From Cytauxzoon felis (lineage: Eukaryota > Apicomplexa > Aconoidasida > Piroplasmida > Theileriidae), in contig JAIQCW010000250.1 in the NCBI GenBank assembly GCA_020283715.1, positions 1 through 64,000 of the forward strand: a DNA stretch of 64,000 nt, in the 5' to 3' direction. This document shows, piece by piece, positions 1-64,000 of the stretch. Position 1 is the stretch's first letter. Every line of letters begins with the position of its first letter. A program made the position numbers and the translations under genes. The notes beneath the pieces are model-generated. The model ran no database searches, was not told the DNA's origin, and saw nothing but the letters and a program-made list of their open reading frames with translations.

Positions 1-3000
1 ATTATTTAATTCATTTATATTATTAGGTATATTATTTATTCTATTTTCTGTATATATTATTCTAGAATTACATGATTTAATTTTTAAATTTGTAGATTTT
101 ATCATATCATTTAATTTTTGTATTATTATTATATTATCTATTAATTTTTTATTTATTATATTTTCTTTATTAATATATAATTTATAATCTATATAATATT
201 TTATATAATCATTTTTGATATTTATTAAATTATTATAATTATTATTTATATTTATTAATATATTATTATATTTTATTATATATTTATTAAAATTATCTAT
301 ATGATTATTACATTTAGTATTATAATATATATAAAATTTTATTAATTTATATGTCATTATATATAATTTATTATATTGATTTAATTTTATAATATAATCT
401 TGCATATCCATCTGATTTATACACACCATGTCATTGATGGAGGTGGAGGAAGTTGAGGGGTTGTTGGAGGTGTTGGAGGTGGAGTGATGTCTTGATGTGA
501 AGTTGTCGGGGTTGTTGGAGGTGTTGGAGGTGGAGTGATGTCTTGATGTGAAGTTGTCGGGGTTGTTGGAGGTGGAGGTGTGATGTGATGAAGTGAAGTG
601 TTGTTCATTGGATGAGGTGGAGTGATGTGTTGATGTTTGATGTCGTTCATTGAAGTGTAATTCATCTTCTTCATTGTATTGTTGTATGTTATTGACATCT
701 TCACCAAAGTGTCGTAATCTTCCTCCTTCACCAAAGTGTTGTAATCCTCCACTTCCTCTTCCTCCTCCTCCATCCCCCCCACCCCCTCCCTCACCTCCTT
801 GTATTTCAATTAAATCATCAACTTCTTCTAGTGTCAAGGGTGTTTTAACAATATAAAGTTCCTTCTTTAAATGTATTAATTTATTCATTAATTGTATAGA
901 ATTTAATAATAAATCATCATCATCAGATTTAGAAATTGATATATATTCATTATATTTATCATTCATAATCTTATAATATAATTTATTAATTAATATTCTA
1001 CCATTTAAAAATTTCGATGATAATTCTATACAATTATCAAATGATTGTAATGATGGATTTATAGTTGGTGATGATAATATCTTCTTTAATCTATCATTAT
1101 TATCAATCATATTTATATTCATTACATAATTTATCTCATTTAATATAATATAATCTATATACTTTAATTTTTTCATATCAAAGGTAAATAAGGAATCTTG
1201 ATCATCCTTTATGTTTATATAAGGTAACATTGTTAGACAATAGATACTCTCTACAAGAATCATTGATGATATTTGATCATCTGAAGGAGGAGGGAGAGAA
1301 GATAAAGGAGATGGAGGAGATGAAGGAGATGAATTATTGATGCGAGTGTGACGACGATTATTATCGAGGGAAAAATTTTCATAATCTTCACCACTTCCCT
1401 CACCTCCCTCTATTCCTCCTCCACCATCTTCAGATGAGGGATTGCTGATGTAACGACGACCACTATCGAGGAAAAAATTTCCCTCTCCCCCACTTCCATC
1501 TCCACTTCCCCCACTGCTTCCACCCCCACCACCTTCAGGTGATATATACTTCAATAATGTCAATGTCAATTTATTAGATAAATCTAGATATTCGGGTATA
1601 TAAAGCACGTCTAATATATCCTTAAATTCAAAAGCAAATTTAAAATCAATATCATCAACATCATTAAAATATAAATTTAGCCTAGAATCATCCAATATAA
1701 TATATAATTTACGATTAAGTATATTAATCATAGCATCACCATCATTATTATCCAATAATAATTTAAAATCACATCTCCACTTACTATAAATAAAATGTAA
1801 TTCCTTCATATTAAATATCAAATGCTTTCTAATAACCATTAATAAAAATAATTTTAAACTATTATCAAATTCATATTCTATCATATATTTAATATGATCT
1901 AATGATCTACTATTAAACAATAATGATAAATATACATTATCAACACTATAATATAATGTATTCGATAATAAATTCAATGATGATAATGCCCTTGATACAT
2001 CCATTTCATTAAACCAATTATTTATTAATAATGATGATATTATCATACCCGACATTATTTTTATCGTTAATGAACTCGATGAATATAATTTCTGTATTAT
2101 CTCATTTATATACTCCTTATTTATTATCAATTCTATATTACGATATGATACCAACCATAATAAAAATGATACATATAATTCTATCGTTATACTCGATGGA
2201 GTCAATAATAATTTATATAATTTCGCCCAATAATTCTCATCATTCATCAATACCAATGATAAATCATCCATTTTATTCAATATACTCACACTCAATGTAC
2301 TTATAACCTTCCATGAACTACATAAATATAAAAATGATAATCCATGCGATAAATTAAGAGGTAACACATTCACCGGAAAATCGTCATATTCAAATAAATC
2401 ACAATATTCCGTATTTAAAGAAATTTTATCATTACGCTTATTTAAATTAGTATTCATAGGTTCACCATCTTCTTCCTCATCACTATCATCCACATCATCC
2501 ACTTCCTCATCATCAGATGATAAATGAGCATTGAGACTAGTGGCACTCTGATTTACATTGACATCATCACGTTTTTCCACCTTGTCTACATCACCAGATT
2601 TTTCCACCTTGTCCACAACATCGTTACATTTATCAGACGATTTCGTCACAACACAATCTACAATATTTTCAACTTCACCATATTCAGAATTCTCATCACG
2701 ATCAACGTTTCCACCTAACATTGTAGATTTCACCTCACTACATGAAACTAATCCATATATTCTCACGTATTTTGGCCGTGTATTGGAAACATAGTTTTTG
2801 ACATTAAGAATAGGATTAAACTTGAGATTTAAAGGCTTATACTCATCATTTAATAGTAATTTAGAATGAGCTTTAATTACATGATGTAACACTTTTAAAG
2901 AAGAAGCAAGATCATGAATAGCAATATTAGAATGATGAAACATATACAGAAAAATACATGATATCTGATACAAAACGTTAATATTACAATCCTTTAATGA

Positions 3001-3690
3001 ATGCAACAATGTATTAAACACCAATTCATGCGAAAGATAATGATCCAACATTGAATAATCTATATTAGATATAATCCTATTAAAACGATCAATATTTTTG
3101 TTATTAGTTACAACCTTATCATAAACAGCATGACTCAAGTTATCAAATACGTCAAATTTTAATGTCGAATTTCTACTTTTAGGGTCTGTTGTTATATAAT
3201 TATATAACGATATTATAGAAAATCGTCTGTCTAAATATGTCTTAGATGACACAAACTGAACATACAACAACGATTCATTTGATATTCCAAAGAACTTCAA
3301 TAGATAAAGCAACTGTCTTAATGTACAATTGTTAATTATAGAATTTATATAATTCCTCAGTTTCTGCTGACGCTGTAGTATAAAAGACGGCTCTAAATTA
3401 CCGAAATACTTTTTTCCCGGTAAATTTATGATACTTACATCGTCTAATTCACGTATAGCACCATCTAATTGTATAAAATCAGAATATCTTCTAGATGTTA
3501 TCATATGATTACCAAAATCATTAAAATGTATAGTGTAAACAGTATAACTTCTACAACATGACGTTAATATATAATAGTCGCTTATCCTAAGTGACAGCAT
3601 ATTTATAAAAGAACTATATAAATTGACATCCAGTGATCTATCCACTGAGGATTCTTCATTAAAACCATTTAAATTTAAATATATCGACAT
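1..3690 (-). CDS. PX-domain protein, partial (C-terminus beyond the left edge)
   Basis: A single reading frame of 1230 codons stays open from the ATG at 3690 to base 1, so the gene continues outside the window. Residues about 40-135 form a PX (phosphoinositide-binding) domain: the RRYSDF motif (residues 67-72), a LPGKK stretch near 90-94 and a downstream QRQQKLRNYI helix are the usual lipid-contact and fold signatures. PX proteins bind PI3P-type lipids on endosomal membranes. Beyond the domain lie helical segments, an acidic EEDGE/DDVDD stretch, Gly/Ser-rich low-complexity runs (codons over 780-720 and 1560-1300), a 51-bp tandem repeat (about 430-590), and a Lys/Asn-rich, probably coiled-coil, segment at the left edge. 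No intron is needed. A sorting-nexin-like role is inference from PX alone. Confidence 0.85.
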   Translation of the reverse strand, partial: MSIYLNLNGFNEESSVDRSLDVNLYSSFINMLSLRISDYYILTSCCRSYTVYTIHFNDFGNHMITSRRYSDFIQLDGAIRELDDVSIINLPGKKYFGNLEPSFILQRQQKLRNYINSIINNCTLRQLLYLLKFFGISNESLLYVQFVSSKTYLDRRFSIISLYNYITTDPKSRNSTLKFDVFDNLSHAVYDKVVTNNKNIDRFNRIISNIDYSMLDHYLSHELVFNTLLHSLKDCNINVLYQISCIFLYMFHHSNIAIHDLASSLKVLHHVIKAHSKLLLNDEYKPLNLKFNPILNVKNYVSNTRPKYVRIYGLVSCSEVKSTMLGGNVDRDENSEYGEVENIVDCVVTKSSDKCNDVVDKVEKSGDVDKVEKRDDVNVNQSATSLNAHLSSDDEEVDDVDDSDEEEDGEPMNTNLNKRNDKISLNTEYCDLFEYDDFPVNVLPLNLSHGLSFLYLCSSWKVISTLSVSILNKMDDLSLVLMNDENYWAKLYKLLLTPSSITIELYVSFLLWLVSYRNIELIINKEYINEIIQKLYSSSSLTIKIMSGMIISSLLINNWFNEMDVSRALSSLNLLSNTLYYSVDNVYLSLLFNSRSLDHIKYMIEYEFDNSLKLFLLMVIRKHLIFNMKELHFIYSKWRCDFKLLLDNNDGDAMINILNRKLYIILDDSRLNLYFNDVDDIDFKFAFEFKDILDVLYIPEYLDLSNKLTLTLLKYISPEGGGGGSSGGSGDGSGGEGNFFLDSGRRYISNPSSEDGGGGIEGGEGSGEDYENFSLDNNRRHTRINNSSPSSPPSPLSSLPPPSDDQISSMILVESIYCLTMLPYINIKDDQDSLFTFDMKKLKYIDYIILNEINYVMNINMIDNNDRLKKILSSPTINPSLQSFDNCIELSSKFLNGRILINKLYYKIMNDKYNEYISISKSDDDDLLLNSIQLMNKLIHLKKELYIVKTPLTLEEVDDLIEIQGGEGGGGGDGGGGRGSGGLQHFGEGGRLRHFGEDVNNIQQYNEEDELHFNERHQTSTHHSTSSNEQHFTSSHHTSTSNNPDNFTSRHHSTSNTSNNPDNFTSRHHSTSNTSNNPSTSSTSINDMVCINQMDMQDYIIKLNQYNKLYIMTYKLIKFYIYYNTKCNNHIDNFNKYIIKYNNILININNNYNNLINIKNDYIKYYIDYKLYINKENIINKKLIDNIIIIQKLNDMIKSTNLKIKSCNSRIIYTENRINNIPNNINELNN
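430..600 (-). repeat. 51-bp in-frame tandem repeat in the PX-domain gene
   Basis: About two and a half copies of a 51-bp unit encode a 17-residue repeat of the form HHSTSNTSNNPDNFTSR. The frame of the PX protein stays open through the array, so copy number could vary without breaking the protein. Confidence 0.8.
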
Positions 3691-4058
3691 TTTCAGCAAT
3701 TATATTGTTTCATATCCATACATTAACAATCTCATCGTTTGACCAAAATACCTCAAGGGATAAAATTTCCTCCTCCAAAGACATACAAATTTTGCATAAT
3801 TAATTAAAAATTTCATCAAACACTAAAAACAATTCCATTTTTAATGGACATTATTTAATTCATCCTTTTTACTTTTTACACCATCCCTTTGACCGTTTTT
3901 ACCACCCACCTACACTCCAGCAATGGTCCACGTGACTCTAAATTACCGCACATATTTCACTCTTCTATACTCTAGCATCTATATTTCATACATTTCTATC
4001 TCAAACGCCTAAACGTCGTTCATTCCTCGCTGAAATATCAAAAAATCTGAACTTCAGA
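3691..4058. promoter_or_regulatory. Divergent intergenic region between the PX gene and ITPA
   Basis: The 368 bases between two head-to-head start codons must contain both promoters. The stretch 3875-3960 is richer in GC than its surroundings and contains TACACCATCCCTT, a string that recurs upstream of the Tpr-like gene (about 42779). No repeat modules are present. Confidence 0.5.
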
Positions 4059-6048
4059 ATGTCCAGGGCGGAGATTGTTTTTTGTACGTCAAATTTGAAA
4101 AAGGTGCATGAGCTAGAGGTGATTTTAGGTGAAGATTTTGTGGTAAAGAATGAAGCGTTGGACTGTAAGTTAATGTGATGGAATCCTCTCATTTGTACAA
4201 CAACTCTTATAGTATTAGAAATACAAGGGACGCCAGAAGAGATTTCATTAGCCAAAGCCAAAGAAGCTTACAATATTCTAAGGAAACCATTAGTAGTTGA
4301 TGATACGTGTCTATGTTTTAATGCATTTAAGGGTCTGCCAGGGCCATATGTGTATGTTTGAATGTTGGAATCATTCATGTCTATTAGTAAATTCTTCTTG
4401 AATTCCATCGGTAAAGAAGGCTTGTGGAAGTTATTATCAGATTTCGATGTAAATTTAACCTCACATAATAAATTCAAACTCAAACTACAGGATAAAAGTG
4501 GCTATGCGCTTTGTGTCATGGCATACGTCGATGAGAATGGCGTAAAAACATTCGTAGGGAAACATGACGTAAGTACATCATAACCATAGTCAATCATTAC
4601 ACATTCAGGGAAATATCGTCAAGCCCAGAGGTAACTCCAAAATGGGCTGGTATGTTTATACTAGAAAGAACACCAACGACCCTAGCGAAGTACCATATAC
4701 AGATAGGTCTTATGACTATTTTCTGTTCCACATGAGGTCTATCTTTTCCAATTGCCGTGGAGGCCTTTCCACCTGAGGTCGTCTTGCAGACAGCTTCTCT
4801 ATTTACTTCCCCCTCCAGCTCCCGTAGATCAGCTACGGGTAATAAACCTGCGTTATATAGTCCAGTGGTTAATCATATTTATCCAATTGTTTGAGGTTTG
4901 TCGGTGAGGTGGATGAGTGCCCTTTGGCTACGGATACCCATTATCAAACTCGTACAACGAAGTATACATGTCTTTCTAATGATAATAAGAGTAAGGTTGA
5001 GTCCGTGGCTGGTAAATATAATACGATGATTAATGCGGCTACGCAATTGAAGAGTCTTCAGGATGAAAATGCAGTAAAGAGTGTAACGGGTTGTAATAAT
5101 ATTAATACATCATGTAATACTAATACCGGAGGTTCATCTTGTTCAGGTGAACCATGTAAATGCAGTGGTGACTGTGGATGTCCACCTCCTACTCCTGATT
5201 CTAATGGCGTCTTTAATAAATTATGCGGAATTATGTGTTGTAATAAAGAGGGTGGAACTAGCGGATGTAATTGTAGTAGTAATAATGGGAATTGTAATTC
5301 TATAAAATCATTTTGTAAGGAAGTAAAGAATTTCACCGCATTAGTGAAGGAGGTTGTTAAAAAAAAATGGAACAACAACCTCTGCTGAATCTCCTCCTCC
5401 AGCATGTAAATGTACGGGTAAGAATTGCGAGTACTGTAAAACCCGTCGCTTCATTAGACTCGTTGAGGAGTATACGAAGGAGTTGAATGGAAAACATGAG
5501 TGTACTTGCAATAAGCCTGATTGGGGTGATGCATTAATTGATATAACAATAGAGTCAGGACTTGCTGTTGCTCGCTTGATAAAAGCCATCTTCGATCTGT
5601 TTGGTAAAAATTCTAAGAATGGTGAGCAAAAAAAATGGCCAAAAAACAGATGTAACCCCCAAAGAATCCAAGCCAAAATTTTATGAGTGCAAGTGTTGTA
5701 TAGGCAAAAAAGAAGAAAACTGCTTAATGTATGGATACACATGTGATGTATGCCATATATAGTAGAACTAGAGTGAATTACCCGCAGCTGATCTCAGGGA
5801 AGCGGAGGGGGAAGTAAATACAAGAGGCCACCACGGCGAGTGGAAAAGACAGTGATTAGACCTCAAGCGGATTATACAACTTATCAATCGTAATATTCCT
5901 TCATATTTATTTATGTTACAATATGTATTATAGGGATGATATATTTGAGGTTGGTGATCTTGGTAGAACGTATGGTGAATTATCGCTGTCTGAGAAGAGT
6001 TTGATATCGCATAGGTATAGAGCGGCTATACAGTTGAAGGTATTTTGA
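4059..6048 (+). CDS. ITPA: Inosine triphosphate pyrophosphatase (ITPA/Ham1 family), 5 exons
   Basis: Exons 4059-4164, 4213-4351, 4388-4568, 4609-4649 and 5934-6048 join in phase to 193 codons plus stop, about the human ITPA length of 194. The family hydrolyses (d)ITP and dXTP to monophosphates, cleaning the nucleotide pool. Visible signatures are the N-terminal CTSNLKK substrate loop, [20 protein letters not shown], the central [15 protein letters not shown] strand, [15 protein letters not shown] across the last splice junction, and [10 protein letters not shown] at the C-terminus. The first three introns are 36-48 nt. The fourth (4650-5933) is 1284 bp and contains opposed repeat arms around a Cys-rich antigen fragment. 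The last exon is required to complete the conserved GWDP-like motif, so the insert lies within a gene that still reads as intact. Confidence 0.93.
4735..4865 (+). repeat. Repeat cluster, left arm in ITPA intron 4 (modules B, A, E, C)
   Basis: This has a GCCGTGGAGGCC core, then TCCACCTGAGGT, a CTTGCAGACAGCT copy and a C module ending GATCAGCTACGGGTA. The antigen fragment starts just downstream, and an inverted C copy lies after it at 5778-5850. Confidence 0.85.
4872..5759 (+). pseudogene. Cysteine-rich antigen-family fragment nested in ITPA intron 4
   Basis: Three overlapping frames (about 4872-5387, 5354-5686 and 5640-5759) encode one continuous style of Cys-rich protein: [29 protein letters not shown], then VEEYTKELN and CTCN, then CKCC, ending [12 protein letters not shown] before a stop. 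The frame changes twice, each time at an A run followed by TGG (nine A near 5359-5367, eight A near 5628-5635), and each time by the same +1 step. There is no ATG or signal peptide; coding-like sequence begins right after the left repeat arm. It lies in the same orientation as ITPA. A related remnant in the VPS13 intron joins the VEEYTK and CCxxNCL parts in a single frame, which supports reading these frames together. The style resembles piroplasm variant surface proteins, but I cannot name the family. Confidence 0.7.
5775..5875 (-). repeat. Repeat cluster, right arm in ITPA intron 4 (inverted C, B, A)
   Basis: This has a CCGCAGCTGATCTCAGGG start, the AAGTAAAT segment, a CCACCACGGCGAGTGG copy and ACCTCAAGCGG. 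It is the mirror image of the left arm at 4735-4865. Confidence 0.85.
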
Positions 6049-6225
6049 ATTTGATAAAAATATTAAATGAATATTATTTAAGGAATTTTTAAGAGAAAAA
6101 TTTAATTTGAATTAGTTTTAGACATATTTAATTTGTAATACCCAATTTGTATTTACACATTCAGTTTATAATTTCAATTTGATTATTATTTTTAATTATT
6201 CTTTATAAAAATAAATATTATCGCA

Positions 6226-7378
6226 ATGAAATCTGTGGTAAATTGAATTTTAATATTTTTTTAAATATTAATATCAATTTCTATTATTTATAGAATCGTG
6301 CAGTTCGAGAATTACCATGGAGATCAAGATATGATATCCTTAGAGAACGAATAAAACCAAGATATATGAATGAATGTATTGGAACACCAAGACGAGAATA
6401 TCAAGTTAATGTCATTAATAATATCAGAATCGCACCCACATTCAATCCATACGTATTACTCAATAAAGATAAAAGATATAGACTCGATCATTGGCCATCC
6501 AGGTATATTTCATAACAACAATTACATTCAATAATTACTCTATATCATCACTCAACTCTACCTGAGGTTACAACCTCTGTTCCACTAGGCGTGGAGCCTC
6601 TTCTATTTACTTGTCCCTCCGCTTCCCTGAGATCAGCTACGGGTAGTCCACTTGAGGTTACATCTACTAGACCCGAGGTCCCTTCTGGATATACTTTATA
6701 CCGAGGATGATCTACGGGAATCCGAGGGGAGGTAATTGGAAGAGCTGTCTGCAAGACCAATGGTGGCTGTAACCTCAGGTGGAGAAGACAAGGTTGGATC
6801 TAGAGTGCACTAGACAACTAATTGTTATTATCAACTGATTATTATTTATAGGAATTGGGATGATTGGACACCTACATCATGTTTTTTGAGGGGTGGTAGG
6901 CGTAGATATGAATTACCAAAGTCATTATTACCTATTAAGGATGAATTAGGTGAATCACATCCTCCAGTGTATGTTGTCATATAATTATTTTTGACATGAA
7001 ATTTTTTTAGTATTTCTGGTCGTTATAAAGCTGATATTAGGAAACTAATTTTATTTTAATTGTATTGTTTAATTATTATTTTTTTTATATTTATAATCTA
7101 TAGCTTTACCATGGATATGGGATATAAATTATTATACTGGACGTGTACATTATCATGATAGAGATATATTACAACCTAAAATATGGTATAAATATGCATA
7201 TAGAAATAATATTATTAATATGGAACTTAAAAATATCAATAAAAATATAAATGATTATAGATTAGAAGTTAAAATGAAAAAACGATTATCATATTTAGAA
7301 AAAGCTATCGCAGGAATTACAGGTGATGAATTATCATCAAAATATATCAGACAACGTAAAATACCCAAAATAGCCTAA
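6226..7378 (+). CDS. Conserved basic protein of unknown function, multi-exon
   Basis: It starts with a four-codon exon (6226-6237), then 6294-6502, 6852-6968 and a last coding block to the stop at 7376-7378. The protein is rich in Arg, Trp and Tyr: ELPWRSRYD, TPRREYQV, NWDDWTPTSCFLRGGRRRYE, then LPWIWDINYYTGRVHYH and a charged helical tail. This composition fits a mitochondrial ribosomal or RNA-binding protein, but I do not recognise a family. The junction between 6968 and about 7104 is uncertain: joining the two directly leaves the frame off by one, and an eight-base micro-exon near 7011-7018 would restore it. Intron 6503-6851 (349 bp) is filled by a repeat cluster. Confidence 0.65.
6556..6795. 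repeat. Repeat cluster in an intron of the basic protein (A, B, C, A, E, A')
   Basis: It opens with ACCTGAGGT and ends with ACCTCAGGTGG. It contains a B variant (CACTAGGCGTGGAGCC), a C module, and between them a TACCGAGGATGATCTACGGG segment shared with 31980-32010. Confidence 0.85.
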
Positions 7379-7435
7379 ATCAATATAAACATCATATAAT
7401 ATCTATACTACATATACACAATATCTAATCACCAT

Positions 7436-7775
7436 CTTCTATACCCGAGGTTACATTCATGCCGTCAGCATCTTCACCTAGGTCTTTCCACTCGCCGTGG
7501 TGGCCTCTTCTATTTACTTCCCCCTTCGCTTCCCTGAGATCAGCTACGGGTAGTCCACCTCCACTTGAGGTCCAGTCACTACCTTCGCCACGATCTCCGG
7601 GAGTGGCTATACTCTTTAGAGATAGGTAATTAGAAGAGCTGTCTGCAAGACAAGGAGATGTGGATTGGACCTCAAGTGGAGAGCTCTCTGCAAGAGTAAG
7701 AGAGGCGGATTGGACCTCAGGCATCACGCTTAGTGGAAAGAGAGTTGGACTGTAACCTCAGGTGTCACGCTGAAT
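7436..7775. repeat. Repeat cluster downstream of the basic protein (A, B, C, A, D', E', A')
   Basis: This has full-length B, C and inverted D modules, followed by three degenerating copies of the ACCTCAAGTGG end with GGATTGG spacers. The host is unclear: it may lie in an intron of the small minus-strand reading frame at 7831-8037. Confidence 0.8.
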
Positions 7776-7830
7776 GCAAGAGATATCGATTGGATATGAT
7801 GTGTAATGCATGTGAGCGTGTATTGGGGCA

Positions 7831-8037
7831 TCATGTGGACAGTTTATAAGTCAATGTGATGATGAGTAGTATTATAATAATATACATATATATCATACAT
7901 ACTAGTAGTGGTGTCTCTTTATACACATGTCTCTCTGTTTCATTGAGATTAGCTTTGTGTTTATGATTTAGTTCTTCCGGGTAGATGTTGATATTATTCT
8001 TGGTGGTGGAATTAATGTCAGGTGGATAAGAGGACAA
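7831..8037 (-). CDS. Small possible membrane protein or first exon
   Basis: A 68-codon frame encodes a hydrophilic N-terminus and a hydrophobic helix VCMIYMYIIIILLIITL near the C-terminus. A GTATGTATG donor-like site lies just before the hydrophobic segment, so only the first 45 or so codons may be exon, with an intron running into the repeat cluster at 7436-7775. No family recognised, and it may not be a gene. Confidence 0.25.
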   Translation of the reverse strand: MSSYPPDINSTTKNNINIYPEELNHKHKANLNETERHVYKETPLLVCMIYMYIIIILLIITLTYKLST

Positions 8038-8449
8038 TAAAAATGAAGAATAGGGGGGAATAAAATAGAGGAGCTGACTTATGATGTGATGTTGGAATAT
8101 AAGGTGGTTATAATTAGGTGAATGATAATAATGTTATATGGAAGAAGATTAATAATTAGAAGAATTAGAAATGAATTAATGTCATTTTAGACAAAAAAAA
8201 TGATTTAGAAAAAAAAATTAGAATAAAATAAAATGTAAAATAATTTAATTGAAATTATGATAAGATTTGAGTACCAGAATAATGGTACAAATTATTTATA
8301 GTGTAATATAAATATATGGTTGATTTAAATATTGAAATTGAGGATATATAAATATTATAGGATTTATTTTTTAATAATTATTAATGGTATAAAATTTTCT
8401 ATATAAATGTGAAGGGAAAAAATTTTTTTTTTAAAAGAAGAAAATTCTA
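8038..8449. other. AT-rich intergenic stretch
   Basis: I see no conserved coding sequence and no repeat modules here. It probably contains the promoter of the gene that starts at 8450. Confidence 0.4.
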
Positions 8450-11400
8450 ATGTTTAAAGGGTTATATCCAAATATTAAACATATACCACATGATTATTTA
8501 TCAAAATCTATATTAAAAAATCAATTATTAGATAATAAATCATGTAATATTAATTTATTAAAAGCTATATCTGGATCTCATCTATTATACTTATCACCTT
8601 ATGATTCTGCACTCATTTTCAATCAATTAAATAATTCTAATGATTTTAAATTTAAATCTCATCCATTATATAAAAGTGTTATTAATCGTCTTATTAATAG
8701 TATCATCAATTATCAATATCAACTTTTCCCATATTTTTTTAAACAATTCTCTCTACTACATGAATCTTATGGTGTTAAATCTATAATCTCTATCATATTA
8801 CATCGTAATCTTTTACATTATTATAATTTCAATACTCTTGTCGATCTTTTCTATCTATCATCTTATTTTATACCCAACGAATTTCAAGATATTTATAAAC
8901 AATTCCATACCAATATACTCTCAAATCTTAATATCAAACATAATAACCTCAATAAAGTCATCATCTATAAAATCATCTACGCCATCGGAAAAATACAACA
9001 TCTTAACCTACCCGAAACCATAAAAACCATCAATCTCATCATACCACAAGGTAAGTCATATCATATACGAATGCAGTCTATCTTATCCACTCGCCGTGGT
9101 GGCCTTCTCTATTTACTTCCCCCTCCGCTTCCCTGAGATCAGCTACGGGTATTATGCCAGAGGTAGTGGTGATATTAAACGTGACCTTGATAGTGCTGGT
9201 GATACAGGTTATACTCCATTAGATTCTGTTGAAATTGATATAAGCACAGCACCTACTGTTGTCGGCGCTGCTGATGGAGGTAAATATATGTCCGCAGGTA
9301 TAACAATTCAAGTCGAGAAGCAAAGTGTTAGCGGTAGTAGTTCATGGAAGCGTTACAAACATTCTAATAGTCGGGGATTTACGCTCGGAAAGATAACTAA
9401 TAGCGATCAGACTATGACTGATTGTAGTGGAGGAACTTTGACTGCTAACATGAATACTAAAATTGAACAAAATGGCGCTATATATGTTTATTATGATAAT
9501 GATACAAATATAGAACGACCTAAAGTAATTTGTATATCTATTGATAATCCTTCACAAACTTCTAATAATACGTGGTATAAGGCAGGTACAACTCCCAGTG
9601 GTTGGAGCATTGCTACAAATTTAGATAAGAAGAAAGATCCAACTGCCGTCACTCAAACAGAACTTGAAGCAGCTAGTGCTGGAGAAATTAATATTAACGC
9701 TAGTTCAAATTATGTAATTAAATTAGATAAGAGGCCTTTGACGGCAGGTTCTGGTAATAAGATTAAATATAGAACTGGTAATGAGGAGTTTACGGTTGAA
9801 AGGAAGGATGGTACGACTAATGGTCCAGTACCAGATAATTATGTTAGATACGATCATAAACCTACGACAGCTGGTTCTAACTTCACATTGTCTTCAGTTA
9901 AACATAATGATCATGTATTGGGTGGAATATCTGGTGGAACTAAAGGTGTTACGGCAGTTTATGTATATTACCGTGGAAATAGTGAGGACAATGATCATCA
10001 ATTTCCATTGATTGTATGTGTTAAGACTACCACTTCCACGTATTATCAAAGGGGAAATAAATGGACTACAATTGACAATCTAACTGCAGACCCGGAAACT
10101 TTAAAAGATGCTGGTCTTAAAACACTTACAGGTAAACTTGGTGAGGTTAAAGGGAAATTTGAGGTTAAGCTCGAGAAAACCAATTCTAATAGCGATAGCC
10201 CATACACAGCGCGTCCTGAAACACCTAATGATACAATTACTGTTACTTCTCTATATCCTGATTCTTCCGATACCTTCAAAGGTTTTAAACATGAAGTTAC
10301 TGGTGAAATAAATCTGATAACTATACATGGACAAGCGATAACAGCAATTGAAAATAATGATCTTACTGGAAAACCATATGTATTTGTATATTTTTCAACC
10401 GATGATACCAATAATACTAAACCTCTGTTAATATGTTTATCGAAGGATGGAACTAATGATAATCAAACTGAATCTAATAACAATACATGGTATAAGCGGG
10501 AATACAATAAGGACACCCATGAAAATACATGGCAGAATGTTACCTCTCATATTGGCTATGATACTATAAAACCAGCCGATGGATCATCAATTGATTCTAA
10601 ACTTGTGCCCAAACTCGATGCAATTAAATATGCAATTCAGCCATACTCGGGCCTTGCTAAACTATTTGGTGCTGGTAAAGATGGTCAAGAATATCATATA
10701 TTACATTGGTCTCCAATATTTCTGGTAGCCCTCTCATTAGGCACATTCTATTTCTTCTACCCTGCTATATCACCATATCAATTAGTTGATGATCCCTATG
10801 ATGGTAAAAAGATTGAATTATGGATCCAGGCCATTTCTGCTACACCCCATATCGCATTCGCCATAACCCAACTTTGTAAAAAAGGCCCGGGTAGGACTTG
10901 GAGGAATAAATGGTATCAGAAAAATGGCGTTGATACTGAAGAAACTGGTAGTGAACATTTGTATGCACTCTATCATTTGACATGGTTATTTTTCATACCC
11001 TATATAATATGCATATACATTTTCTTTTCCATGATGCACTTTCCCGACGGACGCATTGGTAAATATTTCAGGTGGAGTGTAATAAAAGACATATATTATT
11101 ATAATATGGGGTAACTTGGGATAATTAACCCAATAATATCAAATAAACCCCATTTTTTATCACCCGTAGCTGATCTCTGGGAAGCGGAGGGGGAGGTAAA
11201 TGGAAGAGCTGACGGCAGGACGACATCAAGTGGAACTGCGAGTAGAAAGGCTTCATATTTATCCTTTTATGTAGTATTTAAATAAAAATATTATATTAAT
11301 TTAGTTAGGACTGAGGTAGATAATGATTCTTGGGAGTCGAAGTATTTATATCGTATCTTTGTAATTTTGTATGAAGTTGGGCATTTTAATAGAGATTTTG

Positions 11401-11701
11401 ATTTATTGAGGCTAATAATAAAGAAATTGATTAGATTGATTGATGATTTCGATGTTAAATCATTGAAGAGATTATTATTTATATCTAGAAATTTAATTCA
11501 TAAAGACAAGTATGTTTAATAAAATTATTAAAAAACCTCATACCCCACTTTAGAAATAACTTGATATTAGAAGAATTAATTAAAGATAAATTAGAAATAT
11601 ATACTAAATTAAATTGTATGTTTAATCATAATATTTTTATGTGGATAATTTACCCCATTTGCCTCATAATATTATAATTTGTAGTGTTTGATAAAAGATG
11701 A
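8450..11701 (+). CDS. Alpha-helical protein of unknown function, host of the large antigen cassette
   Basis: Exons 8450-9050, 11305-11509, 11554-11615 and 11685-11701 join in phase to 294 codons plus stop. The protein is a run of Leu/Ile/Asn-rich helices with repeated HxLYxSVINRLINSI-like pairs, reminiscent of helical-repeat organellar RNA-binding proteins of Apicomplexa; that assignment is only a guess. Intron 1 is 2254 bp and holds opposed repeat arms around a complete antigen-type reading frame in the same orientation. The acceptor at 11303-11304, not the one four bases later, restores the frame (…EVDNDSWESKYLYRIF). The stop TGA (11699-11701) overlaps the ATG of TAF6 at 11698. Confidence 0.7.
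9078..9150 (+). repeat. Repeat arm at the 5' side of the cassette (B, C)
   Basis: CCACTCGCCGTGGTGGCC is followed by a C module ending GATCAGCTACGGGTA. The antigen reading frame is open through the repeat and becomes family-specific at the first base after it. Confidence 0.88.
9151..11114 (+). CDS. Antigen-family cassette with a Tpr-like membrane tail, nested in an intron
   Basis: An intact frame of about 650 codons begins immediately after a C module with no ATG or signal peptide, so it looks like a 5'-truncated gene or a donor cassette. It has three copies of a roughly 110-150-residue extracellular repeat, each with the pattern VYVYY...(P)LI/VC...WYK (near 9485, 9958 and 10380). The C-terminal part (from about 10700) has several hydrophobic helices starting WSPIFLVALSLGTFYFFYP and a GPGRTWRNKW loop; it is clearly related to the multi-membrane protein at 41175-42611. 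The extracellular repeats match the second cassette at 39213-40852 closely. They recall repeat-bearing surface families of Theileria equi and the Tpr family of T. parva, by memory only. Same orientation as the host gene. Confidence 0.8.
11160..11250 (-). repeat. Repeat arm at the 3' side of the cassette (inverted C, E, A)
   Basis: GTAGCTGATCTCTGGGAAGC, the AGGTAAATGGAAGAGCTGAC segment, GGCAGGACGA and a degenerate ATCAAGTGG mirror the arm at 9078-9150. Confidence 0.85.
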
Positions 11702-14700
11702 TGGTAGATAAAGTTACAGTAATACCACCAGATGCAATAATAGCATTATCAAAAACACATACATTATTTCAAAATGATAAAATTATACTGTCAGAAGAAG
11801 CAGCAATATTAATTGCAAATACAATCGAATTTAGAATCAAACAAATAATACAAATGGCCAGAAGATTCATGACCAAAAGTATCAGACCAACATTCGCCAC
11901 CACACTCCTACCATCAGATGTCAGAAATGCACTCAGAACACTCAATATGAAGGTATGCATAAACTAATATAATGAATACCACACCATTCCACCCGAAGTC
12001 CAACCCAACTCTTTCCCACTAGGCGTCCCACCTGAGGTCTTGCAGACAGCTTCTCTATTTACCTCCCCCTCCGCTTCCCTGAGATCAGCTGCGGGTATTC
12101 CACTTGAGGTCACATCATCACTTCTCATCGCCACGATCTCCGGGAGTGGCTTTACTCTTTAGAGATAGGTAATTAGAAGTGCCTCCACGGCGAGTGGAAA
12201 GAAGAGGTGGATTGGACCTCAGGTTGAATATCGAGTGGAATGATATAGTTTTTATTATATGTATATATTGATAAATAGGATTTGGAGGGTTATAGTAATT
12301 GTTATGATTATCGTTATGTATGGGCTACAAAGTTGTATAAGGGTGATCGTGTGATAAAGAGGGAATCATGTTATCGTAATTCATTGGGTGAGAAATGTTG
12401 GGGTAGATATCGTTTAACTGAGGTGGTACAGCAGGATATGCAAAAACCTGTACCAGCAGCTCCTGGTTTAACAGTACATTGGATGGTTGTTAATGGTAAA
12501 GTTCCAATTATATCTAGTAATTTGGGTGAATGTATAACAGATGAATTCCAAAAAAGGATGCAAAATTTAATAATTAAAGAAGAAATATCAAATATAAATT
12601 ATCTTGATTATTCAGATACTATAGATTCTATAGATAATATTAATACTCTATTAACTACATTTAAACATCCAGATCCCAATCTAAAAACTACACTCAATAA
12701 TAATAATATCGAAAAAGGTATATTCGATGCTATTAATAAACAAATTATTGATGATAAAAATCCCAATAAACAAAATAAAATTATCATACCCAAAATCGAT
12801 CATCTACTTACTAAGGTATATATACCCAATATACTCAATCATAATATCTCAGGAACATCGATTCTTCCTCAAAGAAATCAGAAATACCATCAGAAGAGCC
12901 TCTTATACACTCGATAATGATATACATACACAATTCAAAAAAGGTTTGTATTATTGATGAAAGTCATATACCCGAGGTACAATCCACCTCTACTTCCCAT
13001 TGCATGGAGCTTCTCCACTTGAGGTCGTCTTGCAGACAGCTTCTCTATTTACTTCCCCCTTCGCTTCCCTGAGATCAGCTACGGGTAGTCCACTTGAGGT
13101 CAATTAGTACTAATTTCATTACTTCATTTCTACCCCCAAATTTTGAAGGAATTTCATCATTTCTGGGGAAACTACTGAAGATTGTGGAACGACTATTGAA
13201 TGTAATTCTGATGTCAATACGTCATTGAAGAGGAATTTGATGATCGTATTTAGTTTAACAAACCTCACTTCATTTCATATTGTATCACTGAGATATCCGA
13301 ACAAACATGAATTCCGTCACTTTAGTCTTATCTCGTCGAGATTAGGAATTAACCTCAAGTGGAACCTGGAAGCGATCTATGGGAGCTGGAAGGGGAAGTA
13401 AATAAAGGAGCTGACGGCAGGACTGACCTCAGGTGGAGAAGCCACCACGGCGAGTGGAAGAGAGGTGGATTGGAACTCGATGTAACACTTTCGGTTTCTT
13501 TATATATATTAATATTTAGTTGTGGGTATATTGAAATCATCATTGGCATTGGATCAGTTATTACCTGAATTGTGTCATTTTTTTGTGACGGAGATGGCTC
13601 GTTATAAGAGTAATCCATCATCTATGAGTATATCGATATTATTGGAATATGTTGAGGCTATAACATCAAATCCTAATCTTCAATTACATCATCATGTATG
13701 TTATAATATTTTAAATTTATATTTTATTAATAGATACATCAATTATTAATACCATTATTGGAGATATTACTTGGACCTGATGAACCTAATCCATCATTTA
13801 TATATCGTGGATTATTATTAAGAAGATATGCCGCACAGGTATTAATTTCTAATTGTTCCTTTAAATATATCTTTTTTTTTAGTCTATTGGTAATATCGCA
13901 TCAAATTTACGTAATTTTAGAAATGGCTTAGAAAATATAGATAATTATCTAATGTCATTATATAAAAGTGAAATACTTAATGAAAATTGCTCATTATCTA
14001 TACTTTATGGGGCATTATGTGGTATTTCTAAATTACCATTAACAGCTAAAAGAATAATATTTTACCCCATGGTACCATTATTATTATATGTGGTTATTAA
14101 AAAACAAATGAATATTTATAAAAATTTTATACCACATAATAATAATCAATATAAAATACAACAATTCAAAATTATAATCTGTCAAGAAATTATACATCTT
14201 ATCATGGTATATTTAATATATTAAATAACACTATATTATAATATAGGCTATCATCTATGATGCCGGATTCGAAGATGTACTCTCAACACTAGATGATACC
14301 GGTATTAAACTCACAATCTCACAACAAGGTACGTCTATCACACACGAAGTCCAATCCAACTCTCTTCCACCTGAGGTCGTCTTGCAGACAGCTCCTTTAT
14401 TTACTTCCCCCTTCGCTTCCCTGAGATCAGCTCCGGGTTCTCCACCTGAGGTCCAGTGACAATACTTCGACCACGATCTCTGGGAGTGGCTTTACCGTTT
14501 ACGGGGAGGTAAATGGAAGAGGCCTCCACGGCGAGTGGAAAAGATAGACCTCAGGTGGATATAATGTGAAATATATTGTAAATTAAATTGTTTTTGTTAT
14601 ATAATAAAAAATATATAGCAAAGACGATGGTGAATGAGACATTATTGGGTTGTGTGAATTCGAGTATAAATCCTGAGTGTTTTTTGCCGGTATATACGGC

Positions 14701-14980
14701 GATATTATGTAAATGTTATTCGGCATTGAATGATATTGATCCTATAACATCAATAAAGAGGAAATATTCAGAAACAACAGATGAAAATGTAGATGTAAAT
14801 AAAAAAAATATAATACCAGAAATAGAAAATATTAAAAGATATATGATATTATATAATAAAGCTAATAATAATTCATCTATTAATATTGATGATTCAATAT
14901 TGACAAGCAAAAATAACACCACATTACATAAGCATTGGTACAATAACCAAGCTATCCATTCTCTCACACTCTTAATCTAA
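11698..14980 (+). CDS. TAF6: TFIID subunit TAF6, 8 exons
   Basis: Exons 11698-11952, 12279-12815, 12853-12943, 13520-13695, 13734-13838, 13883-14206, 14247-14328 and 14619-14980 join in phase to about 643 residues (human TAF6 has 677). The N-terminus is the histone fold: LSEEAAILIANTIEFRIKQI and MTKSIRPTFATTLLPSDVRN, which pairs with TAF9 in TFIID. The linker contains GLTVHWMVVNGKVP, matching the conserved HWL-IEG motif. After HLLTKEHRFFLKEI comes the C-terminal HEAT-repeat domain: LPELCHFFVTEMAR, IYRGLLLRRYAAQ, CSLSILYGALCGI. Introns 1, 3 and 7 (326, 576, 290 bp) carry repeat clusters; the others are about 37-45 nt. Its ATG overlaps the stop of the upstream gene, so its promoter should lie inside that gene. 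ATGATG offers two adjacent starts. Confidence 0.93.
11990..12240. repeat. Repeat cluster in TAF6 intron 1 (A, E, C, A, D', B', A')
   Basis: The order is CCACCTGAGGTCTTGCAGAC, C module, CCACTTGAGGT, inverted D (CCACGATCTCCGGGAGTGG), inverted B and ACCTCAGG. This is the standard D-type layout inside a 326-bp intron. Confidence 0.88.
12970..13490. repeat. Repeat cluster in TAF6 intron 3 (F, A, E, C, A, H', A', C', E', B')
   Basis: Opposed C arms enclose an inverted H module at 13108-13350. The F string CATTGCATGGAGC is present at the left end. The whole intron is 576 bp, the same length as the H-bearing intron at 60032-60607. Confidence 0.88.
13108..13350 (-). repeat. H module copy 1 (about 235 bp)
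   Basis: Diagnostic strings are GAAGGAATTTCATCATTTCT at one end and TCTCGTCGAGATTAGGAATT at the other. It is related along its length to the copies at 26893, 28440, 33490, 46915 and 60190. Confidence 0.85.
14345..14565. repeat. Repeat cluster in TAF6 intron 7 (A, E, C, A, D', B', A')
   Basis: D-type layout in a 290-bp intron. The D copy carries TTTACCGTTTACGGGGAGGT in place of the commoner CTCTTTAGAGATAGGT end. Confidence 0.88.
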
Positions 14981-15024
14981 TAAATTTATTACCTAATAAC
15001 TGAATATAATATGAATGTTTAGCC

Positions 15025-15285
15025 CACTCGAGGTCCAATCCACCTCTGATCCCACTTGCCGTGGAGGCCTCTTCTAATTACCTATCTCTAAAGAGTATAG
15101 CCACTCCCGGAGATCGTGGCAGAAGTTTAGTAGATTGTAACCTCAAGTGGAAGTGGACTACCCGCAGCTGATCTCAGGGAAGCGGAGGGGGAAATAAATA
15201 GAAGAGGCTCCACGCCGAGTGGAAAGACCTCAGGTGGAAGAGCTGACGGCAGGACGAAGAGAGGTTGATTGGACATCTTTTGGAG
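15025..15285. repeat. Repeat cluster between TAF6 and TOP3 (A, B, D, A', C', B', A', E')
   Basis: The cluster fills the gap between two convergent genes. D is in forward orientation here and C is inverted, the reverse of the TAF6 intron 7 copy. Confidence 0.88.
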
Positions 15286-15310
15286 TGTCGAGTATATATA
15301 TAGATATTGA

Positions 15311-18300
15311 TTAATAGGTTGAGATTGTTTGTGTTGGTGGTTCATCGGGATTTATTCGTGTGAGTGTATTCATGGCTTGATCGAAATATGTTGGTTCACT
15401 GGCGATTTCGAGATAGATATTCTTCATGAGTATAGAATAATTATGTATAACTTCACTCTTATCTTTGTATCCATTTGCTATATCATTCATATCACTTTCC
15501 ATTCTTGCTCTTAGTATTGGTTTTGTTAAATCTACTGATGATCTAGTATACCTCTTAAATGCCTGAAATATCAGGTTGATAAATATGGGGTAAATTCAAC
15601 TAACTGTATAAATGCATTTGCCCAAGTTTGTGGGTATAAATGTAAAATCATTATTTTTTATTGTATAAAATCGATCTTGGATCTTTTGTATATGTTCATG
15701 CATTGTAGCATCTGTACCAATACCATTCTATAGAAAAATGTATTTTATGGGGATATATCCAATATATTTACCTTATTCATCAAATCTATAAGTTTAGATT
15801 CTGTAATTAATGATGGTGGTGTAGTTTTCCCCTCCTATTATAATAGAAATATTAAACTTCAATTTTATTTATATACCTTTAATATAATCTTTGACGGTAT
15901 AAATTCTTGACCCTCCATGAAATTAGGTATAATTTTACCATCCCTATATAAAATGTGTGGTTTTATATAAGGAATTTTACCCCATATCCCCATTTGAGTA
16001 ACTAACCATTTTTCATATTTATAAATTTCGAGCCAATTTAATTCTCTAATAACTAATCCTTTAGTATGGAATCCTTCTCCAGAGATATCAATAAATATAT
16101 TTGATTCTGATCCATTAGCGATTTCACTACAGCACGCTAAGAAGTGTCTTGTAATAAATTCATACAAATCCCAATGTAATTGTGATTCAGCTTCATTGGG
16201 TAACATTGATTTTACAGGATGTATAGGTGGATGTGCTTTATCATTTTTATCACCCATTAATGGTACACAAAAACCACCTATAATATAATTATGTGGGGGA
16301 TAAATATCCCCATTTAATTTACCATTTAGTAATTTATTAGCATAAAAACTAAAGTCAGGATGATCATTAAATATATTAACAATAGATAATAAATCCATAC
16401 TATTAGGAAATATATTCGTCTCAGTCCTCGGATAACTAATATAACCCTTATTATACAAACCCTCAGCCAATTGCATACACCTAAATAAAGTTTAATAAGC
16501 AAACGAGTGAATGAGTAATTATTGTACACTACACCTTCTTTATCCTGCCTTCCACCTGAGGTCGTCCTGCCGTCAGCTCTTCTATTTACTTCCCCCTCCA
16601 GCTCCCGTAGATCGCTTCCAGGTTCAACTTGAGGTATCCACCTGAGGTCCAGTGACTATACTTCGGCCACGATCTCTGGGAGTGGCTCTACTCTTTAGAG
16701 ATATGTAATTAAAAGAGCTGTCTGCAAGACGAAGGATAGGTGGATGTAACCTCAGGTGGAACGGCGAGTGGACCTCATGGGTAACAATAAATGTTAACAT
16801 ACTTCGAGGACGAGATCTTTAGATATTTGCATACGAATTTATTCATTTCCACGGTATCTATAATTCATATGGTGTAAATTAAATATAAAATACCCAATGG
16901 TAATGGGGGGTACTTTTTGATTTGGCGGTTCGTAATCTATAAATGGGGTTTAAAATAATAGCACTACAAACCTTGGTGATGTATGAAATGGGGTTTTGTA
17001 GGCATATTTCATATAGTGATAATACAGCTAATCTATGATTATATATATTGATTATGATCATTAATCAACTTACCTATCAAATAACTTTATACGATCCCAA
17101 TAAAATACTACTTGTATATCATTCCTACAAATGGGGTTTTTTATCCATACATACTTACACTTTTAGTGTTACATTGATGGTCCAGAATGGTTCTCTAATA
17201 AAACTTTCAATTTTATTAAATCGTTCTACAATGAATCCCAATGTTGGTAATTGACAAGGCCCATAACTAAATGTTATAAAATTATCTCAATCAATACAAT
17301 ACCTCAATACATTAGCTTTAGTCTCAATCATATTCTTATACTTCAACGTCATAAATCTAGTCATAGATGAACCTATCCTCAAATCAATCTCCTGTCTAGT
17401 CTCAACAGCCTTTTTTTGTGAGGTTAAATTACACCATAAAAATATACCATTGCTAAATTCTTATTTGGATCTCTCAAAGTATTACAAGCATCCTCAATAT
17501 CCGTCTCTATAATAATAATGAAAAGAGCTTAATAACTAAAATGTTGCCTGTTCCAGTTGTGGTCCATCTTTTCCATTGCATGGCGCTCTTCTATTTACTT
17601 CCCCTTCCAGCTCCCATAGATCGCTTCCAGGTTCCACATGAGGTTATCTCCACTCGAGGTCCAATCATCCACACCTACACTTCTGCCACGATCTCTGGGA
17701 GTGGCTATACTCTTTAGAGATAGGTAAATAGAGAAGGCTCCACGCCTAGTGGAAGGAGAGGTTGTACAACTTCTGTGGATTTAACTTAGGGTGGAAAACA
17801 AACTTGTAACGGCTGAAAAGATAGCTCTTCGAATGATTGGGCATCTATTGACTCTTTGAAATACGGAGAGAACTTCGAATGCAATGGCTTCACCTTCTCG
17901 ATCGCAATCGAGCCATAGTATAATTTTGGTGCATCTGGATCAAAAATGAATTTCAATATGATGAATTATACATTTTGGCATAGTGGAGTATATTTTTCTC
18001 GATATCTTTCGAGTCGTTCGATACACATGAATTTATGGGCGCTACAGAAATGTGTAGAGTGAAAATGACGAGAAATGTATACCTGTGAATAATTCCTGTA
18101 TTGGTGTCTTATTCCAATTGCGATATTGAGGATCGAAATCAAACGTTATTAGATGTCTAATACTATAATAATGTCAAAGTACCTTCAACTAACCCTCGTA
18201 CAGAAGTAAAATACATTTTAGACGCTTCGCCATCTATATAAGTAGAAAAAGAATAGACAGGATTCGTTTTTGAATTTGTATATTCCTATTTTATAAAATT

Positions 18301-18413
18301 GACGCGCAATTTTTTTTAATAAATTTTACCCTAATGTAATGACCATTCGATAAAATCTCCGTTATACTCTTTGCTACAGATGGTTTCTCAGCTACATTTA
18401 ATACACATCTCAT
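15311..18413 (-). CDS. TOP3: DNA topoisomerase III (type IA), many exons
   Basis: The start ATG at 18413 gives [20 protein letters not shown], the type IA N-terminus with the TOPRIM glutamate. The acidic TOPRIM motif [15 protein letters not shown] lies at about 17885-17930, [12 protein letters not shown] near 17250, and the catalytic tyrosine motif [15 protein letters not shown] at about 16390-16450. [12 protein letters not shown] and [10 protein letters not shown] follow, then [17 protein letters not shown] and the C-terminal exon ending at 15311. The enzyme passes single DNA strands and normally works with a RecQ helicase. The protein ends soon after the core domain, so the zinc-finger tail found in some relatives appears absent. 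Introns 16481-16802 and 17507-17803 (322 and 297 bp) hold repeat clusters; the rest are short. Confidence 0.92.
16552..16775. repeat. Repeat cluster in a TOP3 intron (A, E, C variant, A, D', E', A')
   Basis: D-type layout. The C module is the CAGCTCCCGTAGATCGCTTC variant rather than GCTTCCCTGAGATCAGC. Confidence 0.87.
17545..17780. repeat. Repeat cluster in a TOP3 intron (F, C variant, A, D', B')
   Basis: D-type layout in a 297-bp intron, with CATTGCATGGCGC (F) and a B variant CCACGCCTAGTGG. Confidence 0.87.
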
Positions 18414-18663
18414 TTTAATTTTTAAATATATTATTCCAAAGAAAAAACAAGATTGAATTTCACATTTTTATTTTTAAAACTTCGCATGACGCGAAAAATT
18501 GTTATAGTGTGTTATATTATATAGAGCAAAGTGTAACATCAGACAACGTTATATGCCCTAGAACAAGTATTCTGAAATATAAATTTATAAAATAATAAAA
18601 ATTTAAAACAGTTTAAATTAACTTCACCAATTTGAAGAATATCATCATTCATCTATAAAGTAA

Positions 18664-20357
18664 TTAATTGTATTTTGGAACATTACTTCTCCATACATCG
18701 TCACTTATATATTCGACCTTTATTGTATTACCAGCAAAATATCTACCATTCAAATTCTTATAAGCAGTACTAGCATCTGAACTCGTTTGGAATTTGACCC
18801 ATACCTTACCATCAATATTCTGCCTATTCAAATACACCGACACTACCTTACCATACTTCGAACACTCATCCGATACATCCTCTTCTATCTCCTTGAAAAA
18901 ATTGGGGTCATCAATCGATGGATCCGTAGAACTGAACATGTTACTTAATATTATATTACTCGTTACCGATTGAGATGATGATGGCTGCATACCATTATAC
19001 GATACACCAGAAGGTGCCTATAAATAATAATATATTACCAACAAATATAACTTATCATTGTTTAATCTACACCTGAGGTCCAATCCAACTCTCTTCGTCT
19101 TGCAGACAGCTCTTCTCCACCTGAGATTACAACCAGTGTTCCACTCGGCGTGGAGCCTTCTTCTATTTACCTATCTCTAAAGAGTATAACCACTCCCAGA
19201 GATCGTGGCGGTGAGAGGTTAGTGATTGGACCTCAAGTGGGGAGCCCGTAGCTGATCTCAGGGAAGCGAAGGGGGAAGTAAATAGAGAAGCTGTCTGCAA
19301 GACGACCTCGAGTGAAGAAGAGTTGGGTTGGACTTCGGGTAGAATTAAAAGACAAGAATTGGAGATTGATTGTTGTGATTGTACTTACATTTCTTTGTAG
19401 TTTTTGCATGAGTGCGATTTTATTGGTGGCTCCGGAAATGAGTCCGACATCGTCATCATCTAGGCGTTCGATATCGAGTTCTCCCATTGAAGATAATCGG
19501 CTCTTATTATCATGATTATTGACTTGTGCATAGCCGACTTTGATTTGTTGTCCACCGATATCGAATCCATTCATAGTATTCATAGCTTCTTTAGCTTCAG
19601 ATGATCGTTTGAATTTCAGAAATGCATAACCTTTAGGGTCACCATTTTCATCACGATGTATTGTAACATCGATGATAGTACCAAATGGTGAGAATAATTG
19701 TTTAAGTTCATTTTCATTTAATGATGATAATGGTCCTATTAATCCACCTACATAAATAGTAAATGGTGAATCACTAGCATCCATAGCAGATTGTTGTAAC
19801 ATTTTAGCCGCTTTAGCGGCACGATTTTTTTCAGCTTGTGATGATTGTACACGTATCCTTTGACCTTTTAAATCATAACCACTCATTGATAATGCTTTAA
19901 TTACAGCTTCCTGTGTATAAAATTCAACATATGCTACACCTTTAGATTTACCAGATCTAGAATCACGTACACATTGTATATCACGTACTTTACCAGCATG
20001 TTCACTAAATAATTCATAAATATCACGTTCATCAGCATTTAAATGTATATTTATAACTAATACCGTTAAATCATCTCTTTGTGCTTCTTCTATCTCTTTT
20101 TTTCTAGTATCTACATCTATACGATCTAAATTATTAATTTTTTCTTTTATTTTACTATGGCTACGACTCCTCGTACGCCTTGATGAATAATCTCTACTCT
20201 TCCTATAATAACTTCTACTCCTACTATATGATCTATGACGCCTTCTATGATGATGACGACTCCTACTACGTGAACTAGATCTACTCCTACGTCTATAATA
20301 TTTATCTCTACTCATATTCCTAGATGATCTAGTATATCCATCAACATCATATGCCAT
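18664..20357 (-). CDS. RBM39: RBM39/CC1-like splicing factor (RS domain, RRMs, UHM)
   Basis: Two exons, 20357-19389 and 19017-18664, give 440 residues. The order is an Arg/Ser-rich N-terminus (residues about 10-70), RRM1 with LTVLVINIHLNA and KGVAYVEF, RRM2 with FTIYVGGL and KGYAFLKF, a linker, and a C-terminal U2AF-homology motif in exon 2 (ECSKYGKVVSV...GKVWVKF...NLNGRYFAGNTIKVEYI). This matches the RBM39/CAPER family, which takes part in 3' splice-site recognition through UHM-ULM contacts. The single intron (19018-19388, 371 bp) holds a repeat cluster between RRM2 and the UHM. A host with many expanded introns makes this factor of interest, but that link is inference. Confidence 0.9.
19070..19340. 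repeat. Repeat cluster in the RBM39 intron (A, E, A, B, D, A', C', E', A')
   Basis: D-type layout with forward D and inverted C (CCGTAGCTGATCTCAGGG). Both TCCACCTGAG and ACCTCGAGTG ends are present. Confidence 0.88.
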
Positions 20358-20543
20358 TTTAATATAATAAACTATACATCATACATGGGGTTATATTATC
20401 ATATAAAAAAATCAATTATACTATATTATGCGATATTGTCTTATAATTCAATTCAGATAAATTTACATCCCAATCATTCGTTAATGCCGAATAACTCCAT
20501 CGTTGTAACCTATAATCATAATGTGTATACACTCACCCACAAC

Positions 20544-21770
20544 TCACCAATAAAATATATAATAAATAGTACAATTCGGTATCAATATAAATAATGAACC
20601 AGATATAATATACAAAAACTCTTTTATAAAATTCATATCCAATTGTAAATAACTACCATCCATATCACCCGTTATTGAATAATACATCACCACATCCCAA
20701 AATAACGTACCCTAAAAAATATATATTAACACACTCGTCATACATTCCACTCGAGGTTACAATCCTATTATTCTTTCGTCCTGCCGTCAGCTCTACTATT
20801 TACTTCCCCTCGGATTCCCTGAGATCATCCTCGGTATTTGTCTACCCGGAAGAGCAAAGAATGTTAACCCGGAAGAATAGAGCTCAAGTGGAGAACCCGT
20901 AGCTGATCTCAGGGAAGCGAAGGGGGAAGTAAATAGAGAAGCTGTCTGCAAGACGACCTCAGGTGGAAAGGCCACCACGGCGAGTGGAAGACAAGGTATA
21001 GTAAAATGTGAGTGGGATATATAGGATAGTAGCTTCGGTATACAATGCTTATTATGCTCGTTGGTATGGTGAGTCAACATACGAGTGCGGTGATTGTTTC
21101 GACGATTGAGAGTGTGATGAATTGTTTATATTTGTTGTTGGTGAATGATTCTATGATATTTTGTGGTTTGCTGTTATCATTGAGGTTGATGTGTATGATA
21201 TCATCTTCGAATTTATAATTGACTGTTACTTTAGTTTTAATTATGAAAACCCCAATGTATAATACGATTAGTGACATTATCAACCATAGCATTGATACTG
21301 ATATATTACTTTTAATATTAAAATATACATTCTCTGATGTTGTATATATCATTGAATATAATAATATCATCATCAATACTATCGTAAGTATTATAAAAAA
21401 TATCTTCAATATTCTATGGGGAATTTTATTATGGGGTTTAATTTCACAATAATATGGGGACGTACTTGTTGTATTTATGATGATTGACGAGTATTTTATT
21501 GATACAGATCCATGAAATGATTTCACATTGTAATACTTTGATACATTTACCCAGAATGTGTAGTATGGGTATTGAGTTTAATATATAATACCAACTGCCA
21601 ATAGACAATTGTAGACATGATAATAATATAATAACAAGTTCATACTTTGGTATTGTAAGTGGGGATCGGAACAATTTATATAGGGCGTGACAGAAGAAGA
21701 GTAATGTTACGACACAACAAATCCCAAATGACATACACTCAATTCCATCACCCGCTAACACATCTTCCAT
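20544..21770 (-). CDS. Seven-helix membrane protein of unknown function
   Basis: Three exons (21770 to about 21480, about 21430-21083, 20711-20544) join in phase. Seven hydrophobic helices can be counted: two plus an amphipathic third in exon 1 (CVVTLLFFCHAL, YELVIILLSCLQL, LHILGKCIKVL), three in exon 2 (IFFIILTIVLMMILLYSMIY, LWLIMSLIVLYIGVFII, YKQFITLSIVETITAL) and one at the C-terminus (FLYIISGSLFILIPNCTIYY). The topology fits a serpentine receptor-like protein, but no family motif is recognised. The start chosen gives MEDVLAGDGIE; an in-frame ATG 15 codons upstream is possible. The second intron (20712-21082, 371 bp) holds a repeat cluster. Confidence 0.6.
20745..20995. repeat. Repeat cluster in an intron of the seven-helix protein (A, E, C variant, G, A', C', E', A', B')
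   Basis: Opposed C arms enclose a G stretch with two CCCGGAAGA copies at 20848-20880 in place of D. The left C has a CCTCGGATTCC variant. Confidence 0.85.
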
Positions 21771-21889
21771 CTTTATAGGAAGCAATTTCCATGAATAAAA
21801 GATACAAGAGTACAAATGATTAATCGGAAGTTAGGATGAGGTAAATAGAAGAGTATTGGATAAAGTGTGATAATTTATCTTCCACTCAC

Positions 21890-22115
21890 ATCAACCTCTT
21901 TGTCCTGCAGAGAGCTCTCCACTTGAGGTCGTCCTACAGTCAGCTCTTTTAATTACCTATCTCTAAAGAGTAGAGCCACTCCCGGAGATCGTGGCGATAG
22001 AAGGTAATGATGTAACCTCAAGTGGAAGTGAAATACCGAAAGCGATCTATGGGAGCTGGAGGGGGAAATAATAAAGGAGGCACCACGCCAGTGGGAATAT
22101 ATATCCTGATATTAG
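21890..22115. repeat. Repeat cluster between two divergent genes (E, A, E, D, A', C', B')
   Basis: D-type layout with forward D and inverted C. It lies between start codons of the seven-helix gene (-) and the polytopic gene (+), so it may sit in a 5' UTR intron. A decayed D-like copy follows at 22125-22180. Confidence 0.82.
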
Positions 22116-22220
22116 TCTTACCGTAAGCTCTTCCAATTTGCTATCTGTAAACGATAATGACAGTTCCAGAGATCGTAGCTATGACTGTATAAATGGAACC
22201 TTCAACAGAGCCCTTAAATA

Positions 22221-22660
22221 TCCGATGATAGCTTCACTTTACTATACCCTGAACATTCACTTATATGAATTGATTAATGCCCGAGGTTAATATTAGAATT
22301 TCTTTGTAAGTTAAAATGAGATATAGAGGTACCTTTGTGATTATTCCCCCACCTATGAGGGAGGAGAGTGTGGACATGACGATGATGAGAAGTATTAAAA
22401 TAGTATTTTAAGGTGTTGATAATTGGTAATAGTAATAAGAAGAAAAGAAGTTTAATGATAATATACTACAGGTTAGTAAATGTGTATGCACCGTTTAATA
22501 ATTTTTGTCTAGTGGTAGTATAATGATGACATGTAATTAATACTTTACTGTTGTATACAATTAAAAAATTATTATTACCTCATTTATATTAATTATTTTT
22601 TATTAATTTACACACGAATTTATTCTTATGTGTAGGCTGTAATCTCATGTATAATAAAAG
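22221..22660. other. Non-coding stretch before the polytopic membrane protein
   Basis: AT-rich with no supported reading frame. It must contain the promoter of the gene at 22661. A TCTAGTGGTAGTATAATG string at about 22508 looks tRNA-like but lacks a T-arm (see rejected items). Confidence 0.4.
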
Positions 22661-23859
22661 ATGTTCTTTACTTATGTAGTACGTCCAGGTGAAGCACCTG
22701 AAAGTAGAGGTCCACAATTCGAACCTATTTGGGATTTTCTTATGAATTTCAATCTCAGGTTCGGATTCATGGCACAATTTGGAGCACTAGTATTACTATT
22801 AATGGGTATCTTCTCTGGAGGCAAAGATCCACTATCATTACTTACATTCCTAAGAGCCGATCCAAATAATTTTGGTGTAACACCATTCTCACTCACACTT
22901 GTATGCCATGGTGGATTCATCATCGGCACATTACTCATCATGGCATTCATACAAATGGGTGAAGATGACGCAAGCATCAAACAATGCAGAGGTTATAGAG
23001 CCGGAACAAAATTCCTACTTCAAGCCACTTCATTCGGTATGTTGAATACACATCACGATTGAAGTATTGTCTACTTCACCGAAGTCCAATCCAACTCATC
23101 TTCCACTCGCCGTGGTGGCCTTCCTATTTATCTCACCTCGACTCCCATAGATCGTCTCGGATACTCCACTTGAGGTTACATCTTCATTACCTTCACCACT
23201 GCCACGATCTCTGGGAGTGGCTTTACTCTTTAGAGATAGTAAATTAGAAGAGCTGTCTGCAGGACGATGAGAGTTGGATTGGACCTCAAGTGGAGCGTTC
23301 ATTACTTCATTTAAATATATTATTTATAGGTGCTGTATCATGGTGTTTATCGATGATAACGTTTTTGGGTGCGACATATTATTTTGATGCTCAATGGTTG
23401 GATGAGCAGATAGGTGATGGATCTAGTTGGTTGATATATTTTAGTTCTCGTTTATTTGATTCATTTGCATTGATATTATATGCTGGTGGATGTTTTTTTT
23501 TAGAGACATATCATTCAGAGGGTACAAATGAGACATGGGGTTGGTTATGCGGTGCATCATTTTTATGTGCAGGTTTATTAGAGATTGTAGCATTAAATTT
23601 TGTAAATACTTCGGCATTTGTTATATTGGAGAGATTATATACTGTATCATTTTGTGTAGCATTATTTTTGAGTTCAATATGGTCATTATTATTTGAACCT
23701 GTATCACATCGTTATGATGTAAAGTTAACACAATCTGCATTACGTAATGAATATTATAAATCTAGAAATGCTATGGCATATTATGGACCAGCAGTTGTTG
23801 ATCAAAATGGTGATATAGATCTTGGTGCTGCTGCAGAACAAATCTCAAATAATTTTTAA
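22661..23859 (+). CDS. Polytopic membrane protein of unknown function
   Basis: Exons 22661-23036 and 23330-23859 join in phase to 301 residues. About six hydrophobic helices are visible, for example MAQFGALVLLLMGIF, GGFIIGTLLIMAFI, AVSWCLSMITFLGATYYF, ALILYAGGCFFLE, FLCAGLLEIVALNF and VSFCVALFLSSIWSLLF, followed by a hydrophilic tail with YYKSRNAMAYYGPA. The high complexity and the clean exon join suggest a conserved gene, but I do not recognise the family. The intron (293 bp) is a repeat cluster and splits one helix region (SFG|AVSW). Confidence 0.7.
23075..23290. repeat. Repeat cluster in the intron of the polytopic membrane protein (B, C variant, A, D', E', A')
   Basis: D-type layout filling most of a 293-bp intron. 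The C arm is a CTCGACTCCCATAGATCG variant shared with 53150. Confidence 0.87.
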
Positions 23860-24124
23860 CCATTATAATATTATTGTAATTAATATATAATTAATGTTTA
23901 GTTTTCATGTTCCACATCATATTAAAGTATAATATGTGGTAGTGTATAGTATTTATAGTTACTATATGTAGTAATAGAAATATAATTTAGTAAAATTATA
24001 ATAAAATTAAAAAAACATTACAATTCAATTGTAAATAATTTATTCTATAAAATTATAATTGAATGATTATATTAATAATGCATTTCCAATGAATATTTAT
24101 CCAATATCTACCTTGTCTATAGAC
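23860..24124. other. AT-rich 3' flank
   Basis: I see nothing beyond AT-rich sequence that may hold the 3' UTR of the polytopic protein gene. Confidence 0.35.
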
Positions 24125-24350
24125 AGCTTTCCACCTGAGGTTACAGCCACCGTTGGTCTTGCAGACAGCTTTTCTAATTACCTATCTCTAAAGAGTAGAG
24201 CCACTCCCGGAGATCGTGGCAGAGGTTGAAGTCAGTGATTGGACCTCAAGTGGAAGTGGAATACCTGGAAGCGATCTATGGGAGCTGGAAGGGGAAGTAA
24301 ATAGAAGAGCTGTCTGCAAGACGACCTCAGGTGGAAGTGGAAGCAGAGTA
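24125..24350. repeat. Repeat cluster between 23859 and 24873 (A, E, D, A', C' variant, E', A')
   Basis: D-type layout with forward D and an inverted C variant (GCGATCTATGGGAGCTGG). I found no exons on either side, so I treat it as intergenic. Confidence 0.85.
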
Positions 24351-24872
24351 GGATTGGATTTTGGATGGTATGTCTAATGGAACTACAGATATATATATCA
24401 ACGTTAGTGACTGAATGTGATAAATAGAATGTAAGCATGCATATTATTGAGGGACATGAATGTATTTAAGTAGTGTACATGACTAATACAATTATCACAT
24501 CATAATGGAGAACTAACAACTATACAATTGATAGACTATGGAGTTTACATTTAGTCTTATATGAGCTAATGTATATGACCCAAGTGATAGGTATGAAATT
24601 TGAATGATGTTGTGGGCCCCAAACGTAAAAGGGGAGATTATAAGAATCGCATGTTAAAATGAATATGAATTCAGTTATTAAATGAATAATTGAATGTTAC
24701 AAGTATAAATTATTGAAAATTACAGTAGTTTAAACACTGTGACCAACTTACCGTATTTTATTCCCAATAAAGATTATGATATACTGTTGTATATGAAATT
24801 TGAATTTGTAAAATGATTCATCGCATTTAATTTCATATTATACACGTTATTTGAATTATTTTATATATAAAG
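24351..24872. other. Intergenic stretch upstream of the cysteine protease
   Basis: No coding signal or repeat module is visible. A small GC-rich pocket GTGGGCCCCAAACG lies near 24614. It presumably contains the promoter for the protease. Confidence 0.35.
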
Positions 24873-26207
24873 ATGGTGGTTGCTGCAAAATCGGCACCGG
24901 TTGTTATTTTAAAGCCATCTGTTGATAGATTGGATACATCTGATGATTTATCGAATACTAATGATAATTATGTATCGAATTTGAATAATAACAATAAATT
25001 TTACATATTTTATATTTTAATTATATTTATAGGTACAACTACTACTGTTTTATCTATTATTACCTTATCATTTAAGAAGTCTAATAAATTTATTGTAGAT
25101 TTATTTGACGTTGTAGAGAGTGATTTTGTATATATGGATGATAGTATTAAATATCAGATTGTTGGTGATTTGATTGAGCTTAATATTAATCATAAGATTA
25201 CTGATGATGCTCAACTAGAGGTATTGAATATGTTGGACTTTAGAAGATATATTAAAAGATATCAAAAGATTTATGAAGATGATGATAAAAGACGTTCTAA
25301 ATTTTTAATTTTTAGAAAATATAATATGGAATCCAAGATTATAAATGGTAAGTTTTATTTTGATGATTGACATTATTTATGTATAGATGACGATTTATAT
25401 ACAAAGAGAGTGAGTATGTATTGTGATTTATCAAAGAGTGAATTTGATTCTATATTATTTCATCCTATAATAGAAAAGATTAATGATGATAGTTTATATA
25501 ATTTTGAGAATGATTGTCCTGCTACTTTATTAATTGGTAATGGAAGTTATATTGAAAAATTGAAGTTAGCAAAAGGAATTAATAAAGACATTGATGATAT
25601 ATGTAATATAAATGGTATAGGATTAGATTGGAGGAAAATAAATGATATATTTTATCTAGAAGATGATATGAATTATCCATGTTGGGTAAATACAATTATA
25701 GATTCTATAAGATGTTCTTATATAATACAAAAGAATAAGAATATATTATTAGATTATAATGAGATTAATAATTATTATAGTAATAATACTAATGTAGCTG
25801 GACATTCTATTTATTATTTATTAAGTTTAATTTATATGAATGGTATAAAAAATTCTAATGATGATGATAATTCGAGATTTTATATTAAAGATTTTATTAC
25901 TACTACAGGTTATGATATTATAAATTATTTATTACCAATTGGTCCTGTTATTGTACATGTAGCTATTGATGATAATTGGCTTTTATATGGTGGTGGTATT
26001 TATACAGGATCATGTGGATCAGTAATTAATCATGCTGTATTACTTATTGGTGAAGGTAAAGATGAAAAAACTGGTAAAAAATATTGGATTATTAAAAATT
26101 CATGGGGTGAAGAATGGGGTGAATATGGATTTATGAGATTAGAAAGAACTGGTCATGGTGATGATAAATGTAAGATATTAACTATTGGTAGAATACCAAT
26201 TATATAA
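24873..26207 (+). CDS. Papain-like cysteine protease, type II membrane protein
   Basis: Exons 24873-25347 and 25387-26207 give 431 residues. One membrane helix lies at residues about 43-65 (FYIFYILIIFIGTTTTVLSI) after a cytosolic N-terminus, then an I29-like propeptide and the C1 domain starting GLDWRKIN. Catalytic Cys is in NYPCWVNT, His in NHAVLLIGEG and Asn in KNSWGEEWGEYGF. The usual QGxCGSCW motif is shortened: the oxyanion Gln and the first Cys-Gly-Ser are missing, so activity may be altered. Membrane-anchored C1 proteases of this kind occur in Theileria, Babesia and Plasmodium, where some degrade haemoglobin. The 39-nt intron is clean. Confidence 0.88.
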
Positions 26208-26279
26208 TTATAAAATTATTTATTTTTTTTCCTCATTATATTTATTATTGGCATATTGCCATTTATTATAAAAGTGAAA

Positions 26280-29200
26280 TTATTTTTTAAAAATCTGGGG
26301 ATGGGGTAATTTACTAATCCATTGTGCATTAGTTTCATCAAATATTGCAGTCATTATATCATAAAATTTATGATAAATTTCATAAAAGTAGTTGAATATC
26401 TATTAATTTATAGTTAATTTTATATTATTAATTAAACTTACATGATTATTTACATAATTTATAATCAGTTGTTCATTAAATGTCTGTAATATACGATTAT
26501 TTATATCAATTATACGATCCTTATATTCATTAATAAAATTCTCAGCCTAATTATTATAATTAAATTAATCAATTATAAACATACAATACCACGATACTTA
26601 TTCGCTAATACAGCCATCTCCAATGTCCTCTTTGGTAATTTATCATGCTTCTCTACCAACTCTATTATATACGAAAAATAACTCCATCACCAAATCACCA
26701 GAATACCTATTCATTGCCAAATCCAAATAATCAATTATCCTATATATATATATATTATATTTGTCCATCTTCTGTTCCACCTGAGGTCCAATCACTGCCT
26801 TCATCTTTTCCACTAGGCGTGGAGCCTTCTCTATTTATTTCCCCTTTCAGCTCCCATAGATCGCTTCCAGGTTCCACCTGAGGTTATAATCTAATCTCGG
26901 CAAGATATGACTAAAGTGACGAATTTCACTCAAGTGAGGATAACTCAATGAATATAAATTGGAATGAAGTGATATTCGGTAAACTCAATACAATCATCAA
27001 ATTCCTCTTCAATGAAGTATTAACATCAGAATTCCATTAAATATTCATTCTACAATCTTCAGTAGTTTCCCCAGAAATGATGAAATTCCTTCATATTTCA
27101 GAGGTAAAGTGAAGAAGTGGAAGATAGAATTTGAACCTCAGAGGAGACCTCAAGTGGACTACCCGTAGCTGATCTCAGGGAAGCGAAGGGGGAGATAAAT
27201 AGAGAAGGCTCTCTGCAAGAGGAATACAAGGTTGTAACCTCGAGTGGATGCCGAGTGGAAAGAGACGACCTCATGTATAGATATAATGTTACAAACGTAC
27301 GTTTTTGGAATATGTTGTATATGTATGATATTGGTGAGTATGGTATAATTTGCGATGATAAATTGTATTTCTTTATGTTGATTATTGATTTTTTTGATAG
27401 ATTGTAGTATATTATTTTCGATATTATTAATAAATTTGGTATATAATGTATAGAATTTATCATTATTATTTTCATTAAGATTATTGGATATATATAAAAT
27501 AGATGATAATAAATGTGATGAATTAATAATAAATGGTGCAGGTATCCAACTAATAATAGTATAAATATTAGATTGTTGTATTAATTTATTAATAAAATTA
27601 ATAAATTCATTAATAATTAAATTAAATTTATTAAATATAAAATTTTGTAAATTTTTTAATTTATTTTCTAATATTTTATTATTTCTATGATTTAATACAT
27701 TTATATTTAATTGTAATAATTGATAAATAATTAATAATCCTATAGCATCATAACTATTTTTTAAATTTATTTTTAAATTTGTATCTAAACATTCTAATAC
27801 ATCTACAAATATTTCATTATACATTTTATATAATGATTCATTAAATGATGATGATGAGGTTAAATATGATTGTTGTTCATCATCATTATCTATTTGATAA
27901 TCATTAATATTAGATGATCTATTAGAATCTATATTAAAAAATTTATATATAAAATATAATTCAGTAGATGATGTATCTATTAATAATTTAAGAAATGATT
28001 TAATAATTTCATCATAATAAATAGTTAATGGTTGTAATCCAGTAGGTATTATAGGTTCATTATTATAATTTTTAATCACATTTATCCTAGAATTTATACT
28101 AAAATAATTAATAAAATCTATAGGTTTATTAGATAAATTACAACGCTTAATAATATAATTCACCGTCTTATATCTATCAGGATATCTACACCTCTCTAAT
28201 GATAATATATAATTACCAAATAAATGACCATATGTACGACGCATCACATATACATATTGTATCCTATAATGTCATTATATTATATATCTATACCTGAGGT
28301 CCAATCACTACATTCATCTCTTCTACATGTCGTTCCACCTGAGGTCCTTTCATTCCACTCGCCGTGGTGGCCTTCTCTATTTACTTCCCCTTCCAGCTCC
28401 CGTAGATCGCTTCCAGGTTCCACCTGATGTTATAAACCTAATCTCAACGAGATACGAATAAAGTGACGGAATAGACTCAAGTGAGGATAACTCAATGAAT
28501 ATAAATTGGAATGAAGTGATATTCGGTAAACTCAATACAATCATCAAATTCCTTTTCAATGAAGTATTGAGATGTAAATTACATCCAATGGTCGTTCCAC
28601 AATCTTCAGTAGTTTCCACAGAAATGATGAAATTCCTTCAAAATTTGGATGTAAAAATGAAGTTAGTGGAAGACGGTGATTATTGACCTCAAGTGGAAGT
28701 GGAATACCCGTAGCTGATCTATGGGAAGCGGAGGGGGAAGTAAATAGAGAAGGGTGTCTGCAAGACGAAAGATTCCTGGATTAGACCTCAGGTGGAAGTG
28801 GACCTGGAAGCGATCTATGGGAGCTGGAAGGGGAAATAAAAGGAAGAAGCCACCACGGCGAGTGGCAACGGCAAGACCTCAGGTGGAGTATTATGTTATT
28901 AAAATTTTACCTGATATCATTGGTATATTTTGAGATTTTATGTAGATATAGATAGAGTGGTTTGATATTGATGAAGTTTGTATTTTGTATTAATTGTATA
29001 TTAGTTTTAGGTAATGATAATTTATTGATTTCGAGTGTAATGAAATCATAGATTCTTCTGGTTAATACTAATTCTAATTTTTTAATTTGTATAATGGATG
29101 ATTCCTATAATTAGAAATAGTATAGGATAATTTTATATAAAACATACAACAGATGGATAATTTTTAGATTTATATTTATTAATTTCTTGTGTTTTATTAA

Positions 29201-29735
29201 TAAAAATTTCAACAGTATTAATAAAATGTTCATTAATAGGATCATTACATAATGTTTTAATAAGATTTGGTGTAATTATAACATCATTAATAAATTTTTT
29301 TAATTTATTAACAATTTCTATTCTATTTTCTAATCCTTTATTAATATTTATAGATTCATTATGTAAATTATAAATATTAAATGATGCTTCATTTAATATA
29401 TCATATTGTTTTTTTAATGATTCATTAATAACATTTATAGTACTTTCACAATAATTTATATCAACATTAAATTCTGTTAATTCATCTACATGTTCTTCAA
29501 GTAATTTTATAACATCTTTTTCTAGACATTTCTTTATATCATTACAATAATTTATAATTAATTCTAATGATTCTAATGAACCATTACATTTTATATTCTT
29601 ATCTATTATATTTTTTAATATCTTATTATTTATTGGTGTTAAATCATTTAATCCTTCGAAAATTTCAAGGTTACTCAAGTACCAAAAATAATCATCAGAT
29701 AAAGATTGTAAATCTACATTATTTAAATCATACAT
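26280..29735 (-). CDS. VPS52: VPS52, GARP/EARP tethering complex subunit
   Basis: Exons 29735-29148, 29104-28911, 28263-27301, then 26740 down to the stop at 26280-26282 with short introns. The N-terminal half matches the Vps52/Sac2 domain: NYCESTINVINESLKKQYD, LENRIEIVNKLKKFINDVII and a TPNLIKTLCNDPI segment. Exon 3 opens with YVYVMRRTYGHLFGNYILSL, matching the Y-F-Y-x-S-Y region of Vps52. Vps52 with Vps51/53/54 tethers endosome-derived vesicles at the trans-Golgi. Introns of 647 bp (28264-28910) and 560 bp (26741-27300) carry H-type repeat clusters. The splice inside 26640-26700 is uncertain; a 36-nt intron before the ELVEKHDKLPKR segment restores the frame. Confidence 0.85.
26770..27270. 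repeat. Repeat cluster in a VPS52 intron (A, B, C variant, A, H, A', C', E', A')
   Basis: Opposed C arms enclose an H module at 26893-27113. Intron 560 bp. The left B is the CACTAGGCGTGGAGCC form. Confidence 0.87.
26893..27113 (+). repeat. H module copy 2
   Basis: It starts TAATCTCGGCAAGATATGAC, runs through AATTGGAATGAAGTGATATT and ends after CAGAAATGATGAAATTCCTT. Confidence 0.85.
28295..28890. repeat. Repeat cluster in a VPS52 intron (A, B, C variant, H, A', C', E', C' variant, B', A')
   Basis: Intron of 647 bp. After the H module the right arm contains two successive inverted C copies (about 28705 and 28805), one of each C variant. Confidence 0.87.
28440..28680 (+). repeat. H module copy 3
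   Basis: Begins AATCTCAACGAGATACGAAT and ends near GAAATTCCTTCAAAATTTGG. Very close to copies 2 and 4. Confidence 0.85.
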
Positions 29736-29815
29736 TTATACACATTAAAATTTTATATTAAATTACATGATTTATTTATAAATTGTCTTTAAATAATTTA
29801 ATTAAAGACATACAA

Positions 29816-30341
29816 TTACAGGTATGGGGACGGTATTTTAATATTAAGGGTAGCTTCGACCAATTTATCAACTAATAATGGCTTAATCTCTCTTAAACGT
29901 GATTCACAATCATCTATAAATGTCTTTGTACGCAATTCTAACATTGATAAATTAGGATCATCTACACTCGATTCCTGAAGAGTTAATGTGAAGAAGGAAT
30001 AAATTAGAGGATAAGAAATCATTATACTAATGTGAAATATAATAAAATATCATTCATTTAATTAATTTCATACAGTCTAATTTGTTTAGAACCAATCATT
30101 TAAGTTAACATAAACTCACTTTATTATACTCTTCGAGAAGTTTTTTCTCCTCAGTCTCTTTAAATTGTAATAAATCCTTTTCAGCAGCGGCAGCGGCGTC
30201 ATTTAGTAATTTAATACGATCTAAATGATAATAAGTTGAATAAAAAATAAACATACTTTCTTTGGCTCGGCAAATTATAACCTCAGCCTCTTCCTCTGCC
30301 TTTAGCAGTTGTTGTATAAGTGCATTAGAGCCACTAGCCAT
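29816..30341 (-). CDS. V-type ATPase subunit G
   Basis: The start at 30341 gives MASGSNALIQQLLKAEEEAE, the typical subunit G N-terminus with the Ala/Glu-rich helix that forms the peripheral stalk. Short introns separate AKE|NRIKLLNDAAAAAEKD and EEYNK|ESSVDDPN. The C-terminal exon ends at 29816. The subunit pairs with E to hold V1 to V0 in the proton pump. It reads toward VPS52, whose start lies about 80 bases away. Confidence 0.85.
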
Positions 30342-30472
30342 TAATAATATAAAAAAATATAAAATGGTAAGAAAGTGGCGAATTAATAAACAATAAATAT
30401 ATAATGCCTGATTTTCATGTGTAATTATCCCAATTTTTTTTAAAATTTCAATGTGATAATATTACCATTAAA

Positions 30473-31512
30473 ATGGTAAAGTATAAGACATTAAAAGAAT
30501 GGAATCCAGATGCTAAAGCTGAAAGGTATATAGATGTCTTGATAACATCTGATGGTAGTAATGATAAAATTACACATAAATTTGAATACTATAGAGGTAA
30601 TAAATTACCATTAGATATATTAAATGATTTATTAAATATTACAAAAGATAATATGAAATCTTTATATGATACAACACAATTCTATGGAGGATGGGATGAT
30701 AGTAGAAAAATTTCCGAATTCAAATTCTATAAAACACACATCATTTTAATACGTAGCGGTATAACACACATTAAAAATTTCCTCAATTTTTAGGAGATAA
30801 TAATAATAATATCGTTGGATTCATCACATTCCGCTTCCTCATTATGAGAGATAATCAACCACCCACACCCGTATGCTACATCTACGAACTACAAGTCATA
30901 GTAAGTACATAAACTATCACATATCAATCTTATTCATACTCATCTCCACCTGAGGTCCAATCCACCTCTCTTCCACTCGCCGTTCCACCTGAGGTCGTCC
31001 TGCCGTCAGCTCTTCTAATTACCTATCCCTGAAGGGTGATGCCACTCCCGGAGATCGTGGCGATGTCTACCCCTAAGAACAGGAATTCTACCCGGAGGAA
31101 CAAAAGATTTCAACCCGGAAGAACGTGAAGGTAGTAATTGGACCTCGAGTGGAACCCGCAGCTGATCTCAGGGAAGCGAAGGGGGAAGTAAATAGAAGAG
31201 GCCTCCACGGCGAGTGGAAGTGAGTTGGATTGCACCTACAGTAGAGGTAACCTCAGGTAGATGTAATATATGAATATAATTTGTTGTATAAAATGATATT
31301 TATAGGAGGACTATCAATCGAGTGGTATAGGTAGTTATTTAATAAATTTATTATTGGATATATCAAGAAATGTATCATGTTCTAAATTAATGTGTACGGT
31401 TTTAAAGACGAATACAAGGGCTGTATCATTTTATCGCAATAAATGTAATTTCGTCAATGATGAAAGTGACGATTCATTAGTCAATTATCATATACTCAAA
31501 CTAATCATATAA
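30473..31512 (+). CDS. NAA40: N-alpha-acetyltransferase 40-like (NatD) GNAT enzyme
   Basis: Exons 30473-30758, 30794-30900 and 31306-31512 give 199 residues. The acetyl-CoA loop QSSGIGSYLINLLL matches the R/QxxGxG/A motif. Upstream are DNMKSLYDTTQFYGGWDD and VCYIYELQV, then CTVLKTNTRAVSFYRNKCNF, which together fit NAA40, the enzyme that acetylates the N-terminus of histones H4 and H2A. Intron 2 (30901-31305, 405 bp) carries a repeat cluster placed just before the cofactor loop. Confidence 0.85.
30950..31262. repeat. Repeat cluster in NAA40 intron 2 (A, B, A, E, D, G, A', C', B', A')
   Basis: Forward D is followed by a G stretch (about 31070-31115) with two ACCCGGA copies. The inverted C follows. 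Confidence 0.87.
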
Positions 31513-31522
31513 CATAATCTCA

Positions 31523-32602
31523 TCATATTATACCAATTTTATTAGCTACATCTAATGCATCCTGATCCGGTGATAATCTCACAAACGCCTTCTTCTGACC
31601 ATCAGGCCTATAAATAAATAATGTTAAACATCAAGCATCAAAAATTATTTCAATGTAATCTACATCTAAGGTCACGCCATCAGCTCCACCTGAGGTAGTT
31701 CCACTAGCCGTGGTGGCCTTCTTTATTTACTTCCCCCTTCGCTTCCCTGAGATCAGCTACGGGTATTCAACTTGAGGTCCAATAACTACCTTCTTCATCG
31801 CCACGATCTCCGGGAGTGGTTTTACCGTTTACGGGGATGTAATTGGAAGAGCTGACGGTAGGACGACCTCAAGTGTAATGGCGAGTGGAAGATAAGGTTG
31901 TAACCTCGAGTGGAGGTATGTTCCTCCGGGTAGAATTCTTGTTCTTAGGGGTTGACATATTTACGTTCTTCCGGGTTTACAAGATACCGAGGATGATCTA
32001 CGGGAATCCGAGGGGAACTAATTAGAAGAGGCTCCACGCCTAGTGGGAAGGAGAGTAGGACTGTAACCTCAGGTGGAACGACTAGTGGGGAAATGGAAAG
32101 ATTGAACCTTTGGTAGATCAAGGAAATTTTACAGTATGTGTGGGACAGAGTTATTGGTAGTGAGGAGTTGCTAGATTGTTTGATGGGACATACCTGATAA
32201 GGGTATTGACGTGTACGCAATCGACATCGTATAATTGTGAGATAGACTTGGCGATTTTAGCTTTATTAGCTCTAGGATCGACAATGAATACAAGTGTATT
32301 AATTTCTTCGATGAGTTTCATAGCACTTTCAGTTGTTAATGGGTATTTAATAATGGAGAATTTATCAAGTTTTTTAGTGTATGAGGTTTTTAATTTGCGT
32401 TGATATTTCGGTGATCTAGCTTTTTCTAATGTTCTTCCACGGAAAAAATGTGTATTTCTTCTTATTTTATGCTTCTTTAATACTGTAGACCTCTTTACTG
32501 AATTTAATGCCGCCTTAGCCTTCTTAACCTCGGAGGGTTCTGAAAAAAATAAATATTTCCACAACAACATATCAACATACCAGCTTTCTTAGTCAATACC
32601 AT
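31523..32602 (-). CDS. RPL23A: Ribosomal protein uL23 (RPL23A)
   Basis: Exons 32602-32581, 32539-32194 and 31607-31523 give 150 residues (human 156). The core strings [32 protein letters not shown] and [20 protein letters not shown], then [12 protein letters not shown] at the end, are diagnostic. The protein sits at the peptide exit tunnel of the large subunit and docks signal recognition particle. Intron 2 is 586 bp and filled with repeat, notable in a highly expressed gene. It converges on NAA40 with only 10 bases between stop codons. Confidence 0.95.
31670..32115. repeat. Repeat cluster in RPL23A intron 2 (A, B, C, A, D', E', A', G, B', A')
   Basis: A D-type unit (31670-31915) is followed by a G stretch (31918-31975), a CCGAGGATGATCTACGGG segment shared with 6702-6722, and a second B'/A' end. 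It looks like two units joined. Confidence 0.87.
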
Positions 32603-32766
32603 TTTTATAATTACTATATTTTTATAAAATATTAAAAATGTACAGTTATATACTTATAATCGACCATCATCTCATTTATAATAGTGGGGTATGCAACGGC
32701 TATACCGGAAGGTTCCATGAAGTATTCTAAGCTAATTGAATATACAAATATTTATATATAAATAAA

Positions 32767-34560
32767 CTATTCATTAGTATATTTAATTTTTAAAATAGGT
32801 CTCTTGGCAGAACCAGCCTTATTAAATACAAATTTATGTCCCTTTATAGGTACCATATAGACACATGATTGATTATCTACAACTTCTTCATTATCAACCT
32901 CAGTATTTAATTTACTCTTTATATTATCATGTATTCTCCTTGGTATCTTCAGTAGATAATAATTTTCATTGCCAATTAAATGAGCAGATTTCTATAAAAT
33001 TATATATCATACTCTATATCCTCAACTAACTTGATAAGTATACTGCCTGACGAATTTATATGATTCATCTTCATCTTCATTGAATAATTCATCAAATTCT
33101 TCACCTTCGTCATCGACTTTTTTATAATAATCATATATGCGATGTGTTTGTGACTCCTTAGAGACTTTCAATATATTATTCACCTCCAATTGTCTAACGT
33201 TCAAATCTTTCAGCATACCAACATCATCCAAACCGACTTGAATATAATTATTATTCCATAGCGACATATCAGGTAATACCTTATAACACTGAAAAATTAA
33301 ATGATAGAGTTGAGAATTACATACACATTCCTAATCCACCTCAGGTCCAATCGTATTCTCTTTCCATTGCATGGAGCTCCTCCACTTGAGGTCGTTTCTT
33401 TCCACTCGCCGTGGTGCCTTCTCTATTTACTTCCCCCTCCGCTTCCCTGAGATCAGCTACGGGTAATTCACTTCCACTTGAGGTTATTTACTAATCTCGT
33501 CGAGATAAGTTTAAAGTGACGGTTTCTATGTTTGTTCGGATATCTCAATGAAGACAATATGGAATGAAGGGATGTTAAGCAAATTCAATACAATCATCAA
33601 AGTCCTCTTCAATGAAGTATTGAGATGTAAATTTCATCCAATATTCATTGAGATATCTTCAGTAGTTTCCCCAGAAATTCAGGAATTCCTTCAAAATTTG
33701 GAGGTAAAAATAAAGTAGTGGAAAACATTGATTGGACCTCAAGTGGACCCCGAAAACGATCTATGGGAGCTGGAAGGGGAAGTAATTAGATAAGACCTCC
33801 ACGGCGAGTGGAAAGAAAGGATCTCAGATGGAGAGCTGTCTGTAGGACGAAGGAAGGTAGAAGTGGAAGAAGAGTTGGATTGGACCTCGTGTGGATCTTC
33901 ATTGCTAGGGTAACTTACATTGACAATTTTAGCGTTTTTGTTAATTGGATGTTTAAAGTTGTGGGTATTGATGTATGTGTTGTTTAATTCATTGAGGTAT
34001 TTATCGATTCTTTCATCGATTGACATATTCTTCCAGGAATCTTCAAGTGATTTTGTGTGATTTATTGGTGAGAAGTCATCAATATTACGACTAATAATGA
34101 TGTTATTTTTATTAAAATCGATGAATCCATTATTATTGTGGTCATCTTTGGTTAATAATTCTTGGATATTTACGGGTAAATTATCTTTAGCCTTATTAAT
34201 TAATTTGGGCATTTTCAATTCATCTAATGATTTAATTAAATCATTTTTAATATTATTTGATTTATTAAATGATTCCAATTTCATTAAGAGCTCTCTATTC
34301 TCTATACCTAAGCCTGTATGTGGTATGCCATTCAATAATTCATCATTAATACCACATGTAAAATCATTAAATGTACATAAACGTTCACTTAATTCTAATG
34401 CTGTTAAATTATAATTTATAATCTCCTTGTTCAACTCATAATCCAATAATTTCGGATCTACAGGTGGTGGAGGTAATGATACGTCAAATCTTAATGGACC
34501 TATCAAAGGTGATTTCATCTGAACATATGACGTAAATACATCCTCACCATCATTCTTCAT
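32767..34560 (-). CDS. PAF1: PAF1, RNA polymerase II-associated factor 1
   Basis: Exons 34560-33919, 33288-33031 and 32991-32767 give 374 residues. The N-terminus has MKSPLIGPLRFDVSLPPPPV and DPKLLDYEL; the C-terminal part has YKVLPDMSLWNNNYIQVGLD and YKFVRQYTYQ with ENYYLLKIP, matching the F-P-D-x-x-x-W and Y-D-Y/NYFFIF-like blocks of Paf1. The protein scaffolds the Paf1 complex in transcription elongation and histone modification. Intron 1 (33289-33918, 630 bp) carries an H-type repeat cluster. Confidence 0.85.
33335..33895. repeat. Repeat cluster in PAF1 intron 1 (F, A, B, C, A, H, A', C' variant, B', E')
   Basis: Opposed arms enclose an H module at 33490-33720 in a 630-bp intron. Confidence 0.88.
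33490..33720 (+). repeat. H module copy 4
   Basis: Begins TAATCTCGTCGAGATAAG, includes CTTCAATGAAGTATTGAGAT and ends near TTCCTTCAAAATTTGGAGG. Confidence 0.85.
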
Positions 34561-34689
34561 GATGAAGATATATTTTTACAAAGAATACAAATACTGGAAT
34601 TGTAAGGGGGTCAAAGATGGTGTGGAAGGGGGAGGCGGGAACAATACTGAGAGTCAGTCATAATACAGTCCACATTAATTCAATCCTTG

Positions 34690-34955
34690 TCTTCTACACT
34701 TCTACCTGAGTTATATCCACCTCTCTTCGTCTTTCATACAGCTTTCCACCTGAGATCTATCTTTTCCATTGCATGGAGCTTCTCTATTTACCTCCCCCTC
34801 AAACTCCCGTAGATCGTTTTCGGGTTCTCCACTTGAGGTTACATCCTTACCTTCATCATCGCCACGATCTCTGGGAGTGGCTATACTCTTTAGAGATAGG
34901 TAATTAAAAGAGCTGTCTGCAAGACGAAGACAAGGTTGCAACCTCAGGTGGTATG
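34690..34955. repeat. Repeat cluster between the secreted-protein gene and PAF1 (A, F, C variant, A, D', E', A')
   Basis: D-type layout in the gap between two minus-strand genes. The C copy is a CAAACTCCCGTAGATCG variant, also seen near 54236 and 53295. Confidence 0.85.
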
Positions 34956-35046
34956 ATAAGGAGAATGTAATTAAATGACTAGATATATGAAATATCAATT
35001 CAAATTAGTACAGTATAATTTCAACAAAAATAAGAATTTAAAATAT

Positions 35047-37468
35047 TTATTTGGCTCCATGTCTATTGATTTCTTCTAATTTATTGTCTGTAGATGTTAG
35101 GGATATACGTAACGTTACCTCAACATACCAGATTCTACAGCTTTTTCCTCCTTACTTTCAGTTGTCTCTTCTTCAGTCTTCTTTACTTCTGTTTTCTTTG
35201 CGCCCATTTCTTCAAGTTCTTTTTTCCCGACTTCAACGATATATTTGCGAACATCAGATATTAAAATGTCATCATTCTTTAGCAAAGCTGCAGCTATGGT
35301 GAATTGTAAATTCTCAATTACAATGGATGAAGTACTATCTGGGCGTGATTTGCTGAGTTCATCACGCAATTTCTCCATCAAATCCTTACAATAATCTGGT
35401 TTTGATTTGCAAACGTTGACAATTTTTTCAAATATCCTAGCAGACATACATTCCATCCAGCCACTATGGCTATAGTCCAATAAACCCGCTACAATCTCAC
35501 TATTACTAGCATTGTCCTTAAACTTTTCTGAATCTTCATCAAATTTACTCTCCTATAAAAAGATTTAATGAAATTTCTAAATTATATATCTCCCATAGAA
35601 TCATAAACCATCATTCATCAATTCCACTCGAGGTCTAATCCCTACTCTCTTCGTCCTGCAGACAGCTCTCCACTTGAGGTCCTGCCGTCAGCTCTTCTAA
35701 TTACTTACCCCTCCGCTTCCCTGAGATCAGCTACGGGTAATCCACTTGAGGTTACATCCAACACATCCTTAGCACCATCATCCATCATTCCCATGATGGA
35801 TGATCCATCACTACCTTCTCTACCGCCACGATCTCTGGGAGTGGCTTTACTCTTTAGAGATAGGTAAATAGAAAAGCTCCATGCAATGGGAAAGAGAGTT
35901 GGATTGGACCTCAGGTGGAGGCGAGTGAGATGGGGTTATCATGGTGTTTATTAATAATTATGGTGTAATTTATCCCCACAAATAGACTTACTGCATCTTC
36001 AATGCATTTCTTCATGTATTCGTCATTATGTGATTCTGTTAGAGCGGCCTGAGGAATGTATGGTATATTTAAGAATTGATTACCTCATTTTCTTGTTCTG
36101 CGTATTTTATCATTGATTTCTTCAATTTTTCATCATCATTACCATTAATTGCTACGGTATTACTTATTGTTCTTATTGTTTGTACAATTTTTAAATTTAA
36201 TTTCTTTTGTGTATTCACAAACATGTTAATTAACCCCATTTCAGCTTTGGATGATTCTTCTCTATTACAATCAACCCCCCCATGTTCTGGGGTTTAATAA
36301 TGTATCAGATTTTGTTAATAATTCATGTTCTATATTAGCTAATAGCATATTAGATGTATTTGAGAAGATTTCCCATGTCAATTCTGAACTATGATGTTTA
36401 TGTACCTCTTTTAAATGTTTATCTTTACTTTTTAATAATGATGGGATTATATGTTTAGTTTTTAATAAATTTTTAATTAAATCTCCATGTAATTCAGAAT
36501 CTAACATTGTAATTACTTGTAATGTCTTATCTGTATTACGTTTCTCAACAAGCTATAAAATTATAAAAATATATCCCCATATTAACATACCTTTTCACAA
36601 ACACCCAACAAATTTTTATAGTGCTCCCCAGAATAATCTGGGGAATCTTTTAATAATTTAACACATCTTTGAGCTGTTATAGAAGTATAGGGTAAAAATA
36701 AAATAAAATGTTTATGTATCATATTGATCCAACGATTTAAATATTGTAATTTTGTTTCTACAGGTGCTGTACTTTTTACTAATTTAGACATGCCTAAATA
36801 AGCAATTCTACATACTACAAATGCCTCTAGGCATGATAATACTATAGGACTCTTCCCAGATTTATTATTGGGCATACCTAATAATATTAATAATATTAAT
36901 CATACAAAACATACTCTTCTTCATATGACCTACACTATATAACATAATCTTTGGTACATCCTCCTTAGGATTACTCACAAATACCATATGCTTCTCATCA
37001 TTATCATCTAAACCTATCGTATTAGGTTCAACAAGATCCCATGATGAACCTTTAACATTCAAATAATGTAACAATATATTAAATATAGTATATAATTCCG
37101 ATTCTTCTACATCTACTTTTGTAGATTCCATAGGTCTATGCGATACCAAAAATTCCGCCTCTACTTGTGCTTCCTTCAAATTATGCTCATGCTCTTCCGG
37201 GGTCACCTCATGTTCCTTTTCTGACTTGTCTCCATCTTCATCTTCATACCTAGACATCGATATATAATCAAAATTCACAGCCAATCCTTCTGTCAACCCT
37301 TCTTTCAATGAATCCTGTACATTTTTCTCCTATTATATACATGAATGATATATCATTCAGACTTACATCCTCAGTAGATGGTTCCGATGTAGCCGCATCA
37401 GATGGACCAACACATCTAACCAATGTAGCCTTTACAGCTATCAAATATATTATATATACTATTTCCAT
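35047..37468 (-). CDS. Secreted multi-exon protein of unknown function
   Basis: The first exon has a signal peptide MEIVYIIYLIAVKATLVRC, followed by an acidic stretch (SRYEDEDGDKSEKEHE), then long amphipathic helices over at least seven exons. Blocks include LCLEAFVVCRIAYLGM-like hydrophobic helix, AQRCVKLLKDSPDYSGEHYK, LLKSKDKHLKEVHKHHSSEL, and KFDEDSEKFKDNASNSEIV. The last exons have SGWMECMSARIFEKIV, a run of KK/EE repeats, and end DNKLEEINRHGAK at 35047. Six or so paired Cys suggest disulfides. The export signal and lack of membrane helices suggest a rhoptry, vacuolar or exported protein, but I recognise no family. An intron at about 35573-35990 carries a repeat cluster. Confidence 0.65.
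35625..35930. repeat. Repeat cluster in an intron of the secreted protein (A, E, A, E, C, A, I, D', F', A')
   Basis: This includes module I at 35757-35817, placed between A and the inverted D, and the F' string CTCCATGCAATGG near the right end. Confidence 0.87.
35757..35817 (+). repeat. I module copy 1
   Basis: ACATCCAACACATCCTTAGC leads into a hairpin TCCATCAT-TCCC-ATGATGGA and GATCCATCACTACCTT. Copies also lie at 54285 and 61975. Confidence 0.85.
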
Positions 37469-37937
37469 TAGTTGAACATTATCGGTGAGTAATATATATA
37501 CAAATTAAAAGGTGTCTCATTAAACCTAGACAAAAACCCTCACCAAATGCACCTCGATGCAACAATACATTCTGATACATCGAAGCTCCAGGACTGATGT
37601 TATTATTATGTATGATTATATTAGTCATTTTAAAGGGAGAAATATATGAAGACTATAGAATTGGTAGAATATTTTAATATTTTGTCAGACAGTAATAAAA
37701 GTAGAGCTTACTCCACGAAAAATTTTGAAAATGTAATAATTTACCATTAAATTAGCTAAATTCAATTATAATATATGATGTTATACTTGTATTTCTGATT
37801 ATTATGGTCAGTTTAAATGTCAAAAATCTCAGTTGCTGGTACTTTGATCCCCATAAGTACATTTTATAAATTTTACTTAAATTTGCTTGAATGTGTAGAT
37901 TGTAATTTAGTTATATAATAATTTTGATGATATAAAA
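37469..37937. promoter_or_regulatory. Divergent intergenic region between the secreted protein and SFT2
   Basis: No repeat module. A short minus-strand frame (about 37630-37500) encodes SPGASMYQNVLLHRGAF but does not join the signal-peptide exon in phase, so I leave it as a possible upstream reading frame. Both promoters must lie here. Confidence 0.4.
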
Positions 37938-38867
37938 ATGCCTGCTTCATCATATTCAGATTCGATGAGTTCGACTAGAGCTAGTGACTTTCTAACATTT
38001 GATACATCATCTTATAATAAAGATGTTTATAAATCGCAATTTGATGATCCAAAGAGTATATATAATGATTAATAATTGATATAGAATAATATAGGTGTTG
38101 GATTTGGACGTTTTTTTAATGATAATCAAAAGTCTAAAAATGTATGTAAATTTATGGTTATATTGACATTTATATATAGGAGGATAATTTTCTATTAAAA
38201 GGTATAGAATTTGTTACTAATGGTGCATCTAATATAGGAAGAGGTATATTTTATAATATAATTATATCCCTATAATTTAATAATAGGTGTAATGGATAGT
38301 AATGATAATCCATCAAAATTACAAGGTATAATTGAATATGGTAAAGGTATATTTGGTTTAAATAATGGTTGGCAAGGTGAATCATCATGGAAAACTTATA
38401 CAAATTATAAAATATTTTTGATATTATTTGGTACAAGTTTAATATTTTTTATATTATCATTTATGACATTACCATTTATTGTCTTTTCACCACATAAATT
38501 TGGATTATTATTTACATGTGCATCAATTACATTTTTAATGGCTATGGCATTCTTAAAAGGACCTGGATCATTAATTGAACATATGTTACATTCTAAAAGG
38601 ATTATATTTACATGTGTATTTATAACGTCATTATTATTCACGTTATTCTTTACTACAATTTATCCATTATATCTATTAGCATTATTATCATCAATAACAC
38701 AATTCTTATCTTTAATGTCTGTAATTGTATCATATATACCAGGTTTGTTATCTAATTCATCATCAATAATCATCAACACAGGTGGTGCCGGAGCTCTCAA
38801 ATTATTATACTCATCATTATGGTCATATATCAAAGGAACATCCAATTCTGATGTACTGCCACTCTAA
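37938..38867 (+). CDS. SFT2: SFT2-like vesicle transport membrane protein, 4 exons
   Basis: Exons 37938-38055, 38095-38141, 38180-38243 and 38287-38867 give 269 residues. After a Ser-rich N-terminus, the C-terminal half has four helices in the SFT2 order: FLILFGTSLIFFILSFMTL, FGLLFTCASITFLMAMAFL followed by KGPG, IIFTCVFITSLLFTLFFTT, and LLALLSSITQFLSLMSVIVSYIPG. The KxGPxxxxxxMxxxxR loop is characteristic. SFT2 acts in endosome-to-Golgi vesicle fusion. All introns are short. A repeat cluster begins right after the stop. Confidence 0.85.
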
Positions 38868-38889
38868 ACTAATCTTTTTCAATTTCTAT

Positions 38890-39232
38890 ATATACTCGAT
38901 GCTTCACTTGAGGTTACATCCACATCTCCTCGTCCTGCAGACAGCTCTCCACCCGAGGTACAATCCACCTCTATTCCACTCGCCGTGGAGGCCTCTTCCA
39001 ATTACCTATCTCTAAAGAGTAAAGCCACTCCCGGAGATCGTGGCGAAGATGGAGAAGGTAAGGATTGGACCTCAAGTGGAAGTAGAATCCTGGAAGCGAT
39101 CTCAGGGAGCTGGAAGGGGAAGTAAATAAAGGAGCTGACGGCAGGATTAGACCTCAGATGGAGAGCTGTCTGCAAGACGATCTCATGTGGAATACAAGAA
39201 GTAGAATTGGATCTAAGTTCTCATAGATAGCT
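38890..39232. repeat. Repeat cluster between SFT2 and the second antigen cassette (A, E, A, B, D, A', C' variant, E', A')
   Basis: D-type layout. Its right end (39210-39235, CTCATAGATAGCTTCAAGG) is a degenerate C variant that forms the 3' border of the minus-strand cassette. Confidence 0.85.
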
Positions 39233-40852
39233 TCAAGGTATTAATGTGGATGAAGATTTTAAGTGAGACTGGTTTAGTATAACCTTTATCATTAGCTGAA
39301 GTAAGTGCATTTTTAATTGGTGTGAGTTTTCCTTCAAGTGCGGCATTAATTTGACCTGGATCTATTTGATTATAATCAGTTGCAGTCTCTAGCGTCCATT
39401 TATTGGGTCGAGGAGTGTTCATACGTTTATACCATTTATTCTCTCCAGGGGTGGATGATGCTGCTCCGGTTTTAGATAAACATATTAAGAGAGGTTTCTT
39501 TAGTTCAGGTTTACTATCTTTATCCAATGGAAAATATACAAATACACCTCCACCAGTACTAAATGAAAAATTTTCAAGTACATCTTGATCAATTCCATCC
39601 GTAATGTGACCATGTATGGTAATCCGGTTAACTCTGTCAGTGGCATTTGTAATAGGATGTCTATAACCTTTATAACTAGTGGTACCAGAGCTTAATGCAT
39701 CAACAGTAATTTTATCGTTAGGTGATTTTGGACGTGCTGTGTATGTGATAGTATTTTCACCTGCCCCCGGAGCCCTTTCAAGTTTAACTTCGTATTGGGA
39801 TATGAGTGGAGTAAATTGATTGTCAAGTTGTTGTTTAACTGCAGAATTCTCAGGACCGTAAGTTATAGTTGATGAAATGTCTTTCCACGTATTCCCCCTC
39901 TTGTAATATTTCCTTGTAGCATCCTGACCCGTATCGACACAAACTATTAGAGGGAATTCATGATTAGGGTCATTATCTTTATGATAATATACATAAACTG
40001 CTTGAACATTAGTCTTAGGAGGATCTGTTGTGAACTTCAATGGAAAGCCATTGTGTTTGTATATAATAGTTCCATTAATAGGACTAGTAGCGGGTGGACT
40101 GTGTTTATACCTCACATACCCATTAGGTACGGGATTATTAGCAGTTTGATCACCCTCCTTCTTCTCAACAGTAATTACCCTATTAGAAGGATTAGTATCA
40201 TTACCCGTCATATATTTAATTGCATTACCAGAATCAGCAAGTATCGATCTCTTGTCTAATTTAATTACATAATCGGTACCTGTGACGGTAAGGCTGCTAG
40301 AGCCTGCAGCTGTTTGAAGTTCTGAATCTTGAACACTATCGGGATTTGAAGTAAGTAAATTTCCAGTCGTGACTTTATTCCAATTATCAGCATTCGTACC
40401 TGCCTTATACCACTTCCTATCGCTACCTCCTTTATCAATACATATAACCCTGGGCTTATCTATGTCAGATGCATGATTATAATAAATGTATACAGCCTCA
40501 ACATTAGTAAATGTTGAACTCATATTATCACTCAATCCACCTCCCGTCATATCCCGATCACTATGCGTAATCTTTAGAAGCTTAAATCCGGTACTATTAA
40601 AATGCTTATAACCTCTCCATGTATCACTATCACCACCTTCAGCTTTATTAACTTGTACCTTCGTAACTGTAATTTCTTTTCCGACAGACATATATTTACC
40701 TCCATCAGTATTGGTAGCAGGATTTTGAGGCGCTTGACTTATATCAATTTCAATAGAACCTAATGGAGTATAACCTGTATCTGTACCAAGGTCACGTTTA
40801 ATATCTTGGAGTTTATCTTTAAATGTGTCAATTAGGCTGTCTTAACTTAGCT
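39213..40852 (-). pseudogene. Second antigen-family cassette, lacking both ends
   Basis: On the minus strand, coding-like sequence starts at the edge of a C module (about 40850) and stops at 39213 within the next repeat. The first part (IKRDLGTDTGYTPLGSIEID) is almost the same as the start of the cassette at 9151. It has the same three extracellular repeats, each with AVYIYY or VFVYF, then PLIVC and WYK. It lacks the membrane tail of the first cassette: the frame ends in repeat sequence soon after GQINAALEGKLTPIKNALTS. There is no signal peptide; the first in-frame ATG (40691) lies inside the first repeat. It lies downstream of, and in the same orientation as, the Tpr-like gene. It could be a silent donor copy or a decaying gene. 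Confidence 0.75.
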
Positions 40853-41035
40853 GATCTCAGGGAAGCGGAGGGGGAAGTAAATAGAAGAGCTGACGGCAGG
40901 ACTACGAAAGGTGGAAGAGGTGAAGGTAGTGATTGGACTTCGAGTGGAGCGAAGAATTTTCCTCGCAAAATTTTCTCCGCCGAGGGCGGAGGTTTTGTTC
41001 CCCCTCCAGCTCCCGGAGATCGCTTACGGGTATAT
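40845..41035 (-). repeat. Repeat arm at the 5' side of the second cassette (inverted C, E, A, C variant)
   Basis: AGCTGATCTCAGGGAAGCGG adjoins the first cassette codon on the minus strand. An unusual GC-rich stretch AATTTTCTCCGCCGAGGGCG at about 40969-40988 is not seen in other copies. Confidence 0.83.
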
Positions 41036-41174
41036 TGTAAATAATGTGTAATGAATTATTAAATTAAAATTATAATGCCTAAAGGCATATTACAAGGCTA
41101 CATTATATAAAGTTAAAAATTTAAAACTATGTGTATTTAAAATCAACAGGAGTGTCTTCGTGTTAAAACTCCTT

Positions 41175-42611
41175 TTACATTAGCGTTCTTCCCCGAACGT
41201 CTATATTAAATGCATTAAATAAATTCTTTTTAGCCAACTTGAACGCTGCATTCAACCAAAATTTAAATCCTCTATATCTCGTGTATCCTTCTGTTGGCCA
41301 ATTCTGTTTATCTGCCTTCCTATATGTTTGTAGGTAACCGTCACCCAAGAAATTGGTGAAGTTTAGGATTGCTAAGGATATGGCAAGTGTCATTGTTGGA
41401 AGTTGACCACAAGGCTTATCTCTGCCTCCCTTTTGTTTACCAACAGCTGATAAACCGAGTGCCTTTACGCCTTCTTGTGCAGTTACAAATGTAACAGTTA
41501 TGAATCCAACCCAAAATGCATTACCAATTATCAATTTGCCTAAGAATGAGTCTGGGTAATGGAGGATTGTATAACAGGTGTAGACACAAAAGAGTGCATA
41601 GGCTTCTATGATCCAACAAGCATTCCATCCTTTCTTAGTATCCCATTTATCTCCTGGTCCTAAACATTTGGCATCCAGTATGCAGATGATCAAAGCTGGC
41701 ATAGCATGTACAATCAAATTTATTATTTCAATATTGTAGGCAGTATTAGGATCCGCCAATAGGAACGGAGCTATACCAGGGTATACACAGTAAAAAGCTC
41801 CTAAAGAGAAGACAGTAAGCATAAATGGAGACCACGTCATTCCATGACCTAATGCTTCCGACAATTCAGTTTCATTTTTACTAGTTGTACTTCCTTGTTG
41901 GCTTGAGCTATGTGATTGATCTCCTTTATCCTCTCCACATCCGTTAGTTTCATTTTTCTTGTCACAATTCTGTTTCCCAAAGTGACAAAGCCCACAATGT
42001 ATAGTCCAGGAAATGGCTGTGACACACATGAAAAACATATTTGCAACACATTGTCCATAAACAATCCAGTAATCAGCATCCTGTAGGAGACACTTATCTG
42101 CAAAATATAAAAATACTTTATGGTAAATAGCCACAAAAACAGATGATAGTGGTACACCAGCATTGAAATATGTGACACCGTCCGACTCTACACCGTTGGA
42201 AAATGTGACATTTAGGCCTACAATGAAGTAATGTCCTATAATTGTCAGTAAGTAAAGGTCAACATCACCTAAATCTCCACCATACGTAAAGACATAAAAG
42301 CTGGATATTGCAAACACAACCATCAACCAATTTGTGATAGTTGATAATATAGCCTTGTCCCTCTTTTCATCTACAATTGCTGCAATTGTATTAGATACAG
42401 CAAATCCAGCAAGTCCTCCTAATTCAATAGGATTATGGAATAGTTTAATGAAAACTCCAAGTTTACTAACGGGAAGATGGTATCTACCAAGGGCATATTT
42501 AGCACATGCCAATGCTAACCTCAGTGATAATACCATGATAAATCCCACCAGAAACATAGAGACTTCCATAAGGAAACCCTTATCTTTGTTAGCACTACTG
42601 GTTTGATTCAT
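41175..42611 (-). CDS. Tpr-like multi-membrane protein
   Basis: One exon of 478 codons from the ATG at 42611. About ten hydrophobic helices can be counted, beginning FLMEVSMFLVGFIMVLSLRL. A central hydrophilic loop (CHFGKQNCDKKNETNGCGED, Ser-rich) separates two halves. The second half begins MTWSPFMLTVFSLGAFYCVYPG and has CLGPGDKWDTKKGW and ILHYPDSFLGKLI; the same blocks form the tail of the cassette at 9151-11114. The topology and context suggest the Tpr/Tar family of Theileria, by memory and not confirmed. Function unknown, thought to be a fast-evolving membrane family. Confidence 0.7.
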   Translation of the reverse strand: MNQTSSANKDKGFLMEVSMFLVGFIMVLSLRLALACAKYALGRYHLPVSKLGVFIKLFHNPIELGGLAGFAVSNTIAAIVDEKRDKAILSTITNWLMVVFAISSFYVFTYGGDLGDVDLYLLTIIGHYFIVGLNVTFSNGVESDGVTYFNAGVPLSSVFVAIYHKVFLYFADKCLLQDADYWIVYGQCVANMFFMCVTAISWTIHCGLCHFGKQNCDKKNETNGCGEDKGDQSHSSSQQGSTTSKNETELSEALGHGMTWSPFMLTVFSLGAFYCVYPGIAPFLLADPNTAYNIEIINLIVHAMPALIICILDAKCLGPGDKWDTKKGWNACWIIEAYALFCVYTCYTILHYPDSFLGKLIIGNAFWVGFITVTFVTAQEGVKALGLSAVGKQKGGRDKPCGQLPTMTLAISLAILNFTNFLGDGYLQTYRKADKQNWPTEGYTRYRGFKFWLNAAFKLAKKNLFNAFNIDVRGRTLM

Positions 42612-42991
42612 TTTTCTAGTATGTGTATATCAATGAAATCTTCAAGTAATTAAAGCCTATTTAAAATTACAGAAAACAAACGTTGCGATAAATGAGACTA
42701 TAGTACAGTAAACATTGCGATATTTTTGCGATTATGCTACATTCTTGCTCAAATGTGCATTTACAATCCTACATTTCTACACCATCCCTTGTGTCATTTT
42801 TACACATTCTATAAAATTAGGGATGATGTATCATGATGTGTTGAGTAGAATTAACCTTAATATACTACAAATTCATATTGAATATTGATATTACTTTACA
42901 TTTCGTTATTATCGTCCTTCCACCCATCATCCCAGATGTGGCCTTAGTGGCTCCTCCATACTATAAATACCCCAATTTGATGAAGTTCATT
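42612..42991. promoter_or_regulatory. Intergenic region upstream of the Tpr-like gene
   Basis: No repeat modules. TACACCATCCCTTGTGTC near 42779 matches a string upstream of ITPA/PX (3877). It is followed by TTTTTACAC in both places. Confidence 0.4.
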
Positions 42992-43308
42992 CTATTCCTC
43001 AGTTAAATTAATCACTTGTATACAATCTACCTGATGTAAATAATTGAGAATACGTGTATATGGTAGAGGATTTAATGATATAAGTCTGTAAATATTGATT
43101 TCATCATGAGTCATACTTCCAGTAACATCATCTCTAGAAATATAGAAATTTCCAACACATATGGAAGTTTGGGGATTATTATGGACTTTTTATCACTTGT
43201 AGTCATTTCTATAACCATAGTTCCTATATGACTATCCATTAACTCCAGTATCACATCATTCATTTTTGACAAGTGGGTCCATTGATTGGTTATACTTTCT
43301 ACCTCCAT
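42992..43308 (-). CDS. Small conserved-looking protein, 2 exons
   Basis: The start at 43308 gives MEVESITNQWTHLSKMND. A 23-nt intron (GTTGGA...TTCTAG, about 43123-43145) joins KLPYV to DDVTGSMTHDEINIYRLISL, ending LHQVDCIQVINLTEE. Total about 97 residues. The normal amino-acid composition and clean splice suggest a real gene; no family recognised. Confidence 0.5.
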
Positions 43309-43554
43309 AATGTAATTTTATAATATCACCATTATCTTTTAGTGTGGATCCATCGAAGGATCTTTCCATAATTATAGCCTTGGAGGCTTTATTTCTCAAC
43401 TTTTCCCACCGATTACCATTTGTTGGCTACATTGTCCATGGTACATAGTAAATTACTATGTATTATCACCACAAATATCAGGTTAGCTACTTTTACCACC
43501 ATTATTTATGGTAACTAAACATACAATATGAATTTAAAAAACACTACTAACCTT
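43309..43554. other. Non-coding stretch
   Basis: I see no gene or repeat module here; it borders the J module. Confidence 0.35.
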
Positions 43555-43860
43555 GGGTTATAGGGATAATAAACACTATAATTCCCACTTTTTAAATACA
43601 ATTAAAGATTTCTCTTTTATTATAATATATACTCACATATTAATACAATTGAGGGATGATATATAGTTGTGTGATGATATATATGTATTAATATAAAGTA
43701 TTATTACAATATATATACTATAATACTACTAACATGAACTGAATATAGTAACTATATTATACATATAATAATACTACATATATATACTTTTATAAATTAT
43801 TATAATATTATAATTAGTTTATAAATAGTATTATAAATCAATTGTTAAAAATGTTATTTA
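43555..43860 (+). repeat. J module copy 1 (AT-rich, about 250-300 bp)
   Basis: It includes ACAATTGAGGGATGATATAT, AGTATTATTACAATATATAT and ACTACTAACATGAAC. A close copy lies at 54345-54610 inside an IspH intron, so this is a dispersed element and not ordinary AT-rich filler. Confidence 0.8.
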
Positions 43861-43879
43861 ATTGTTTTACATAAAATAT

Positions 43880-43965
43880 GACCTCAAGTGGAGAGATGAC
43901 GGCAGGATTAAGAGATGTTGGACATACGGCGGTTGTAACCTCTAGTGGTTATGCAAGACCTAATA
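43880..43965. repeat. Partial repeat cluster next to the J module (A', E', A')
   Basis: ACCTCAAGTGGAGAGATGAC, GGCAGGA and a decayed GTAACCTCTAGTGG. No C, B or D is present. Confidence 0.75.
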
Positions 43966-44218
43966 AGTGTATATAATATATATATGATGTCTATATATGT
44001 GTTATAGAGCTGATAATGTACATATCTGCGTGTATAGTATGAGATGCGTCAAGCAGCGACTTTGGTATGAAGATGCAGAGGCGAAAATTCTCAGGATCTG
44101 TATTTTTGTATAGTATCGTTGAGAATTTACGTTACAGATTATAAAAACATTAGAATTTTTAATTTATTTTATTTAAGAAATTTAATTTAGATAATTTTAC
44201 AGAACATATTTATATAAA
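43966..44218. other. Intergenic stretch upstream of the small membrane protein
   Basis: 44030-44110 is less AT-rich than its surroundings (GCGTCAAGCAGCGACTTTGG). It may be a promoter or a small RNA; no tRNA fold is apparent. Confidence 0.3.
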
Positions 44219-44824
44219 ATGGACGCATTAAATAAAAAGAACAACGAAAAGAAAATCTGTTTGATTGTGACATCTGTCATAGTAGGATTGGGTGTATTGA
44301 TATTAATATTGGCATTGACATTGAGTGGTACTGCTGATGTAGAGAAGAAGCATGTGATAATACAGACAACAACGGAGGCTGTCCCAGTAGAAACTCAGAC
44401 AGAACCGGTACATTGGGATCATGGACTCTTGGTACGAGAATCATTAAATGTTGTTGGTAAAGAATTAGAAAAAGCATTAGGTAAAACTTTCCCTGAGACT
44501 GAGGCTTATAAATCGTTTGAAGCACTTAGAGAGTTGATATCTGAATCACGTAAAAAGAGAGAAGAATTAATTAAGGCCAATACTAAGAGTACATCAACTA
44601 CAGAATTAGATCCAAGAGGTATATAAAAATTATATTTATATATAATATAATCTATAGGTGACCTTGTCGACCATACCACACATGAGAAGGGGGTACAAGT
44701 AGATGTGAGTGAAAGTTCAGGAAGAAATTTAAGAGATGAATCTGAATCTAGACATGATGATAAGAAATCTGAATCACGCAGCCATAGGTCTGTAGGGACA
44801 GAGACTGATAGTAGTCGTCTTTAA
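44219..44824 (+). CDS. Small single-span membrane protein of unknown function
   Basis: Exons 44219-44618 and 44658-44824 give 188 residues. A short charged N-terminus is followed by a membrane helix ICLIVTSVIVGLGVLILILA at residues about 14-36, then a hydrophilic domain with ESLNVVGKELEKALGKTFPE and a C-terminus rich in Glu, Ser, Arg and His. No family recognised. It could be a type II or signal-anchored protein. Confidence 0.65.
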
Positions 44825-45084
44825 TACTTTATAGAATGAAACGATGATTATATGAAAAATGAGTGAAAAAAATATATTTTTTCAATTGAATTCATGTATG
44901 ATTATTATTATCAAAAATTAATTTAATAATTTTGAATTTATTATTGTCTAGCCCATATTTACATAGATCCCACGTAATCATTATATATATATAGTGCCAA
45001 TACATTCAATGTAACTGATTCTAATAATTAATACCATAATTCTACTGTTTTAATATAATAAATTAAATTTTATTATAGAAGAAG

Positions 45085-46690
45085 ATGGTTGTAGGTTGGA
45101 CTTGTGAAGTTTGTCTTGTACCGAATGACGAGTCGGTTAATATTTGTTGTTGTTGTTCTAGTGTAAGAACTATGGATATAAAGCGTGAGATTAGTAGTAA
45201 GTTATAATAATAATAATTATTAATTATTATAAATAATAGGGGATGTTATGGAATTACCATTGAAGAAACAAAAGGTTGAGAGTTATGGTGATGATGTTGA
45301 TCGTATACGTATGGATTATGTTATGGATGATTTGAAGAGTACAGTTGTATTTGTTGTAGGTTCATCTGAGATTGAGCAGATACCACAAGATTGTTGTGAT
45401 AAGAAGAGGATAGAAGGTGGTTTAGAATCATTGTATGAATGTTCATTACCAACACCAATATTAAATATGCCAAAGATTAAAGTAATAAATGTATCATGTG
45501 GTGCATTACATACTGCATTATTAACAAGTAATGGTAATGTATATACATTTGGTTGTAATGATATGGGTGCATTAGGTAGATTAACAAATAATTCAAATGT
45601 ACCAGATTCTGAACCATTTATAGTAGAATTAAAACAACCTATAAAAAAAGTAACATGTGGTGATAATCATACATTATTTTTAACTTATAATGGTAATGTA
45701 TATTTATGTGGTGGTTTTAAAGATAGTGAAGGATTAATTGGTATGGTAGATTATAATGAATATACAAAATTAAAATATATTGATTTTGTTAATATACCTA
45801 TTATAGTACCATGTGATATTGAAGGATCAACTATAATTACTGATATATCATCAGGTGAAAATCATTGTGTATTATTACCAAATGGGGGTGGGGGTGTTTA
45901 TGTATTTGGTAGTAATGAATTTAATCAATTAATGATATGGAATGATGATCAAATACAAGTCTATACTGAAGATGATATTGATTTAAAAGATTCTAAATTG
46001 AAAAAATTATCTCTAGTATGGCCACAATATCGTACTGTATTCGATCTTAATGTTATTGATGGATTAGATGATGAATTACCTGGTAAAAGAAAAAGAAGAA
46101 GAAGAAGTATTGATAGTATCATTGGTATTTATACTGGTTATTGCACTACATTTATTCAAACTAAAAATTCATTAAAAGTATATGGGGCTGGTAGAAATGG
46201 TCAAGGTGAAGTTGGTTGTAATAGTAATGATAAAATAGTTTCTAAACCTACTGAACTTAAAGTATTCCAAGGTTTAGAAATACATAATCTAATTGGTGGA
46301 CAATTCTTTACAATGGCATTATTAGATGATGGATTATATACTTGGGGTAGCTTAGATTATAATGGACATAATAATAATATCGATAGACAACCAATACCAT
46401 TAAAATTAGATGCTTTCAATGATGTACCAATCGAATTCATATTTAATGGAGCTGATACATCATTTGCTGTTACATTACATAATGAAATATATGCATGGGG
46501 ATCAGCACAAAATTATATACTTGGTAATGGTAAAGATTATGTCCTACAAAAATCACCCGTACTCATACCAAATGAACACCTATTAAATTTTAAAATCATA
46601 AATGGTATGGGCGGATCACAACATACCGTCTTTCTATGCAATAAACGCAGAAATAATCGCACTTTTACCGAACATTATCAACCATTGTAA
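45085..46690 (+). CDS. RCC1-repeat protein with an N-terminal RanBP2-type zinc finger
   Basis: Exons 45085-45196 and 45240-46690 join in phase. The short first exon encodes a RanBP2-type finger: WTCEVCLVPNDESVNICCCC, with the W-x-C-x2-C-x10-C-x2-C spacing. Exon 2 encodes RCC1 blades with the GxLHTALLTSNGNVYTFGCN pattern and ENHCVLLPNG, and further repeats at QFFTMALLDDGLYTWGSL and DTSFAVTLHNEIYAWGS. A basic patch GKRKRRRRS (near 46083) may be a nuclear signal. The pairing of the two domains suggests a link to Ran or nuclear pores, but a guanine-exchange activity is not shown. Confidence 0.82.
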
Positions 46691-46784
46691 ACCATTCCTA
46701 TACCTACAAATATTGTTATCTTATTTTATTACATTAAAATCTACAATACAAACAAAAAAAAGTCAGTATACAACAAAAGTCTAT

Positions 46785-47260
46785 CCACCTCTCTTTATCC
46801 TGCCGTTAGTTCTTCCACTTGAGGTCTTTCCACTCGGCGTGGAGGCCTCTTATATTTACTTCCCCTTCCAGCTCCCGTAGATCGCTTCCAGGTATTACAC
46901 TTGAGGTCATTTACTACTAATTTCACTAGTGCATTTTTATGTCTAAAATTTGAAGGAAAATATTAATTTCTGGGGAAACTCATGAAGATTGCTCAATCAA
47001 TATTGGATGTAATATAAATGTCAATACTTCATTGAAGAGAACTTCGTCGATTATATTGAGTTTACTGAACCTCACTTCATTCCAATTTATATTCGTTGAG
47101 ATATCCTTCCAAACATGAATTCCGTCACTTTATCCTTATCTCGTCGAGATTAGAAATATAACCTCAAGTGGAATACCCGCAGCTGATCTCAGGGAAGCGA
47201 AGGGGGAAGTAAATAAGAAGGCCACCACGGCGAGTGGAACGACTTCAGGTGGGGTCGAGT
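46785..47260. repeat. Repeat cluster between the RCC1 gene and plasmepsin V (E, A, B, C variant, A, H', A', C', B', A')
   Basis: An H-type layout fills the gap between two convergent genes. H is inverted (46915-47160). Confidence 0.87.
46915..47160 (-). repeat. H module copy 5
   Basis: Contains TTGAAGGAAAATATTAATTT and ends with TCTCGTCGAGATTAGAAATA. Same orientation as copy 1. Confidence 0.85.
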
Positions 47261-47291
47261 GGAATGGTTATTGGTGATAATTCGATGATTA

Positions 47292-48574
47292 TTATTTTTG
47301 TAAATTTGACTGACCGATTTTATTTTCATGTAAGTCGAATGTAATAATATTGTTTTTTAGAAATGTGGCTCCTAATATATTTTCATTAGTATTGGATTTA
47401 TGTATTCCTAGACACCACCATCCATTTGGATTGATTTTATTATTTCTATGATGTGATTGATGATTAAGATTATATTTACATACATTGATTTGCGATTGAT
47501 GAAGTATGATTTGGGTTGCCATTGTATTATAACATCACTATAATATTAAATAATAGTTTAGATTTAATTAACATACTTTATTGTATATAGATATATAATT
47601 GGTAAATTGTTGATATATTTTAGACATATATTATTATTTTGATCTTTAATACATTTATTTAATTTAAATAATTTATTATGTTGTGTTATGGGGTTATAAT
47701 TGAGAGATTTACATTTAAGATTGAAATAATTTGATATAAGATTATATATATTATTATTTAATATAGATATAGTAGAGCCAGAATCTATTACAAATTGATT
47801 ATTATTATTATTAATTATTATATTATTAAATTTAATATATTTTATTTGTATATTATAATAATTATTAATAATTAATGGTATCCAATTAATATTTTCATTA
47901 TTATCATCATCACCTATTATCATTATACCATTATAATCTAATAATTTTAATGTAAATTTTCTATAATTTTCATCATAATTTTTTATTAAATATTCTTCTA
48001 TAAAATTTATTTGCCTCATATTTTTGTTAATAAACCCCATAGGCCCAATACCGAATATACCATTAGTTAATTGATTAAAAATTAATTTATTTTCTTTATA
48101 TATACATCCGATAGGTTTGAAATATAATGAATGATTATAAATTGGATCAAAAGATATAAGTTCATTAATAAATTTACCATAAATTATACTACCTTCATCA
48201 TATATTTCAATAAATTCACATATATTATTATTAAAATTACATTTACCCCCATAATTTATACAATTAATATCATCACAATTAATTAATTTAAATGTATTTG
48301 ATAAATTTATATTAAAATAATCTAATTTATGTTTACCACAATAAGTACAATTATTACATGTAAAATTAATTATAGATGATCCAGTATCTAATATTAACAT
48401 CTGTTTCTGTCTAGGATCACCTATATATAAATATACATAATAATATGCATACTCGTGTAAATTACCATACACTGGTATTATCAGCTTTACATTATGAGAT
48501 GATTCCACATTAATACATAAAATATAGACGTTATATTTTAATAAAACTAATATTATAGTGTAATTTATATACAT
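47292..48574 (-). CDS. Plasmepsin V / ASP5-type aspartyl protease
   Basis: Exons 48574-47577, 47537-47484 and 47445-47292 give 401 residues. A signal peptide (INYTIILVLLKYNVYILC) precedes the domain. The two catalytic Asp lie in LILDTGSS and VIDSGST. The first is followed by a Cys-rich insert CNNCTYCGKHK typical of the plasmepsin V/ASP5 class, and the C-terminus has WQPKSY then GWWCLGI and ILGATFLKNN. These enzymes cleave export motifs of secreted effectors in the ER or Golgi of Plasmodium and Toxoplasma. No C-terminal membrane helix is visible, unlike plasmepsin V. Its start overlaps the stop of a 32-codon frame by one base. Confidence 0.88.
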
Positions 48575-48672
48575 TATAAATGTAATTCATCGTATACTAA
48601 TCTATCAAAGTAGTAAATTATACATCCAAATATAGATAATATACTATAAGTTATAGTAAATAAAGTAGCCAT
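48574..48672 (-). CDS. Very small membrane protein or upstream reading frame
   Basis: A 32-codon frame MATLFTITYSILSIFGCIIY... contains one hydrophobic helix. Its TAA overlaps the ATG of the protease in a TAATG arrangement. It could be a real micro-protein, a translational control element for the protease, or chance. Confidence 0.35.
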   Translation of the reverse strand: MATLFTITYSILSIFGCIIYYFDRLVYDELHL

Positions 48673-49193
48673 TTTAATTATTTATAAGAATCAAAGTCAA
48701 ATTTAAATTATATACATTAATAATTTATGTAATACCCAAAGATACTGCAGTTGTAGACCTGTGTACGTGAAATTTGACCAATGATCGAAAAATGGCCAAA
48801 AATTGGATTCTAAGAAATGTTAAAGTTTAAGTAATTAAAAAAATGTATTATAATCATACGTAAATCGCAATAACGATGTAGTTAAGATCCAAGTGGATGG
48901 CGGGTGTCCGCGGTCGATGTAATTTTGCATCAAGATAGATTTTCTAATTAAAAAAAACTCGTTATAGATTTAATATTGTTATAAATATTTACATTAAATA
49001 GTAGATAACGATACATGTTGAAAGAAATGGACAAGTTGATAATTTTACCCAATAAAGGTAAGGGAAGTACAGTGATTGGATAAGGTATTATTAGAGGTAT
49101 GAATATAGTGAAAATATAATTATGTAATATAATTGATGTATTTTATTTAATATTGGAATAAATATAAAAGATGATTTGAGATTTGATTGCCAA
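48673..49193. other. Intergenic stretch upstream of the USP gene with a GC-rich pocket
   Basis: The bases 48888-48938 (GTGGATGGCGGGTGTCCGCG and GTCGATG) form a GC-rich island in AT-rich sequence, with small inverted segments (GTCCGCGG). It may be a structured RNA or a promoter; no repeat module is present. Confidence 0.35.
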
Positions 49194-52100
49194 ATGGACA
49201 ATACGAATTATATTCAATCGTCGGCTGAAGGTAACGGTCGTTATAAGAATTTATTTACAAGTACGGTTAAGCAGGTGGATAATCAATTATTTAATGATGA
49301 ATATAATAAAGCATCATTTTATAATGAGAGGTCATCTCGTTTATGGAATCATGTTCCATCTAAGCAATTTGTTGATACATCATCTGTATCTGGTGTTAAT
49401 TCATATATGTATTCATCGAATGATGTAACGAATAATATGAGTCGTTCATATGAATCTAATGATCCTGGTGCTACATTACCAGAGCATTTATCGCATAGTT
49501 TTAGTTTTGTTGATGATAAGATTGAGAGTTGTAGTGAGGTATCACAGGGTGATGAGGGTGTTGTTGTAATAAATAAGGTTGATGATAAATCGGTACCATT
49601 GACTAAGAGGAGTGGTAGTGTATCTGATTATATTGATCATTTAGATTTATATGATAAGCGTATTACATCTAAATCTAAGGATGATTTTAATCCAATTGAG
49701 AAATTTGATAGATCAACTTCTATTAATTTTGATGGTTTAACTAATTTTATCGATGGTATAAATATCAACAATCCATTCAAACCTTCTGATGACCTCACCT
49801 CATCATCCTACCGAGATATTGAAGGATACTCTTCTCAAAGGAAAGATGAAGGAAGTTTATACAAGGATGGAGGAAGTTTATACAAGAAGGATGAAGATGT
49901 ATCATCATACAGAAATGACGACTTTACCTCCGTCAACTTTAACTCTTCATTCAACAGAAATGATCTCAACACCTCTTCCATCAACAAGGACGTCAATACA
50001 TCCGCCGACTTTAACTCTTCATTCAACAGAAATGATCTCAACACCTCATCCATCAACAGAAATGACGACTTCACCTCTTCCATCAACTTCACTTCAACAT
50101 CCTACATGGATGATGAAGCCGCGTATTTGAGGGTTATGAGGGGTATGAATGTAAAGTATGATGAAGGTAATTCAAAGGCTGATGTGAATCCATTTACCCC
50201 ATTGGTATGTAATTTGAATAGTGAATATGATTTGACAGAATTAGATATTGATAGGATGAAAACTTTAGTATTGAGTGGTAAATATAGTGATGATTTATTA
50301 GTTAAATATTTTAAAGAGTCTACTACTATAACAAATGTATCGATGATGAATCAGATTGTATCATTTTTAGTATTATTAATGAAGGAGACATATAAAATAA
50401 TACCTACATGTATAAGATTAATGTCTACTGCATTAGGTTATCATCCTGAAGAATTTATAGAATCATTTCGTTGTGAATATTTATCATCATTATTTAATCC
50501 TATGGTAGATGATGATGTAGGTGGTGGATTTATACGTTTATTATTATCCTATAAATCTACATTTGGTACACCTGGTGTATTAGAAGATAATATGCCATTA
50601 TCATTAGATGATGATGGTCAATTAGTATATACTACAGATGGTATATGTGATTATGATTGTGGTAAATTAGAATCATTAGAATTATTAAGGATATGTATGA
50701 ATAGATGTAAAGTAAAATCAGCATTTGATTTACCATCATCAAAATTAAGGAATTTATTATGTAATATATGGTATGAGATGCCAATGACATGTCCAAAATT
50801 ACCCTTAGCACAATTATGTTATAATTGGATAAATTTTAAAGATGAATCTATTAATAAAGATTTAGCATTTGCATTATTACAACGTTTAAAAGAATCATTA
50901 GGTTTATTAAAAGGTGGTACATGGTTATTATCAGAATTGATTATATTTATATTAGATAAAGATTGTAGGGTAAATTATGAATTAGAATCTATTATAGAAT
51001 TAATAGATATAGATGATAATTTATATTATTCATTAGATATTATTATAAATAAATTTAATGAGAAAGATATGTTAGATTTATGGTGTTGTTTATGTGTATT
51101 ATCATGGCCTACATTATCACCTGATCGTCCATATTGTAGATTATTATCTACTACATTAAGAGTATTTTATAATATATCATTAGAACGTTCACGTAATAAT
51201 AATTTATTAACTGATGATATTATATCACCATTAAGTTTATTAGAAAATTGTTTAAGGATATGTATATGTCGTTGTTTAAGTAGATTAAATGCATTAGATT
51301 CTATATTACAATCATTATTATTAATAGATATTGATCCATATACTGTTATAACAGATAAAGTATCCCCACTTGTATTACGTAGTATATCCCCATTTTTATG
51401 GAAATGTCATTTTTTATGGACTAGAATTAAAGATGGTATAAATTATGAAACATTAACTGCATTAATAGAATTATATAATAAAATACAAAAATCTGTACAA
51501 TCACCACCATTATCATTACCACCTAATAATAATAATGATAAATCATATTCTAAAAGTTTTACTAAAAGTAGAAGTAAATTTAAATCAATATCATATCATA
51601 ATATTATTTCATCATTTATAAATAAAAATAATAATGGGGAAGATGTGGGGGATATTGGAAATATGGGTAGAAATGGGGTAGATTATGAAGAAAATAATTT
51701 AATACAAGATAGATTATATAAATGTGGTTTAAAAAATTTAGGTAATACATGTTATTATAATAGTTTATTACAAGCATTATATCATACAAGATATTTTGTA
51801 TATAATATATATAAATGGAATATGGATACAAAAAAATGTACACCATATTTAACATCATTATATATATTATTTAAAAAAATGATAAGTGGTAAAAAAAAAG
51901 TAATTAATCCATTAAATAATTATAAACATTTACCAGATTTATTTAAAGATGATCAACAAGATGTAACAGAAGCAATAAGATTTATATCTGATGCATTAGA
52001 TGAAAATTTAGAAATATGGAAATCTGTATTTGCAGGTTTAATAGTAAGACGTATTAAATGTCTTAAATGTGAATCTATATCAGATAATGAAGAAACATTA

Positions 52101-52613
52101 TATGATTTTAATTTTGCATTATCTAATTTAAAACGTGTATCAGATTTATTTAATAATTTTTGTAAAGTTGAAACATTAACTGGTGATAATAAATATTTCT
52201 GTCTTAAATGTAATAAAGATCGTAATGCACATATGTGGAATGTTATCGCATCACCACCATCACATTTAATTGTTATATTAAATAGAAATAATTGGCTTAT
52301 TGATAATAATGATACACAAAAAAATTTTAAAAGAATTAAAATTGATAATTTATTAAATATATCTGGATTCGATTATCAATTATATGGATCTATTATACAT
52401 GTTGGTGACTCTACACATTCTGGACATTACTATTTTATCGGATGCGATAGTGAATTATTAGATGATTGGTATAAATTCGATGATTCTATTATTAAAAAAG
52501 TAGATTATAATTCAATCAATATGATCAGTCAAGATGCCAAATCTACACATGTACCATATGTACTCTTTTATAGATGCCTACAAGCACCACAAACACCTAA
52601 ATTAACACTGTAA
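49194..52613 (+). CDS. Ubiquitin-specific protease (USP/UCH family), single exon
   Basis: The first ATG in frame after the upstream gap is at 49194, giving about 1139 residues. The N-terminal half is Ser/Asn/Asp-rich with an internal repeat (about 49905-50100), followed by a helical region. The catalytic domain begins near 51722: Cys box LKNLGNTCYYNSLLQALYHT, then DLFKDDQQDVTEA. A zinc ribbon (CLKCES, CLKCNKD) follows, and the His box is DSTHSGHYYFIGCDSE, with DDWYKFDDS downstream. It should remove ubiquitin from substrates; the order of blocks recalls the USP35/38 group. It has no introns and no repeat modules, unlike its neighbours. Confidence 0.88.
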   Translation: MDNTNYIQSSAEGNGRYKNLFTSTVKQVDNQLFNDEYNKASFYNERSSRLWNHVPSKQFVDTSSVSGVNSYMYSSNDVTNNMSRSYESNDPGATLPEHLSHSFSFVDDKIESCSEVSQGDEGVVVINKVDDKSVPLTKRSGSVSDYIDHLDLYDKRITSKSKDDFNPIEKFDRSTSINFDGLTNFIDGININNPFKPSDDLTSSSYRDIEGYSSQRKDEGSLYKDGGSLYKKDEDVSSYRNDDFTSVNFNSSFNRNDLNTSSINKDVNTSADFNSSFNRNDLNTSSINRNDDFTSSINFTSTSYMDDEAAYLRVMRGMNVKYDEGNSKADVNPFTPLVCNLNSEYDLTELDIDRMKTLVLSGKYSDDLLVKYFKESTTITNVSMMNQIVSFLVLLMKETYKIIPTCIRLMSTALGYHPEEFIESFRCEYLSSLFNPMVDDDVGGGFIRLLLSYKSTFGTPGVLEDNMPLSLDDDGQLVYTTDGICDYDCGKLESLELLRICMNRCKVKSAFDLPSSKLRNLLCNIWYEMPMTCPKLPLAQLCYNWINFKDESINKDLAFALLQRLKESLGLLKGGTWLLSELIIFILDKDCRVNYELESIIELIDIDDNLYYSLDIIINKFNEKDMLDLWCCLCVLSWPTLSPDRPYCRLLSTTLRVFYNISLERSRNNNLLTDDIISPLSLLENCLRICICRCLSRLNALDSILQSLLLIDIDPYTVITDKVSPLVLRSISPFLWKCHFLWTRIKDGINYETLTALIELYNKIQKSVQSPPLSLPPNNNNDKSYSKSFTKSRSKFKSISYHNIISSFINKNNNGEDVGDIGNMGRNGVDYEENNLIQDRLYKCGLKNLGNTCYYNSLLQALYHTRYFVYNIYKWNMDTKKCTPYLTSLYILFKKMISGKKKVINPLNNYKHLPDLFKDDQQDVTEAIRFISDALDENLEIWKSVFAGLIVRRIKCLKCESISDNEETLYDFNFALSNLKRVSDLFNNFCKVETLTGDNKYFCLKCNKDRNAHMWNVIASPPSHLIVILNRNNWLIDNNDTQKNFKRIKIDNLLNISGFDYQLYGSIIHVGDSTHSGHYYFIGCDSELLDDWYKFDDSIIKKVDYNSINMISQDAKSTHVPYVLFYRCLQAPQTPKLTL
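49905..50100 (+). repeat. In-frame imperfect repeat in the USP N-terminus
   Basis: FNSSFNRNDLNTSSIN occurs twice (about 49938 and 50010) with related DDFTSSINFTS units around it. The reading frame stays open. Confidence 0.75.
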
Positions 52614-52640
52614 TTTAATATCCTATATCATTTACATTTA

Positions 52641-55025
52641 ATGTACTCGTATATACTCGTATATCTTGTGTCAATTGCTAATGGAATCCTATACACCAGA
52701 CAATACTCGTATATAACACCGATATATTCACATAATGGTATGAAAAATGACAAAAAAATACATTTATATACACTGAAAAAAACTAATACTACTCAAACCT
52801 AGAGGATTCTGCGAAGGAGTCAGCAGAGCCATCAAAACTGTAGAAGAATGCATACGAATACACGGACCTCCCATCTACGTCAATCATGAAATCGTACATA
52901 ACGAAACCGTATGCAAAAGACTACAAGTATGTGAAAATAATGAAAAATAACTCGTATTACACCTGAAGTCTCCACCTGAGGTTACATCCTTAGTACCTCT
53001 ACCTTCGCCACTCGCCGTGGAGCCTTCTCTATTTACTTCCCCCTTCGCTTCCCTGAGATCAGCTTCGGGTTCCACTCGAGGTCCAGTACTACTCTTCATT
53101 CCATCTCCTCCTTCATTCGTCCTGCCGTCAGCTCTTTTAATTACCTCACCTCGACTCCCATGGATCGTCTCGGATTCTTCGCCACGATCTCCGGGAGTGG
53201 CATTACCCTTTAGGTATAGGTAATTGGAAGAGGGCTCCACGGCGAGTGGAAAAGAGAGTTGGACTGGACCTCAAGTTGAATACCCGAGAACGATCTCTGG
53301 GAGTTTGAGGGGGATGTAAATAGAAGAGCTGACGGCAGGACTGACCTCTAGTGGAGAGGCTCCACGCCTAGTGGAAGAGGTGAAGGTAGTGATTAGACCA
53401 CGGGTGGAACTGTTCACTTCGTCGTTTTTATATATGTATGATTTTTATAGGAGAAGGGTGTGATATTTGTGGATGATATATCATTGATACCTAGAGGATC
53501 GATATTGGTATATTCAGCTCATGGTGTATCTCCATCTGTAAGAGAGATTGCAAAAGGATTAGAATTGATTGAAATAGATGCATCATGTCCATTAGTTAAT
53601 AAAGTACATGTTTATGTTAAGAAGAAGACAGAAGAAGGATATAAAATTATACTTATAGGTCATAAGAATCATCGTAAGTTATTATAGATGATAGAGGTAA
53701 TATATTTTTATATTTGTAGAAGAAACTATTGGTACAAGTGGTGAAGCACCAGATAATGTAAAAATTATAGAAACTGTTAATGATGTTAATGAATTGAATT
53801 ATAATAAAGATGATAAATTATTTTATGTTACACAAACAACATTAAGTATGGATGATTGTAAAGAAATACGTAATGCTTTAATTAAAAAATATCCAAATAT
53901 TGAAACCATACCTAGCGGATCCATCTGCTATGCTACAACTAATAGACAAACAGCTATACATAAAGCAACACAATTCTGTGATCTTATACTCGTTGTAGGC
54001 AGCACCACATCTTCAAATGCTAATCGATTAGTCGATGCAGCAGTCTATAGAAATGTCAGGTTCGTCATATCAAACATATGTAATGAATCTCCACCCGAGG
54101 TCCTGCCGTCAGCTCTTCCTTTTATTTCCCCTTCCAGCTCCCGTAGATCGCTTCCAGGTTCCACTTGAGGTCTCCACCTGAGGTCCAATCCAACCTCTCT
54201 TCGTCCTGCCGTCAGCTTCTCTATTTACTTCCCCCTCAAACTCCCAGAGATCGTTCTCGGATATTCCACTTGAGGTACATCCAACACATCCTTAGCACCA
54301 TCTTCCATCATTCCCATGATGGATCATCCATCACTACCTTCAATATACCCCAGAATTATCGGGATAAAAAACACCATTTCCCCTACTTTTTCAATGTTAA
54401 TTGAAGATTGATAAGTGAATATAATATATATACTTGTAATAATACAATTGAGGGATGATATATAGTTGTATGATGGTATATATGTATTAATATAAAGTAT
54501 TATTACAATATATATACTATAATACTACTAACATGAACCAACACTACTATAGTAACTATATTATACTAGTAATAATACTAGATATATATACTTTAATAAA
54601 TTATTATAATACTGTACAAAGGTTGTAAATGATTTAGAGAAGATAATTGTGGGATTATAATTAGTTAATATTAGTGGACAAGACCTCAAGTGGAGAACCC
54701 GAGAACGATCTCTGGGAGTTTGAGGGGGAATAAATAGAGAAGGCACCACGCCTAGTGGAACAGAGGCTGTAACCTCAGGTGGAGGTGTATATCAATTCAT
54801 TTGATTTATAATATATTTAGGTCTAAATTGATATTTGATTGTAATGATATAACAGAGGAGTTGATTGGGTCGGCTGTTAATGTTGGATTATCATCATCTG
54901 CATCTACACCTGAGGATTTGACAATGGCAGTTGTTGATAAATTAACATCACCTCCATTCAATTTCAAATTGGAAGAGTATGATGCATGTGAAGAGCGTGT
55001 GCCTAAATGGCGTCTACCCAGGTAA
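52641..55025 (+). CDS. ispH: IspH (LytB), apicoplast MEP-pathway reductase, with a homopolymer frame break
   Basis: IspH makes IPP and DMAPP from HMBPP with a 4Fe-4S cluster. All three cluster Cys are visible: GFCEGV (exon 1), SCPLV (exon 2) and ICYATTNRQ (exon 3). SAHGVSP, TQTTLS and SSSASTPEDL also match. The first exon starts MYSYILVYLVSIANG, a signal peptide, followed by a basic transit-like stretch, fitting apicoplast import. Exons are 52641-52926, 53451-53673, 53720-54059 and 54821-55025. Between the leader and LILLKPRGFC the frame breaks at a run of seven A (52776-52782). Removing one A makes all four exons join in phase to 350 codons, so this is either an assembly error, slippage or a recent mutation. 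Introns 1 and 3 (524 and 761 bp) hold repeat clusters. Confidence 0.88.
52965..53410. repeat. Repeat cluster in IspH intron 1 (A, B, C, A, E, C variant, D', B', A', C', E', A', B')
   Basis: Two linked units: a D-type unit (52965-53270) and a second inverted C with CTGACGGCAGGACTGACC and CACGCCTAGTGG. The intron is 524 bp. Confidence 0.87.
54085..54345. repeat. Repeat cluster, left part of IspH intron 3 (A, E, C variant, A, E, C variant, A, I)
   Basis: Two forward C copies (about 54125 and 54225) are followed by an I module (54285-54340). The J module and a right arm complete the intron. Confidence 0.86.
54285..54340 (+). repeat. I module copy 2
   Basis: ACATCCAACACATCCTTAGC and the hairpin CCATCAT-TCCC-ATGATGG are present, followed by ATCATCCATCACTACCTT. 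Confidence 0.83.
54345..54615 (+). repeat. J module copy 2
   Basis: The strings CAATTGAGGGATGATATATA, AAAGTATTATTACAATATAT and TACTACTAACATGAACC match the copy at 43555-43860. Here it sits in an intron, between I and the right arm. Confidence 0.83.
54684..54785 (-). repeat. Repeat cluster, right arm of IspH intron 3 (A', C' variant, B', A')
   Basis: ACCTCAAGTGG, a CGATCTCTGGGAGTTTGAGG C variant, CACGCCTAGTGG and ACCTCAGGTGG. Confidence 0.85.
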
Positions 55026-55180
55026 AAAAATTCAATGCGAATCACTTTAAAAAACATTATAGAAACTTGGAAACTATGATTAAAGAACATGATGCAAAAA
55101 AATGTAGTTAATATAATGGGGTCAATTTAAAAATGTAGTCCACATAATGGGGTTAAATTATTTCAACTTTTGTAATTACA

Positions 55181-56104
55181 TTAGTTATTTATAATTATAG
55201 CATGTTTAGACCAATATTGTACTGATTTATTATACTCATCATGGTTAATCGGTACCCCACTTCCACCTTCTTCAATTAACGTATTACGCATCATTCTATA
55301 ATGGGGATGATGTATCAGATATTAATCAACATACGTTATTGGTAACATTGGTATTTCAAAATCGTGATCCTGTGGTTTAACAGAGACTATATAATAATCA
55401 TATTTATAATTGGGGTCATCTTCATCGCGTATATTTGTAGCATCCGCTTCTTTAATCATTTGCTCTTTAGAATATAAAATCAAATCTAAATATTGAGCCT
55501 TTTTAATCAAGTCTTGTACATCACTTTTATTAAACCATCTTGTTAATACTGGCAATTCATTAGGTACCCTAGCCAGATATCCCGATCTATTAGTGAGATG
55601 AGTGATGAATAGAAGAGTAACAGCTATTCTAGCATCAACATACTTGAGTAAATGTTCATTTTGACTAGTAATCTCTACAGAACCACAAACAGCTTCAGTA
55701 AAATTATTTATAAATAAATGCTTACAAAATGGCGCGTAACCGTCTGAGAATTTAAAATCACCGCTCTCTACAACATTCCTAGCCTGTAGAATGATAAACT
55801 AAAGATGCGATGCTAACCTTTTCAAGAAATGACTCTTTACTGAGCGGTATATAATTAGCACTTTTAACATTATCAAATTGTTTATAACAAAATGACGCTG
55901 TAAATTACTATAAGATTTCATATAATTAGACGTACAAAGTCCAAGGGTGTATGGAAACAGGCCTTTACTACTGGAAAAGTTTTGCATGATTCTATGATGG
56001 AGTTTAGGGTAATTTCTATTAAGTATAAAGGAAATAGACGATGGAATCTTGAACATAAATATATATTTAATATAGAGAGAGATATATAGTTGCCATTTTA
56101 TCAT
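55181..56104 (-). CDS. DUF3228-like protein
   Basis: Several exons on the minus strand join in phase. The core runs from SGDFKFSDGYAPFCKHLF through LLFITHLTNRSGYLARVP, LPVLTRWF and DLILYSKEQMIKEA to YYIVSVKPQDHDFEIPMLPI. The last exon begins MMRNTLIEEGGSGVP and has YNKSVQYWSKHA, the conserved end of this family. The biochemical role of DUF3228 is unknown. The N-terminus (MFKIPSSISFILNRNYPKLH, or an ATG upstream) is basic and could be an organellar signal. All introns are short and free of repeats. Confidence 0.78.
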
Positions 56105-56194
56105 GTTATATGCACTACTTGTTGTATCATGAGGTCATACCTCACTATGAATTATATAGTCGTTCAAGGATAGAAGTGTAAAATATTTTTAAAA

Positions 56195-59100
56195 ATGATA
56201 TTCAAAAGAGGATATATTAAGGAAGGCTTTAAATATTTTACACATTTGTATAATAAATGGAGGAATTTGTACATTAAATGTGACGTTAGACCTGATGGCA
56301 AATTTTATAATTACTTTACAATACCGATTTTGACATCCTGTATCTATTTGGGATTCAATAAATGTAATTTTAATTTAGTGCTTAAATTTTCAATGAAATT
56401 TATTTTTAGACCCAATCTTTTGTAATACACTCACAAAGGTCGAGCTCGGTAATGTAGATGACTTCAAAGACGGTAAAAACCATGAAGTCAAGTTGAATAA
56501 TGGTAAGCTTGAACATAAATGTATGTGTTACATTTATATAGGTAAAGACATCGTTCTAGTATCCAGAGTCAATGGACGTTACTATTGCACTGGTTCAACA
56601 TGTCCTCACTACTCAGCACCATTCATCGATGGTAAGCCAATATATAGTTACTCCATCTATATCCTTATACTCTCCTCCACCGTAGGTCTTGCAGACAGCT
56701 CTTCTATTTACTTCCCCTTCCAGCTCCCATAGATCGCTTCCAGGTATTCCACTTCCACTTGAGGTTACCATCTTACCTCTTCCTTCACTTCTGCCACGAT
56801 CTCTGGGAGTGGCTATACTCTTTAGAGATAGGTAATTGGAAGAGCTGACGGCAGGATGACCTCAGGTGGAACGGCGAGTGGAAAAGGTGAATGTAAGGAT
56901 GATATAACCTCAAGTGGAGTGGTTTGTACATCAGTTGTAGTATTAATTATACTAAATATATTAATTTACTATAGGTGGATTGACTGATACATGTTTGATA
57001 TGTCCATGGCATGATGCTAAATTTGATGTTAAGAGTGGTAAATGTTTAAATGGTATATTATGTTTGTATTATTGTATAAATGATTATAGGTCCATGTTAT
57101 AATGATATACCCGTATATAATGTTGTGATTGAGGGTGATAAATTATATGCGTATTTACCACAATCTCCATTACCTGTTTGTTGTATTAGTAAATAATTAT
57201 TTGATATTATTAGAAAATTGTTGATAAACCAAAGTTTAAATTTGATGGTAATGATAAACGTACATTTGTTATATGTGGTGGAGGTGCTGCTGCACATTCT
57301 ACTGCTGTATCATTAAGAGATTTGGGTTTTGGAGGTATATTATTAATATATTGGATATAAATTTTATTATTAGGACGTATATTAATTTATGGTGATGAAA
57401 AGTATTTGCCTTATTATCGTCCCCATTTAACTAAATTATATCACAACTATTCATATGATAAAGTAGCTGTTGAACAATCATTAAGTCCTGAAGAGTATTA
57501 TAATGATTATAAAATTGAATATAATGGTGGTAAAAAGGTAATAGATGTAAATGTAAAGGATAAAATGATTAAATTAGATGATGGTACAAGTGTTAAATAT
57601 GATAAGGTAAGAAATATTTTTAAGCCCTCTATATTTTTATATCATCAGGTTGTAATTGCTACAGGTACTTTATCAAAGACACTACCATTTACAAATGGTA
57701 TGAACGTTAGTAATCATGTGACCATAAGAACTATTGAAGACATGAAGAAATTATCAACCTTTATAAAGCCCGGAAATAATATTGTAAATTCATCCGATCC
57801 CATCATCATATATTCCTCTTCAGGTCATTATCGGATCAAATTTCATCGGATGCGAATTAGCATCAGCACTCAGATCCACAGGAGTTAAATTAACCATTAT
57901 TACAGATGTATGTCAATACTAATGTTAATTCCACCTGAGGTCCTATCCTACTCTCTTCATCCTGCCGTCAGCTTCCTCTTTTACCTCCCCCTTCGCTTCC
58001 CTGAGATCAGCTGCGGGTAGTCCACTTGAGGTTACATCCTTAACCTCGCCACGATCTCCGGGAGTGGCTTTACCGTTTACGGGGAGGTAATTGGGAGAGC
58101 CTCCACGGCTAGTGGCTAGAGAGTAGGATTGGACTTCAGGTGGAGTAAATCTAAAAGATTGAATTTCCATGTTATATCATGTTGTTCATGATGAATGAAA
58201 TTACTTTTTTATATTCTAATTTATTTAGATGGAGAAGCCTATGCAGAATATAATTGGAAAGAGGGGTGGTAGTTTGATTGAAAATTTATTGAAAAAAAAT
58301 GGTATTACATTCCTACCAAAGTCGAAAGTTATGGGGTATGATATAAAAAATGGGGTCATAACGGAGGTGAAGTTGAGTGATAGGGTGGTGCAAGCGGATT
58401 GTGTAGTTGAGGGTATAGGTACAATGATAGATTCCAAATTATTACCATGCGCAAATATTACACCAAATGGTACCATTAAAGTCGATGAACATTTCAAATG
58501 TGTCGGTTGCCCAAATGATGTCTACGCAGCCGGAGATATCGTCACATATCCATACCATCTCACTGGTAAGTCTAATGAACACATAACTAATGTACAATCA
58601 CTCATCTCCACCATTTTTCCACTCGCTATTCCACCTGAGTTACAACCACCTCTCCTTCATCCTGCCGTCAGCTCTTCCAATTACCTATCTCTAAAGAGTA
58701 GAGCCACTCCCGGAGATCGTGGCGGAAGTAGAGGTTGTAGTGATGTAACCTCAAGTGGAACCCGTAGCTGATCTCAGGGAAGCGGAGGGGGAAGTAAATA
58801 GAAGAGCTCCATGCAATGGAAAGGATGGACCTCGAGTGGAGTGTTTTATGGTTTATACATTGATTTCTACAGGTGAAGATATATCGATCAAGCATTGGAA
58901 TGTTGCATTACAGCATGGCAGGATAGTTGCAAAGAATTTACTTGGTGTAGATACTAGGATGGATACTGTACCATTTTTCTGGTCTAATTTCTTTACAAAA
59001 GGATTCAGGTATATTAAATTTTTATTTATATTTTACCCCATTTAATAGATTTGCTGGTGTTGCTAATGATGTTGATGATATAATATATGAGGGTGATGTA

Positions 59101-59333
59101 GATAATCATAAATTTGTAGCTTACTTCTGTAAAAATAAAAAGGTATGTTCATGGGGTATTTTATCACCATAATTTATCAGGTTACTGCAATGATGGCAAT
59201 GGGTATGGATCATATAGGATCAGTAATGTCTGAAGCATTTAATAAAAATTGTATACCAAAATATTCAGCACTTAAAATAGGTGCAGCAAATTCACAAAAC
59301 ATTCTACAATGCATCGAAAAACTCAGAGCTTAA
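56195..59333 (+). CDS. Rieske/AIF-like pyridine nucleotide-disulfide oxidoreductase
   Basis: The N-terminal Rieske domain has CPHYSAPF and CPWHDAKFD, the two Cys-His pairs of the 2Fe-2S cluster. Then follow FVICGGGAAAHSTAVSLRDL, the FAD-binding Rossmann motif, ILIYGDEKYLPYYRPHLTK, VVIATGTLSK, an NAD-binding IGSNFIGCELASALRS segment and NDVYAAGDIVTYPYHLT near the second FAD contact. The C-terminal exons (SIKHWNVALQHGRIVAKNL, FAGVANDVDD) match AIFM3-type proteins. Many exons; three introns (56632-56974, 57908-58228, 58566-58872; 343, 321 and 307 bp) carry repeat clusters, the rest are about 30-60 nt. An AIF family member is likely to work in redox maintenance, location unknown. The start at 56195 is the first in-frame ATG and uncertain. 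Confidence 0.87.
56685..56920. repeat. Repeat cluster in the Rieske-AIF gene, first (E, C variant, A, D', E', A', B', A')
   Basis: D-type layout in a 343-bp intron between the two Cys-His pairs of the Rieske domain. Confidence 0.88.
57930..58145. repeat. Repeat cluster in the Rieske-AIF gene, second (A, E, C, A, D', B', A')
   Basis: D-type layout in a 321-bp intron. The D copy has the TTTACCGTTTACGGGGAGGT end, as in TAF6 intron 7 and near 31817. Confidence 0.88.
58610..58845. repeat. Repeat cluster in the Rieske-AIF gene, third (B, A, E, D, A', C', F', A')
   Basis: D-type layout in a 307-bp intron, with forward D and the F' string CTCCATGCAATGG. Confidence 0.88.
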
Positions 59334-59374
59334 TCAACAAACAAAAATAGTAACTCGAAATAATGTATTGATAC

Positions 59375-59620
59375 ACCGAAGTGCAATCCTTGACATCTGA
59401 AGTTACTACCACTGTTCCACTGGGCGTGGAGCCTCTTCCAATTACCTATCTCTAAAGAGTAGAGCCACTCCCAGAGATCGTGGCGGAAGTATAGTGATTG
59501 GACCTCGAGTGGAAAACCCGCAGCTGATCTCAGGGAAGCGAAGGGGGAATTAAATAGAGAAGGCATCACGCCTAGTGGAAGACCCCAGGTGGACGTGGAT
59601 TAAACCTCACGTAGAAGTCA
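59375..59620. repeat. Repeat cluster after the Rieske-AIF gene (A, B, D, A', C', B', A')
   Basis: D-type layout with forward D and inverted C in the gap between convergent genes. Confidence 0.87.
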
Positions 59621-59917
59621 TTACATGGGGTAAAATAACCCCCCATTTATAATTTCCCCATAATTATATTGGTATATAAATATATGGTGTTTAATAATAT
59701 TAATTTTTTAAATTATCTGAAGGTGTTGCTGCCTTGACTTGTTAGATTACCTTTGAAGTTATTTATGAATTTGAGTTTGTTACTCCTGTTATATAATGGT
59801 TAACTGAGTAAATGATTTGTACCTTTTACAGAAGATGAGATTAAATTCAATTAATGATGTATTTATACGCCTTAAATATCTATAGAAGAATGAATTTATG
59901 AAAATTATCCATTAAAT
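59621..59917. other. AT-rich intergenic stretch
   Basis: No gene or module is visible between the repeat cluster and the minus-strand gene that ends at 59918. Confidence 0.35.
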
Positions 59918-60878
59918 TTACAATGAGGCACAAGATAAATTTTGACGAAACTCAGGATTTGAAAAGAAATAAATAAATAATATTATACATATAAACTGTA
60001 AACTAAATATCGAACCATTCGCGATTATATACTGTAAATATAATTAATAATCATGAGCCAAAGGAGTAATAACATAAACATCCACCCGATAGATCTTCAT
60101 CCTCCACCATCCCTTGTCTTGCAGACAGCTTCCTTATTTACTTCCCCTTCCAGCTCCCATAGATCGCTTCCGGGTTCCACTTGAGGTTAATTCCTAATCT
60201 CGACGAGATAAGACTAAAGTGACGGAATTCATGTTTAATCGGAAATCTCAATGGATATTAATTGAAATGATGTGAGGATGACTAATTTCAATACAATCAC
60301 CAAAGTCCTCTTCAATGAAGTATTGAGATTAGATATACATCCAATATTCATTCCACAATGTTCATGAGTTTCCCCAGAAATTAGAGATTTCCTTCAAACT
60401 TCAGAGGTAAAAATGAAGATAATGAAATTAGACCTCAAGTGGTACCCGTAGCTGATCTCAGGGAAGCGGAGGGGAAATAAATAGAGAAGGCCTCCACGGC
60501 GAGTGGGAAGAGAGATTGGAGTGCAAGATGACATAAAGTAGAAGTAAATTGACTCTACTTCCGGTGGAATATGAGTGTATGAAGTAATGTAGAGCATATG
60601 AACATACGATAATGTATTTATAGCCATTAAGTAGATAGTTTCTGAATGTTTGTATGACGATCATGATATTAACAGAGAGGATGAGTAGAGAGACGACTAT
60701 AATGATTGATATATGATAATTAATGTATAAACATACTTCTATATTTTGTTTGTTTTTCGATTTCATTTTGATATGTGGTAGATATAGACAATTCCAATTG
60801 TCTAATGGCTATAGTATAGTATTATAAAATATGATTATATAAAAGTATACCTTGTTGATTCCTTTCATTTGAAATCAT
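59918..60878 (-). CDS. Small two-helix membrane protein of unknown function
   Basis: Exons 60878-60851, 60808-60737, 60696-60608 and 60031-59918 join in phase to 100 residues. It starts MISNERNQQAIRQLELSIST, has a helix IVSLLILSVNIMIVIQTF followed by a short loop, and a second helix FSLQFICIILFIYFFS before NPEFRQNLSCASL. No family recognised. Introns 1 and 2 are about 40 nt. The third is 576 bp and filled by an H-type repeat cluster, which separates the two membrane helices. The exon model rests on phase and splice sites alone. Confidence 0.6.
60100..60545. repeat. Repeat cluster in the intron of the small two-helix protein (E, C variant, A, H, A', C', B')
   Basis: An H-type layout with opposed C arms around H (60190-60425). 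The intron is 576 bp, identical in length to TAF6 intron 3. Confidence 0.87.
60190..60425 (+). repeat. H module copy 6
   Basis: TAATCTCGACGAGATAAGAC at the start, AATGAAGTATTGAGATTAGA in the middle and CCAGAAATTAGAGATTTCCTTC near the end (read in part). Confidence 0.84.
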
Positions 60879-60980
60879 ATCTATTTTACATTTTTATTAT
60901 ATTAGAATTATTGATTATAGATGATTATTTAAAAGAGGATATTTAACCACACATGTATTGTGCAATTTAGTTTATATTAA

Positions 60981-61240
60981 ATGAATTTTTTATTATTTTT
61001 ATATTTAATTTTAATATCTTGTAAATGTAATGATATTAATATACCTATACCATATGTTAAATATAATAATAACATTAGGTAATTTAAATGTGTAGATAAT
61101 ATTTATCATCTAGGGGTACAGTAATCATTGATGATTATAAATCTCAATCTAAAGGTACTATACCATTTGTAGAAGTTTACAATGGTAATGTATTTATACA
61201 TAAAGTTGATAAAGTAAATGATATTAATGAAAATTTATAA
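60981..61240 (+). CDS. Small secreted protein of unknown function
   Basis: Exons 60981-61078 and 61114-61240 give 74 residues. A signal peptide MNFLLFLYLILISCKC is followed by a short hydrophilic chain with PYVKYNNNI and GTIPFVEVYNGNVFIHKV. No family recognised. Its stop (61238-61240) overlaps the last codon region of VPS13 on the other strand. Confidence 0.55.
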
Positions 61241-64000
61241 AAATAAATCCGGACCAAGCACAACAGTTGATGTTACACGCTTACGAGCATCCTGAAATGC
61301 TAAATATACCGAATTTATCACCGATGAATTCGACGACGGTATCTGATAATACTTGTCCTGACACCTAAATTTATTTTTTATTTATACATTATAATCCATC
61401 CGAAGTATGAGCAGTCAACATGAAGTCCAATCCACCTCTTCTTCCACTCCAATCTCTCTTCCCACTCGCCGTGGAGGCCTTCTCTATTTACTTCCCCCTC
61501 CGCTTCCCTGAGATCAGCTACGGGATCCACTCGAGGTTGCCTAATTGTCCTCATTATCTTTTAATTTCCCAACAACACACTTGTAACCATCCTTTAGGCA
61601 GTTTTTACTATCTTTTTTGCAGCAATTACAGATTATACGCGCAAATGAAAATGATTTCATCATGGCAAAAGGATTGAATGATAATGAAATTTCAATGCTT
61701 ACATTCGCTCTGCATTCACACGAATTCTTCAAATTCAACTGCTTCGTATACTCCTCGAATTAAATCATACTCTTTACCCATAACTGATCTCAGGGAAGCG
61801 GAGAGACAACTAAATAGAGAAGGCTGCATGCCTAGTGGAATGTGTACTCATCCTCCTGTAGAGATCTCTCCACCTGGGGTCCAATTCACATCTTCATTCC
61901 ACTCGCCGTGGTGGCCTCCTCTATTTACCTCCCCTTCCAGCTCCCATGGATCGCTTACAGGTTCCACTTGAGGTTACATCCAACACATCCTTAGAACCAT
62001 CTTCCATCATTCCCATGATGGATGATCCATCACTACCTTCACCTCCGCCACGATCTCCGGGAGTGGCATCACCCTTTAGGGATAGGTAATTAGAAGAGCT
62101 GACGGCAGGAGAAGAGAGTTGGATTGGACATCAGGTGGAACGGCGAGTGGAAGAGTAGATGATGGTGATTGGACCTCGAGTGGAAGACACGTCGTATGGA
62201 CAACACCTCAGTCATACTTCCTTCGGCTTAGTTAGCGTATAAACATACTTGATGATGATTCCATGATTTGATGCTCGTACATCTTGAATGAGGTTGATGT
62301 GTAGTTTCCAAAAGTTATGGTATTTATTATATAATTGTGAGTAGTATATTTTAGCGGGGTAGAATAATAGTGCGGTATGAGTATGATTATTTGAGAGTAT
62401 GGTTTGAAAGTGTATAATTTTCTTGGAGAGTTTATTACCTAATAATTGTTTAATATTAGCATCTGTAGAATTATATTGTTTAACTTGTGAGAATTCTCCC
62501 CATAGCATTCTAATAGGTCTACAATTATTATTATTGGAAGTATATTTATCAAAATGTGTAGATTTAGATATATTATCTTTAATAGTTTTAGATACATGTG
62601 ATACAGCTTGTCCAACTTTATCAATAGGTTTAACAATAGATCCAGCAATACCTTTACCAATACCTTTAATAAAACCACCCATACCTTCTTTTTGTGCACC
62701 TTCAATAGGTTTAGTAACAATATTAGTAAGTGATAAAAAACCTTCACCAATAGATTTACCAGCAGAAAAAAATCCTTCTTTCATAGTATGATAAGTTTTA
62801 TTATTAAGTCTATCACGTTGTCTTTTATTAATATAATCATTATCAAATGTAAATTTAGATAATATATTACCAAGACCATTACTAACAGAATCAACAGCAT
62901 CAGCTGCAAATTCAATAGTACATTTACCAACAGTAATAGGTAATTTAGGTATATTTAATAATGAACTATAACCTAATATACTACCTATACATGATAATGC
63001 AGAATGTACATAACGATCTTTAATTTGTTCATAAAATGATATTAATGTATTTCTAGATATATTAACATATTCTTTTTGAAATTGTAATGGTGCACCTATT
63101 AATTCAAAACGTCTAGATACACTTAATATTCTTAAACCTATTCTTATAATATCACCTAACATATATAATTTATCAACTTCAAAATTACACCATAATATTA
63201 TATTAAAATTATCTATATATAAATAATCTAATGATATTACCATTGGTAATTTATATATCATATCTATAGATGATAATTTTAATTTTGATTCTTTATATAT
63301 CCATTCATCTATTATTCTTATATTTATTCTATCATTATTATAATATCTATTCTTACCAATAGATTTATAACATTCTTTATAAAAATTATATATACGACTA
63401 AATAATATATCAGATAAATATAATTGTATATCATCCATTATAATAAATACTTTCTTTAAATATATATCCATACAATTCTTATTCATTCTATCTATATATA
63501 TCTGTAAAAAATATCTTTGTATATCATTCTTTATCTTACCACGATTTATTATTATCATATTATATTCATTCTCATCATAATATTGATTATCTATCTGTAT
63601 ATTACCTATACGTAATTCTATACGCTGATCATCATCACTAGATAATAACATCAACATTATCGATGTCAACTCCATAAAAAATAACTCCTCATGTACTGTA
63701 TGCGATACCAAACTTACACCTATCGATGATAAATTTATCAATAAACTCATCGATGATGTAACTCCAAATGAATTATTTATATCATCTACTACTCCACTTG
63801 AGGTCCTGTACTCATCACCATTTTTACCTCTTCCTTCTAGTACAACCTTATCTTCGTCTTGCAGACAGCTTCCTTTATTTACTTCCCCCTTCGCTTCCCT
63901 GAGATCAGCTGCGGGTAGTCCACTTGAGGTTACATCTACTATATCCAAGGACTGTTCTTCCGGGTTAACATCTTTCGTTCTTCGGGGTTGAACATCTTCG
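61235..64000 (-). CDS. VPS13: VPS13 C-terminal part, partial (N-terminus beyond the right edge)
   Basis: Visible exons are about 63775-62249 and 61364-61235. The sequence carries the VPS13 C-terminal signature: RFELIGAPLQFQKEYVN, a glycine-rich amphipathic part (SLTNIVTKPIEGAQKEG, GGFIKGIGKGIAGSIV, KPIDKVGQAV) and the last exon with CQDKYYQIPSSNSSVINSVY and LAFQDARKRV. VPS13 is a bridge-like lipid transporter at membrane contacts. The upstream intron contains a repeat cluster that reaches the window edge. The last intron (61365-62248, 884 bp) holds repeats around a Cys-rich antigen remnant; the splice AA|G restores the frame. Confidence 0.87.
61410..61535 (+). repeat. Repeat cluster, left arm in the last VPS13 intron (A, B, C, A)
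   Basis: CCACTCGCCGTGGAGGCC, a C module ending GATCAGCTACGGGA and CCACTCGAGGT. The Cys-rich remnant begins to the right. Confidence 0.85.
61541..61752 (-). pseudogene. Cysteine-rich antigen-family remnant in the last VPS13 intron
   Basis: A short minus-strand frame encodes EEYTKQLNLKNSCEC, then after about 25 residues ICNCCKKDSKNCLKDGYKC. These blocks align with [16 protein letters not shown] and CKCC...NCLMYGYTC in the fragment inside the ITPA intron, in the same order. The remnant has lost the N-terminal Cys-rich part: an in-frame stop lies just upstream, near the repeat arm. It lies in the same orientation as VPS13. So two unrelated host genes contain pieces of one family in their introns. 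Confidence 0.65.
61775..62205. repeat. Repeat cluster, right part of the last VPS13 intron (C', B', A, B, C variant, A, I, D', E', A')
   Basis: An inverted C next to the remnant (AACTGATCTCAGGGAAGCGG), then a full D-type unit with an I module (61975-62037). Confidence 0.86.
61975..62037 (+). repeat. I module copy 3
   Basis: ACATCCAACACATCCTTAGA and the hairpin TCCATCAT-TCCC-ATGATGGA are followed by TGATCCATCACTACCTT. Confidence 0.84.
63790..64000. repeat. Repeat cluster in an upstream VPS13 intron, cut by the window edge (A, E, C, A, G)
   Basis: CCACTTGAGGTCC, CTTGCAGACAGCT, a C module ending GATCAGCTGCGGGTA, CCACTTGAGGT and a G stretch (TTCTTCCGGGTTAACATC) at the very end. The unit continues beyond the window. 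Confidence 0.86.

Follow-up and report, generated by a model that had tools for sequence, protein, structure and literature searches.

The same few short modules recur again and again in the window, the first 64,000 nucleotides of an 86,837-base Cytauxzoon felis contig (C146), and raise the question of what kind of element they form and where in a gene such an element can sit. The first-pass annotation had placed modular clusters in introns and some intergenic gaps and likened them to introner-like elements or MITEs. We searched a draft genome of 8.62 Mb in 181 contigs, in which at least 145 matches to the FAINT domain, a domain that points to the Theileria/Cytauxzoon branch, were found, and analyzed a sample of 302,673 bases comprising the window and about 239 kb of other sequence of the same genome. 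The G+C content of the window was 31.8%, the same figure as that published for the 9.1-Mb C. felis genome (PMC3748084).

With a cluster defined as at least three recognized modules, the sample contained 178 clusters covering 39,495 bases (13.0%), and the window 43 covering 8,646 bases, the last of which extends to contig base 64138. Matches to the A module numbered 559 in the sample and core-module matches 326, against 6 and 0 in a reversed-sequence control, which yielded one further match (e4-like) and none to any other module. The claim that modular clusters are numerous was therefore well founded. Genome-wide, the exact A motif, TCCACYTGAGGT, was found 6,584 times (3,280 + 3,304) and never in the reversed control. 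As 297 of these motifs fall in the sample, its element density is somewhat above the genome average, and scaling by the motif suggests, very roughly, ~3,900 clusters, or about a tenth of the genome. Among the matches listed in a literature search that took in few subscription journals, we found no account of this element; of six papers that print any of five words from its sequence, the only one on Cytauxzoon does so within a cf76 primer.

Each arm runs in the order A (TCCACYTGAGGT), E/F module, T/A-rich link, and core X. Modules face each other, as first described, and facing A/E/X arms form terminal inverted repeats with ragged outer limits. The proposal that a cluster starts with A and ends with its reverse complement holds as a tendency only: A was the first and inverted A the last recognized module in 63 of 178 clusters, and other modules were often outermost. 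The features of the window are as follows, with strand where one is assigned.

4727-5871: facing arms A f1 A e1 Xc ... Xc f1 A, ~1 kb apart, enclosing a cysteine-rich coding stretch
6557-6783: short element A f2 Xc A ... Xk e1 A, AT-rich on both flanks
7456-7736: short element Xc/Xd
9087-11234: facing Xc arms 2.0 kb apart; interior nearly all one frame, 9024-11114, 696 aa stop to stop
11988-12227: short element Xc/Xd
12997-13457: mid-length Xc ... Xh; middle insert shared, inverted, with those at 28.5, 33.5, 27.0, and 60.2 kb
14366-14559: short element Xc/Xd, folding z = -4.84
15023-15255: short element Xd/Xc
16551-16760: short element Xh/Xd adjoining a topoisomerase exon (Topoisom_bac)
17573-17795: short element Xh/Xd
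19068-19343: short element Xd/Xc; the frame of an RRM-protein exon continues into it
20746-20987: short element Xk/Xc
21902-22057: short element Xd/Xh
23103-23294: short element Xg/Xd
24130-24335: short element Xd/Xh, folding z = -8.54
26776-27248: mid-length Xh ... Xc with the shared 244-nt insert (family D10)
28334-28887: mid-length Xh ... Xc with the shared insert and an additional Xh arm
30945-31261: short element Xd/Xc
31685-32077: element Xc/Xd plus an Xk arm, close to a ribosomal protein L23 exon
33335-33895: mid-length with the shared insert; the frame of a Paf1-like exon continues into it
34729-34952: short element Xa/Xd
35623-35919: short element Xc/Xd
38903-39178: short element Xd/Xh
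40844-41030: outward-facing Xc and Xh arms separating two frames of one gene family
46814-47253: mid-length Xh ... Xc; the middle matches the shared insert, inverted
52958-53408: Xg/Xd core within Xc ... Xa arms, apparently nested
54090-54783: two clusters between a LytB-matching exon and the C-terminal LytB exon (the latter by eye)
56686-56918: short element Xh/Xd
57930-58144: short element Xc/Xd
58630-58840: short element Xd/Xc, intronic; GTAAGT donor and ACAG acceptor outside the element
59417-59593: short element Xd/Xc
60116-60568: mid-length Xh ... Xc with the shared insert
61395-62184: element group, Xc ... Xc and Xh/Xd
63793-64000 (continuing to contig base 64138), minus strand: exonic element, d arm first in sense, in frame, within a 2,143-aa frame (62215-68643)

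Of the gene names given earlier to the neighboring exons, Ribosomal_L23, RRM_1, Topoisom_bac, and LYTB (IspH) were above the Pfam cut-off and Paf1 was just under it (22.5 vs 24.7 bits); the VPS13 candidate had no Pfam match. We take the 2,143-aa frame to be this VPS13 candidate, a name assigned by eye.

Core modules keep an 11-nt loop, TCCCNNAGATC, and the 3-nt arms that flank it change on both sides together. A search for the loop alone, blind to the arms and with one mismatch tolerated, returned 399 places, 316 of which had perfectly complementary 3-nt arms. These comprised seven recurrent kinds of pair (GCT/AGC 126, CAC/GTG 110, AGC/GCT 50, AAC/GTT 11, GAC/GTC 9, GAT/ATC 4, and AGT/ACT 3) and three single ones. 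Shuffled sequence gave about 11 loop matches per 64 kb, which would account for ~54 of the 83 unpaired places. Among 43 distinct 17-mers, the three pairs were formed in 93, 91, and 86%, against 73, 44, and 51% expected under independence and 2-35% for slid pairs; as the 17-mers had been gathered with class-specific patterns, the loop-only search is the less biased test of the arms. By eye, the p modules of the d arm likewise carry complementary pairs (CTCT/AGAG, CCGT/ACGG, and CCCT/AGGG) around AA. Covariation of the arms could stem from palindrome-correcting mutation rather than from selection.

Short whole elements, 30 of which were drawn from 43 eligible, folded with a mean z of -5.68 against shuffles, 25 of the 30 lying below -3, and pieces lacking the outer right arm folded no better than shuffles (z -0.47 and -0.98). 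In the two whole-element minimum-energy folds inspected, the cores paired with each other and local core hairpins were absent, so that the case for a local core hairpin comes from the covarying arms and not from predicted energy.

The pairing of cores follows a strict grammar at short spacing. Exactly one d arm was present in 106 of 109 short facing-core pairs (49.5 expected), the same class never occurred twice (34.2 expected), and the remaining three pairs were k with c. At spacings of 130-450 nt, the one-d rule was absent and 6 of 26 pairs were of the same class. The rule may mean that long perfect palindromes are avoided where the cores lie close together. E/F modules on the left and right assorted independently, with the same class on both sides in 17 of 79 elements (15.2 expected), which fits the cassette-like shuffling first suggested. 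The cores at window positions 4820 and 33758 look chimeric between two classes, with unpaired 3-nt arms, and may record exchange within a core. Mid-length elements have in common a 244-nt middle insert, at 26872-27115, 28419-28662, 33472-33715, and 60175-60418, with 76-80% similarity to the reference copy.

Covarying arms, a kept loop, pairable cores, and the one-d-arm grammar are what might be expected of a structured RNA or regulatory element that serves the host in splicing, transcript stability, or chromatin and is kept for its folds. We nevertheless regard such a role as quite improbable: copies are very many and their contexts varied, E/F modules assort independently, and the window contained no Rfam family above the gathering score, the one match, to MIR7533, reaching 33.5 of 230 bits.

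We then turn to where the element sits. The element is scarcer in open frames than other sequence is, with 28% of its bases in frames of 150 aa or more, as compared with 55% of other bases. The earlier statement that no exon of a recognized protein carries a cluster nevertheless proved incorrect. Counting a cluster as exonic when it lay wholly inside an open frame of at least 150 aa and had 30 aa or more of that frame to each side, we found 23 of 178, in 14 distinct frames that include two helicases. A single stretch of the window's contig, beyond base 62000, supplied eleven of the 23, which makes scaling-up unsafe, and only one, at 63793-64138, begins in the window. All 20 exonic clusters with a d arm were d-first in sense, and in the other three the right arms pointed that way too. 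The core modules gave similar peptides in all exonic copies, for example ATPGDRG, and some E/F modules were read in other frames. Apart from cf76 (below), exonic status is predicted from these open frames.

Among the hosts, a DEAD-box protein has one copy ending directly before the matched part of Helicase_C (Pfam), and the frame of a DDX60-like helicase contains two copies; an SNF2-related protein and an LCCL protein were also recognized by Pfam, with which ten host frames were scanned, six showing no match above cut-off. When one exonic peptide was searched genome-wide, 59 of the 150 matches listed (from 4,191 candidates) lay in frames of at least 300 aa, a hand count of matches rather than distinct frames, from an exonic query that favors an exonic result.

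For a less biased test, coding runs abutting the element on both sides were scored with the element itself ignored, using cuts of our own choosing. Open-run scoring replaced a codon-usage score on 90-nt flanks, which proved too noisy, and covered the 172 clusters with enough flank (6 were dropped). Coding abutted both sides in 24 of the 172, and 21 of these 24 were open straight through; all 18 open-through copies with a single d arm were in sense. Two further open-frame clusters, including that at 63793 in the window, fell below the coding-score cut. As a control, 85 non-exonic copies with one d arm gave 29 open readings out of 510 (5.7%), so that 21 open of 24 is far beyond chance under a simple model. 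Twenty of those 29 were in the coding frame. The element has one long open reading, with the d arm first, and exonic copies sit in that reading.

Since the coding frame is open in 20 of 85 non-exonic copies, as against 0-4 of 85 for any other frame, we considered whether the protein came first, that is, whether a low-complexity coding cassette was spread by recombination and the non-coding copies are its decayed spill-over. We think this unlikely. The great majority of clusters (155 of 178) lie outside long frames. In the search that tolerated one mismatch, the loop hardly varied, even at would-be synonymous sites, yet by eye it changes between Arg and Trp codons, and the arms that flank the loop covary, which coding does not demand.

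Mismatches in exonic cores fell at codon positions 1/2/3 as 27/31/22 for Xc and 28/15/39 for d, giving no clear signal of protein-level selection by codon position in these cores. Exonic copies carried somewhat more mismatches to the consensus than other copies did (per copy, 3.33 vs 2.76 and 4.82 vs 3.67). Element-coded stretches are 80% small or polar residues and 19% hydrophobic, compared with 61% and 37% for host frames, and this polar composition fits tolerated loops.

One exonic copy could be connected with published cDNA work. The gene cf76, a vaccine candidate, is described as a single exon, with fragment primers printed (PMC3748084). Six of the eight cf76 primers that we tried match one 3,033-base locus (L034) without mismatch, and one of the primers has exactly one match genome-wide; the two others are absent from the locus, which ends before the gene does. 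These matches fit a genome of C. felis or something very close to it. Within L034, cf76 (1501-3033) carries an in-frame element at 2031-2313, codons 177-271. The published fragment boundaries fall in this element: fragment 1 ends with a reverse primer that lies over an A module, and fragment 2 begins with a forward primer whose start is in the d core. According to the paper, both fragments were obtained from cDNA, their sizes are printed as 720 and 828 bp, and all clones were sequenced in both directions (PMC3748084). The genomic spans, 1501-2220 and 2182-3009, have exactly these sizes. As cDNA fragments ending in the element match the genomic spans, neither half of the element is spliced out of the cf76 message, although the printed sizes may have been computed from sequence rather than read from a gel and this is one gene only. 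The published cDNA work and this genome together show that one copy is retained in cf76 mRNA. The text of the same paper contains no words beginning splic- or palindrom-, and it gives the sequenced isolate's cf76 protein as 723 aa, longer than most (about 706 aa) (PMC3748084).

The cf76 primers also bear on whether the clusters could be an assembly artefact or foreign contamination. Repeats can confuse assembly, and this draft is in 181 contigs; but independently published primers within one copy amplified cDNA, and copies differ from one another and sit in frame within recognizable genes. We give this explanation practically no weight.

Retention in cf76 speaks against introners, which bring their own splice sites and create introns on insertion. 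Module A contains GAG/GT and its reverse complement CAG/GT, but splicing at those sites would shift the usual PPEV ... TSGG/TSSG reading (phase 0 donor, phase 1 or 2 acceptor; by eye), and yet 21 of 24 copies are open. The three coding-abutting copies that are not open through do look intronic: two lie in introns with ordinary splice sites and the third, single-armed, appears to. In both introns read closely (contig 68507 and 58630), however, the splice sites lie outside the element. An introner origin is thus very unlikely, and of the two affinities first proposed, the MITE-like outline stands, with facing modular inverted repeats beside and between exons, and the introner does not. The element does share with introners the presence of one repeat family in many introns; it differs in its external splice sites, where these were read, and in the exonic cf76 copy that stays in the message. 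A survey of introners (PMC9860276) does not mention Theileria, Babesia, Cytauxzoon, piroplasm, or Apicomplexa in its main text.

Movement of the element would account for its dispersal, shuffling, and apparent nesting (e.g., 52958-53408). The longest word common to both flanks averaged 5.31 across 109 elements, against 5.25 when permuted, and so gave no sign of target-site duplication in a test that ragged ends weaken. No empty sites were found in the sample, where all 12 junction-spanning matches came from one query within the shared middle insert. MULE and Y1_Tnp profiles, for which controls worked, had no match in the genome, nor had DDE_1 and DDE_Tnp_1_7, for which no control genome matched either. 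RVT_1, the kind of domain that a LINE-driven SINE would need, matched a single open frame, at C56, which we guess to be telomerase. These searches yielded no candidate enzyme. A survey of Apicomplexa states that in C. felis it detected no transposable elements, that class II elements were found nowhere in the group, and that candidate MITEs were discarded because they were most likely false positives (PMC9141347). The abundance of the element stands against this result for C. felis.

With abundance, grammar, complementary changing arms, and a single orientation of the exonic copies found established at the sequence level, we consider that the clusters are probably a high-copy, non-autonomous palindromic mobile element of exchangeable modules, compatible with coding, that has spread through the nuclear genome. 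Such an element would be built of facing arms (A, E/F module, and core X), with the core loop fixed and the 3-nt arms changing jointly. Both orientations would occur in introns and intergenic DNA. The asymmetric form, with one d and one other arm, would be readable at length only with d first, and insertions into exons in that orientation and frame would survive and remain in mRNA. Exonic copies would then be translated as a polar, probably disordered insert, so that native proteins would carry the element peptide. A bolder form of this reading seems to us possible rather than probable: a new eukaryotic exon-compatible mobile element with cassette-exchanged modules that is moved by an enzyme, perhaps through a folded single-strand intermediate, and has added the same peptide to perhaps hundreds of proteins of one parasite, whose genome is reported to be free of transposable elements.

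Several known systems resemble the element in part. Like MITEs, it is short, has facing inverted repeats, and occurs in high copy near genes; unlike them, its short elements pair cores of different class, it has in-frame exonic copies, and its flank words are no longer than permuted ones. GC clusters of yeast mitochondrial DNA are GC-rich modular palindromes in an AT-rich genome, with at least one in coding sequence; they share modular palindromes with the present element and differ in being mitochondrial, far fewer, and of other sequence. Foldback transposons have modular inverted-repeat arms with a variable middle and sometimes kilobase cargo, whereas the arms here are about 100 nt, of d and non-d types. 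The closest parallel in behavior is with the Rickettsia palindromic elements, which a review describes as small palindromic repeats of about 150 bp, in several families, that are inserted into unrelated protein genes without breaking the frame and encode a conserved peptide, with 44 integrations cited for genes of R. conorii (PMC10969869). The likeness is drawn from these descriptions, and no membership is claimed. Both are palindromic and sit in frame in unrelated protein genes (here, 23 of 178 clusters), but the Rickettsia elements are bacterial, whereas the present one is in a eukaryotic nucleus, with far more copies, exchangeable modules, and a position mostly outside long frames. In-frame palindromic elements have thus already been described for Rickettsia, and C. 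felis would by analogy provide a eukaryotic nuclear case.

In a eukaryotic nucleus, an element that by extrapolation accounts for some tenth of the genome, perhaps, and lies inside helicases and other proteins would represent an extreme tolerance of proteins for inserted DNA. As cf76 contains a copy, part of this vaccine candidate would be a peptide common to other parasite proteins, a point of practical relevance to antibody specificity, diagnostics, and gene prediction. The element also makes the spread of palindromes without a recognized transposase a testable question.

Finally, facing arms enclose 1-3 kb of mostly coding sequence at four places in the sample: window 4727-5871 and 9087-11234, C100 15.9-17.9 kb, and C120 14.8-18.0 kb. 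We considered the idea that such coding cargo is mobilized by its facing arms. Membership of one gene family is clear for two of the four stretches, at 9.2-11.1 kb of the window and 14.9-17.8 kb of C120, and weak for a third (E 3e-5); the family of the window 9.2-11.1 kb frame is dispersed anyway, with 115 match rows for one member. The 652-aa frame at this place had no homologue by protein search and no Pfam match; Pfam VESA1_N had no match either, and its control was also silent. The cysteine-rich coding stretch is disrupted near A runs at window 5355-5395 and 5625-5645, by either decay of the gene or homopolymer read errors. Related frames of the dispersed family, at window 39216-42629 and 9156-11111 and at L026:4898-7837, have hydrophobic stretches and no Pfam match above cut-off. 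A proline-rich open frame with a long internal repeat lies at window 417-809.
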